The notes under the pieces: model-generated
What the model saw: only the letters and a program-made list of their open reading frames with translations
Told to the model about the DNA's origin: nothing
Database searches by the model: none
Shown: one piece after another, positions 1-64,000 of the stretch
How the letters are laid out: every line of letters begins with the position of its first letter
Numbering within the stretch: the first letter of the stretch is position 1
DNA from: Blastomyces gilchristii SLH14081
Lineage: Eukaryota; Ascomycota; Eurotiomycetes; Onygenales; Ajellomycetaceae
Direction: 5' to 3'
Assembly: GCF_000003855.2 (NCBI RefSeq)
Contig: NW_003101678.1
Location: 495,493-559,492 of the forward strand
Length of the DNA: 64,000 nucleotides
Position numbers and translations under genes: made by a program

Positions 1-1635
1 TCTCTCACATCTATATTTAGTTTCATTATGTAATGAGTATAAATAACTTTCAGATCATCAAATTCTGCAAGAAGTCAGAGTTTTGATAAAGAAATACACT
101 GAAGATTATAATATCTTACAACTGAAGATTTTATCATTGCATAGTAATATAGACTGCTGTCTATCATGACTTTCATATTATACATGTTATTAATCACAGT
201 AGATATAAGAATTACATTCATTGTTATTTTCTCTTTAAATCATTGTTATCTGATCTCTTCAAGCTTCTGTTTACAAATTTGAACAGAAGCTAATCTTTTC
301 TCTATTTCATCAGAGTATTCTTATAGTTATCTTCTGAATCTTTCTTCACTGCAATGTGATTGATGTGAACAGATGCTGATTCATTCTTCAAGTGAGAAGA
401 TACATAGGCTGATTAGCAGTTGAAAGTAATATGTTCTGATCAGTTACAGTTAATACACACTTTATATTGATATTGATCAGTGACTTCTTCAGAAGTGATC
501 TCAGGGACTTGAAAGTCTGTTTGAACAGTGAAAACTCTTGCTTATATATAGACATTTGAATCTATTCAGTTCATAATATCTGTATCATTGCTGTTCTTCA
601 GTGCAGATATATAAGTCACTGAGATGTAATATCTTCTATCACTGTTCTGTATACTCTTAAGCTTGATAAGATAGTCATTCAATATTCAGAGCTGTGTATA
701 GAAGCCTTCATAAGTCTGGTCTTTGTCTATATTTATAAGAGTCTGTAAGAGTTTGAAAGTCAATGTCTTCTTAAGCATGCTAATCTTTATTTGATTCTCT
801 CAAGATTGATCACCTGCTTCTAGAATCTTGATGTTGAAGTCAGAAATAAATGTTGTAAGAGAAGTAGTTCTCTGTCAGATGCTCTGTAATCAATTTAATA
901 CTTTCTATTGTATAGCAGTGTCTTGGAACAGAATATCAAGATATCTCATAATATTATCAGACATTTGTAACACTGATTCACATGCTTTCATTCATGAGTG
1001 AAATTTCTATTTTATACAATTCTTCAATTATTCATTGATATATCAATCTTAATTAATTAATAAACTGATAGTATCTTCATCTACACTCAGTTTCATGAGC
1101 ATTTCCATTCTTCATGATGAGTAGAGAGTGAGATCAGAAGTATTGAAATATGTAAAAGTATTTAAGCATTCTTTCAGTGTTTTTGTATTTAATTCTGTAG
1201 ATGTTGAAATTGCATGAGTTTCTTATTATGATAATTATTGAATCTCTTCATATTGATGTTATTAAGTTGCATGTATATCAGCTATTTATTGTTATTATAG
1301 TTTCAATATTACTCAGAGTCACTGTGATACTATATCTATGCTCATATTCAGAGGTTCTTTCATATTATTATTAGACATGATTATATTGTTTATCAGATGT
1401 GTGATATCTGTGAAATCTGAAGAAGTGTAATTATATGAATATCTCATACATCTGAGTGTCAGAACTCTCAGGTCTTTTACTGATATTCTCTTATAAGATT
1501 TTACTCTCTTCATAAGATCTTGTTACAGGGTCAGAGTGACTGATAAGCAAGCTTCTATCTGAGAACTCAGTGTTCACTTAACTATTTAACTGTTTCTCTA
1601 TTTCTTACACATTATTATGTGTTTAAATATCTTAA

Positions 1636-1696
1636 TGAATAATTGTCTCTAATAAGAAGATGATATGTGAATAATTGTTTCTAATAAGAAGATGAT
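1636..1696. repeat. 29-bp tandem duplication, two copies
   Basis: Copies at 1636-1664 and 1668-1696 differ by one base (a C/T difference near the middle) and are separated by 3 bp. It lies just outside the left arm of the foldback. The single difference is a transition, consistent with RIP-type decay. Confidence 0.75.
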
Positions 1697-1709
1697 GAAC
1701 ATTTTTCTA

Positions 1710-2537
1710 GTGTAAGAGGTCTACACTGAATAGATCAGTATAATATTGATAGGTCTTATATAACAAAGAGAAAAACATTAGAGAAGAAAAGAAAGAGAAA
1801 GTGTAGAAATCAGCAATTGAAGTGAATATTTATACACATATGTGATAGCATACATGATGAAGCTTTGAGACAGAAGAATCTATACATGTTCATAACAGCT
1901 GAGAATTGATGATTGAGAATGACTGAGAATTGAAGTGTATGTGTTCAAGAGTGAAGTGAAAGAATCTATGAAGTAAAGCAGAAGAATCTATGAAGTGTAA
2001 CAGAATAGTCTATATAATTAATCAGGCGCAGCCTGTCACAGAAGAAGATAATAAGCTTGAGTGAGAGATTAAAGATATTCTTGATAAGAGATCACATAGC
2101 TGCAGTTAATAATATCTTATAAAATAGATCAGCTATAATCAACTGATCTGAACTCTGAGCTTCATGTTATCTGAAACAGTAGTTCTTGACTGATAAGAAC
2201 TGCTTCTGAAAGAAGAAAGCTAATGTAACAGACTGCGCCTGATCAATTATATAGACTATTTCATACACTTCATAGATTTCTATCACCTCATTCTCAATCA
2301 CTGATTCTCAGCTGTCATGAACATGTATATTCTGATCACTGATTCTCAGCTGCTATAAATATATGTATATTCTTCTATTCTGAAGCTTCACTGCATATAT
2401 CATCACATACATGTATAAATATTTACTTTAATCACTGATTCTTGTACTTTCTCTTTCTTTTCTTCTCTAATGTTTTTCTCTTTGTTATATAAGATCTATA
2501 ATATTATACTGATCTATTCGGCGTAGGCCTCTTACAC
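1710..2537. repeat. Large foldback: imperfect inverted repeat, arms of about 315-330 bp
   Basis: The left arm (1710-2040) is the reverse complement, with mismatches and small indels, of the right arm (2224-2537). About 183 bp (2041-2223) separate them. Matching landmarks are the outer ends (gtgtaagagg in both when the right arm is inverted), a purine-rich block around 1765-1800 matching 2447-2482, and inner ends both carrying caggcgcag followed by a ctgt-caca type ending. Most mismatches look like transitions. This resembles a MITE or foldback element, or two inverted copies of one repeat. No coding capacity is visible in the loop. A transcript through it would form a long hairpin. Confidence 0.8.
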
Positions 2538-2880
2538 AAGTTTTCTGTATACATCAGAAATCAACAACAGATTAGCTGTCTATTGAGTGAGCACTCACAT
2601 GCAGTACTGAGATCTGAATGAGGTAGATAATTATCTGAACAAGCTTGTTAAATATCATGCAGTATGTGAGCTGATACATTTGACATCTGATGATGTGAAG
2701 ATCATCTTGAAGATTTGATTTCTAGGCAAATGATTGAGCTTGAATCTGATAATATACACAGGTTCATGTGAACAGAATTCAAAGGGTTCTGAATATGATC
2801 ACTGTCAGCTGTTATTGTGAACCTGTGCTGTGACACTTCTCAGCACGGCCGTAAGTCACTCCTGTCTAGACTGACCATGT

Positions 2881-3541
2881 GACCGTGTCTGAGACCAGGA
2901 TCAGATTTTTTGATAGTCTTATTATCAATTCAACTGATTCCATTACACAGTTTTAACATTAGATAGTAGTCTCATACTGTCTCAGTGAGACTTACTATCT
3001 ACTCTTGTCACATTTTTCAAATGAGATCATGATTTTCATTTCTCAATTTAAATTATTTTTATTACTTTAAATGACTTTAAATCTTATTTAAATATTATCA
3101 AAAAGCATTACTTTTTAAAAAATTAAAAATAGTCTAAAAAAAACCTTAAAATGTCTAAAAATAGTAACTTTATGCCAAGAATGAGACTAAATGAAATTAA
3201 ATGAGATCATTTTCTCATTTTTTTCAAGTTATGATTTCATTTTAAGATCTGATATATAGTCACTTTACATGTTTTTTTGATAGCCAGTCCCAGCGGGATT
3301 CACATCAAGAAATGTATGGGACCAGACCAAATGGAACCAAATGTGAAATTCATGGTCCCGGCGGCCAGTCTACTCCTGCCCTCTTTTGACTCAACTCAGT
3401 GCGGTTACTAAGGCTTTTGATTGATGCAGGTTGAGATAATCAGCGCGCCCCCCCTGCGGCCCCGCTTTCCCGCATCCACCGGCCATCACATGACTCACGG
3501 CGGCAATGTGGCCACGGACACAAGTGGAGGACGGGAAGAGT
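2881..3541. other. Non-coding stretch with a sharp AT-rich to GC-rich change
   Basis: From 2881 to about 3280 the DNA is AT-rich with homopolymer runs. From about 3290 it becomes CG-containing, with a C-run near 3445 and CpG-rich DNA to 3540. No coding frame is evident. The sudden change in CpG content suggests a junction between a heavily mutated sequence and a less mutated one. Confidence 0.5.
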
Positions 3542-3593
3542 GTGAACTACTTTTGTGAACTACTTTTGTGAACTACTTTTGTGAACTACTTTT
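3542..3593. repeat. 13-bp tandem repeat, four perfect units
   Basis: The unit gtgaactactttt occurs four times head to tail with no mismatch, followed by one extra T. It sits in non-coding DNA just after the composition change. Perfect identity suggests a recent slippage expansion. Confidence 0.9.
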
Positions 3594-4309
3594 TGTCGCT
3601 GCAGCATCTTGTGATGTAGATGTATAGATTGTTGATCAACTATCATCTTGGTAATTCTTGACTTCTTCTTTTGTCTAGCTATATCATCTGTTTCTCCAGT
3701 CTGGAGAAAGGTTGCATTGCCGCGAGCTGAGATCAATAAGTGGCACTGCTGTAGGGCTAATGCATCTTGAGAAATCGAATCTGACCTCCGGCCTGGCTAT
3801 TGGTGGCAACTGGGGGCAACACTAGTTTGGACAAATGATGGTGTCTTTTCACTTTGGCTCTAATGTGCCCCACTTGAAGCTGTTGGGAAAATACACGGAA
3901 TCGTGATGCGATGCAAGCCTGTACCCAAAATTAGGATCAGAACTTCTACCAGTGCTTGCATCACAACACTGCTTGCTCACCACATTATTTCTTGCTCTGT
4001 GGTTAAAAACCATGATAGCCTGCAGATTGACTGGTGAAGACTTGATCCATCAGTTGTGCCCGGAAGATGCTCAAGATGGCAGGAAACCAGCACCAGAAAG
4101 AAATTACACAGCAGGCCAAGGTGAGACACTGACCAAGGTTCCAGCATTGCATGAGTTGACAGGTTTAGGTGCCATTAAGCACTCAAAGTCTCACCGCGCA
4201 ACACCATCTGCTGCCTCCAGATCACCAAGTTCAGATGGTGCAGCTTCAACAACATCAGTATATATCAGCTATATGTTCGTTCTGAGAAAGATCTCAGACA
4301 GAGGAGCTT

Positions 4310-4801
4310 GTGAGGAAGTGTAGCAGCCTTGAGGCTACACTCCATGCATACACAAACAGCGATCGAGTGCTCCGGCACCAGCTATGGCTGGAAAACAAAT
4401 CCCATGCTGCCACACGCCACGAGCTGGAGCTGGAGAAACGATTTCAAGGTGATTGCGCCGAGGCCAATGCCAAGCTGCGCGAGGACTTTTCCAAAATGCA
4501 GGAGGCCTATGCCGTAGCACAGCAGGTGTTGGGGATGGAGCAGGAACACCACCGCGCCATGATGGCCGAGCTAGAGAGTGCAGTCCAGTGGTGTCACTGA
4601 GTGGACGCTTTGGTCGATGTGATGCAGCTTCAGGAAGATAGTTGTCTGGGGGTCAGGGACTGATCTCGGCGGATCAGTGATGTTATTCGGGGCATTCAAG
4701 CCAAGATGCACAACGAATATCAAGCGGCTCTCAGGGAGAAGGATGGACGGATCACAGAGCTCCAGAAGGCCGTAGATAATCCCACAAGAGCCAAGGTGTA
4801 A
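4310..4801 (+). pseudogene. Coiled-coil protein fragment, probably broken
   Basis: One frame is open from 4310 to 4600 and reads as a Glu/Gln/Leu-rich alpha-helical segment with heptad character (LELEKRF, NAKLREDFSKMQEAYAVAQQVL, MAELESAV). After a TGA near 4598 a similar helical segment resumes in another frame at about 4680-4801 (QAALREKDGRITELQKAV) and ends at TAA. I read this as one coiled-coil protein interrupted by point mutation or frameshift. A preceding open frame (3952-4323) has no recognisable domain and no ATG at its start. I do not recognise the family. It lies downstream of, and antiparallel to, the DUF3723-like gene. Confidence 0.45.
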
Positions 4802-4920
4802 AGTAGAAGCAAGCACATTTTCCGGCTGAGTATAGCAGCTAAGAATATAAAGAAGATCTTTTCAACCGCCCCCCTTATAGGAGGATTGCGCACAGTTATC
4901 ATTGCTAGATATATGCTTGA

Positions 4921-7900
4921 TCAGAGTTGTTTCTCTAGCTTCCATGTCTTCCCCATCTCATCATACACTACAGTTCTATCTAGGTCAGATGATTGTGAAC
5001 CAAGTGTGAGCATGTCTGTGTTGAATTGCTCTTCACATCCAAATGCAAACAAGGTCTCATCTTGCAAAAGTGAACCAATCTGATTGGGTGGAATGACAGA
5101 CATGCCCCCCCGGGTCACTTCTGCAACTCACTTGTATTTCTCCAGGCTGACATAGTCAAGATAGCGCTCTGCATTTTGAGAGAGCACACATAAGGCATCA
5201 GAATCTGATATGACAAAGATGCACTTATATTGAGGTCCTGACCTTTCTTGACAAAAGAAGGTGTTCACATACTGCTGCGGCTCAACATTAACCCGGACCC
5301 AACAGCATAAATGATCCTGCTTCACAATCTCAAGTGGCTGGCGGGCCACAACACCCTGGCTCACGGTTCCGGATACATTTGCGTTGTCATGGAGTGCTGA
5401 TGTGAAAAGCTGGTCCATGTCTGTGTCAACAGGTGGAGGATTTGCGTCTGCAGCAAGTTCTAATGAGTGAGGGCGGTTCATGTTTATCTTGACAGGGGGT
5501 GCTGATATGGAAGGCTGGTCTATATTTGTGTCAACAGGTGGCGGATTTGTGTCTGCAGCAAGTTCTAATGAGCGAGGGCGGTCCATATTTATCTCAACAG
5601 GGGGTACTGATATAGAAGGCTGGTCCATGTTTGTGTTGATGTGTGCTGGATTTTCAACAAGCAATTGGTCAGAGAAATCAAGTATTGGTTCTGTCTGTGA
5701 CTGGGTCACAGTATGAGCTGGCGGTATTGGTGGGTTTGGCGGCTGTAGAGGATTCATTTGATCTCTTGTTTCCACATTCCACTCTGCTGGTTGCGGGCTT
5801 GATGCACTCAGACACCCTGCTTCAGTGAAAGGCGGAAAAAAGGCAAGGAAAATATCTCGCTTGACCGCAAAGGAAGTGAGCCACTCAGCCGGCTCGTACG
5901 GAGGAGGGGAGTAGATGTTGTCAAGATATAGATACTTCTGGTCTGAAAAGAATGAGTTTCCATCGGTCATTCCACAGCAGGAGCGGACGGACCATTCTCC
6001 CAAATCCTCATCTGTGGTCAATAGGGGCCGGGCGATCGGACGGGCATCCAGGGCCACCGGGGCCGGGACGCCGCCCTGCAGTCTCGGGACCAGGAACCCA
6101 ACCGACCTGGCCAGCTCAGAAAAACGGCCCCAGAGCACTTGCGAATCAGGCTGTCTTGTTCTCGGTGGAACTTTGTGCATCCCAATGGGCTGGAAGTTTG
6201 GGACAAGGCCAAAGAAGTCACGCATCCCGGCAAGAAATACCTGCCTGTAAGCCGACCAGAAGCCATACTCCACAGGCATGCCGGCCGCCAGACGGTAACT
6301 GTTCTCCGAGGTCTGGATGCGGACATCATTATCGCGTGGAGAAGAGTAGCACCGCCGTAGGCCCTTCTCGATGGTACCTTTCCACGACCTCGGCATCAGC
6401 CGTCTCATGAGTTTTAAAACAGGCTCCAGATATTTGACATCCTGATGAAATGTGTAGAGGGACGGAATGATATGTGGGATCTGCATCACTTTCAGACGAA
6501 GGACCTCTCGCTCCTGGGGACATGTCACCGCCGCATATGCTGTACCATCCTCAAAAACTTCTGTAATGNNNNNNNNNNNNNNNNNNNNNNNNNNNNNNNN
6601 NNNNNNNNNNNNNNNNNNNNNNNNNNNNNNNNNNNNNNNNNNNNNNNNNNNNNNNNNNNNNNNNNNNNAAAAAAAAAAAAAATAGTGTCGGGCATGGCGC
6701 GGGGTGGTGCAATCTTTTTCAGTAATCGTGGTAGGATCATCCAAGCACGCGTGTGCGAGAGACCTGCAAGACCTGCACGGTGTCGACCTTCCAATATCTT
6801 CGTGACTGCCACCCGTCATGTGGTAGCATACGGCTCGAATGAGGGTTCGATAAACTAGCCAGGATCTGCTCACTCATAAAATGTCAAAAGAAACCAAGTT
6901 GGAGTGTGCTGAGACACCTACCTCCGGGAGCCCCGCAGCGGGAGAAGCTGATGAAGGTTGACCCAGGTTGACCACAGTCCCGGGAACGGGATCAGCGCGT
7001 CAAGGGCGACCCGGAGCAGGCGATTGAGCTGCGGATCGATCGACCGGGCGATGCGTGGGCCCGAACTTTGGCCCGGGGGGCAGAGGCCATCCAGCTGCCA
7101 GAAATCACGCTGGTTGCCTGGCCGCCACATCGAGATCCACTTGCCTACTGCGGCCTTGTCTCCTGTTCGCTGGTAGTGACGCACGTTCCGATATATCTCT
7201 CCACTGATGACCTCAGTGCAGTCTTCATGATGCTCCCGACAGAGTCTCCACGCCTCATCCGAGAGGCGCGACGCGTTGTGAAACTCAACCACCCACCATC
7301 AATCTTTGACTGGAAGCCACTCGGTCGCGGCAGCATGACGTACCCGGCCGCGGAGACAGGGAATCCGAACCCCAGGCGGCAGTCGAAGGGGGATGATATC
7401 CCCAGGGAGAGACTGCAAGCCATTAAACTGCAAAATTTGCCAGAAGAATTCCAGCATCACAGCAGCCAGGATCCAGAAGTCCAGATTGAAGCGCTGGCAT
7501 CTGTCTACATTGAACCTAGCAACGAGGCACTTCACAGCCGTTATTTTGATCTCTCAAGCCCCAATCTCACTAGGGTCCCCAAACTCCAGGTGGTCCAGAT
7601 CTATCTTTGCACGGCCCAGGTGGATTTGATGCAAAGTCTCTTTGAGTGCAAGATCAGAATCAGATTCTAGCTCGATAGCCATCTTAAGATCTCTGTGATG
7701 CTGGTCAAGGCTAAAATGCGATGGTTGCAGTAGGATCAAAGATCCAGAAAGATGTGTATCGGGCGTATATCTGTGGGGGGTGCCTTGGATTTGGTTGTTC
7801 TCTAGTGTTTCCACTTTTAGAACAGAATCAGGATGTAGCCGCCGACCATAGATATGGACGTACGCCACGACTTTTGCCAAAAGGCCATCTTTCTTTTTGA

Positions 7901-7946
7901 TTCTCAGCACATAGAGCATGGCGGGCCATAAATACGCCGTCCTCAC
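4921..7946 (-). pseudogene. DUF3723-type protein, Starship-cargo family, broken
   Basis: Successive minus-strand segments align in order with what I know of fungal DUF3723 proteins. These are an N-terminal segment (7946-7557, LDHLEFGDPSEIGA), then a CQRFN...GVRIPCLRGRVRHAAA block (7535-7302), a WWVVEFHNASRLSDEA block with IYRNVRHYQRTGD and ALIPFPGLWSTW (7298-6919), and ILEGR followed by IIPSLYTFHQDVKYLEPVLKLMRRL (about 6800-6440). A less conserved Pro-rich C-terminal half with two near-duplicate segments around 5470-5640 follows. A likely last intron begins at 5128 (GTGAGT) and a final exon runs to 4921. The first three blocks share one frame and are broken only by TGA at 7554-7556 and at 7299-7301; Arg (CGA) is the expected residue at each, so both fit C-to-T mutation. 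A probable intron starts at about 6918 (GTAGGT). A 100-N assembly gap splits the middle. The function of DUF3723 is unknown; it is recurrent accessory cargo of Starship transposons. Confidence 0.78.
6569..6668. other. Assembly gap (100 Ns)
   Basis: Exactly 100 N characters, the conventional length for a gap of unknown size, followed at 6669 by a run of A. The gap falls inside the DUF3723-like gene, so the true distance and frame across it are unknown. Confidence 0.99.
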
Positions 7947-8250
7947 GGTCTGGGAGAGGAAACATTCAACGCGACCTCAAGTCAGGATGAGCAGCAACAC
8001 AAGTTTTGAATTCATGGTTCATTGTCCAGCTCCTCATCAGGGAATTGCTAGCTCAAAGTCGGTTCTGGTTAGACACTTCCAGCTCAAATGAATGCTCTCA
8101 GAGCAAGAGAGTGATCGCTCAAAGCTTCGCTGCATGATTGAAGTGAGGTCTCAGCTGAGCTTCCCATTGCTGACTGTGATGCCCACTGTGGCCATTCATC
8201 TAAAGACAGAGGTTGTGAACCCTCAGGATTGATATCAGCTATGTATCAAG
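7947..8250. other. Intergenic DNA, no gene seen
   Basis: This separates the divergent DUF3723-like gene (minus) and the kinase-like gene (plus) and presumably held both promoters. No coding frame or structural RNA is evident. Confidence 0.5.
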
Positions 8251-8900
8251 TGAAAAAATGACACTGGGAAAGATGAGACTGCTGGGACCATTGTGCATGC
8301 CAAGAAGAGCATCTTTGATAAGAGACTTGTGAAAGAGATCAAAGTTCACAGCAAGGAGTGGCTGTTGAGGATCAAGCTGGCCGCTCGCAAGAATATTGTC
8401 AGTCTGCATGAGGCTCTCTATCACGACGGCGCCATCTTTCTCTATTACGAGGTTTTGAATGTGTCTCTTGTCCAGGTATTCACAACACTCTGTGGACTGC
8501 TTTGATATTATGAGGTGGCAGCATTCTGCAAAGAGATTCTTGATGGCCTGGACTACATTTACAATCATCTCCAGCTCACGCATGGTGTGCTTGGTGCTGA
8601 GAGTGTTCTTCTGGCGCCGGGGAAAGGGGTGGTAAAGATTGGTGAGTTCCCTAGAAAACATCCACCTGCTCTTGAGGTTAACAGCTGGTCAGCGGACATT
8701 GGCACAGCAATGCTGAGAAAGAAAGACGAAAAAGCAGCACAAGAGGATATACGCTCACTGGGTACAATGATAATTGAGAGCTTGAAACCGTGTACAGCGC
8801 TGTTCAAGTGTGACATTCTCACAGACAAGAAATGAAATGCGGATCTCCAGGAGTTTCAGATGCTCATTCATACAAAACAGGCAGCAGAGCTTCTCTGAGT
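8251..8900 (+). pseudogene. Protein-kinase-like (pseudokinase-type) gene fragment
   Basis: One frame from 8254 carries kinase-fold landmarks: a beta3-like VHAKK, an alphaC/beta4 stretch KNIVSLHEALYHDGAIFLYYE, and an alphaE-to-catalytic-loop stretch FCKEILDGLDYIYNHLQLTHG. VLLAPGKGVVKIGEF then stands where a DFG motif would be, and a C-lobe EDIRSLGTMIIE follows. An in-frame TGA at 8503-8505 breaks it. The catalytic loop reads HGVLGAES instead of HRDLKxxN and no DFG is visible, so even the unbroken ancestor was probably catalytically divergent. The frame ends near 8832 and recognisable sequence fades after 8880. It is plausible mobile-element cargo; the biological role is unknown. Confidence 0.6.
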
Positions 8901-10679
8901 AAGTAGTCTCAACTTGCTGGCTTAATAATGCAACTGACATCAAAGAAAGCATGATTTCCTGCAATGATTCCCTGGGCCAGAGTGTCTCATTCCCTACATA
9001 AGAGTAGCCTGGGAGACAACTCTAAAGAAGGTAGAGGTCCTGAGGGAGTAGTGATCTGTACATCATAGAATGAATGCTTTTGTATTTGTTCAGGAATCAA
9101 GCTATTGATGTATTTGATGTGATTGAATTCACTGAGATTCATGGAACTTTGTACTTTTGTATGTATCTTCAACGCGCTCGCAGGCTTCAGAGACTAGTTC
9201 TAATCTGGAAGTTGTTGTTGAAGTCAAAATACTGAGATAGGTGTTACAGTTCTTGTGAACATTAAGTTCCCAACCTTCTGCTCTCTATTCTGTTCCACAC
9301 CATCAAGATTCATCTGCTGCTGGCATTTCTTAGGGTCCTCAGCTACCTTTGTCAGCTCTTCTTGAGGATAAGGATTTGGCAAGCACTATTCAACTTTAGC
9401 CCTGATTTTCAAAAGCTCTTCAAGGTTGAGCTGCTTTGATCTGTAGGGTTAATTTTTCAGTTGGATTCTAATATGCAGGTGCTAAAGGTTGGAAGGACTA
9501 GAATGTGAAGAATAAAGCAGTAAAGAAGTGTTTCTGATGTGAGTTATGACTAGCTATGAACCTGTCTAGCTATGAATCTTTCAAATTTATCTCTTGAATT
9601 CAAGAACTTATGAATGTATCACTCAATCAGCTGGATTCTGCACTGATGTTCAGTACTGACAGTAAAGAGATTGTAAAACGCTTGTGTCGAGGTTTTGATT
9701 CCAGCTCAGACTCTTTAGATTCCTTATTATGATTGCTTCTCTTGTGTGCAAAGTCCTCCAGGGTAGTAAATTCAGTTTCAGAATAATGCTCTTTCTTTTG
9801 ACTGGTTAGATCTCTTCTGATGACAGGGACATTCTAGCACTCATCACTTCTTGTCTTGTTGAAGGCCATGATTCTGACCAGTGGCTACTGTAGGTAAAGA
9901 ATTTGCCTGTGATTGTGATCAATGTTGATTTCCTGTCTTATAGAGGGCTCATTTTGCTTGTTGAAACTGTTCATGATCAGCTTTTACTCACTTTTTTGAA
10001 TCAATGTTTCACACACAGCATTTGTTCACTTGTCTTCAGCACTGGTCTTCAGCCATTGTGATTGTGATGTGGATCAATGTATTAAAAAGGCTGATTCTGA
10101 TTTCATAGCTTTTGCTTGCTAGACTATGCTCTTCAGTGGCATTTATATCTTCTTTTGCCTGATGACAAGAACTCTTCTACATGATCTGATGATATTTTTA
10201 GACACAGATGAAACAAGAATTGCTGTTTCAAGATCTAGAAATAGTACTGAATCTTGCTGGATATTTTTGTCAGTGAACTTGTTGAGTGCATTCATTCTGA
10301 CTTGTTGTGACATCTCACTACATCATGGTTCTGCAATCCATGGCCTCTATGACCTATTTTTAACATTTCAGAATTGAGGCCATGAGTTTGAAATTCGTGG
10401 CCTTAATGCATTGTTTCTTATACACTCTGACTGTCTGTTGCTGGCCTTCCAGTCAACTTCATCATTTTGTTACTGTCTTGTCCCTGGCTGGCCAGGGAAG
10501 CACTCAGTCATGGATATCCTCACCATCTATGCCTGTACTGTCACTGATCTTGTGGTTCTTCTGCTCTTTCATTGCCATCTTTGATGGGGCCTCTGCAGCA
10601 TCTTCAATGAGGAGTTCATGTGAATGTGTTTTCAGTGAAGGATGCGGCTCTATCTGCTCTGTTGTCAAAGGTTGTTTGA
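8901..10679. other. Degenerate AT-rich DNA, no recognisable gene
   Basis: CpG is scarce, TpG/CpA are common and stops are frequent in every frame. Hydrophobic open fragments at 10126-10377 and 10382-10680 could be the eroded first membrane segments of the ferric reductase that follows, but I cannot align them with confidence. Confidence 0.5.
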
Positions 10680-12201
10680 ACTCATTACCTGTACCAGGAT
10701 GTTTCTACATCTTCTTCATCTGGGAGGCACGCTTGCCTGCAATGCGTGGGCGTCCGCAGTGCCCGGGAGGCCAGCGCGAGAGTGGGCTCGCTTGCCCTAC
10801 TTCACTTAGTCTCGCTCTACCTGACCCGCCAGTTCAGCTTTGCTGCTGACCTGTTTGGGGTCTCTTTGTGAACATATCAGCTTCTGCACCAGGCAATCGG
10901 CCTGATGGCTGTGCTTCAGACTGCTGTACATGTGGCCACTGCGCTGCTTCAGATGGCCTTTAGCCTCAGTGACAGGCCTTTGCACTATGGATTTATAGGC
11001 AGCATCATGCTGGCGGCAGTGCTTGTGGTTGTGCTACTGTGGGTCTGTACCTGGTCGCATGAGCTCTATGTTCACTGCCACTTCTTTCTGAGTGTTGCTG
11101 CCCTGGTCATGGTGTGGATGCATCTGAAGTGGCCATGCACTCTTCACAGGATTTGTCTGTTTACGGCAGCAATTCTTCCGGGCCTTACTTCTGCTGTTCA
11201 TATTGTCTGGGTTGCATTCTGCAATCTCTGTGCCCACTGGTCACTTCCTGTCACCCATGTGGTGAAGAAGGCGGGTGTGGTTGAGCTGACCTTCCGCCCA
11301 TCGCGGCCATGGAAGGTATGCACCGGCCAGTACATATATCTGATGGTCCCAGGTCTTGGCTTCTGGGTGGTCACGCAGGCCCATCTGTTCTACATTGTCT
11401 GGACGGAAGATGGGCCTGATGGCGAAGCTGTCTTGGTCACTGTTATTGTGAGAGTGAGGACTGGCTTTACACAGGCCTTATTTTTGACTCCTCACTGTCA
11501 CCTGCGCCTCATCGTGGATGGCCTGTATGGCAGCCTGAAGCGCAAGCAACTTCTGAAGGCAGCATGGCTCTATGATGCTGTTATGCTCATCGCGACAGAC
11601 ATTGGTATTGCTGGCCAACTTCTCTATGCAAAGGACCTCCTCCGCTGCTTCATCACGGAGGAAAATGACATGAATACATGGGGAGGAGGCATCCGTCGAC
11701 ATCGCATCAATATAGTGTGGGAGATGAAAGAGGAGTGTAAGTTGACTGAAGCTACCATGATGTGTGTTGCCTAACAGTGCCATAAAGCCCATAACAGTTA
11801 AATTTCAGACCGGATCAGCCAGTTACTGGCAGAAGATAGCAATTCTCTGATAAGTCATCTACTCTCTATGATGAATCATTGCTAATTGTCTCTGTAGATT
11901 CTGCACTATACTCTATATATCATTCACTGCTCTGATGGCAATGATGATGCAACTGAAGATGGGGGCTGTGATGCATTTAATTATAGAAAGATGAATGTGA
12001 AGAATGTCCTTGCAAAAGAACTAGATGAATGGCTAAGAAAAGTGCTTATGATTGATAAGTTAATAGAACTTCTCTGATGTCTTTTATATTGGTTTCTCAC
12101 TCTTATCAGTGTCTGCTATCTCAAATGCCTGTGATGAAGCTTGTGAGTTTGTTCTCCAACACAATGACAGGCTTGAATTTCAGGAGCTTGAGTTTCAATC
12201 A
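10680..12201 (+). pseudogene. Ferric reductase (FRE family), broken
   Basis: From about 10740 one frame reads as a fungal ferric reductase core: REASARVGSLALL, FAADLFGVSL-stop-TYQLLHQAIGLMAVLQTAVH, and WSHELYVHCHFFLSVAALVMVWMHL with membrane-segment histidines. The FAD-binding segment follows (PSRPWKVCTGQYIYLMVPGLGFW, then QAHLFYIVWTED where HPF is usual), then VDGLYGS in place of the usual EGPYG. The NADPH-binding half is eroded but traceable past the stop at 11772: LLAEDS near 11830, DGNDDATEDGG near 11930, VKNVLAKEL near 12000, and FVLQHNDRLEFQELEFQ near 12150-12198. The TGA at 10869-10871 is where Arg (CGA) is expected. The family reduces extracellular Fe(III) at the plasma membrane with NADPH, FAD and heme. 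FRE genes are named recurrent Starship cargo. This copy is non-functional as read. Confidence 0.8.
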
Positions 12202-12776
12202 AGCTCTGATCTGATCAGCTTCTGGGCCCTGGATGGAATCATCAATGTTGTTTAGAATTTCTCAAGTGCTTCGGTTTTCTCCATGAGTAGTAACTTATGC
12301 CAACTCATATTTACTCACTGTCTTTGTGAATTCCTTGTCTCTTGATTTTATCAAGGTCATTTCCTCATTCTTACCTGCTCTCTTCTCATCTCTTGTCTTC
12401 TAGTACACTTAGTGATAGTATATCCTTTACAATCTCAATAGAAATCATGAGCTGAAATGAGGATTAGAGGTGATTAGAGGTATAAAAAATGAGAAATTTG
12501 GGGTTTGGCCTAGGGGTTATCTCGTTGCTAAGTGTAGGGGGTTGGGCAGGAGTAGAGTGTAATGAAGTTTGACCTGGCAAAATCCTCTGTTCGGGTGACA
12601 GAAGTTTGATTGTCGTACTGCATCTATACTATTTTCATGATTTGATTCAAACTTATCAAGCTGTATTTCTGTTTCTCTGGTACAGTAGTTGAAAGTTGCT
12701 CTCTGAGAGATAAGCATAGTGGCAGATTTTATATTTCAAAGTATTGATTGCTATACCTGGGTACAATAAAAGCTGT
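12202..12776. other. Degenerate AT-rich DNA, no gene seen
   Basis: AT-rich sequence with frequent stops lies between the 3' end of the ferric-reductase remnant and the 3' end of the cupredoxin remnant (convergent genes). One short CpG-bearing patch near 12500-12600 has no coding signal. Confidence 0.45.
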
Positions 12777-13661
12777 TCAAAGCACTAAAATCATACTAAA
12801 CACAAAGACAACAAGTAGCATCAGATGTGGAAAAACAGCCTGGCTTTCATTGCCAGTAAATGGAACAGCCCGAGGCATAGACACTTCTGATCTTCTTGTG
12901 GTTGAGTGTCAAGTGCTGCTGATGCTGCTGCTTGCCCAACTCTCATAGAATCCTGTTGGCATTGCCATTGCTGTTGTTATGAAGCCTGTTGAAGCTAAGA
13001 AATTGCTGGCTGTCATAGTTGAAAAGCCAGTTTCACAGTATTCAGTTATGAGGCCCGCTGATGCTGGGAAATTGATGACTGTCATGACTGGAAAGCTAGT
13101 TTCTAGAACAGAGTTTGAGGTTGTAGTTTCATGCTTCTCTTTCACATTTGCCAGGAATTGCTCCATCTGATCACCAGGGTTGAGAGCAAATACCATGCCT
13201 GCATGGCAGTGAGAGGTTGGGTGAATCTGTCGACAAAAGAATCACTGGGAATTCAGAGAGTTGACAGTGAATGACATTAATAGGCCTGAGCGATTTGAGG
13301 GATTGAATCGGGTAAAGCCAGAATCAAATTGCTGCAACGGTGTGCATGGAGATTGAAGGCTTGACTGTGTCAAAGTGTGGTTTGACTGGTAGAATTCAAA
13401 GATCATCAGATCACCGATGTTGATGTTGAGATGGTTCGGTTCAAATTCAATTCCATCATGAACACTCACATTGACTTTGTGGGTAGTATGTGGGGGTTTT
13501 GAAGCATCAATGAAGACTGACTGCTCTAGCCTGTCTGCTTGTTAGCTCGGAGGCATTAACTGAGGGGTTGAATTGACATACTCCATCTGAAGAGCAAGGG
13601 TAGAGCTGATGTTAAGCAAGCTGAATAGAGCAAGAGCTGTGAGCATTTTGCAGTGACTCAT
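12777..13661 (-). pseudogene. Secreted cupredoxin-domain, GPI-tail serine-rich-type protein, broken
   Basis: A single 295-codon frame runs from an ATG at 13661-13659 to TGA at 12779-12777 with three internal stops and no frameshift. It begins with a signal-peptide-like segment (KMLTALALFSLLNISSTLAL). A cupredoxin domain follows: FEPNHLNINIGDLMIFEFY, NHTLTQSSLQSPC, FDSGF, then FFCRQ and SHCHAGMVFALNP with the Cys/His/Met copper-ligand layout. A Ser/Thr-rich stalk and a hydrophobic C-terminal tail (LMLLVVFVFSMILVL) typical of GPI-anchored proteins come last. The stops are TAA at 13542-13544 (CAA expected), TGA at 13242-13244 (the Trp of WFxCRQ expected, TGG) and TGA at 12909-12911. All three fit RIP-type transitions. 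Such proteins are extracellular in fungi; copper binding in this copy is inferred. Confidence 0.78.
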
Positions 13662-14061
13662 CTGATCTCAAGAATCTTTTGATAATCAAGATGGTTTGAT
13701 GAATTCATTTATCATCTTCAATCATCTCACTTTTTAACACAATGATATCTCTTGTCAGTATTGTGGCCAGTGGCCATGGTTTAACAACTACAATGAAAGG
13801 TGGCTGTTGGCCATGAATTATTATCATGGCATCATCGCAAATCTCGTGGCCCCCTTTTTTAATATAAATTGATGTTAAGACATCACTCTCAACAGGCTTT
13901 TATCATACACAATCAATTACTCAAAAATCAGTTGATCTGATTCTGCCATTGCTTATCTGAATCACACTGCTCAAATTTGAATCCAAGCATCTTTATACCT
14001 GAACTTGTTAAGATACTTCGCTGGTCGAAACTATCATCTCTTTTGCAAGAAGCTCCCAGTC
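13662..14061. other. Divergent intergenic region
   Basis: AT-rich DNA lies between the minus-strand cupredoxin remnant and the plus-strand RING gene, presumably carrying both promoters. No gene is seen. Confidence 0.5.
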
Positions 14062-16200
14062 ATGCCTTCGAATTCGTCCAAGGGAAAGGCTCCTGAGCTT
14101 AACCTATCCACCTCACCTCCACTTTCTCCTCTGACTGAGAGATCAGAGAGCCCAGAAAACCCTTTTCCTGAAGGAACTTTTCAGGCAAATTCTTCTGCTG
14201 CAGGCCAGGACCTCACGGAAAGATTGGCGGCCTTGAAGCAAACTCCAGATCCCAGAGTTCCTCCTGGGAACACAAATTCTTCTGTTGCTGGTTCATCCTC
14301 ATCTCAAACATCTGCAACGGCAAACCAGAATTCAGCGCCCGGAGGTATTCCTGAAGATGGGGATACAAACGAGGAGGAGTGGAATGATGACATGCTCGAT
14401 GATATAATACCTGACGAAGAGATTGACAATGATGACTCTCTAACAGAAGAAGAGAAAGAAGAAAAGAAGAAACTTTCTCGGAGAGCTGAAGCCCTTTTCG
14501 AATCAGATACTCGTGACAAGAGGGCGGACAAGGATTTCCTTCCAGGATTGAATGTTTCCTACTTTGACCGAATTCACATTGCCAACTGCATGTACCGTGC
14601 TGATGAGAATGACTACTATCAACTTCTTGGGCTCCCTCACGACGCGACAGAAGAAATGGCGGCTTGGAGCATCAAGAAACTTGACATGATATTGGACGTT
14701 CATACCTGCTCCAATGAAGCTGAATTTAGGGTTGTTGCAAAGGCCAAAGAGAGTAAGTTTCTCCCATCATCCATGCGAGTCTTTGCTAACATATAATGTG
14801 GCTAGAGTTGGCAACCATTACAGCCAAGGTCATCGAAACCAGAGCGGGCATTGCAAATGAGCTTGAAAGAGTGCAGATACAACACCTGGGAGAGCCATTG
14901 GTGAAAGCGCATCGAGATGCACATATGAAGGCGACCACTCCCTTAAAAAGACTTTATACTGCATTCCAGCGTGGTGAAATGATCATAGGTGGTGTTCACA
15001 ATCTAGAAAAGCCAAGCACAATGGTTCTTGCGCAACTGGACGCTATCGAGAGAATCAACCAATCTCTGACGCAATGGAACAGTGAACGAGGCTTGACCTC
15101 GACTTTTGGAACGATTGAAATCTCGAAACTACAGGCTGTCTGGAAACGTGTGAAGGAAGGCGGGTCTACAGATAACATACAGCTCCCCAATACATATCCT
15201 TTAGGCTGGACGAAGCTACCTCCGCAAGCAGAATACACATATGCTGACGATGCCGTTGAGAAGTATTGGATACCGGCCTGGAACCATGTCACAGCAGCTG
15301 CTCAGAATCTTTGGAGAGCTTACCGTGATAATGGGGATGTTGATGCAGCCCGGAGAGAACTGGAGACCAAGTGTTCCGATACATGGCCTGAAATTCAGAG
15401 ATTGAATAAGGAGAACAAACAGCTTCTCTATGCTCATGGACTGGATTCCCAAGTCATTGATATGATATACCTGAGGCTATTCACTGCATACACGCAAGGT
15501 GACCGCGTCGCTTATGACAATCTCAAGAGAGTTCAGGAGAATTGGCTGGAGTCCAACGGCTTGGAACCAGTATGGTGTCCTGATTATCCTGAAGTGCCAT
15601 ATCAGCAACCAAACCAGAACCCTCCACCTCCTGAAAACCAGAGCCTTCCACCTCCTGAAAACCACCCCTCACCTCCGGGAAACCAGAACCCTTCACCCCC
15701 CGAAAACCAGAACTCTTCACCTCCCGAAAACCAGAGCCTTCCACCTCCCGAAAACCAGAACCCCTCGCCTCCCGAAAACCACCCCTCACCTCTGGGAAAC
15801 CAGGCCCCCCAACCTCCTCGAGACCAGACTCCCCCACCTCCCAGAGACCAGACTCCCCCACCTCCCGGAGACCAGACTCCCCAACCTCCTGGAGACCAGA
15901 TTCCTTCACCTCCTGGAAACCAGACCTTCTCACCTCCCAGAGACCAGAATCCTCCAGGCCTCAGAGACAGAACACCTCCGCCTCATGGTTGCCCTGTATG
16001 CATGTCAGGTTTGAATGGAACCCGACGTGCAAGATGCAGGCAATGCTGGCATGTAATGCACACAGACTGTCTAGAGCAGTGGTCTCAGTGAAGTAGTCAG
16101 AGTGGTCATATGCAAGATGCACACTGCCCACACTGGTGAGTTGAACAATCTTGTATTGAAACAGCTTTGCTAACTGATCTGCATAGTTGTGCCACCCAGG
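14062..16200 (+). pseudogene. Proline-repeat RING-H2-type protein with a premature stop
   Basis: Exon 1 runs from ATG 14062 to 14752. An intron at 14753-14805 has GTAAGT, a GCTAAC branch and TAG. Exon 2 is open to TGA at 16089-16091. The protein has a disordered Ser/Pro N-terminus, an acidic DDMLDDIIPDEEID-type region, an alpha-helical middle of about 350 residues that I do not recognise, a Pro-rich repeat array, and a C-terminal RING-H2 start (CPVCM, CRQCWHVMHTDCLEQW). Past the TGA the same frame supplies the last RING ligands (CPH plus Cys). That Cys codon would be completed across an intron from 16135 (GTGAGT) to a CATAG acceptor near 16190. The stop stands where Arg (CGA) is likely, so one C-to-T change probably truncated a complete RING-H2. 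RING-H2 proteins are usually E3 ubiquitin ligases; that role here is inferred. Downstream exons are eroded. Confidence 0.65.
15607..15980. repeat. About 15-unit 24-bp coding minisatellite
   Basis: About fifteen imperfect units, mostly of 24 bp (a few of 21), encode variants of ENQNPSPP, GDQTPQPP and RDQTPPPP inside the RING-protein gene. Early units carry EN, middle and late ones GN, RD or GD. This shows two or more rounds of expansion. The reading frame is preserved throughout. Confidence 0.85.
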
Positions 16201-17201
16201 GGTATAATCTCATTGAACTGCTGGTTCCAACTCAATCATCATGAAATGGCCGGAGGGGTCAGAAGATCACTATTCATTCATGTAGAGTGACTTGAAATAT
16301 TCAACCTGGATATACAGCAGCAGGAGAAAAAATCATCTGGATGCAGATGTACAGAAATAACAGTCATGCTGTGGTTGAAACTGGAGATGGTGGCCATGTG
16401 CTTCACACACAGTCAGAAGCCGGAGGGCGAACAGTTCTTGAGGCAGCAGAGAGAGTAGAAACCCCAAAGATGAGTGGCCCTAATGAGTGAAAGCAGTTGA
16501 AGGGACAGATTGAAAACATGAGAGAATACAGTGTCAAAGTTGTGGCTGTTGAAGAATGGGACAAATTCTCAAAAGCATTGCCTTTTGTTGTTTGTGTCTT
16601 CTTTCATCACTTGAAGGGGGTTTACACAGAGATTTGTGAGTCTCACTCTAACTTGAAACTGCTTGTGAGACAGAGGGCTGGAGAGCAGATGCTTGCTGAA
16701 GCCATGACCCCTGAGGGCTCAGATGTCACAGATGTCGAGGAGGCACTTGAAGATTTGCTTGGGATTTCTCACCTGGATAGACAGAGATTCCAAGCAGAAG
16801 AACTTCATTGAAGGGCTGAAATGTTAGAGATGAAGGTGGAACAGGAACAGTCATGTTTGACAATACCAGAAGACTGAGTGGAACTCAATCATCATTGAAT
16901 TGCTTATCAGATTATATTTGGCTTCTTGAGCTTGTGTCTTATGACTAATCTGGGTTGATGAAACCATCTATTCATTCCTTTAGTTAGTTTCTTACACTGT
17001 TGTCTTGGAGTTTTGCATCTCATTAATCTTAATATTTTAAATAAATCTATCTCTTCTTTCTCCGCAATATTTTGCTGCATCTTAAACTTCATCTTGTGAT
17101 GTACATTACCCTATAAGAGGGATGATGGTATTCACATAACTGCATGAGACTTGTTGATAGATAGAAAGCTGGTGCTTTGATTGAGCCAGTGTATTCTCTA
17201 T
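16201..17201. other. Degenerate tract with one open fragment
   Basis: A plus-strand fragment at 16497-16811 (about 104 codons, Glu/Leu-rich, alpha-helical, ending in AEELH) could be an eroded downstream exon of the preceding RING gene or a separate gene. I do not recognise it. The rest, especially 16860-17190, is AT-rich and stop-rich. Confidence 0.4.
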
Positions 17202-17805
17202 CTAGTAACTCTTGATATAACCAGTGATATTCTGGCGACATGACCCACAGGTCATTGCATCAGAAGAAAGGCATTGTGAGCAAAACCTATGTCCACATAG
17301 AAGGGTTTTCCATTCCAGCGGGATAGTGTAACATATTGAACATTGACATCGATGCTCCAGCTCGCGGATTTTGGCCTCAAGCTCGCTGATCTGCTCATCT
17401 TTCCTAATCATTTCCACAAGCAGGTGTTGCACTTTTTCTTCCGGATTTTTCATCTTTGCATGCTCTGCTTCCCAAACCTCGTGGATTTTCTGGTTTGCTG
17501 TTTCCTATCCCAATATCAGCACAGAAAGATTTCTGCCAAGAGAAGAGGCTTACCAAAACCATGTCCAAGCTGGATATTTTATGTTTCTTCCGTGGCTGCG
17601 ACGTTTCGGATGCTTCCAAGGATACTAGGTTGTCAAATAAAGCCTCGTGCGCTGGATAGCTGTCATCTGTGCAGGGTCTCTTCTCCCGTGGCTCTCGTGG
17701 CTCTCGTGGCAGGGACGGCGGCTCATCCACCTCTGTATCTGAACTGTCGATGATGATGATGTCGCGGAGTTTGTTGTGGGGAAGGTCAGGTTCAGCTGAA
17801 GCCAT
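17202..17805 (-). CDS. Small coiled-coil C3HC4 RING-finger protein, two exons
   Basis: Exon 1 (17805-17554) starts at the first ATG. The intron (17553-17505, 49 nt) has GTAAGC, a CTGAT-like branch and ATAG. Exon 2 (17504-17202) ends in TGA. The product is about 184 residues, with a disordered N-terminus bearing an acidic IIIIDSSDTEVDE stretch, PREPREPRE, and a basic QPRKKHK that could be a nuclear signal. A heptad-type coiled coil (RKDEQISELEAKIRELEH) precedes a complete C3HC4 RING: CSIC, CGHRFCSQC and CGSC. IIIIDSSDTE resembles a SUMO-interacting motif, so a SUMO-targeted ubiquitin ligase is one possibility; E3 activity is inferred from the family. Unlike its neighbours the frame is uninterrupted and splice signals are intact, so this may be the only functional gene in the element block. 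Confidence 0.75.
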
Positions 17806-18497
17806 GATTGAATGATCGATGTGCACGGAGATACTGCTGGCTTGAAAAGGCTCATACAGCAAGCAGACAATTCCAGATCAGAAGTCACGCGAGCAAAAAA
17901 AAAAAAAAAAAGAATGATGGGGAACTCCAGGAGGGAACATGCTCTTTTATGTTCACTCTGTCGCCTTGGACTATGTATGCCCCTCGATAGGTCTTAATCT
18001 TGCAGTGGTAGGATGGGAAGTGGAAAAGGAATTGAAAGAAAGATGGATTCAAGGCGGGAGGGAGCCGATATATATACCGGGGCGGGGAGGGCGGGGAAGG
18101 CAGCGACGCAGCTTCAGCTGTCCCATTCTTCAAGAGTTCTTATTGGTAGTCAATGAAACCTGGCCATGCAGAAATGGTAGGCCCAAGCTGTGCTGGGAAG
18201 TTGTCATAGGCCTAGTTAGGACAAGGAGCTCTTTGCATATCATTGTGATCTCAGCTGTGGAGTTATCTTTGCGAGTTCACAAATGTCTAAAATTTTTTGA
18301 TGTCTTTCTAGCATACAAAGTTAGCAAGAATATAATAAGAAGCTGCATGCTATATTGTCATGATCTTTGCAAACTGATAGGAAAATTATTTATGAAGAAC
18401 ACATAAGCAGTTGAGGATCAATGTTCTTCAGTGAGATTTTGTTCACAGAGAGTTTCAACCACTTCCCAGACTCAAGTCCATCTCCTGCTGGCTGCTC
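17806..18497. other. Intergenic region upstream of the RING gene
   Basis: Contains an A-run at about 17895-17911 and a TATA-like tatatata next to a G-rich block at 18068-18105 that may belong to a promoter. The rest is non-coding. Open frames here have no protein character. Confidence 0.4.
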
Positions 18498-21118
18498 TCA
18501 TTTTAACTTCTCTCGTTTTTGATGTTGAAGCCGTTTAGTGCGCTGCGAGCGTTTGTCGAGATCATAGGCATGTGTCATCCTGGCGTGGTGTAGGAAAGAC
18601 AACTCATCTGGGAAAGGTTGTGGCTCACAACCGTCACAGGTGCATGGTAACTGACCAGAAGATTTTGCGAAATGTGTTTGCTGAAGATGCCGCCTCACTG
18701 AAGCAATGTCCCGGAATTTATGCGACGCTTTACCCTGCTGTGCCATCGACTTTCCATAACAAAGAATGCAATATTGAGTGGGCACCTCGAGAAGTCCAGA
18801 TTGCGTGGTTAAGCTGATATTGTCATGGGATCCTCTGCTGTCTGGGTCCTAGTTGAATCTCTTTCCCCTTTGCGAAGGCTCGGAGAGCCTGCAGAGAGCT
18901 ATAAGATCCTCGGTAACTTGAATTTGTCTCTTGCGCAGCTGCTCACCGTCAAAGGTTTCTGATTCAGGACCATAGAATGAATCAATAAGTCGTTTTCGTT
19001 CACTTGAAAAGTGCTTCGGAACTGGCTCTTCACTCTCATCAACATGAGAATCATCATACTCCTCTCCCGCAAGTAATCGTAAAATCTCCTTGTCCACCTC
19101 TTCTGCACCAATATTAAGAAAAAAGTCATCTCTCTCCTTCTTGTGTAACTGCCTCGTGAGAGTGTTTCTCTTGCTAGGCAGTTCTTTTTTGACTGAAAGA
19201 TACTGCTGATAAAGATCTGGGCAGATGCTTTGCCCTCTTTGCACTTTTCCAGCCACTGATATTATTTGTTCCTTTAGTGCTCCTTGTCGCTGTCTCAGTC
19301 TCAGGATCGTAGGATGCTCGCGTACTGCTCTTTTCACGGTGTCCGAAGCTCTGCTGCCAGGTGCTCGTGTGTCCCGGTGTCTCATCTGGCTCATGGCTAG
19401 CTCAAGCACTTCGTTGTGGTGGGGTCGTAAGAGGACAAAAAATTGCATATCCCGCTTTACATTGTGATCGTGATAATTTTTTTCGTAAACATTTGAACCG
19501 TTATGACCAAGAATTCTTTTCCGCTCCGCCTTGGTGAACTTATCTAGAACCAATAAGTAAATATTGGCTGCCTAATGGAGTAAAAAGACGTACCGTTTGC
19601 TGTATTAGCCACCCAGCGTCTATCAGCATAGAAGGACATGTCCATGAAGCCCGCATCCCGAACAAGTGCTGTGTTGGCTTTATTGGCCACGCTGTACGAC
19701 ATTGATTGCTTTTCATCAATGGAGTGCAAGCCGGCATCGTCCGTTTTCATACATCGAAGCACAGGTTTGTTTAGCACCTTGTCCTTCCATCGAAATGGGA
19801 GAGATCCCCTATGGCGGGGGACTCTCAAGCTCCAGAACAGTTTCGGCGTGAGATGCTCATTTTGAAAGGCCTCATCTCGAAATGCCAGCGCTACTATCTG
19901 GGCGATGGGGCAGTATACCAGCTTGTAATCGCCATGAACAAAGAATCTAGTCCTATAAAATGACACATTGGTACTTGGTTCCTTCTCAACATATTGTAGG
20001 ATGTAGTCTTACCCCTCTGCGCCCTCCGGCTTGCCTTTCAAGTTTCGAAAATCGATGATTGCACACGGGATACTCCCATTGGGTATAGGTAGAAGAAATA
20101 GTTCGATGTCTTTCCACAATACAGTTTTTGGCAGACTGTTCAAAGATGTATATCGCGGAAGATCACTCTTGAATCCATCGGAGGCCGCCTTGGGTTTCGC
20201 TGTCTGAGGGTCCTTTGGTAAAATCTCACCGGGTCGTGAGCCAGTTATTGCTAGCCACATTTTCAGGGTTGCAAACTGAACCTGATCGTTGCCGTGAGGG
20301 AAATGGGTGGAGAACATCCAATGATGGCGCATGAGCACAGAGAAGACTACAACATCTGTGGTAGGCTTGTCTTTGCTTTATTGCTCACTTCGCCCTTGCG
20401 TTCGACCTGGAATTCATGTTTGAACCACTTTCCTTAAGATTAGTATCCCATTCAAATGGAAGGAAAGTAGAGTACTCAACATAGAGATTACATACCCTCT
20501 CCATTTGCTGATAAACCTCATTATCGAATCCTTTCTGCTTAAAGAAGGAGTAATATTGGCAGAGCCACTTCCAATATGTTTTATATGTCTCCAATTCTTT
20601 GTATTGGTCTAAACCCTCTATGACTCATCTCTGAAGCCAGTCAAAGAAAGTCTGATAGACTGCGATTTCTGCTCAGAGAAGATACTTCTCGTAATCCTCC
20701 TTGACATGTTCACAGTACCTGTTTCAGTACATTAGCATGTTGTAAAGGTCTGGCATAAAGACAGGAAACCAACCGACGCCAAGAACGCTCAATCACTCCT
20801 ATATTGATCCATGTTGTTTCTTTGTATTGTGGTGAAAGCCATCCACGCTGACGATAGTGTACCAGCCGGCGCCTTGTCTCTTCAGAGAAGACAGTCTCCC
20901 AGGCCTTTTCATCTAATTGCGCATATGCTGCACGTTTTCCCACCATGATGTATAGTACAGCATGCGCTAGGAAATAAGATACATAAGCAATTTAACCACA
21001 CGGAAAAGAAGGCAGAAGGCATAGATATCCATAATGAGAGACATTCTTCTAGGGTATCCATTTCTCTATATTTATCACGGAACAGTCTTAGGGCATGCCT
21101 CTTGGTACCGAGTGACAT
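18498..21118 (-). pseudogene. DUF3435-type tyrosine recombinase (Starship captain-like), mutated
   Basis: Read leftward, an N-terminal helical region (20946-20713, then about 20703-20388) is followed by HWMFSTHFPHGND and WLAITGSRPGE, the catalytic-Arg box, at about 20320-20230. An intron (20012-19953) leads to RFFVHGDYKLVYCPIAQIVALAFRDEAF. After PFRWKDKVLNKPVLR and RRWVANTAN, a 50-nt intron (19593-19544) joins DKFTKAERKRILGH with VYEKNYHDH, the His/Tyr box. The C-terminus has two zinc-finger-like motifs (CILC...HLQQTH; CTCDGC...HHARMTH), as DUF3435 proteins often do. In-frame stops are TGA at 20673-20675 and 20625-20627 (Arg expected) and TAG at 18849-18851 (Gln expected), all C-to-T compatible. 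The N-terminal start is uncertain: 21118 and 20946 are candidates, with a TTTCCTAG acceptor between them. Frame changes near 20705 and 20380 are introns or indels. The family excises and inserts Starship elements. Confidence 0.8.
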
Positions 21119-22641
21119 GGACCGCTAAAATGCCACGAAAAACGGGCCAAAAACCACGGGAATCCGTGGCCACTTCGCAATTACGCCGCTTCTTGAAGAT
21201 AATCTGACCACCACAGCCTGAGATGGAGGGACTGATGATATGTACAGTACATGTACATGTACATCGCTTTGCTGGCGAAATACACCCGTTTGGACCCTTT
21301 TTTAATTCTTTTTTTCTAATAAAAGAATGCATGCTTGGACTCCAGCCTCCCCCACCCTCTGGAGGTAAAATCCGCGGATATTTTGTGCTGGCCCCGTAGG
21401 ACCGACCAATCGCGAAGATATTTCCCCGATGAATGCAGTTGGCTAGTCTAGCTTCGGCAAGATTGAGATCTATCCTATAGAGATGATAATAATGCAATAT
21501 CAAGGTCGGAAGGAAGCAATCTTCCTGGCGAACTTGTTCGTTAGACTCGGGCTTCTAGTTGAATAACTATGGTGAGCTGAATGTCTAGTCAGATCAACCC
21601 CCATACATATAAGTTACACTATTATTCTCGTTTACTCAAAACCCTCAATACTCAACACACCTATTGAAGATAAGAATTATAATAATAATGGTCAACTCAA
21701 AGATACTATTTTTTTTTATTTTTTTTTAATATATACAGCATAGTCAGTACTCTGTATTGTGTTATGAAGAAATCAGTCCATCATTAGTGCAGGTGTACTC
21801 CGTATTTAGATGAGATTGACAAGAGGCCCTGGTTATAGCCATGATCAGGGTTGATACGTCCGACTAGTTTCCCCCGTCAGATTCCAAATGCTTGCTCCAT
21901 GGTCAAGTTATGAAAGAAGAAGTTCACCGCATGCCCTCGCTCCAATCCTACCTCTTATTATTGCTCCCCCCCTAATAACTCTCTCTTCGCCCTACCACCC
22001 GCCCCGGGGCTGGCTAACACCGTTAGCCTTCCTTGGGCTCTATCTTTCCTGCGCTAACGCCAAACTTACATACGCCGCGGAGTAACTAAGTTAGTTAAAG
22101 AGATTTGGAGAAAAGCAAGCAGATTTTCCATGTTATTTCATTATTTGAACTGTGTTTTCCCCCTCAGCGGCCTATGCGTGCGTGCTGCGCCTGTTATCCT
22201 GGGACTCCACGATAACTCCCCGAGTTAATAATAGATATTTCACCCCCTTGGAAGCGGGCTCAGGGTCATGCTGAGGGCGGCTGCTTACCAGCCCTGGTGG
22301 AATGAGCAAAATGCATTCCTTCGCTTCTGATTCTCGATTTAGCAACAAGCCCTAGCGAATATGTTATTTTCAGCCTCCCTAATTTGCTGTACGGGGTATT
22401 GGGAGCTAGTTGCTACGCTGTATGTGGGCAGGGCTGACACTTTGAATCCTCTCCTATCTCCAGCCCTTCATTAGGGTCGACATGAAAATTCATATAAGAT
22501 CCTGCCGTGCCCCTATGTTCGTCGTAGTATCATTCAACACAACAGATCCAAACCCATAGCTAAAGGATCAATACACCCTTCCCGCATCTTTTTCTGCATC
22601 TTTTTTTCTTTTTTATATTCAGTTTCCTTTCGGTCTTTCCA
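21119..22641. other. Putative element boundary and subtilase promoter region
   Basis: This lies between the start of the captain-like gene (left, minus) and the subtilase (right, plus). It includes a self-complementary tgtaca-rich cluster at 21241-21264 and a T-run at 21711-21728. Base composition turns normal by about 21.9 kb. If the Starship reading is right, the element's 5' end should lie here. I cannot fix the edge without the distal end or an empty site. 22400-22641 probably holds the subtilase promoter and 5' UTR, with a CT-rich tract just before the ATG. Confidence 0.5.
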
Positions 22642-24162
22642 ATGCATTTCTTCGACACCATTCTTCCACTCGCCCTAGTGGTACTGTCCACTGCCGATGC
22701 TGCAGCTGTTCTTAAAGTTCCCCGCAACAGCCATGCGGTTCCCAATTCATACATCGTCGTCATGAAACCGGGCACAAGCGACGATAGATTTGAGAGCCAT
22801 CGGAGCTGGGTTTCCAATAAGCTGTCGGCTAGTGATTCCGGTGTCGATAATGGTGGTGTCAGACATGACTACAACCTCGACAGCGAATTCAAAGCATACT
22901 CAGGTATCTTTGGCGAGGATGTTATCAAACAGATTTCCAATGATGAAGATGTATGGACGGAACGCTCATATTTTCAAACCTAACAATTACCTTGTCTTCA
23001 AACAAAATACTGACCGAGGTGTAAATTCCCAGGTTGCCTACATCGAACCAGACATAGTTGTGAAACTTGACAAGCTCCGCATACAAAAAAACGCTTCTTC
23101 ATGGGGACTCGGCCGAATTTCCTCGACCAAGCCCGGTTCCCCACACTATATCTATGACGAGAAAGCCGGCGAAGGTATCACTGCTTATGTTATCGATACC
23201 GGTATCGATGTGAACCACCCCGACTTCGACGGTCGCGCGACCTGGGGTACAAATACTGTTGACTCGCGTGACGAAGACTGCGGAAACCACGGCACTCATG
23301 TTGCGGGCACTATTGGTGGCAATCGGCACGGTGTTGCCAAAAAGATTAAGCTGATCGGCGTCAAGGTGTTTGGCTGCGACGAAGATGGTGGAGGAAGCAA
23401 TGTCATCCGGGGGATGGCCTGGGCTTACGCCCATGCCACGCACAATGGTGACCCCAAGAAGTCTATCATGAACATGAGCCTTGGTGCGCCCTACAGCCGT
23501 TCATTCAACGAGGCTGCCGCGGCCATTGTCCGCGCCGGTATTTTCCTTGCTGTGTCCGCTGGCAACGACGGGGTAGGTTCGATTTCTCTGTTCTCTTGAG
23601 CTTTTTCAAAGAGACTCCTGCTGACAGTCTGTCTAGTTTGATGCGTCCAAAAAATCTCCCGCCTCTGAGCCAACTGTGTGCACTATTGGCGCTACCGATT
23701 CCGAGGACACAATTGCCAAATTCTCCAACTATGGTAGTGGTGGTAAGTCGGCAACTCCATTTCTTTTCATTCATTCAATTTTTTTTCTTTTTTTTTTTTT
23801 TCTCTCTTTCCTCTTCGGGAACTAACATGAACTTCACCATAGTCGACCTCTTTGCACCTGGCGTCGACATTGTTTCCACCGTCCCTGGAGGAAAAACCGA
23901 TTCCTACTCAGGAACCTCCATGGCTGCCCCTCACGCCGCCGGCGTCGCCGCTTACCTCATGGCGATTGAGAACATCAGCGGCGGGGCTGTCTGTGATCGC
24001 CTGAAGGAGCTTGCAAGGGATTCCGTCAAAGGTGCCCCCGAGGGTACCACCCGCAAACTGCTCTTCAACGGAGTCCGCAGGCACTACAAGTCGAAGCCCA
24101 GGAAAAAGGTTCCCAAGAGACCCGAGGAATGTCCCCCTTGTGAGCGCAAGTATTCTTACTGA
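22642..24162 (+). CDS. Secreted subtilisin-like serine protease (S8A, proteinase K type)
   Basis: Exons are 22642-22950, 23033-23572, 23637-23742 and 23843-24162, with GT..AG introns that keep one frame to TGA. The product is about 424 residues. It has an N-terminal signal peptide ([14 protein letters not shown]), then an inhibitor I9 propeptide ([10 protein letters not shown] ... FEDVIKQI-like region) ending around [12 protein letters not shown]. The peptidase domain carries the full triad: Asp about 158 in [15 protein letters not shown], His about 192 in [12 protein letters not shown], and Ser about 344 in [12 protein letters not shown]. The oxyanion Asn is in SAGNDG. The C-terminus is a Lys/Arg/Pro/Cys tail ([16 protein letters not shown]) not usual for proteinase K homologues. 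It encodes an extracellular endopeptidase for protein degradation. It belongs to the SUB-type families expanded in Onygenales; the exact paralogue is not assigned. Confidence 0.92.
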
Positions 24163-25995
24163 GATGTTTCCTATTGATGTATGTTAGCAACGACTATTTT
24201 TTCCATTTATTTCTTTTTATATTTTTGTCCCTTCCTCTGGGCCAATTCCTCTTGGCCGTTCATGCGCTCCTTGCTTTCCCGTTTCCAACACTTCGTTTTT
24301 TTTCTCTCATGTACTATACCATATATCATCCAGAATGCATATAGACTTCATTGGTTTTCAATAAATCAAACCCATCGTTGGAGCTATGTTTGATACACAT
24401 TGCATGGGCTCCATACCATCTCTCTCTCATTGTCAAACCAGAGCGGTCGTCGTAGGGGCAGGACGTTTAAGGTTCATGTAAGTTAGTGGGCTTGGCGAGC
24501 TTAGCGCTGCAGGGCTCGCCCTACCCTTGCCAGCCTTGGCAGTTGGTGGCTTCATCCATCCCCCGCGCTTAATCTCCGTAGTGAGCCCTAGTGCTGCTAT
24601 TTATAGTGTCCAACGGGAGTTTAGCAAGGGATATATATTATTATTAGTGATTATTATTACGGTTATGTTATTGTGCTTTCAACAACAGAGCATGTCCGTA
24701 TATCACATATCATACCAACACTCAGATCCTCACAGCTATGAAAGATGATTGTTCTTAGCTATCTACCAAGGCACCGCGGCATATAAGATAAGATGTTACG
24801 TCGAGCGTCGGACATATGTATAAACCACAAGGTTGTGTGTGTTCAAAGATAAGCATGATGAAACAGCCAAACAGTTTCGCCAAGACCGACATACTGTGGA
24901 ATATTTCCGAGTCCCCATCAGTCGGCTCAAAAAACACTGCCACTACTGAGGCCGGCCTCAAACGACCAGATCTCGATCACGGCCACTCACATCGATTAGT
25001 TCCCCCCTGGTTCACGTTTGCATGGGGGCCTTTTGCCCAACTGCTTTCTTGAGAATGTGCCCGAAGCTAATAAGTGTGCCCATTGCTTACAGTGTAAATT
25101 CCGGATGGCGGGATCAGGATACAGAATACCCCCCCCTCCCCCTCAGCCAACAGCTGCACTAACGTTGAACGCGTTTTTATTTGCTTGTCAAAGTGGGGAT
25201 CTGCAGATGTGATGCCGCCATGTCGGCACGGCAGAGCGGCGGCTGTGCAGTCCCAGAGCATTTTATTCTAGGGTGGTTCTTATCGATAGGTTGGTTTTTT
25301 CAACTAAAGCAGCTAACGCTGCAACTAAGAAAATATAGAGCGGTCAATTCGGCTGGTGTGTTGCCACATCGATCCATATTCATACAATTAATTGACTACT
25401 CCTTTCTCATTATTTAGTTATATAAACTGATTCAAGTAAAAGAAAACCTTGCTATCTATTGGTATTTCCTGCCTTGCATTTCAACTACACAAATGACATC
25501 TGAAAATCTATCAATATATGCACTCAGAAAAGCGGCTTGGAGCAACAGCCGATCCAGCAAATTCAATCTGAGAACTAAAGGAATGAAGACACGAAAGATG
25601 GCGAGAAACTAAACAAGAATAAATGCAACAGAATTCAAAGAGAGCATAAATTAAAAAGGAAATAATAGTTAGAGGAACCAAAATAGGGCTAGTATCAATG
25701 ATGCATGTAATTATTATAAAGATATTATTAGTATATATGTATGCGTACGATTGAGAATGAACATATTCATCTCATATTGATAGCGGACGTGATGTGTTTT
25801 TGACTTCCTGAAATTCCTGCTTTCCCAAAACATTACAACAATATATGACAGGCAAGGAAGAAGACATACACAAGACACACGCGCGCTCGGGGCGAACAAA
25901 AAAGGGGGGAAATCGAATAAACAAGGTGGAAAATTAGAATAAAATACCACAAAGACATACCAAATAAGGGACAAACTAGTTAGCACCCACATTAC

Positions 25996-26050
<55 letters not shown>

Positions 26051-26240
26051 CCAAATAGTAATAAACATATAAAAGATGAAGTAAAATAGCAAAGATAGAT
26101 GGTAAACCTCCGTCAAGACATGAGAATAATTAAAGTAAATCCAAGAACAAAATGAATTTAACGGAGCAGAGTCGTTAAAAGCGGGCATGGACCCGATGTG
26201 TCCAGGCTCGAGCCCGAAAATAAATCGACGGTTCTGGTTT
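24163..26240. other. Intergenic region, no gene seen
   Basis: 3' flanks of the subtilase and of the minus-strand chitin synthase (convergent). It is AT-rich with short open frames lacking protein character. A compound microsatellite at 25999-26051 is listed separately. 24480-24560 has CT- and GC-rich patches without a gene signal. Confidence 0.6.
25999..26051. repeat. Compound microsatellite (A)n(GA)n
   Basis: About 28 A followed by about 12 GA dinucleotides. It lies about 190 bp past the stop codon of the minus-strand chitin synthase, probably in its 3' UTR or just beyond. Confidence 0.95.
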
Positions 26241-29200
26241 TCACATATTGGCAAGTTCGGTATCGATCTGGCGGTCTAAGAATGACTTCTTATCGCCGGT
26301 CAATGTCGTCTGCAATCGTTGTTCAACAAGAGCACGAACTGCAGTCACAAAATCGTTAGATAAACAAAAATATAGACGAAAAAAGAAAGAGGGGAATCGC
26401 GAACGTATAGTTAGCAATACGAACCTTGTTTTTTGGTCACGGTATCCAAGTCCACCTCGGACAGACAGTGTTGAATAGCCTCCGTAATAGTTGCCTCATC
26501 TGGCCCTAAACTTGGTGGGGTTCTGAAATCCACCATGGTGTTCACTGGTCGAGTCATACCCAGTGGGCTGCGCATGCTTTGCCGCTGAGGAACTCCGAGG
26601 TGACTCTCGGTTCCCACTGGCCCAAACCCGCTGAACCGGCTTGCGCTTGCTGGATTATCATGGTAGCTGCTAAGATTGCCCATGGACAAATGGTTTTGAC
26701 TGCGAGCGCCAAGGGGCTGCTCCGTGTACCGTGAGAACGATGACATGTGCGAGTTTCTATTGCCAGGTATATTGCCGCCAAACGGACTTGTGGAGTGCGG
26801 AGTCATGTACGGTCCATGGGGTCCTTGGGTAGGGAAGGGGGTAAGGATAGTTGACGCTGGTTTCACTGAAGAATATGTTGAGTGCATATCATCCATCTCC
26901 ATGGCAGCGTCATCAGCATACACTGGCTGGTAGAACTTTTCCTGCCCAGAAGGCAAATTTCCCCGGCGACCTGGGAGGTTGTTGGCAAGCGCGTAATCAT
27001 CCCAGCGTTGCAGAGGAATGCATCTTGGATCGAACCCTTCATCCTCAACGGCAATGACGCGTTTGTCTCCCTTCTCGCCGATAACGATGCGAGTACTTCC
27101 CCACGAGAAATTATCTTGATTCCAGAACGAGTAGAGAGGTAAAATGAAACTGTAGATCGGGAAAGCAAGGATGTAGATTATCATCCACCCAATATGTTGC
27201 CACTGGCGTTTTATAATAAAAATAATTGCCTGCAACCCGTAAACACCGGCAATGATTGCAATCGAAATAATCGGGAATTGGCCACTGTTGGTTGCAGCAA
27301 GGTAAATGATATAGACCAAGTAAGCACAGGTCGCTGGGAGGATAATCGTTCCAAAAAGATCAATAAACACCACGAATCTCATACTGAAGCAGCAGAAACC
27401 GCACAAGTCTGGAAGGAACATCAATTCTGCTAAATTGTGTATGGTGGAATTGATCCAGCGACGTCTCTGGGATAGCAAAACGCTCCATGTTTCTGGAGCT
27501 GCAGTGCTGGCGTATGCGTCCGGGATGAATTTATACCTCATGTTCGGGAAATGCTTGGTCATTAAGGTTGTCAGATATCGATCCTCTCCAAGGGCCAAAA
27601 GATTCTTCTTATGCAGTGTATCAACGTCTATGTCAGAATATTCACTCAGAACCTTATCCGAAATAATCAATGGACGACCTTTATCAGCAGTCCGAAGACG
27701 ATACATGCAGAAGCTAAGAAAAGTTAGCGAACCAACGCCATAAATAAAGAAAAGGGGAAACGAAGACATTTATCGTACCATCCAGGAAGACAAGTAACGC
27801 TGCCAAACAAAGACTCGAAAGCCTTTGCCAGGTGGTGGGAAATATAGTACTCGTAAACTTGAATCATTGTCCACCAACTGCGCTCTTCGTTCTCCAAACT
27901 AGTTTCGCCGCAGATACCGGCAATTTTCGAATCATTCGCACAACTTGCCACAAGTCGGTTCAAAGAATCCTCTTTCACACTTGTGTCAGCGTCAACCATG
28001 AGGAGATACTCGTAAAGCTCAGGATCAACTCCGATAACATTGTTGATTTGGTGGAATATTTCAAGTTCGAGTGGTGACATTGCTGAACGATGGTGTACCC
28101 GGTTTAGGAAACTGAGAATTAAAACTTGAGAGTCTCGCTTTCCACGGTTCCCTGGTTTCGACTTGGTTTGTTCGGACTCCTTTCCAACCTTGACGACAAC
28201 AATGTAAGGTACAACATTGCCTTCGAATTCATAAAGGCCGGAATACACTTTCCCATAGTTGAGTTGGTCGCTTCCTACGCCCACAGATTTAAATGGAAGG
28301 GCAGGAGGATCGATCTTCGGATCGACACCCAAAATATCCAGCACAATTTTTGGGGTGGGTCGGTCATTACCCCCTCCAACAATCATACCATCGCAAATCA
28401 CAAAAATAAGCTTGCGTTTATTGTCATACTGGAGAGCTGTAAGGGAGTCAAGGCCTTTCCGCAGTTGATCTTCTCCCTCAGTGTATGCCGGCACCTGACA
28501 TATGACAAACTTGTCTTGCATCGTAGGCCGTCGTTTAGTACCAAGCTGGAGCGCAGCAACGAATTTGATGAGAATAACACCAGCCAGTATGCAAGTGAAT
28601 GCAAGCAGGATGTAATTGTTCACCTGGCATCTGGCTGTCTGTCGGAAGTCGGTTCTACCAACATAAAACTGGTGCCTTAGACACCAATAACTGTTCTGGA
28701 ACTCAACACTATTCTCCCACTTGTCGCTAATATCCTCGCCCGGGTTATTTAAGAACAACTTGGTAACTTTCTCTGGTAGGAAATCGTAGGCTGCGAGATT
28801 GTTCATCGCCTTAAGGGTGTAAAAATAGTCTGTTAGGTCAAACACTTCATCTCGGAGTACAACCCATCGCCGCTCGTCCTCTTCTGCTTGTTTCCGTAAT
28901 TCCTTGTTATTCCAGACCACATCTCCTTTGTAATACTCCCTGATCCTCGGTGAGAATTCTCTGTCATACCAGTTGATATCGTGCAATTTGGAATTGGGGT
29001 CACGCTCATTTAGAGGACCAGAGGCGTGGAGTGCATTTGGATATACAACGGCATCAGTTTTGTTGTTGCGGAGACTAACAGTGTCGGCTATGTTGAAGCC
29101 GCGACATGCCACAGTCAGTGGAATAGGAAAGTAAGCATCCAGGTTCAAGCCGCGGAAAGGGTCCATTCTAACCCTGGAAGTGTCTCTCGTTACAGCGTGT

Positions 29201-31843
29201 GGAACTCTCCAAAACCTGCTAATGTCATACACCACCCCATGGATACTGACGTAGTAGTCATTATCCCCTTGGTGAAAACTGACTTCTCTCTCAGACCATA
29301 CTTTGTCTTTATTGGGACAAAGTAGATTTCCAAAAGCGACAATCCAGAAAACAATCGTGGCGTTTAGGAGAAGGATTAAAGCCATGAGAGTAACCTTTTC
29401 TCTCCAGGCCATTCGAACATCTGGGCGTTTCATACGGCCAACGTACCGAAGGACAAACGAAGGAATCCAGAAAGTCACCGCCCAAGCGAAGCCGGCCCAA
29501 GCACGCCGAGACAATGGAATTTTCTTCTGCTCGATCTTTTTGGGGTCACCATATTCTGCATCAATTTGACCGGTGAATGTCCCAAGATCTTGATCGTAGT
29601 ATTGGGCATCGTGTTTTCGGTCATCTCCCTTTGGACCAAGACCGTAGTCCCCAGGTGCGGGTTGGCCAGGTTGGCCAACAGTAGGCGCGATGGAACGAGG
29701 TCCTCCAAACGCACTCGCGGGCATAGTTGCCACGCTTTGCCGATGCATAAGATTTTCATGACTGCCACCAAAGCTTGTCTCTGGTTGAAAAAATCCGCTA
29801 GCATTGGGTGGTGGTGGTGGGGTTGAAGAATATCCACTCTCAAAGGGAGTCATCACTGGGTTGAAGGGGTCCTGTGGGATATCCTGTGGTTTCATATCCA
29901 GCATTGATTCAGCCTCCCACCATGCAATTTCTCTCATCCAAATTCTCTCGTTGCCGATAACCACATCACCATTGCTCCACCCTCTTTCAAGGATCCAGCT
30001 TTGTACTCCATCCTTCCCTTCCTGGCACCCGAGTCGAGAGTACCTTGCGACAAATTCCTCTACGTCGAAATCTGCCGTGAAGTCAAGGTGCTTGTTCCGG
30101 CGGTTGGCCCATTCAGGAAGCCTCCATGCACGAAGCTGACGAGAGACAGTCCCAGCAGACCACGAGGACGTAACGGATGGTAAAGAGGCCAAGGTAGCAG
30201 GCAAGTCGTCTGTGGGGTGCAGTGCAAGGTGGTACCAAACTCTGCTGCTTCCTAGAGTATCGCTGAGGTCAAAACGGCCCTTCTTGCCAAGAGTGATACC
30301 TTCGTTTTCAACAGGATATAAAATCTGTCGAAGAAAGGCGCCCATTTCAAGTTCCAATCCAACTTTCTCCAGAACCCCCCCTTTTCTGTCGTATGCCTGT
30401 TCTCGTTCACGGATGGCTGCGCTTCCCTGTACCCCCATATCGGCCTCAACCTCTGCGACTGCATTGTGCATTTCCTTGATTACAGAATGTCCTGGGGCAA
30501 CAACCTCAATTCCATCTTCCTTCATTTCAGCATTAATACCGAGAGAGTCGTCGAAGACTCCCCTAAGGGCGATGGCCTTTCCCAAGGCCGGATCTGGAAC
30601 TTCGATAACTGTGATGCCAGCCGTATCGCCCGTTTCTTCATCCGACCAGGGAGTCCTCTGGCCATGGCCACCATCACTGGAGTTGCTACCCTGGGTGTTA
30701 TGAATCTCATTAAAGATGGCCTCGTTAGCTTTTGATATCACCCAATCAACCAAAGCTTCGTAGATGCCCGCGATGAGGATGGTACGATCATCTGTGGAGC
30801 ACTTGTGAAAAAGGACTTCCGGATCAAGGTTTAGAAGACCTCCAACATCTTCACAAATTTCCTCCAGTTCCTCCTGGTCGATTAAAAATCCCAGAGAATT
30901 ACCAAGTTTTAATAGAGCAGCTAGTATGGTAATAAGACTTCGATGTGCGGCGCCTTTGATACCAATTGCCCTGAGGGAAGCTCTAAAATCTTCGGCAGAA
31001 GCTGCATCATCCGCGGTTGGTAGATATGCTGGTGGGTCGAATGTGTTGGATTTGTTCAAGAGCGAATATGCCGAGGCATCTTTGAGGCTGAGAAACTCCC
31101 TTTCAGCCGGGGTCGACGCAGATGTAAGTAGGTAGTAAAACACATCAAAAGCACGGTAGCCAGCTTCTGCAGGAATATTAAGGAGGCCGCTGGAAACATC
31201 AAGGCCGGCGGTAGATAAGGCCAGTGATACCTCTGTTACGTTGCCAGTGAGGGTGAAGGTATAAGACACGGCAAGTGCGGAATAGCGAGATTGCGAGGGA
31301 CTATAAGGAGTAACATGAGAAACGAAGGGCTTAAGGACAGAGAGCGCAGTGTAAGTGGTCGATGGGGTCGACAGTGGCAGCTTAGCTAAGAATGGTGCAA
31401 GCAGGGAAGGCGTAGATCGGTGAGATGAGCTATCAACCTAACCGTTAGCACGAATTCATGATATACCAATGCACCTTTCGCAAGGGGAGGGTGAAAAAAG
31501 AAAAGAAGGGAGGAGGGGGACGGGGAGGGGGGGGGGTTTCCAACCATAAAACGATACACCCATCCTCAGCTCTTCTCCGAGCATGCTCCCAAGCCCGTTT
31601 CGCGAGCTCTGCGTCCACTGTTCCTCCTACTTCACCGTTCGGCCCAGGACTTGCGGCAGTAAGCCATGTGTTAACTGTCAAAGCCGTACCGGAGTCGAGC
31701 TGGTATGATTGACCTGAGGAGTATATGGTATGTAGGGCATTGAGGAGAGTTGTGTTGGACACCTGGGCAGCTGGTTGACCAGTCGAGCGGGCGCCCAGGG
31801 CGGCAGAAGACGTCGTCGAGTAAACTGAGTACCGGTTCGTCAT
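26241..31843 (-). CDS. Chitin synthase with degenerate myosin-like domain (class VII, CsmB-like)
   Basis: Exons are 31843-31545, 31429-27779, 27713-26425 and 26338-26241, and together they give 1778 residues in one frame. The start ATG gives MTNRYSVYS. The N-terminal 600 or so residues are myosin-motor-like, but where the P-loop should be the joined exons read [18 protein letters not shown] with no GxxxxGK(T/S). ATP binding is therefore probably lost, as known for class VII. Membrane segments, a cytochrome-b5-like region ([24 protein letters not shown]) and the chitin synthase core follow. Core motifs are [32 protein letters not shown] and the product-binding QRRRW in [15 protein letters not shown]. 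Multiple membrane helices and a DEK_C-like C-terminus come last. It polymerises UDP-GlcNAc into chitin at hyphal tips and septa. It is divergent from the class V gene across 3.3 kb. Class VII versus VI naming varies. Confidence 0.93.
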
Positions 31844-34315
31844 AATTGCTTGCAGATGGCTATCTCAAAATGGGAACAAGGTACGGCAAACGCTCAAAGA
31901 GGCTGTTGTTAACGGCGAATTAGTGACCAGAGGGAAGTTTTCCCGCCATCCAATTCTTGAAGTGTTGATGTGTCTCCAGCCCTTGGAGCGGGCAGCAAAG
32001 ACGAGGGGAACACGTCCTGCTCGAAAAAAACCGCGACCGTTGCTTATAATAGCCTTGTCGTCACTGCACCGGCTGAAATTACAAGCGGGGTCTTTGTTAG
32101 ATAGAGAGAGGGCTTTGATATTGCGAGAGACCAAAAATTGCGGGCAAAAACGAGGAATAGGGAGGGAGGCGTAAGCAGAAAGCGAAGGACGAGGACAAGA
32201 AGCCCGAAGGCGAAACAAGCAACTCGTCGCTAACTCAGATAAACGAAAGGAATAGTAGAAGAAAAACCAAGCGAGAGAGAGCAGGAGGCTCAGCGATGAG
32301 GCCGTGAGGTTGAGGTTTGGCTAAAGAGATGGAGTTGGTGGAGGGATAAACAGACAGACAGACAAACAGACAGAACAGATAGGGTGGGTGGCTGTTTCAA
32401 GGGCCTGTTTGTGTACGGTAAACTGTAATACATGTATTGTTCTCTAAACCTAGCTAGAATACACAGCCGTAATACTAACTGATCGTCCCCCCAAGAATTC
32501 TTGCCCGTCCGTGCTGAGGCCACTAAAAATATCGCAGTTAAGCAAGGAATCGATCAGTAGGAAGGAAGGATACATAAGCGACAGCAGATGTGATACACAA
32601 GCCTCTTCGAACAGGGACAGCATATGTATCACCATGTCTCAACTTGCCCTCAGGCTCCGGGTTCTTTTTGCCTCCTACTCTCCACCCCCTTCTCTACGCT
32701 GTATTATTTGGATGACGCGCGAGAGCAAAGTTGCCTCAGGGACGACAACACGCGCTCCACTCCACTACTGCCAAATCAATTCCAATCAACGGGAAATGGT
32801 TCTCCTCCAGGCTAGGGGGAACACCGATGATCCGCCAGCGAAAACCATTGGCATGGGCTTGCCATCCATCGACCTGTATTTATAGTATCAGGTGTACTAT
32901 ACTCTACTGTACTGTACTGTATTGTATTGTATTCCACATTCTACATCAAGGGAAAAACGGAGTCTGAACGTTCGTAAGGCTGCGCATGAGGTTAATCAGG
33001 CAAGAATGCATTCAGCATATCCCGAAGATTCCCCGTAAAGCGAACGACGCTCACAAAGAACTTTGGTGATTTCGCCACAGGTAAGGGGACACCAGAGGCT
33101 AAGTTAATAATAAGAGAAGAAAAGAAGCCCCGGAAAGAAGACAGAAAGAGTTTCTGCATCATGTCACTTAACATCTAAAAATGGAGATCGAAAAAACTGG
33201 CTGAGGCTCAGCAGCAGTACTGGCGAAGAGTTTGGGTTATACTTGTAGGTCTGTCCCTCGTAGTTCCTCGATAGTTGCACGCACTGACTGATACATTTAA
33301 TATTCATCGACATCTTGTGCTGAAGTTGGAATCATGATCGTGAGGGAGGGGCCTCCAGCACATTTTGTCTAAAACAAAAGACCAAAAAAAAAATGGGAGC
33401 AAGATCCACCTCCATCTTTGACCTTTTGAGAGCCTTCCAAAGTTCTTCCTAAAAACAGAAGATTGGCATGTCAGCAGCACGCAACCCGGAGGAGGGAAAT
33501 AATAGAATCGCTATTCATGGATCTTGGGGGCCATGACTCGAGCATCATTGATTTTCTTTCACTGCAACCCACATGCACAGCCTTTTTCATGATATCCTGG
33601 CCCATACCAGAACTGCCAAATGAGGCGGGCGATTTTCTGAAAGAATGCTAGTGCTGCGGGGTGATATTTCAGAGCAAGCATCGAGGGCCCAGCCGAAAGG
33701 TCTCAGTTGGAGTCCCCACCAAGAGGGTGGCAAGAAAACCATGTCATATCGTGTGTACAGACCGAAATATCATCATCGACACATCTCCCCTCTCCCATGT
33801 ATGTCTTACCCCATGTCCATGGAGCAGGTTAGTAGTAGGTTGCCAACGGTCCGAGTATGTTCAGAATCAGCTGAAATATGTACTCGCAACCGTAATGTAG
33901 AGTTTGCTCATGGGGGTTATTCCTTTTCTCCTTCAAGCTTCAGCTCCCTTCTAGCGTCAGCTGACAGGTGGGAAAATTTATATATTAATAATTTGCTCGA
34001 ACAAGGGAAGAGTGGGATCATATTTTTTTTAAGCTCTTTCTGTCATGCTCTAGACTGAGCCTAAAATAGATTTGGGTCTGGCACTTGTTTTGGATCACGA
34101 AGGACGTGAGTTTGGGCGAGACGAGACAGCGCTGCGGCATGGCATGGCATTGGCATGGCACGCATTGCACTTGGGCTTCTTGGCCCTGTCAGTACCGTAG
34201 TTACCGCGGAGAGGAAAATCTTGCACGGGCGGATCCCAGCCGCCTTCCAAGTTTCCAAGTTCCAATTTCCAAGTTCCAAGTTCCAACTCGCCTGTTGGCT
34301 CAGCGGAAGGGATCT

Positions 34316-34353
<38 letters not shown>

Positions 34354-35163
34354 GGAGTAATCATAATAATAATAGTAATAATAGAATAGTCGCCGTAGTA
34401 ATCCGTAGCCTGGGAATATTTGCTCCCGGTCATATATGTAAAAAACGGTCACCGTATTTCATGATACGGTGGTATGGTGGTACAGTAAGAAACTAAATCA
34501 AAGAAATTTTAAGAATAGAATACAGATTACACATTCAAGAGTTTACATGTTTCCCCTTTGGGCGGCTGCCAGTGGACTCGCTCGCTGTCTTTGCTGCAAC
34601 CTCAACCTCGTTCACTCGTTCACTCGCTCACTCGTTCACTCGCTCGCTTGGACATCATCATCATCATCTTCTTCTTCTTCGCCTCTCACCACTGTTTTGA
34701 AGCCAACTCAACTCCAACTCTCGTCCTGCTTGAGATACTACCCTCTGTGCCACTCGCTCGTTTGTTTGCTCCTCCCCTTTCGTGTTTCTTGCCTTGGCTT
34801 CTCTCCGCGTTTGGGAAAGGTCATCGTTCGTTTTTTTTGACGCTGAGGAGGAGAAATCTCTCACTTGACTGTCGACGTTGGTATTTCATTTATCCGTCAC
34901 GAAACTGAAGGGTGCAAAATTATCGTTCTTGGTTTATTGGCTATTTTGTGTGTTGGTTGCATTTCGTTGCTTCTCGACGGACATTCTTGTCCCCTTTCGT
35001 TATTATTCCCAATGTCCGAGTACGGTGCCAATCGTTAAAAAGAGATATCGCGCCCTTTCGACTTGATAGCAGAGAGTAGTCGCCTACAGTCATTATCGCT
35101 TGATTGAACCCTTTACCATCAGCCTAAGTGGCCTTCGTGCCCCAATAGCAGCTGACCTTGACC
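31844..35163. promoter_or_regulatory. Shared 3.3-kb region between the divergent chitin synthase genes
   Basis: It must hold both promoters and 5' UTRs. Features seen are an ACAG-type repeat at about 32350-32375, ctgta/ttgta repeats at 32899-32935, a repeated ttccaagttcc unit at 34247-34286, an ATA/TAA microsatellite, and a CT-rich tract with ctcgctcactcgttc repeats at 34610-34660 upstream of the plus gene. Head-to-head linkage of the two myosin-domain chitin synthases is conserved in filamentous ascomycetes, so co-regulation is likely. No individual factor site is claimed. Open frames here have no protein character. Confidence 0.7.
34316..34352. repeat. Trinucleotide microsatellite (ATA)n
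   Basis: About eleven ATA/TAA units, with looser ATA repeats up to about 34390. Located in the shared chitin synthase upstream region. Confidence 0.95.
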
Positions 35164-38100
35164 ATGGCCCTCCACTCATTGACGGGGACGGGATCCATTC
35201 CCGCTCATGCACAGTCCTCCTTACCTTCGCTTCCTTCGCATCTTCAATCGGACACACATCTCACGGCTCATCTGGCCAGCAGGTAGGGATTTCTTCACCC
35301 GTCAGATTTCATAACATCTTCTAACAATCTTATCTCTCTTTCTCGTTTTTAGATTTCATGTGTCTCTACCAACAGCCCGGTTATCCTCTCAAGGATTGAT
35401 ATGCCTGAACACCTACACATCTTCCACCCAGGGCCCCGATGGACAAAGGGAAGGAAGCGCAATGGGGGAAGCAGACGACCTGGCTAGGCGTGCTTGGGCT
35501 CGTTTGGGAGGAAGAGGAGAAAACCAGGCCATCATTTTCCTGTAAGCCTCGCAATTTCGAGAATGACCCCTCCTGTGAAGTTTGAATTGGAAATGCTAAT
35601 TTCTTTACCACCTGAAGGGGTGAAACTGGCTCCGGGAAGACAACCGTTCGCTCCCATCTTCTTTCTTCTTTCCTTGCACTATCATCCACCCCTCTTTCAG
35701 CTAAGCTCTCCCTTGCGGCCTTCGTTTTCGACACTTTGACAACCACCAAATCGGTTACTACCCCGACTGCGTCAAAAGCAGGTTTGTTTTTCGAGCTTCA
35801 GTATGATGGCTCGTCAACTGTCAATCCAACTTTGATTGGCGGCAAACTTTTAGATCACCGGCTGGAAAGAAGCCGTATTGCATCCGTTCCTACAGGTGAA
35901 CGAAGTTTCCATGTACTATATTACCTCCTTGCGGGAACCAGCCCGGCTGAGAAGACCCATCTGGGTTTGGACAGTGCAATCGACATCCGCACTGGTGGAG
36001 GCTCTGGCAACCGTTCGTCCGGTACAGTCTCACATAAGAGGTGGCGGTATCTTGGCCATCCGACACAACTGAAAGTTGGGATTAATGATACGGAGGGCTT
36101 CCAGCAATTCAAAAACGCTCTACGCAAATTGGAGTTCCCCCGGAGTGAAATCGCCGAGATCTGCCAGATTCTTGCGTGTATCTTGCATATCGGACAGCTG
36201 GAATTTACTACTGGTCAATCAACTACAACAGGCCCGGAGGAGAGCGGCGGATATTCGCATGAAGGTGGTGAAACTGTTACGATTGTCAAAAACAAGGATG
36301 TTTTGGCAATTATTGCTGCATTCCTCGGATTGAGCGTGGATGATCTCGAGGCTAGCCTTGGGTACAAAACGAAAACTATTCATCGGGAACGTGTGACTGT
36401 CATGCTCGACCCTAAAGGAGCGCGGAATAATGCTGATGAGCTCGCCCGGACCCTTTACTCTCTGCTGGTTGCATATGTAATCGAAAACATCAACCAGCGT
36501 GTATGTGCTGCTGAGGACGCGGTAGCCAACACGATTTCTATTATTGACTTCCCCGGCTTTTCCCAAGCGTCCTCAACAGGCTCAGCATTGGACCAGCTCC
36601 TGAACAATGCTGCTACCGAGTCGCTTTATAATTACTGTTTGCGAAGCTTTTTTGAATACAGGGCAGACATGCTCGAAATCGACGAAGTTAGCGTCCCTCC
36701 AACTAGCTACTTCGATAACTCGGATGCTGTCAAAGGCCTGCTCAAGCAAGGTAATGGGCTTTTAGCTATCCTAGACGACCAGACGAGGCGCGGACGATCT
36801 GATATGCAGTTACTCGAAAGCTTGAGAAAACGATTTGCGGACAAAAATCCGGCTATATCTGTCGGGAGCGCCACAGCTACGCTTCCCGGCAGCAACTTCG
36901 CTTCAAAAAATCAGGCCGCTAATTTTACAGTTAGACATTTCGCAGGGGAAGTCGATTATCCTGTCCAGGGGTTGGTTGAGGAAAACGGCGACTTGGTTTC
37001 TGGCGACTTAATGAACCTTATCACTTCCTCCAGGAGCGCTTTTGTGCGAGATCTCTTCGGCCAAGAAGCACTCCAAACAATCCGCCACCCTAAGGAAAAG
37101 TCGGCTATTGTGCAAGCCCAGGTTAGCTCGAAGCCTCTTAGAATGCCCAGTATGGCAAGACGCAAAATGGATAGACCTGTCCGACCTACTGCTCGTGCAG
37201 CTCAGGCGGATAATGATGATGTCGATATTGCGGGCAGCACGAGTTCCGCGTCTGGATCCAAAAAGCGTAAGCAGGGAGCTCTTGCAAGTGGTCCTAGCCA
37301 GGGTGCTGCTGCTCAATTCCTTGTATCATTGGACAACATAAATAAGTCCCTGGCTGCAGGCAGTGTGAATCCCTACTTCGTGTTCTGCCTGAAACCCAAC
37401 GATCGTCGAATCGCGAATCAATTCGATAGTAAATGCGTGCGAGCACAAGTACAAACCTTTGGGATTGCCGAGATCAGTCAGCGGCTTCGAAATGCAGATT
37501 TTACCGTGTTTCTTCCCTTCAGTGAATTCCTTGGCCTGTCAGATGGAGAATCGATCATAGTTGGCAGCGAGCAAGAAAAGTGCCAATTGGTGGTTGACGA
37601 AAGAAGATGGCCAAAAAACGAAGCACGAGTTGGAAGTACTGGAGTCTTTCTAAGCGAAAGATGCTGGGCGGAGGTTGCGAGGGTTGGTGAACGAGTTGTC
37701 CCCAGCTATAGCGCAGGTGGCACCGATGACGGCAGAGATGGGCTACTAGGGGTTGGCACCAAAGGCCCATACGGAGACTCGAAGGTTCGGCTTCTAAATT
37801 CGCCCGACATATCTCCGTCGCCTGGCGCATATATATACGGAGATGATACCAAGCAGGGATTCTTTGGGGGTCAGGAGATAGACGGCCGTTCTGACGCGGG
37901 TGCATCGGCCTTCAATTCTGGTGACATGTTCAAAAATTTGGAGACGCGCGAGCAGATGGCCGAGAAAGGCAATGAGAAGAAAATGGAAGAAGTTGATGAC
38001 GTTGTGATTTCTGGTAGCCGTAAACGGTGGTTGGCTCTCGTTTATATGCTCACCTTCTACATTCCTGATTTTGCTATCAAGTTCTTCGGACGAATGAAGC

Positions 38101-40974
38101 GCAAGGACGTGCGAATTGCCTGGCGAGAGAAGTTCGCGATTAACCTCCTCATTTGGCTTAGTTGTGCTTTGGCTGTCTTCTTCATCATCGGCTTCCCCCA
38201 GTTAATTTGCCCGAAACAAAATGTCTTTTCGCCCGATGAACTCTCCTCCCACGACGGAAAAAATACCGATGCTTATATAGCCATTCGGGGAGAGGTATTC
38301 GATCTGGGCGCTTACATACCTTCACACTATCCGAAAATCGTTCCTCGAAGTGCGTTGGAAAAGTATGCCGGCCTCGATGCTACGAAACTGTTCCCCGTGC
38401 AAGTTAGCGCTCTTTGTGATGGCGTTGATGGCAGCGTCGACCCATCTGTCCCCTTGGACTTCAGGTCTGTCAATAGAACGGGCTCTGTCAGAGTTTCGCG
38501 AGACGATGATCCAAACGCTAAATACCACGACTTCAGAGCCTTCACCGAAGATTCTAGGCCGGATTGGTATTGGAATCAAATGAGGATGTTGAGAGCAAAC
38601 TACAGGAAGGGATACGTTGGTTTCTCTCCGCAGTATCTGAAGACACTTGTGGATCAGGATCAGTCAATCGCCGTCCTAGATGGCTATGTGTATGACTTGT
38701 CAAACTATGTCATAGGCGGCCGTAGCCCACGCGCACCTCCTGGTCAAGATCCCCCGAAAGATGTCAATGTCAATTTTATGGATCCCCTCGTTGTGGATTT
38801 ATTTCAACAAAGACCTGGGCAGGATATCTCGGAATTATTTAGGCGTCTTCCTCTTGGAAATCGAGAACGCGCCATGAGAACCTGCTTAACCAATTTGTTT
38901 CAAGTTGGGAAGTTGGATACTAGAAATTCTGTCCAGTGTCAATTTGCGCAGTACTTCATTCTCGCGATATCACTGCTCTTAGTCACCATCATCGCCTTCA
39001 AATTCTTCGCCGCGTTGCAATTTGGAAAGAAAACTCTACCGGAAAATCTCGATAAATTCATTATCTGTCAAGTGCCAGCGTATACTGAAGATGAAGAGTC
39101 TCTGCGTCGAGCCATCGACTCAATGGCTCGGATGAAATATGATGACAAACGCAAACTACTTGTTGTCATTTGCGATGGCATGATTATCGGTCAAGGAAAT
39201 GATCGGCCGACGCCCCGGATCGTCCTAGACATTCTGGGCGTTCCGGAGACTGTGGACCCTGAACCGCTAAGCTTCGAAAGTTTGGGAGAAGGAATGAAAC
39301 AGCACAACATGGGCAAAGTTTACTCCGGGTTATATGAGGTTCAAGGCCATATCGTACCGTTCTTGGTTGTCGTTAAAGTTGGCAAGCCTTCGGAAGTATC
39401 TCGCCCCGGAAATCGTGGCAAGAGAGATTCGCAATTGCTCCTAATGCGTTTCTTAAACCGTGTCCATTACAACCATCCCATGAGCCCCCTCGAGCTTGAA
39501 ATACATCACCAAATTCGCAACATCATTGGTGTCAACCCCACGTTCTACGAGTTCATATTCCAAGTTGACGCAGATACCATGGTCGCTCCAGACGCGGCCA
39601 CTCGAATGGTTGCTTCATTCATGCAGGATACGCGCATCATCGGGCTTTGTGGAGAAACAGGACTCAACAATGCCAAATCCTCCATAATAACCATGATCCA
39701 GGTTTATGAATACTATATCTCTCATAATTTGACAAAAGCCTTCGAGAGTCTATTCGGGTCAGTGACGTGTTTGCCTGGCTGCTTTACAATGTATCGTATT
39801 CGAGCTGCCGACACAGGAAAACCTCTTTTCGTTAGTCGAGAAGTGGTAGATGCCTACTCTGAGATCCGCGTTGACACCCTTCACATGAAGAATCTCCTCC
39901 ATTTGGGTGAGGATCGTTATCTTACCACGCTTCTTCTGAAGCACCACCCGAAATACAAGACCAAGTTCCTCTTCAATGCTCATGCCTGGACTATCGCACC
40001 CGATAGCTGGGCTGTGTTCATGTCCCAGCGCCGGAGATGGATTAACTCAACTGTTCACAATCTTATTGAACTCATTCCTCTACAACAACTTTGTGGATTC
40101 TGCTGTTTCAGCATGAGGTTCGTCGTTTTTGTCGATCTTTTGAGTACGATTATCCAGCCCGTGACAGTTGCATATGTCATTTATCTCATCGTCCTTATTG
40201 CCATCAACCCAACACTCATCCCGATTACGGCATTTATCTTGCTTGGTGCTATCTACGGTCTACAGGCTATTATATTCATCCTCCGGCGCAAATGGGAAAT
40301 GGTTGGCTGGATGATCATTTATATCCTCGCCATGCCTGTTTTCTCCCTTGGTCTTCCGCTTTATTCTTTCTGGCATATGGATGACTTCACCTGGGGTAAC
40401 ACCCGTATCGTCACGGGAGAGAAAGGCCGTAAAGTTGTGATTTCAGACGAGGGCAAGTTTGACCCTTCATCCATACCTAAGAAAAAGTGGGAAGAGTACC
40501 AATCCGAGCTTTGGGAAGCGCAAACCCATCAAGACGATCGTTCAGAGGTTTCTGGATTCTCATATGGCACTCGATCCTACCACCCACCTGCGTCTGAATA
40601 TGGGTTTGCCCCCTCCCGACCTCTTTCTCAAATGGAACTTAATCGCCTCGCCGGGTCTCGCATGTCCGTCGCTCCTTCGGAGATGTTGGGCCGCGGCCCT
40701 GAGATGGAGATGGTGGACCTCGCGGGACTTCCGAGTGACGATTCGCTGCTTGCGGAAATCCGCGATATCCTTCGTACCGCGGATTTGATGACTGTTACGA
40801 AGAAGAGTGTCAAGTTGGAACTTGAACACAGGTTCAATGTCAATCTCGACGCCAAACGGCAGTATATCAACTCTGGTATGTTCTTCCTTATTCCATTTTG
40901 TGATCCTATTTTTCATTTTACTAACATCTGTGACTTCAACAGCCACCGAAGCCGTCCTTTCTGGGAACCTTTAA
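35164..40974 (+). CDS. csmA: Chitin synthase with myosin motor-like domain (class V, CsmA-like)
   Basis: Exons are 35164-35282, 35353-35541, 35618-40875 and 40943-40974, all with clean GT..AG ends; together they give 1865 residues, close to the usual 1850 for CsmA. The N-terminal motor domain keeps a P-loop, GETGSGKT, at about 104-111, created across the second splice. It has [20 protein letters not shown] and the FVFCLKPND region. Next come two membrane segments, a cytochrome-b5-like domain from about residue 970, and a second one near [13 protein letters not shown]. The GT2 core follows ([33 protein letters not shown]) with QRRRW at about 1573-1577. Further membrane helices and a DEK_C domain after [13 protein letters not shown] end the protein. 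It makes cell-wall chitin at tips and septa; the motor region aids delivery and actin association. Divergent from the class VII gene. Confidence 0.95.
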
Positions 40975-42302
40975 AACAAAAAATATAAACCATCTCTAAT
41001 CTATCATTTACCCGGAGTTTTCTAATGTATTCTTCTTCTATATATTGTGCAATCTTTATTTACATTTGCCTCGTCCTTTCTATTTTCTGTTCAGTGCACG
41101 TGAGGGCATTTCGTGGTTGATAAATTATTTTTGGTTTCTCTTCTAAGCGTTTGGACTTTCATTTTGCTTCTTTTCTTCTAATTAATAAAACAAAGCACTA
41201 AGGAAAGTTTGGCTTTATCAAGCTTATCATTTTTAATCTTTATGGAAATTTCTCTCTCTCCCTTGGTTTTTGTAGGACTTTTTATTTTCCTTTTGAATCA
41301 GTGCATATATGTGTGGCCTATCTATCTTGACTCATTCCCTCTTAATTCTTTGCCTGCTGTTTTTCAGTCCTATTGAAATGATTTGAACATGGCAACTTCT
41401 TGTTCTTCTATATCTTTGTTTTAATAAGTTATTTATAAATAGCTTGATCTCTCATGTTGCTTCTTTTGTTCTAAATTGTTGATTTTCTGTTTCTTCAATT
41501 CTTTCTTTGGTTTTTATAGCTGTGTCATAGTACTTACTGTAGGTTTATGTATGCTGTATTTTTGCAGAAACATTCTTATTCAAAAAGGCTGTCCCCATGC
41601 TGGTTTAACTAGTTCTTTTGCTGCATATCGCTGCAGTTAGAATCACGTGCAATTCAAGCGATTACTACTCGACTCCCGAGAGCGCCAGAGACATATAGTA
41701 TATATATATATATTAGAAATTAGATCTTGCTTTTCATCAGTGAAGAGCACGGCCATTGGGTGGAGTCTATCACCGAGCCGCTAGCAGCGGACGCAGTGAT
41801 TTATTTAACAACCAATTGCCATTCGCAAGGTATCCAGGCTCTACGCGCTGGCTTTGGCCAGCTACAATGCCACGAACTCGATGCCATTTCTACACGTTTG
41901 TTTTTTGTGAAGTGTTCTCGCGGCAGCAATTCCATGCAAGGCAGAAAGGCAGAGAAGGCGGGGTAAAAGGTGTGGAAAGATGTGGAGAGTTGCTATTTGA
42001 TCTAACCTACTCTACGATTCGAAACCAGCCGATGCGGGAGGATCAGGCTGCGACTGCTACGCCGTTGATTATACTAGCCTAGTTGTGAGGCCTGGTTGTG
42101 AGCAGTTCCCTACCAGGAAGTTGAACCCTAGGCTTAGGGCGTTCGTTCATATATGGACGGATGTCCAAATAACTCGTTCATCACGCTGCTTTCTCTCTCG
42201 CCCACCCGTCTTGTTACTTTATTTTCTCATGGTATTCCGACGCTTGTCATGAAATTATCGAGGATTATATGCCTACTGTCCCACGCTGCAGCTATCAATT
42301 GA
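40975..42302. other. Intergenic region, no gene seen
   Basis: The 3' flank of the chitin synthase is strikingly T- and CT-rich from 40980 to about 41630. A short TA repeat lies at 41698-41713. 41720-42302 is presumably the promoter side of the deaminase-fold gene. Open frames at 41727-42082 show no domain. Confidence 0.6.
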
Positions 42303-44335
42303 ATGCGCCCACGAAAAGCAATGCGCAAGTCTCTGCTCCACCGCGTCTACGGTGCGATCCTCCTCCTCAATACCCTCGGTCCGGTAAGGGGCGACCGTCA
42401 AAAGGCAGAGATAGTCTCCGATGAACCAGGGCTTCATGATACAAAACTTCGTCAACATTTCCGCAATGCCCTTGCATACGTTTGTGCCTTTGACACAGGT
42501 TCAGATCAAGTCACCGCCATCGCCCTCGATGCTCAGCCGAGCATCACTAATGTACTTATTGCGGCAAATAGAGGCGTTCCCAACGAGGTAGTCGAGTTCC
42601 TGAGAGATATTTTGTCTATCCTACGTTGCGTTGCGCTGGATTCTCCTATTCAGGACACCTCCCATGTCCAGGATGTTATCCTTCGAAAAGTTGTCACCCT
42701 TGGCCAGCCTCGAATCCGCTATTATCATAAACTGGCCGTCGAAATGTATGAATCATGCCTTGAAATCATGCAAGGACGACAGCGTGGGTATACTAAGTCT
42801 TACAGACATAACCTCACGGAACGTGCCTGAATCTGACAGATATGTGATAGCTACATCCTTGGCTGGCCCAAGGCCCACCACCGAGCTGTATCGGGTGCAG
42901 GCGTTTTTAGATCGGTACTTCAGCCCTAACAGGCCCTTAAAGGATGAGGATGACTGTCTTGATTTAGTGAAGCAATGCCACGGCGTTCGAGGTTCTGGCA
43001 TGATTGAATTTTTGAACTCTTTTGCCGCTAACGGCCAACTCCGTCACTCAAAGTTTCAACGTCTTCAGGAGCTGCTGAAAAAGCTTGGAAAGCATGTAAC
43101 CTGTTCTAGAAGACTCGTCAACGCTGCAAACAACCTACCTAGAGAATTTACACTCGGTTTCGAAGTCAAACACATCGGCCCATCCCCGCTGGTTCCTATC
43201 TGTCTCCCGCCAAAAAAGTCATCTGTAGAGGGCATCATTGACCGTATGATATGGGACAAACAAGAGCAAGAAACGATTAAAGAACAACTCAAACAACGCC
43301 GTCTCCGGGGTCTAGATGAAATCGCGCAGGAGATAAACGCGCTCAGATCAGTCAAAACACAGACCCATGCCGAACTTCTCCTGATAGATTACATTGAGCA
43401 ACACGAGGAAATTCGCGTGACTAACGACAAGTACATTGGGTGCAGCAAGCCGGCGTGTTACCTCTGTCATTTATACATCCGCCACCATCCGGGGAATTAT
43501 TCACTGCCGGACACGTCTAATAAGCTCTACGTCAAATGGAGAATACCGGATATCGATCCTGGCGACAAGGATGTTAAGACTGAATTGACTGAGCAGGCGG
43601 AGGAGATACTAGATCTGATCATTCAGGATATTAGGAGGGATTTCAGGAATGATTTGAAAAGGTCTAGGCCTAGAAATATGCATGCCGACTCGTCAGCGGA
43701 TATGACGACCACCGTTGGCGGTCCTGATGTCGGTGCTGGCGTTTCCGCCGGGTTGCAGCCGGGAATTTCCAGATATTTAGAATCGTTGACGTTGAATGAT
43801 TCTCCATCGACTCAAGGTTAGTATATATATGTACACTGCTTCTTGACACCATATTAGATGCCTTGAATTGACCGCGCGCAAATTCGAACTAGAGTCCACC
43901 CCTACGCCCAGCACCCCCAACTACAATTACAGCCAGAATCCATTTACGCAGCATCACCAACCATACCTCCCTCTATATGGATATCCACCGGCCCGATTTG
44001 AATATCCCAATCCATATCTCCCCCAACCCTTTTACCCACCTCCTCTCCTCATGACCTTCGCCAGACCAATTCCCGAAATCCCCCCTAGTTCTGCCGCTTT
44101 ATCTCATGCCCCAATTCCCACTCCGTCATTTCCCTATAACAGGGGAAGAGACAACGGCTTCAACAATAATAGAACCAGCGGCAGTATCGGTGAGAGGACC
44201 ATATCGCTGCCTACCAGCAACATCACCAGATTCAGTAACGACCAAGAACAACAAGTCCCGAGCTCTCAAGGGACAGGAGAAAGACCGAAGTGGCGGGGCC
44301 CGCCAAGTCGACGCTGGGTTTCCGCACGTCATTGA
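42303..44335 (+). CDS. OTT_1508-type deaminase-fold protein
   Basis: Exons are 42303-42787, 42840-43816 and 43893-44335 by splice signal and phase; together they give 634 residues. The first two-fifths are alpha-helical and unrecognised. Residues about 335-400 show the deaminase signature: HAELLLIDYI (zinc-ligand His and catalytic Glu, HAE at about 338-340), then YIGCSKPACYLCHLYIRHHP (CxxC zinc ligands at about 368 and 371) and KLYVKWRIPD. This is the pattern of fungal OTT_1508-like members of the AID/APOBEC-to-TadA deaminase superfamily. The C-terminal 150 residues, largely from the third exon, are disordered and Pro/Tyr/Asn-rich. All metal-site residues are present, so catalysis is possible. 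The substrate is unknown; the superfamily acts on bases in nucleotides, RNA or DNA. Without the third exon the protein would end at TAG 43819-43821. Confidence 0.75.
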
Positions 44336-45029
44336 ATGGTTTCGTTGTTTGAAAGGGGGCAGAGAGCGGAAGGTAGGTAGGTATGATTATTTAATTATCT
44401 TATTCGGTTTATTGTTTTATTTATTTACGACTTTCTTTCCTTTCTCTTTTTCTCTTTTTCCTTTTTCCTCTTTCGTCTTTCCTCTTTTTTATTTATTTGA
44501 TTTCTCTGCAATTTTTCAATTTTCATAATATGCCCGTCCTCATGTGTTTCTCTCTTCCTTTCTTCATTCCCTTTTAACTCGACATGGTATGATCTGGTAT
44601 AGCCTCCGAAGCGTGGTTGATGATTGATTACATGCGTCTCCAAGGAGAGCTGGATCCCGCTGATTTTGTTTTATCTTATTTCTCGCAATTCTCTTATGTT
44701 ATTTTTTGAACTCGTCTTTATTGCATCGTGATCTCATTTTTGCCTTAACTACCCTATCAAAGGGTTGCCTACTCTACTTTCAAATGCACTTCATTCGTAT
44801 GATCAATATCAAATTAATTATTCCTACACTGCTCCGCGACTGCAAGCTCTTTACAAGAAAACCCAGTGCCAATAAACACGTATGGAATAGAACTTATAGT
44901 CAGTATAATATACACACGTACATATATTAGCGAGTAATTATCTTACAATGAACTAGAGAATCTTGCAATGAAATAGCAGTAGCAAAGAAGTTAACCTGGC
45001 GTGTTACGGATGACGGAGCTAACGAATGG

Positions 45030-45031
<2 letters not shown>

Positions 45032-45060
<29 letters not shown>
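45032..45060. repeat. (AG)n microsatellite
   Basis: About fourteen uninterrupted AG dinucleotides in intergenic DNA. Confidence 0.95.
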
Positions 45061-45064
<4 letters not shown>

Positions 45065-45485
45065 AGTTTTGTTGGGGTTGAAGAGGGCGTTTATACAACC
45101 CTATTCATGGCAATCCTAGATATTTTTTTCTTTCGTTCGCCGCTGGAGAAGACGCAGAGATAGGACGGTATGTATGAGTGGTAAAAAGAAGATCGTTAGA
45201 AGAGTCTGGAGGTTGCTATGTTATTGATTTTTTTTAATTTCTTTTCCCTAGTTGGGACAGGCAAGGATGCAGGATCCAAGAAGACAAGAAAAAGAAAAAA
45301 AAAGAAAAAAGAAAAACAGAAAAACAGAAAAAAAACGCTCAAAACTAAAAACTGCTTTATACCCTGTTGGGCGGAATAATTAAATAGAAGTCTTCCTTGA
45401 AAAAAAGGATTTTTGTTTTGTTTATATAGGTTATCTTATGATGAGAAAAGGCGAGACAAAAATAACATTTCGAGGGGAAAAACGG

Positions 45486-45512
45486 AAAAAAAAAAAAAAA
45501 AAGAGAGAGAGA
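45486..45512. repeat. Compound microsatellite (A)n(GA)n
   Basis: About 17 A followed by five GA dinucleotides, the same A-then-GA arrangement as at 25999 and 52792. It lies about 770 bp beyond the stop of the minus-strand KH gene. Confidence 0.9.
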
Positions 45513-46285
45513 TAGGAGAGGCATTTTCAATCAATTCAATTCAATCAGTCAATCCATCCATCCATCCATCAGATCAGCCAAACCCAACCAACCAACCCCA
45601 AGCGAAGCCAATTCGAGAGCAAAAGAGCAATGAAAATGGGAGAAAATGGATAACGATAATAATCAACAAAACTCGAATGAAGTAACACAAATAAAAAGCA
45701 GGGGAAAAAGGAAAACCGAGAAAAGAGGAAAAGAAAGAGGTATCAACCCAGTTATCTCGCGAAAACAACGCCGAATCACTTTTTTGTTGTCAGGGTGGAG
45801 AAAAATAATAAATATCAAAAACCCAGGACCAAAAAGAACAAAACGAAAAAGACATAACAAGCTAACTAAAAAAGAGTGCTCTTCCATCCCATCCAGGGGT
45901 ATATGGTTAAATAGGTATATAGTTTGTAGGAAAAAAAAGACAAAGCAACAAAAAGGTTCAAAACTCATAGTGTAGGATGCGTTTCTTTTCGATGATATGA
46001 AAAAGGGAGAGAAACAGAAATATATAGCAAAACAAGTGAAAGATAAGGCAGAGCACAAAGGCAAAGTAAACAAAAGATGGTATTTTTTTACTCCTTTGGT
46101 ATCATAATGCGATTGCAGTAGACTGGTATTTGTGGAATGGGGTATATTGCGAATGACTTCTGAGGGACTGTATGCGGGGGCAGGTATCATGCATATATAT
46201 GGGGTTTAAAATGTTCATGAAGCAGGGAATTTTGACTGGAGTGGCGTGTGGTTATTTTTGATTTATCCTTAACTGTGGTTTTAGT

Positions 46286-49200
46286 TCAACGGGGTGGCCC
46301 GATAGGAGCTGGATATCCAGAAGTAGAATTCGAGGTACTCGGACGGCCACTGTCGAAAGATGCGCGGAGGTCATGTTTGGGGGTCATGTCACCCAGCGCC
46401 GTGCCGAAGGGGAATTTGTTATCAAACCGAGAGGCCCAGCCGTTGGTGTGCAGGACGTCGTCCTCAGGGAGGTTCACGCCAGAGTCGTTCCAAGGATTTC
46501 GATAACCACTATCACGAGACTCCATGGAGACGAGGGACGCTTTGGAAGCGTTGCTGGAGGCGTGTTTGAAGAAAGAACCGGGTGATCCTGACTGGTTCTT
46601 GCGTCCGATGAAGGACGAGAACGATGAGATGCTGCCTGGTTTACGGAGGCGTTCAAAGATGGAACCGCGGTCGCTTGCGACGTCTGAGAAATTGTGGCGG
46701 GTCGGGGAGTCGGTCACTAGAGGAGCTGGGGCGTGTTGTAGCAATTTAGAATCGAAAAATGGCAAGGACTCTTCAAAAGAGTCTGATTTTGGACGCTGGA
46801 TGGCTCCCTTGACGGTGGTGGCATCAAGCCCATGGGACACGAGTCGAGAAATGAGGAAGTCAATGGCATCCTTGAGTCCGCCAGCATTGTTCCGAGTATA
46901 TCCGAGAATAATGCGGTCCTCTGGAGGAGGCTCGTTCTCAGAGGAACACTGTGGTTCCGCACTCATATCTACAACTGCATCGACTTCATATTGCTCCTTG
47001 AGTTTTTCTCGGACATCGTTGCAGAACTCGGGAGACTTGAAAAATTCCCGGAGCTCTGTAGAACTTTGGAAGGAGAGCTCGTGGCTTTCGGGAACCATAC
47101 CCTATTCAAGAATTAGCATATCGTAAACTTGTGGGATGAAGATGGCGCGGAATCGTTTCAATCTTACCAAGAAAGCATCTACAGCCTGAGGAACTTGATA
47201 TTCGGGCCCAGAAATGGTCACAAAATCGCTGGCCAACTCAGTGCTTGGGAAGTCAATCTTGCAGTTCCATTTCTTCTCAAGTTCTTCAATCTCAGACATG
47301 CGGACTAGTAGTTCGCGGTGATATAGGCGGTTGATAACGACGGTCTCGGAGACAAATTCCGCATCCTAAAGCTTTTTGTTAGGGGTCTTGCAAACTCACA
47401 GCAGGGCATTCCAGCTTCTTTTAAAACTTACCACTTTCTCGACCATGTCCATAATCTCCTGCTTGACCAAGTCCAGGTTCTGGGCATTCCTAGCAGGGGT
47501 CCGACAGATTACATTGTCGACTTTCACGTCATCGTCTTCCTTGCCGACGCCTCCACGGTCCATTGCGTTTGAAAATTTGACGAAGACAGAATATTTTTTC
47601 ATAATGCGTTGGATATGTTGCCCCCCAATGCCAATGATTCGCTTGTGGTACTGGTCAGGAACATGGAACGATATTGATGCAGGCATTTCCTGCTCAACGA
47701 GGTCAAGCCCATTCCTAGTAGCATCATATTGAGTTCCGCAGACGTCAATGTAGAAATTGTACTCGTTGAAACCGTCGAAGATAATTTGAACGTTGCCTAC
47801 ACAAGCATAATCAGCATTCTGCAACGAGAGATGGTGCACCTAAAAGGAAGGATGGTCGCTTACTTTGGCCCATGATCTTATTGATCTTGCCATTCTTCTT
47901 GCCACTGACGAACTCTTTATGCTCGTTCGCAAGCTCGATCTTAACACGCATCTGGTAAGGTGTTCGCTTGACGAAAGGAATTTGTTGGATCACCATCATA
48001 GCGGCTTTGACAGAGTCATCCGAGCCGTTAATGGTGAAGGTTAGCTTATCGAAACTGACCTCAGCGCCAGAATTCGTGCAAATATCAGAAAGCATTGTCC
48101 TGACATCAGCCGGGGACGGGCCGCGCATTGAGCTAGATTGCGTAGGGTCGGGGAGAATGAGCCACCAAGATGCACTGTAGAATTGTCCAGCCTAGGTGGT
48201 AGGGCAAGTCAGTATACATATGTTACCCACTTTTAATATGTAAACATGGAAGAAAACAAAAACTCACCAATGCCATGATTTCCCTGACAGTTCGCTCGAT
48301 GTGCAAGACTTCGGACCCTTGAACGCGAACAATACCATGCTGGCTGCCTAGCGATGGGAAGAGAACGTATGTGCCATTTGCTTCCATCACTTTCCGAACT
48401 TTATCCAAGCGATCTAGGAGAATATTGTCGATTTTGTTTGATGATAACTTAACGTTCTTCATGAAAATCTTGACTCCGCTGACTAGGTCGTGCAACTTTT
48501 GCTTCGCGAGGCTAATTTGCTCTTGAGTTTCACCGGTGATGTAAACTTCATCTTCGCTCCTTCGGCTACCTCCAGGCGGGGTGTAGCCAAAAACTCGTGG
48601 AAACGGTGGTGGGAAGTAGATGGCAGTGTTTGTTGACGCTTCGATAAATTTGATATTCTTGCGGGTACGGCCACAAACCAGCGTATGCATTGATAGCTCA
48701 AGCTTCATTGCATCGACACGACGTTTCAACTACCACAGAATGTTAGCTTCGAAGGTTCGGTAGTGCAAGAAACTTTAAGGACTCAGGAACCTACAATTTG
48801 ATCGATCATGATCAAGACTCTAGTTTTGGCGTGTTCCGCACTTTCTACATCGCTGTATATGGCAACACGGAACCGGTGATCTAACCCGTTTTCTGTCGAA
48901 TGACCATATGATGACACGATGGCGCTGTCCGCATCGAGGACTTTGGGGCTTAGTAAGAAGATATCTGCTCCGGTATACCGCGCCAACGTGTCGAGGTGTT
49001 CGAGTACACTTGACCGGACACCATTCGTATTTTTATCCATAACTAGATTGACATCGATGTCAAGCGTAGCGCATTTCTTCACTCACAGTTAGTGAAAAAT
49101 ACAAAAATCTTATATAGGGACGGTACCAGGGCCGTGGTAGCGAAAGGGCTATATATATAGACATATATACTCAACGGGCACGTACCAGAGCTATTGGGGT

Positions 49201-49713
49201 TTCCTTCAAAATATTCTGTCGTACTTGTTGAACGGTTTCGCCATCGCCGGAAATGCACACATTCGTTACGAGTCCCTGAGGGCGACGTTGTAACGAGGCG
49301 ACGGCCTTGGGTTCTGATGAGGTCACGGTAGCTTCGATTCTGCCATGGCTGGACTCGCTAACATTTCGACATAGCTTTCTCAGGGCATCTAGGTTGCTTG
49401 CGTGGACTGGGAGCTTGTGGATCGGGGTACCTTCCGGGGTTCCCTCAGGGAATGTCCACCTTTGGAAAGCGCCTGGACTTGAGTGTAGGATGTCTTCGGG
49501 ATCAGGGCCGGGAAGGTTCGAGGAGAAGGGGACATTGAAGGAGAGAGTTACGGTGGTATCGACTCCAGGGGGGACTGTGACTGGAGGAGGGCCGTGGGGT
49601 CGTCGAAGGGCTTGATTCGACATGTCCTGATGGGGACGGGACATGCCAAAGGTCGGGGTCATCCTTTCCCATCCATGACGGGCCTGGCCCGTGAAATTGG
49701 TGATTTTGTGCAT
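46286..49713 (-). CDS. Multi-KH-domain RNA-binding protein
   Basis: There are seven exons by splice signal and phase: 49713-49186, 49076-48795, 48729-48268, 48191-47864, 47796-47432, 47365-47168 and 47101-46286. The summed length is 2979 nt, a clean 992 residues. KH-type signatures occur in order: CGRTRKNIKFI (about 290), HGIVRVQGSEVLHIERTV, GKKNGKINKIM (about 525) and IIGIGGQHIQRIMKKY (about 590, the best GxxG loop). A further degenerate KH follows (KIDFPSTELASDFVTISG). The C-terminal 200 residues are Ser-rich and disordered and end in GYPAPIGPPR. Tandem KH domains bind single-stranded RNA; vigilin/Scp160-like or Bicaudal-C-like roles in mRNA localisation or translation are possible, but I do not assign an orthologue. 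The start is the first in-frame ATG; a later ATG (MTPTFGMSRP) is an alternative. Confidence 0.85.
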
Positions 49714-52497
49714 GATGATCAAACGGTAAAATCTGTCCCCTCAAAAAGAGCCGAATTGGGAGAGAGGGAACAGATGGCGGACGGAGAGATGGGTATTCGT
49801 GGTTGAGGATTGGCCAGGATATTTATCTAGGTAGCCCTGAAAGAGATGGTAGGAGATGGTAGGAGGAGGAGGAGGAGAGATAGAGGGAGGTGGAAAGGTA
49901 TTGGAAGAGAAAGAGGGAGGGAGAGGGAGGGAGGGAGAGAGAGAGTTAGTTGTGAGAGCCAGCAAGCACTATCACAAGTATCACTGCAAGACTCCAAGGT
50001 TGGCGGTGGTGGAGACGGGAAGCAGCGGTCTCGAAGCTGGAGTCGGATGTCTGGGATGGGCTGGGTTTTAACTTGGGCCTGGTCGTGACTCTGGCGAGGA
50101 CAGTGTCCAGGGCTCCAAGGGACGAGAGATGCTAAGAGGCTGAGCGCCGAGTGCTAGGATTTGTTGTTTGTGCACAGCAGATCCCGGCCTGAGGGCCTGA
50201 CAAGAGCGGATTAGGCGGCTAGCTAGGCTAGGAGGGCTGGGCAGAGAGAATCGAGGTCCCGGCCTTCTCGAATCAGCTCGCACGATCGAGTGGATCGAGG
50301 GCAAAGCAGGATTGGTGTTTAGTATCAAGCACTGCCGTTGGACGGGTGAGGAGCAACAACTCTCATCGTTCTCCCAGTCAAGGGTGTGTCTTAAGGCTTT
50401 GCTGCAAGGATATGTGGACAGCAGCGAGCGGATGGGAGGACAAGATCCAAGACAGCCAGCAGCAATAATGACTAGCAGGAATAGCAACAGAGCAGCAGCA
50501 ACAGCAGCAGCAGCAACCAACAAACCAAGAAATGCAGAAACAAGAGCCGCACAGGGCGACGAGGAGCTAACACAGGAGCAGGAGAAGGAGGAAATAAGGC
50601 GACAAGAAGCAAGTCTTGAGTTAGTTCCAGCAGTAAAAAGCACAGCGAGATAGAACCTTTGCCGGCAGAACAAGATGAGATGAGGTTGGGGATGCCCGGA
50701 AGGTCACGTGAGAGCTGACTCAGCCACGGCGGCGAGTTCTCGGATACAGTGGAGATGAAGATGTCATAGACAAATGTCAATTCAATGTCAATTGAGTGCC
50801 AATTATTCAATGTCAACCGGAAGGAGATTCCGTGTCGTCGCTTTGTTCGTATATCAGATCTGCTGCTTGCTGAACAATGTGAGTTGAGGCCTCTGCACAC
50901 TGGACTAATTCTGCTGAAAAGGGTTCCTCCACAGCTATTAACTCGTCTCCACACTTCGCCATGAAGATCAGATTATACACTCTTGGATAGAGGGAATTAT
51001 TACGGTTCTAGACTCGAAAAAGTGGATGGGAAGAAAAGAAAACTTGTTTGGTTGCAAGTACCATTTCCACTGAAACTGTGTCATCGTCATACTCATTCAT
51101 CATTATCATCATGATAGTTACTATGATGATATTACTAACTATTCTCCTCTAGTTATCATCATCTCCAAGTACCTCAGAAAAGAACCTATCTATCGTCGAC
51201 GAGCTTAACAAATCCATGGCTGTGCCTTAAATCTCAATCCCTGTCCAAGGTGAGCTCTCCTGGTGAGATTTTGCCCCAACACCAGACCAGCTCTCTCCAT
51301 CTCCATCTCTTATTAGCCAGTTGGCCCTTGCTTGAACCCATGGATCCTGGATTCCCCCCCATATCTCCTATTATCCTCTCGGAGCCACACGGCGAAGTCG
51401 GGTGGGAGAAGCAAAAATTGATCTTAAACTTTATTGCCGGTTGTCCGAAAACCCTCTGGGCAGGCAGTGGAGAAGCTAAATGAACAATGACGAAATTCCG
51501 TAAATCCCCAAGAAGAGCTGTAGTTAACTATTCCGTGTCTGGCCTGGGCAATCATACGAAGGTTTGAACTAGCTATACTTTTGCCTTACTTAATAATATG
51601 GACCTCATACAATGAATGCACACTAATGAGCCAAAGCAGCCCTCTTGTACTGAATCATGCCTCTGAGTATACAGACCTCTACTAGTATATGAGTAGGTGG
51701 GACATATGTATTTATCTCTCATGTGGGAGAAGAGCTCCTTCCCACCTCCCTCCCCTCCCGAAGATATATATATAAGTTCTTGAACCCTTTCTAAAGTCAG
51801 CTTCAGTGATCTAAATTTGACCTGTGAAGAAGTTTGAAATGTGAAGAGTCATGCACAATACATGTGTAATATGCACCAATATATATTGCTGAGGAGGCAA
51901 TCGATTATCCAAAGTAGTCAATCTTCGACACAAATCCCAGTCTGTGATAGAAAGAATCTTGATCAGGATATGAATGCGCGAGTTAATTGTTAATAATGCA
52001 TGACGATTGCGAGTTCCCTGGTACGCAAATGATTTAATGCAGGTACACACAAGAAAGGCGGGAATGCCATGTAATGGCATTGAAAACTTGTGGGTGATTT
52101 ACATAGATAGCCTGGTTTGCCGGATGCTCGTGGGAGTTTACATGTATGTTTTTTATACTTGCTTAGGAGATATTTAAAATCACTTTACTCTCAAAAATAT
52201 GGTGACGAGTTGTTCTCCTACACACTGGGTGAAGGAAAGTTGGACTGGGAAGAGCAGATGGGGGAGGAAACACGTACGTAGTTACTAGCCAAAAAAAAAC
52301 AACCCAGCGCCGAAATGGGTAACGGGGCACGAGATACCTATGCACGTATAAGAAAGCATGGATGGGAGCAAGAGGCAAATGGCCCATAGAATTTGCTCTT
52401 CCTAAACTTCAAAGGCTGTAAAAGAAGCATAAGGACCTGGGTGGCTTTGAACAGAAATTATGGAAATGATAGATAGACCCTTGGGGAAGGGCTTCAT
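49714..52497. other. Intergenic region, no gene seen
   Basis: Upstream of the KH gene the DNA has GGA-rich blocks (49850-49945) and a CAG/CAA-rich block (50488-50525) that generate long shadow open frames without domains. 51100-52490 is AT-rich and non-coding. Confidence 0.55.
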
Positions 52498-52790
52498 TCA
52501 TGTTGTGTTATTTACTATAATCAATCTATCTCTAGAATGTGGGACGCGTGACAGACAAAATGGGCCAGGTTGGCCACCAAGTACGTATAAGTCAAGAAAA
52601 AGAAAAAGAAAAAGAAAATAATAATCAGACTCAATCCACCCAAGGAGCTTGCCGATGAAACCCAGGACGTAGGCATCGACGCCTAACAGGCAATGCTCGA
52701 GGAAGTATCGGCCGACTTCCTTTAGTTTGGGATCTTTGGCCCAGGGGCCAATTGGTGTCTGTAAGAGTGAGTATGAAGTTTAACTACCTA

Positions 52791-52824
<34 letters not shown>

Positions 52825-53685
52825 AGAGAGAAAAAATAGGGGGGGACAAAACGTATTCGAGAACATTTGGATGGAACAAATGAATGCCTTGTCCCTGACA
52901 TCCACAGAGCCCGCATCAATCAGATGCTGCTTGTACTTCCGGCCCATATTAAGCTCCTTTCCAAACTGGACCGCTGCCTTATTAGACAGATCCAGAAATT
53001 CATTAGATGCCGTCGCCTTGCTGGCCGTGTCATCGTCAGATGTAATCAGCGTCTCCGGCTCCTGCAGCTCTATCCAACCCCCCGGTTTCAAATTGTCAAA
53101 GCATGATTTAGCCAACTTCTTCCAGTCGCTGATACTGCCTCCCATCTGCCGTGCATGGATAACGTCGAATGCCTCATCAGGCCCATATGTCCAGTCCTTC
53201 TCCACATCGTCAGCATAGAATTTGATGTTAGGTGGCACCTAGCTGGGCTGGATGGGACTTAAATCCAACCCAATAACCTCGGAGGAGGAGGGATAGTGGT
53301 CCGCAAAATCTAGTGCCCAGATTCCCGTGCTGGTTCCAATATCTAGAGCCCTTTGGGGGATGAGGCCGATGGGTGCGCGTAGGAGTTTTCCATCGTTTAG
53401 GAGAAGAAAGACATGGTGGAGCAGATCTAGGCGATCCTGCTCTGTTTCATCGTTGGGAAGGAGATACTCGCCCCGTCGATAACCGGCGTATCGTCTGCCA
53501 TTGGCGTATTCATAGTTGACGATGGAGGATGTTATCGAAGCGCTCACGGCAGAATCAGAGTCATCATCGCCATAGGCGAAGCCTGCATCGTCTGCGTCGT
53601 CGACCTCTACAACGGAATCTGCTCCGACACCGTTGACTGGCGCGGGTGTTGAAGTTTCCACTACCGCTGGTTCTGTAGCACTCAT
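52498..53685 (-). pseudogene. LaeA-like SAM methyltransferase interrupted by one TAG
   Basis: The frame opens at ATG 53685 and reads a disordered acidic N-terminus, then YRRGEYLLPNDETEQDRLDLLHH and SAM motif I ALDIGTSTGIWALDFA with ViGLDLSPIQP. TAG at 53239-53241 follows, and then VPPNIKFYADDVEKDW, FDVIHARQMGGSISDW and LKPGGWIELQE continue in the same frame. In this LaeA-like family the residue between IQP(S/T) and VPPN is Trp, so TGG-to-TAG is the simple explanation. After about 52880 an intron containing the A/T-run microsatellite leads to an exon starting TPIGPWAKDPKLKEVG near 52760 and reading through GKLLGW. Beyond that a CTTTTT-type repeat replaces the expected C-terminus and the frame stays open to about 52498. 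The family includes regulators of secondary metabolism and many uncharacterised enzymes. The gene is either inactivated, read through, or affected by a sequencing error. Confidence 0.7.
52792..52830. repeat. Compound microsatellite (A)n(GA)n inside an intron
   Basis: About 30 A followed by four or five GA dinucleotides. On the methyltransferase strand it is a CT then T-run just before a TGTAG, so it may act as, or mimic, a polypyrimidine tract. Confidence 0.9.
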
Positions 53686-54948
53686 GATTGGACGCGACGA
53701 GGGGTTATTAATTAAGCGGTAAATTGATGTGTCTGTGAACGTTGCAATGTCCTGTTTTCGGCAATTATGCGCAGCGATGAGTTGTCCCTCTGCTTCTGGG
53801 GGGATTCCATGGGGCCTTTATCCTTCCATGGCCAACGGAGAAAGTAATCTGTAGCAGGGCTGACAGACCCATCTCGGATGTGTTAACCGCATTCCCCGTT
53901 GATCTACGGAGTAGCTGATCTGATCTAGCTGCTCGCGAGGCTCCGCATAATTTGAACCCGCTTCAGACTCTCCGCCCGCGCCTCCACGGTATGGTATGTG
54001 GTTGGTAGGTTGAAGCCTTGAAGGAGGGACCCGGGCTCGGTCGCGGATCCTCGACGGGAACAACATTTCTTCAGGGCAAGTTCTGCTCTCCACAGCTGGA
54101 TCGGCGACCGAGAGCCATGAAAGAGTCGAAACTACGGAGTAGCAACAGCCCATATGCTGACTGATTCTGCTACGCTGCTAGCTGCCGGGATGTTTGGGCT
54201 TCCCGTTCCCACCGTCCCCGCTTGGCTCATTTTGCTTGTCCACACGGCTTCCTCGCTCTGCCGTCTGGTTGAGATGGAGGGATGGGATTCTCCAGGTGGG
54301 GAAGGTGAGGGACTGCCGAATAATAAGCCCGAGCAACCTCTATAAGAGTACTAGAAGTTTATGGGGGAAAAAGGGTGTCCTCGTCCTCAGTGCTTGAAGG
54401 AGGAAAAAAGAAATTTTGCATGGTGATTTAAAGCAAAGGGGCGGAATGTGAATCTGTACCAGTTCAAAAATGCCGAAGAAAATATAATTCAACTCTAGGC
54501 ATCTTCTTTATAGGTAACTAATGTAAGTGTTAATGATAATATTGTCCACGACCATGTAACTATAGAAGAGTTACAGGGTAAAAAATGTTAAAAGTAACTT
54601 TAATACGAAAAATAGAATGTCCGGTAGAGCCATTTCAAAAATATTACCAGGAAACCGTAATGCAATCAAGCTTTCAATAAATCAAATAATAACCGATGTA
54701 GAAGGCCCGCCCGCTTGCCAGGTAAAAGATCGTTTAAATCCCACTCTCCCATATATGCGTTACTGACACGAACATATACCCCCCATAACACCACCGGACA
54801 AACCCCAACAAGAACTCATCAACGCGCGCACGCTCAAATAAAAATATCAGTATATACGAAAGAACGAAGAAAATCTTCAGTTGGTAACACCGCGGGACCC
54901 GCTGTACATCACACCCTGCACTCCCTCCATCTCCGATCTCCCTGCCTC
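53686..54948. other. Intergenic region, no gene seen
   Basis: Promoter side of the methyltransferase and 3' flank of the disordered-protein gene. Short open frames (54154-54397, 54715-55131) have no domain and start in or overlap flanking sequence. Confidence 0.55.
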
Positions 54949-57519
54949 CTAATCATCATAATACTGCTCCTCCCTCATAGGTCGAGCAGCCGCATACCCA
55001 ACCCGCTCAACGGGTGCATATTCCCGACGAGGACGGGACTCATCATCCACATATACACTTATCTCACGCCCGCTGGGCCTGACACTCTGCATGCGCTGCA
55101 GTGGTTGGCGTACGGGTTCCTCGTACCGTGACGGCTGGGGCCGAACGCTGGACATCCTCACCATATCTTCCCGGGGCAAGGGTTCCTCGAAATAGGTTGC
55201 ATGCCGAGGAGGCGGGGCGTAATCGATGAGTCCTCGCTCGTCGACCTCACGGGGGTAGGCAGGCCGCTCACGAACGACTTCGCGCGGGTATTCTGGCGCT
55301 GGCGCCCGTCGATAGGTTACAGATGGGGGCGGCATGTCTTGGGCGTAGCGGCGGTCACGATAGGGTTCCTCCATTACGGAAGCGGCACGGACGCTACCAG
55401 TTGCCATGCGGGGAGGGCCCTCGTACAACTCCATCCTTGAGAATCTGGCCGATGGAGTAGACATCGGTTGGAGCCTTGGGGCGGGAGTTGCTATTTGTTC
55501 AATATATCGATTTCCGTCAGCGTCAACGACGACACGGCGTTGAGGCGGGGCCATAACACGGGGCTCAGGCTCCATCTCTGGATAAGGTTCACGGAACCTT
55601 GATGGCGGGGGAGGAGAGACGTCCCCCGTGATATATCGTCTGCTGTACTGTTGCCCAGGTTCTTCATAATACTTAACCCTTTCTGGCTGGCGGTCGGTTA
55701 CGGCATAGGAAGTGGCCCGTACGAGTCGTGGTTGGTAGTCAACGGGCGACTCTAAATAATCATGCATATATTCAGGTTGCCTAGCACTTTGTAAGCTTGC
55801 AACACGACGTAGATTTTGGTCATCGCGGGCAGGTTTCCTGTAAGTAACTCTGGACGCAGACCGCGGGATACTCAGATCAATAGGGTGTCCAATATCATAG
55901 CCTCTATCTGCATGTTCCTCGTATCTTTGTCCACTCTCCCGACGATTCTCCACAGGGGAATATCGTGGAGAGGAAATATCAACATAAGCAGCCCTTTCGG
56001 GGTGTCGCCGTTGTCTTGATGAGCTAGCAAGTGGCAAGTCGGAAAATGGGACAGGAGAAATTGGCTCGGGCTTGATGTAAGGTTGATCGGGGGAATCTGC
56101 CACCCTTCCTTCATTGGCAACACGAGCACGAGGTCTATCCCTATTCTCCTGGACACGTCGGCGCTTTCGGGAGTGTATCGGCTGTGGAGCAACTTCGGGG
56201 CTTGTACGTCCAGATCCTTGGGTCGTGGCTACTTTATCAATCGGGCGCGGGTGCCGCTGTTGTCGACTTTGGGGAAGCGACGGCACCTTTGTTACAGCAA
56301 GCGGCGAGACTCTCGAGGGCTGGGGAGCAGCTGGAGATGTTATATGATTCCTGGCGATCCTAATATCATGGCCTGGTGGCGTGATACGTCGTGTATCTTG
56401 ACCACGGTCCACTGGCCTGCCATAGCTTCTCCTTCTATAGTTTATATCTGGTTCTGGTTCTTGAATATACTCTCCCTCTTCGTCTCTCCGACCACCTGAA
56501 GGAATATCTGGACCCGGTGGGGAGTATTCTGGTTCATCATACATATCAGGCTGCTCTCGGGCGGAGTATCGGCTAGGACTGGGGCGACGAGGGGTTAGGT
56601 TTTCTGGGCTCCTCGACAATGGTCCACGTTTGGCAGCAACATTATACGGTTCCTGCATCTCCACATCCATCATGTCGCGATCGCTATCAACATGCTGCCG
56701 GTCTACATGGCCTTCATAAGGAACTTCATCAGCTTCCACCGGGCGAGCCGGTTCTGGTTGGACGGGGGATGACTGCTGATTCTGGTCGCTAACTTGAGGG
56801 GAATCGGGGGCTTTGCTCGAGTAAAACGAATTGTCCTCAAAGGAATCACTGGCTGCGGTGTTTGCATTAGCCCCATCCATATCAGTTGTTGAAATAGGCT
56901 TAACAAGTTGCAATGCCTCCCTCAAGACTTCCGAAACATCGAAGTCAGGTTTTGATTCTTGGAGACACGTCTTTCTTCTGTACTCAATCTTCTTCTGCTC
57001 CAGCTGGTCACGTAATGTACGCTCAACCCGCTGACGTTGGAGTTGTATTTCGGCTCTAATCAGGTCGTCAGACTTGGTAAGGAATATAGGGTCAATTTCA
57101 GACACTGGTTTTTGAGTAGTTAGAGGGCCACTGGGGCCACTATGACTGGAGGGGGCAACCGCCTCCGAAGGAATAGGAGCAATAGCAGCAGCAGCAGCAG
57201 CAGCAGTATTAGCAGCAGAGCCATTCGCCAATGCCATTGCGTTGGGCTGTGTGCTGGAAGAAGGGGGATACGGTTTTGCCTGCGGAGCCGCTGGAGGCTC
57301 AGGAGGCATTGGATGAAGACCAGGGAGTGGAGGGGTCTGGACAGATCGGGGGGTAACTTTGCGGATGACATGCTGGGGAACTTTTAATCTTGGGTGATGT
57401 CCAGAGAATATCTGGTCGTGCAAATTCACGATTTTCTCGTACTCTAGCATCTCCCTCAGGTCTGGCTGATGGCCACGATGGCCATTTATCGGGGCCATAA
57501 CACTCTCAGCTGCAACCAT
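54949..57519 (-). CDS. Conserved-type fungal protein, long and disordered, function unknown
   Basis: A single exon of 856 codons runs from ATG 57519 to TAA 54949. The N-terminus is partly structured (LREMLEYEKIVNLHDQIF, HPRLKVPQHVIRKV). A Pro/Ala-rich linker with a poly-Ala run encoded by GCT/GCA repeats follows. Next is one predicted helix, a basic coiled coil (DDLIRAEIQLQRQRVERTLRDQLEQKKIEYRRK), and then about 600 residues rich in Arg, Pro, Tyr, Ser and Glu, with nuclear-signal-like HSRKRRRV. The C-terminus has many RRxYxxE-type motifs and ends EEQYYDD. Uniform codon use and a long uninterrupted frame support a real gene. I do not recognise the family. A nuclear scaffold or RNA/chromatin-associated role is only a guess from the composition. 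Confidence 0.8.
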   Translation of the reverse strand: MVAAESVMAPINGHRGHQPDLREMLEYEKIVNLHDQIFSGHHPRLKVPQHVIRKVTPRSVQTPPLPGLHPMPPEPPAAPQAKPYPPSSSTQPNAMALANGSAANTAAAAAAAIAPIPSEAVAPSSHSGPSGPLTTQKPVSEIDPIFLTKSDDLIRAEIQLQRQRVERTLRDQLEQKKIEYRRKTCLQESKPDFDVSEVLREALQLVKPISTTDMDGANANTAASDSFEDNSFYSSKAPDSPQVSDQNQQSSPVQPEPARPVEADEVPYEGHVDRQHVDSDRDMMDVEMQEPYNVAAKRGPLSRSPENLTPRRPSPSRYSAREQPDMYDEPEYSPPGPDIPSGGRRDEEGEYIQEPEPDINYRRRSYGRPVDRGQDTRRITPPGHDIRIARNHITSPAAPQPSRVSPLAVTKVPSLPQSRQQRHPRPIDKVATTQGSGRTSPEVAPQPIHSRKRRRVQENRDRPRARVANEGRVADSPDQPYIKPEPISPVPFSDLPLASSSRQRRHPERAAYVDISSPRYSPVENRRESGQRYEEHADRGYDIGHPIDLSIPRSASRVTYRKPARDDQNLRRVASLQSARQPEYMHDYLESPVDYQPRLVRATSYAVTDRQPERVKYYEEPGQQYSRRYITGDVSPPPPSRFREPYPEMEPEPRVMAPPQRRVVVDADGNRYIEQIATPAPRLQPMSTPSARFSRMELYEGPPRMATGSVRAASVMEEPYRDRRYAQDMPPPSVTYRRAPAPEYPREVVRERPAYPREVDERGLIDYAPPPRHATYFEEPLPREDMVRMSSVRPQPSRYEEPVRQPLQRMQSVRPSGREISVYVDDESRPRREYAPVERVGYAAARPMREEQYYDD

Positions 57520-58535
57520 GACGATAATTCCACACCAGATGTGACTCTATCCCCAAAGGCAAGTCTCAGAAATATTATGGCAACCCTACAACTGCATGCA
57601 TTCCCGCTGAGTGTGAAGCAGACAACCCTGATGAGAAGAGATGAGAATGGCCTGCTCTGCTGTTGTTAGTCCCACGTCGAGGTAGAGAGTTATTGAAGGA
57701 AGATTTATCCTCCTCGCTTACCGCTTACCTTGCTACGGAAGCCGCCACGGACCTGCATTAGGCCGTTTGGGGCTTAGCGTGCCAGAGCCAGCCAGCAACA
57801 AAGGTTTCCATCACTGGGCATTATGTAAGCCGGGCTCAGGGATAACGTAATAAGTCATGGAGGAGGGAGGGATATGTCTAGTATTTTATTATAATCTAGC
57901 TAGCAAGGTTTTCTATAAATGTGGACACTTTTTGCAGTAGCCGGAGCAACTATCAACAAGTTACATGCAAGTTATGAGAGAGTTTGTTGGAAGCTCCTAC
58001 GCAAGCCCGATATACCTATCGATCATGTTTCAACCAAGACAGGCTTCGCTTTCTGGCACGAAGCGCAACATATAAATAACCAACCCACCTACAACTCTCT
58101 CTTACAGAGTTCCAAGGTTGGACTCTAGGCCTGGTTAGTTGTCCTGAGCGATTAGAAATATATTCATTTCTCAAGGGATACAATGCACAACTGGTTTAAC
58201 CAGCAACCAGAGTACCGGAATATCGTTTATCCAGGCCATACTTCCGCATACCTCTAGTTATCTGTTTTGGGAACGAAGTTTATGATGATAAGTAGTTACT
58301 ATGTATCGACTTTACTTTTATCTAAGCATGGAGTTATCCATTAACTACCACCCATCTCACGTGGCACTAACTACTTCTAGCGCTTAACAGAAAGGGCGGG
58401 CAGTCCAAGCTGTTTTTGAATGACGACATTCTCCAATGCTCCTTAACGCCCGTGGATATCATTTTTTGAACAAGTATACAAAATAAGTAAAGGGACATCC
58501 ATTAGGTCTTCTGCAATAGAGGACCTGTTGCCAGT
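57520..58535. other. Divergent intergenic region, no gene seen
   Basis: Promoter space between the disordered-protein gene (minus) and the nucleotidase gene (plus). No coding or RNA signal is seen. Confidence 0.55.
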
Positions 58536-59649
58536 ATGGCGCTACAAGAGAAAACCCTCGAGAATAGCATTAAGCCTGAACCAAGCATAACGTCTCACGA
58601 CTCACGGCCTGTATTCTTTTTCGATATTGATAACTGTGTATGTATGAAACATTAAACTGGTAGTTTGAATGGAACATCACTGGACACATACCTTGGTTTT
58701 ATTATGAGATTGCGGACATTGACTAACGATATACGCATATTGCCCGTGATAGCTCTACTCTAGAAGTATGTCTGCGCTGCGACCTTCCTGAAAAGGGATA
58801 CTTCTAATATTCGAATAACCATACTAAAAACCAACCAGGCAATAGAATTCACGACTTGATGCAAGAACTCATTGGTATGCGTTTCATGCCTGCTCGTTAC
58901 CAAATATTACCATAATAATAACCCTCTCCCCCCCAAAACAAAACAAAAAAACAGACGACTTCTTCGCCAAGCACCTCTCCCTCGACCCTCAAGATGCTGT
59001 CATGCTTCACCAGAAGTACTACAGGGAGTACGGCCTCGCGATCGAAGGCCTAACCAGACACCACAAGATAAACCCGCTAGAATTCAACAGCAAAGTCGAC
59101 GACGCCTTGCCGCTCGACTCAATCCTAAAACCGGATCCGCAGCTGCGCTCCCTCCTGCTGGACTTCGACAGCTCCAAGGTGAAGCTGTGGCTCTTCACAA
59201 ATGCGTATTGCACCCATGGCAAGAGGGTTGTGAGGCTGCTGGGCGTGGAAGATGTGTTTGAAGGGCTTACCTTTTGCGATTATGCGGCGCCGAAGCTGGT
59301 TTGTAAGCCTGAGGCGTCCATGTTTGAGAAGGCGGAGAGGGAGGCGGGGGCGACGGTGGCGGAAGGGTATTTTTTCATTGGTGAGTTTTAATAGATATCA
59401 GATTTTGTGCCCTGCAACAAAGTATCCCTTTTCTGAAAAAAAAAAAAAAATTTCCCTCTAACTTCTGCGACAGATGATTCCGCCCTGAACTGCAGAAGTG
59501 CCCAGGCACGTGGTTGGGAAACGGTGCATTTTGTGGAGCCACATCTTACTCCACCAGAGGTGCCAGCGTCGAAGTATCAGATTCGTCGTCTCGAGAAGCT
59601 TCGGGACCTCTTCCCGCAGTTTTTCAAGTCGAGGAATTCAGCGGCTTAA
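58536..59649 (+). CDS. HAD-superfamily pyrimidine 5'-nucleotidase (SDT1/PHM8-like), five exons
   Basis: Exons are 58536-58637, 58753-58765 (13 nt), 58839-58874, 58955-59380 and 59474-59649, giving 250 residues with all phases agreeing. HAD motif I FFDIDNCLY is assembled across the first intron. Motif II is LWLFTNA (Thr-Asn). Motif III is Lys in KPEASMFEKA. Motif IV is FIDDSALN, assembled across the last intron. The helical cap insert AKHLSL ... HQKYYREYGLAIEGL is typical of SDT1/PHM8 enzymes, which dephosphorylate UMP/CMP or related nucleotides and help detoxify pyrimidine analogues. The N-terminal 25 residues are a short disordered leader. Cytosolic or nuclear location is likely, as no signal peptide is seen. 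Confidence 0.9.
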
Positions 59650-60064
59650 GGAAGATTTATGCATTCGGGCGTGTTTGGTTTAAATATACGGTCTTGTAGA
59701 CTTTTATGGTTATGTTATCAAACTTTATAGATATGCATATATTAAAAAAAGCTCAATTTGCGCGATGCATATTGGCACTTTCTAGAGTGACCGAATAGCT
59801 ATAATTTATGCTCGTGAGTATGGTGTAGTTCGGAATGACAGGAGACTGTTCAGATAAAAAACAGGGTATTGGCTAATAACAAGAAATTATATATACGTTC
59901 CCAAGTAAAAACGCAAGCAACGCCCTTGGGCTAAAGGGGCCCAACGAAAGATAAAAGAGCAAAACTCGTGAGATTATACATAATAGAAAAAGTTTATGGA
60001 TCAAAAAGCTACCTCTTCATCCAGGGAGAAATGAAAGAAAAAGAACAGCCAATTGGGTGATACT
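59650..60064. other. Intergenic region, convergent 3' flanks
   Basis: AT-rich DNA between the stop codons of the nucleotidase and HHE genes. No gene is seen. Confidence 0.6.
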
Positions 60065-60935
60065 CTATAGTTTAGAGCCTCCGGGATTGGGAAACGCTAG
60101 GGGCCTCGGGTTCCCAAATGTATCACACGGGTTGAAGCGCCATCTACCCGAGTATCGCCATTCGAGAATATACTTCGACAAGTACTTAATCGGGGCTGGG
60201 ATCGGGGGGAAAAGCCGAGAGTCCCCGTCCATTTTGAATGTGGAATCGATGCAGCCGAGCATCAGGGGTGCGTCTCTGTTAAATCGGAAAATCAACATCG
60301 GGATAAAAGACCGAAAGGGATATTCATATCATAAGAGAGGGGCGGAAAATAAAGGAATCTGCATACTGGAATACGTCAAGATCCTTCTGCGCTTTCTTCC
60401 CAGTATCGCTCCACCATTCCTCCAACTTTTTTGAGTCATATTTCGCAAGATCAAGAAGCGTCCGGATCTCTCCGACCAGATGTTTATGAAGCACCGGAAA
60501 CATAATATCCATGATCTCCTGTAATCTCTTGCCATCGTACGATTTGGCATCCGTCTCGAAAACAAATTTGCGGAACATCTCAAGGCCTTCATCAAAGTCC
60601 TTGTGTTCCTGTATATTCTGGTCCATGATATCTTGGACCCCCGTCAACTTTACCAGGCTCGGGAATGAGATCTCCTCTTCCACATCGTGGTGAGTTTTGA
60701 TGCTTTTATATAAACCGCGGTTATATAGGAGGAAATCGCTCGCGTCGACAGTGTCCAGTTTCACGGCGAGGCACTGGTTATACGAAGCGTTGAAGCCGCG
60801 GATGATCACGTTGTGTAGGTTGGCCATGTTTTGCGCAGCGGTAATGGCAAAGTGGCCAGGGGGTATATCAGAGCGTTCCTTGTAGCCAGTTTCTGAAATC
60901 AGGCTCATCGGTGTATCTGCCCATGGTTTTGCCAT
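60065..60935 (-). CDS. Hemerythrin-like HHE domain protein
   Basis: Exon 1 (60935-60367) and exon 2 (60275-60065) are joined by a 91-nt intron (GTATGC..AACAG), giving 259 residues. The start is MAKPWADTPM; an upstream TTGCTAG acceptor at about 60947 leaves room for an additional 5' exon. The four-helix metal-binding pattern is present: MANLHNVIIRGFN (H), KSIKTHHDVEEEISFPSL (HHDVEEE), NIQEHKDFDEGLEMF (EH) and FPVLHKHLVGEIRTL (H, E). The C-terminal segment (DAPLMLGCIDSTF, KYILEWRYSGRWRFNPCD, GNPRPLAFP) is conserved in fungal HHE proteins. Such domains bind a di-iron centre; oxygen or redox sensing is inferred and the physiological role is unknown. Confidence 0.88.
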
Positions 60936-63674
60936 GTTTGGGTCGTCTAGCAAAAATTAATTCAAACAATCAATAACTGAGCTTGAATAAAGCTATAAAA
61001 ATGAATTAAATATCCAAGTGGTAAGCAAGGGAGGCCAAAAGATGGGATTAAGAATTTTCAATGTCTTGTTATTCGAAGTTGAGACTTTCGAACAGACATA
61101 TTAACAGGACATATATTTGCACGCGAGAAATGCGTCTCGATATTTATTTCTCAAAGCTATTCAAGCGCATCATGGACTTTTAATCCAGCCAACGCCTGGA
61201 TCTGTCTCGCGGGTGTTGGGTCGAGAACTGGCCGATTTGATGTCTGGTGCTGGATGATTGGTGCAGATGTCGGAGCTCACGTACAAATTCTGCCGACCTT
61301 GCTCGGCGCCGAGAAAGCACGATTTGCCGGGGGAATTGCACACGGCCCATTTTGCTGCTGCCTACAATTTTTCGATGCTGTTGAAGCAGACTCAGAAGGG
61401 TTGGTTCGATTCAGGGCTCTGAAGGAAACAGAACGGGAATTCCTGGATGCCTGAAAACGTGGCGGAGTCGAGGTCGAGGTTGGCAGATTGAGACAGAGAT
61501 GGGACGTTGTCATCCAGACAGCGGCACGATTTGAAATACCGAATGGCTGCATTTGGAGACAGAGAGCTCGATAGTACCGTGTCATTTTGTTCTGGTTCTT
61601 CGGTTTAGGACCCCCGTGTGCCCGGAAGACGAAATGTTGAGTCCAGTCGTGAGGGGTAAAGGGGCAGTGATGTTATGATGGATCATTCACGATTCGACAC
61701 TTTCGTTCTATGGCAATCTCTCTCCACTTCGTCGTCTTTTACTTTGGCTGGATGGTTTTGGGAGAGTTTATGAAGCAGCAAACGCGTGAGATCTTCGCTC
61801 CTGTTGGCTTCTTGTACATTGCTGATACGAGAATTTAGCGGGAAAGTTGATTCAGCCACAGGACAACAAAGCCGCCGACATGCCGATGGAATAATATTTG
61901 GCTGCCAGGGGCCGTCAACGCCGGGTTGCATCATTAGCGTAAATCCCCAAGAGTTTTGGGGATGCTCATCTGCACAACTTTTACGGGGTACGGAGTAGTT
62001 CCTCTCGAGATGTGCATCCAAGAGGCTCAACGGGACAAAATCTATCCATGAAAAGGCATCCATGAATTTCTTTTCGCGATGCCTGCACGCCCCTCTGCCG
62101 GCGTCTTCGGATGCTAGTATTCCTTTTGATGGGCCAGGGTTACGGATGACTCTCTAGTTCCTCTGGGGCCCTACTTTGTAACATATATTTCAATAATATC
62201 ATCCGTCATTCGACACCCTCCATTCCACACCATGCTAATCTGTACAAACGCCCTGGGTTTCCTAGAGAATCCACGGCCGTCGCCGATTTCCTTCCTATTA
62301 AGGACCAACTTTCTGGGCGCTCCGGATGGGGTTGCGTTTGACTCCCCTTGAAGCTGTTGCCAGGACATGATAGTTTCACCCTCTGAGGATCTTCAACAGG
62401 TTGTTCCACATCCTGTGTTATTTTGCCTTGTTGGGCATGGTGGGTAGCTCGTCTCAGGCGTGTCGATATAGCAATGGACACGCTATGGATAGCACAAGTA
62501 TCGCTTGGTAGTCTTCCAAAATGAGGGAAATATGCATATGTCTGGTGTTTTTTTGGCCATCGATAGAATAACTGAAAGCTAGCTAAAGGGATTTCCTCTG
62601 GTGGCACGAGACAGAAACCCCATACACTAGTATGTAATGAAGCTCGGAGGGTTGCACGGAGTGAAATATTTCGCCGCAGCCTTGCTAGAAACACTTGCTG
62701 CTGGATAGGTAGAGCATTTGAAGAAATGCGCACACAATGCCATGCCAAGGGTCAGATTCAGAAGAGAAGAGGGCTGCCCTGTAACCATGTGTGTCTGGTT
62801 CCTGCGTTAACTGACACAGATCTAAAGAAAAACCGACATTATTCCCTGATGTCATATTGTTTCCTCCGCCCAGAAAGTTTTGTCGTTGCCCGCCCATAGT
62901 TGTCATACATCAGCGTAGCGGCATGTTTAATTTCGGGTTGGGCTTGAGCTAGAAGTATAATACCTCAGCATGGCCTTTTTCTTCTTCCTTTTTTTTGTCA
63001 CTATCATGTTACTCGACCCGTAGAGTACCTGAAACTAGAAAATCTGGTCGAACCCTGCTCCCGGTAGAAGGGGTTTAAATGATGGAGAACAAGGTAGTTC
63101 TTGAGCACAACTCCCGCTAGGTAGACATAGATAACCCCTTCCCGGTAGTACCTGGAAGGTTGTGAGATGGTTTAAAATCCAGTTGTTATATAATAATTGC
63201 ATGTAGAGGCATCGTGTTCAGTCTCTAGACGTGAAAGAAACATCAGGTCCGAACCAAGATCTGTCATACGTATGTGAAAGGGAAGAAGAACCAGTCTACA
63301 GTTGACAAGGTTGCGTAGTAGGCCTTGAAGAACGGACCAGGAGTAACTGTCCTCGGTGTGGTGCTGTTTTCTTGGAGTTTGATATGTCTCGGTTGCTGTT
63401 CTCCTTGAGAGATAAAGTCACATATAGATAGATAGTTGTGACCCCCAGGTCCGTGCCAAGCTGTGTTTGTCTTGTTTGTCAGGTCGCGAACCGAACCGGT
63501 TCCTGAACTTTGTTAAGGGGCCCAATATAGGATCTAGAGACGAGACGACAACATTCTGCAACAACGACAACTCCCGGAACATACAGCCCGTCCAACAGCT
63601 GCGTGTCTGCTGTCCCGGGTCATCTCCGTCTTGCGTTTGTTTTCTGATGCACAGTTGGAAGTTCCGCCTCAAAG
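60936..63674. other. Long intergenic region; only unsupported open frames
   Basis: Minus-strand open frames at 61277-61585 (ending at a good GTGAGC donor), 61683-62063 and 62206-62748 lack recognisable domains. The first has a Ser/Arg-rich, presequence-like composition and could be a distant 5' exon of the HHE gene. 63100-63674 is probably the promoter and 5' UTR of the CAP-Gly gene. Confidence 0.45.
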
Positions 63675-64000
63675 ATGGGTGATCTTTCCCCTGGCCAGCT
63701 CGTCTGTTTATCCGATGGCCGACACGCTGTAATCCGCTTCATCGGCAGTACCAGCTTCGCTCCTGGAGATTGGATTGGCGTGGAACTGAATGGGCCAACG
63801 GGTAAGAATGATGGATCTGTCCAGGGAGAACGATACTTCGACTGCGAACATGGCTTCGGAATGTTCATCAGGCCCGCTGCTGTTGTCAGTGTTTTGGAAC
63901 AACCCAAACGAGAGGAGCGCAAGCCGACACCGAAAGGAGGACTAAATGGAGCTTCTCAGAGAAGCAGACCGCCGAGCGGTGCTCCTGGTAGCGGTCTCGT
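63675..64000 (+). CDS. Dynactin p150/NIP100-like CAP-Gly protein, 5' end only
   Basis: The frame opens at ATG 63675 and is open to the window edge. The first 75 residues are a CAP-Gly domain: GRHAVIRFIGSTSFAPGDWIGVEL, the microtubule/EB1-binding GKNDG in TGKNDGSVQGERYF, and CEHGFGMFIRP. A basic Ser/Pro-rich linker (RKPTPKGG, QRSRPPSGAPGSG) follows. In filamentous fungi an N-terminal CAP-Gly at residue 1 followed by such a linker is typical of the p150Glued subunit of dynactin (ro-3/NUDM type), which links dynein to microtubules. Other CAP-Gly proteins remain possible because the coiled-coil part lies outside the window. Confidence 0.82.
   Translation, partial: MGDLSPGQLVCLSDGRHAVIRFIGSTSFAPGDWIGVELNGPTGKNDGSVQGERYFDCEHGFGMFIRPAAVVSVLEQPKREERKPTPKGGLNGASQRSRPPSGAPGSGL

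Follow-up and report, generated by a model that had tools for sequence, protein, structure and literature searches.

A probable Starship with a broken captain and RIP-like decay, surrounded by other transposons, in Blastomyces gilchristii SLH14081

The interval from 3.4 to 21 kb of the window (the whole stretch of 64,000 nucleotides analyzed here, C5:495493–559492 of an assembly of 74.8 Mb in 75 contigs) is very probably a derelict Starship, that is, the broken-down front end, or 5′ part, of this known kind of mobile element. An earlier note had read positions 1..21500 as a Starship remnant, and this is supported, with corrections: profile HMMs assigned the captain to DUF3435, and the gene order of four relatives indicates that the block is not ancestral. 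Bases 1 to ~3372, however, are not cargo but AT-rich repeat that recurs elsewhere in the surrounding block. The label of remnant is correct because the reading frame of the captain is broken. The element is no longer able to move by its own captain, which bears on its activity and not on its descent. The features are listed in Table 1.

Table 1. Features of the window, with coordinates, strand and basis
Feature	Position in window	Strand	Basis
AT-rich repeat block bordering cargo, called LTR-type	1..3372	.	self-comparison of C5:295–559 kb
DUF3723 gene in pieces	5131..7499 (5131–6591 + 6933–7499)	-	PF12520
Kinase-like fragment, candidate	8254..8832	+	Pkinase E 0.098 for 8506–8832
Ferric-reductase-like ORF (FRE accessory family)	10872..11774	+	FAD_binding_8 below cut-off; paralogues
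Cupredoxin-like ORFs, candidate	12912..13541	-	by-eye reading
RING-like gene	13981..16091	+	zf-RING_2 24.2 bits, below cut-off 27.3 (14790–16091)
RING-finger gene	17202..17877	-	zf-C3HC4 27.1 bits, cut-off 21 (17202–17504)
Captain: DUF3435 tyrosine recombinase pseudogene	18498..20946	-	PF11917, relatives, alignment
Likely 5′ end of element	21000..21300	.	TpG drop and C2 analogy
Host gene BDBG_03235, OTT_1508-like deaminase family (PF14441)	42303–43818		protein 100% identical over 42604–43818

The presence of a DUF3435 recombinase at the right edge, transcribed leftward, was borne out by PF11917 matches on the minus strand. Two pieces of the gene matched the family above its cut-off (E 2.6e-30 and 1.5e-23 with Pfam; 4.6e-32 in the genome search). 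Of the span first proposed, the end at 18498 was retained, while the start moved from 21118 to 20946 in the present model, whose frame is interrupted by two TGA and one TAG codon and shifts once; homology with the relatives continues beyond the in-frame TAG. A fourth stop (TAA) was discarded, since it sits in a predicted intron and is missing from the relatives. With a read-through model as the query, 25 proteins were listed at E ≤ 0.001, all 25 carrying PF11917. The best were Penicillium and Aspergillus proteins, with 43% identity over nearly the whole length, followed by proteins of Emmonsiellopsis (43% identity, 76% covered) and Histoplasma (39%, 66% covered); the nearest relatives, among them those of Penicillium oxalicum, Aspergillus calidoustus and Emmonsiellopsis, are annotated just as hypothetical or FluG-domain proteins. 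By aligning the captain with 10 of the 25 relatives, we could read what we take to be the tyrosine-recombinase residues, namely the R in SRPGE, the K in RNLKG, the R in YADRRW, the H in ILGH, and the Y in NYHDH. The H of ILGH is replaced by Q in most of the aligned relatives, whereas the other residues are the same. By eye, the C-terminal tail of the protein is zinc-finger-like. The captain had no match among solved structures, and no RNA family matched at window 18–24 kb. At the DNA level, 18400–22600 is single copy in the genome, and a 240-aa piece of the captain shares 24–33% identity with four other captains encoded here; because the likeness is no greater than this, the two captain elements on contig C2, described below, are considered cousins and not copies of the window element.

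The captain is the outermost gene at the right edge and, being on the minus strand, is transcribed into the element. TpG o/e drops from >1.15 to ≤1.0 at ~21.0 kb, the point from which the composition is host-like, and host genes begin at 22.6 kb. In the C2 copy, ~850 bp separate the sharp 5′ end from the PF11917 match, and the same spacing would place the 5′ end of the window element at ~21.2 kb. When the left border of the block (C5:332.3–334.65 kb) was compared with window 20.9–22.5 kb for a target duplication or inverted ends, only words of chance length were found; the two borders have no direct-orientation word of ≥11 bases in common, and 10-mers were at chance expectation. From these two borders, no terminal repeat, target duplication or 3′ end was found for the element. 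The motif TACGGAGT, tried as a common Starship end, occurs four times on one strand of the host DNA (window 22–64 kb) and, because of this, is not diagnostic.

The composition of the cargo had been described as unlike that of the host, and this was true of its dinucleotides but not of its GC content. Comparing 29 cargo bins (3.4–18.4 kb) with 82 host bins of 500 bp each, GC was host-like (0.464 vs. 0.472, p 0.35), while CpG o/e was low (0.40 vs. 0.87, p 6e-12) and TpG o/e was high (1.38 vs. 1.07, p 4e-12). The captain (5 bins) was intermediate, with a CpG o/e of 0.70 (p 0.04) and a TpG o/e of 1.19 (p 0.008).

Among the genes of the cargo, the DUF3723 gene announced to the left of the captain was confirmed by PF12520, with 144.5 bits against a cut-off of 22 (E 5.7e-42) and E 4.2e-13 for 6933–7298; an assembly gap of 100 N at 6569–6668 crosses this gene. 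The ferric reductase stands in part: the FAD_binding_8 score of the ORF itself was below the cut-off (19.2 bits vs. 22), but its relatives at C4:4445799 (36% identity) and C2:5146536 (39%) are both above it. A second C2 relative (37%) is absent from the 7 FAD_binding_8 matches of the genome. Likewise, only one of the two RING genes passed the cut-off of its family, the one on the plus strand falling slightly below; a Pro-rich tandem repeat lies inside the latter, at 15611–15956. The kinase-like gene was not sustained, as the Pkinase match was insignificant and 8254–8502 matched no Pfam family, and the cupredoxin remained a by-eye reading without family support, 12912–13541 having no meaningful Pfam match and the one piece compared with solved structures giving no useful hit. 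A perfect tandem repeat of four 13-bp copies lies at window 3541–3593, where the cargo begins.

Two captain elements on C2 have a common sharp 5′ end, at C2:5111849 and C2:318579, in different host DNA, and a third copy on C24 starts within ~2 bases of the same point. Alignment of the two C2 elements gives 91.5% over 4.15 kb and, further in, 92.2% over 8.5 kb, with an internal rearrangement between them. Their 3′ end was not reached, as homology continues at C2:5169.3 and 260.5 kb, >57 kb from the 5′ end. The copies differ at 1017 of 12,673 aligned bases, by 1016 transitions and one transversion, a divergence such as RIP would leave and unlike that expected from ordinary mutation; C-to-T changes per site amounted to 0.35 at CpG, 0.34 at CpC, 0.15 at CpA and 0.04 at CpT.

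The layout of the window, with an inward-facing captain and DUF3723 on its 3′ side, had been taken as fitting a Starship, and the same layout proved to be the rule in the genome. A profile search returned 88 PF11917 matches, grouped into 40 captain loci, and 27 PF12520 matches, grouped into 14. Ten of these 14 DUF3723 loci (9 of 13 without that of the window) are ≤35 kb from a captain, and all 10 are on its 3′ side (binomial 5e-12, the loci not all being independent, as the two C2 elements are copies of each other); the remaining four are away from any captain. Similarly, of the five FRE relatives outside the window two are near a captain, both on its 3′ side, and three are away, and two of the three relatives of the ORF C5:462302–463210 are near a captain, again both on the 3′ side. 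Within the DUF3723 matches, 93 of the 126 in-frame stops are TGA, a count to which introns may add some. These results bear on the possibility that the DUF3435 gene of the window is a solo YR that merely neighbors unrelated genes associated with repeats, and that an element with cargo was never present. No end of the window element was found, and at most 10 of the 40 captain loci have DUF3723 within 35 kb, both of which would suit a solo gene; we nevertheless consider it unlikely, given the consistent 3′ position of DUF3723, the same accessory set in both C2 elements (captain, DUF3723, FRE and a relative of ORF C5:462302–463210), and the CpG and TpG shift common to cargo and captain.

Three other loci are worth recording. 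Two DUF3435 genes on opposite strands face each other within 4 kb at C2:1659295–1663233. The DUF3435 gene at C18:825096–826503 is rarely interrupted by stops (one of its four matches has 2 TGA in frame), lies in DNA of host-like composition, and is perhaps a younger or solo copy. A span of 67 kb at C13:1491–1558 kb holds a FRE-like gene, DUF3723 and a relative of ORF C5:462302–463210; no DUF3435 match lies within 35 kb, and this cluster is perhaps a Starship whose captain was lost.

To the left, the window element borders on a large repeat block. CpG o/e is 0.0 across the first 2 kb of the window, a ~506-bp repeat lies at 2867–3372, and C5:333–451 and 469–498.9 kb are rich in AT and almost devoid of CpG. 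These tracts are made of 5–8-kb and ~0.5-kb repeats common to the block and, judging by the form of the repeats and by the available part of PMC4595289, according to which the GC-poor tracts of Blastomyces genomes are large and gypsy-rich, they are called LTR-type here. Between them, 30 kb to the left of the window cargo, lies an island (C5:452–469 kb) that, as the cargo, has host-like GC and reduced CpG. Of the three relatives that its ORF C5:462302–463210 has in the genome, two belong to the C2 captain elements (39% and 36%) and one to C13 (31%). From this gene content, the island and the window cargo would belong to one element, with a gene order that differs from that of the C2 elements. 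Two by-eye readings in the island found no family support: a patatin-like (PLP) gene at C5:462–464 kb, with no Pfam family and absent from the 6 PF01734 matches of the genome, and a MYB-like ORF at C5:468035–468484, with neither a family match nor a relative in the genome. At the island edge, an AT-rich unit of ~620 bp (C5:468959–469580) is bounded by inverted repeats of 42 nt that are 88% complementary, which gives it the look of a small inverted-repeat element.

The block is flanked by host genes, a TatD-family gene (C5:318798–320036) 13 kb to its left and the deaminase gene, which has many fungal relatives, 21 kb to its right. Between this gene and the element, at window 26414–40985, are two large, divergently oriented genes that by eye are chitin-synthase-like, one of them having a myosin-like head. 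In B. gilchristii, the distance from TatD to the deaminase gene is 217.8 kb, of which ~21.7 kb is N. In four relatives the orthologues are only 6–11 locus tags apart (EMCG_04903/04909, AJ78_00177/00188, AJ79_01480/01488 and FQN50_005239/005248), and within each pair the contigs are listed with the same size (109, 236, 287 and 245 kb, respectively), the tags standing for gene order and equal contig size for the same contig; the contig of Emmonsia crescens is smaller than the B. gilchristii distance. The pair of a fifth relative, Emergomyces africanus, is split over two contigs and was uninformative. The contrast between these tag distances and the ~218 kb found here indicates that the whole block is derived, lacking between the same host genes in the four relatives, with a resolution of the whole block and not of the Starship ends. 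The earlier expectation of a non-ancestral block was upheld by gene order at the level of the whole block. These data also speak to a different scenario, in which the cargo would consist of long-standing host genes overtaken by the growth of a GC-poor isochore and the captain alone would be mobile. The large gypsy-rich tracts of Blastomyces and the mostly AT-rich repeat content of the block agree with it, but it is very improbable given the closeness of the flanking genes, on one contig, in the four relatives, the low CpG of a cargo with host-like GC, and the recurrence of DUF3723 and FRE copies beside other captains. Although a different tyrosine-recombinase transposon, e.g., a Crypton, would also use such an enzyme (PMC12134995, in the part available), this is scarcely credible, as the protein is PF11917 over its length, 25 of 25 relatives listed carry PF11917, and its neighbors are of the Starship type.

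In the window and in both C2 elements, the captain 5′ end coincides with the edge of a GC-poor isochore. That such edges are generally captain 5′ ends was not supported by 120-bp probes placed around 23 of the 40 captain loci, one 3 kb upstream and the other 12 kb downstream; set aside beforehand were short fragments, the C2:1659/1661 kb pair, the window and both C2 elements. An edge was seen at nine loci, the reverse at five, and low GC at both probes at nine (p 0.42; by Wilcoxon test, p 0.19). Three all-N downstream probes had counted as GC-poor; without them, the figures are 8, 5 and 7 of 20.

Under the Starship reading, the captain would have cut and pasted the element between a TPP-enzyme gene (left) and a subtilisin-like gene (right), RIP-type C-to-T mutation would then have disabled it, and LTR-type retroelements would have inserted into and beside it, splitting the cargo into the window part (3.4–21 kb) and the island C5:452–469 kb. 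As a more tentative proposal, on the doubtful side, several Blastomyces Starship lineages may have copied recently and then been silenced by RIP, at least one having inserted three times with one 5′ end and left two copies that differ almost only by transitions. The window element is now single copy yet mutated likewise; it would therefore have had sister copies, since lost, or received RIP from neighboring repeats, its interval later becoming a landing ground for LTR retroelements.

A Starship and ~40 DUF3435 loci are now placed in a human-pathogenic fungus, and these captain elements provide a convenient record, which can be traced across existing isolate assemblies, of how giant transposons were copied and underwent RIP in Blastomyces. 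The class itself is already known; as far as could be searched, and within that literature, Blastomyces is a new host record. The available text of the Blastomyces genome papers PMC4595289 and PMC11540331 does not use the word Starship, nor, in the one checked, DUF3435, and in that of PMC11392411 the word is confined to the reference list; the founding Starship surveys may well list these captains. Both DUF3435 and DUF3723 are enriched in an Emmonsia species (PMC5374152, in part).

As in known Starships, e.g., Sanctuary (PMC12506042, in the part available), the DUF3435 recombinase is outermost and faces in, DUF3723 and a FRE-like ORF are accessory genes, and the inserted block is lacking from the gene order of relatives. 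Unlike them, the window captain is broken and the element is probably split by LTR-type repeats. The derelict Starships of Spiromastigoides and P. variotii, as described in the available part of PMC11623301, have been placed in a named family and have intact ends. They are like the window element in being immobile and in their RIP-type decay, and Spiromastigoides belongs to the same order, Onygenales, as B. gilchristii.
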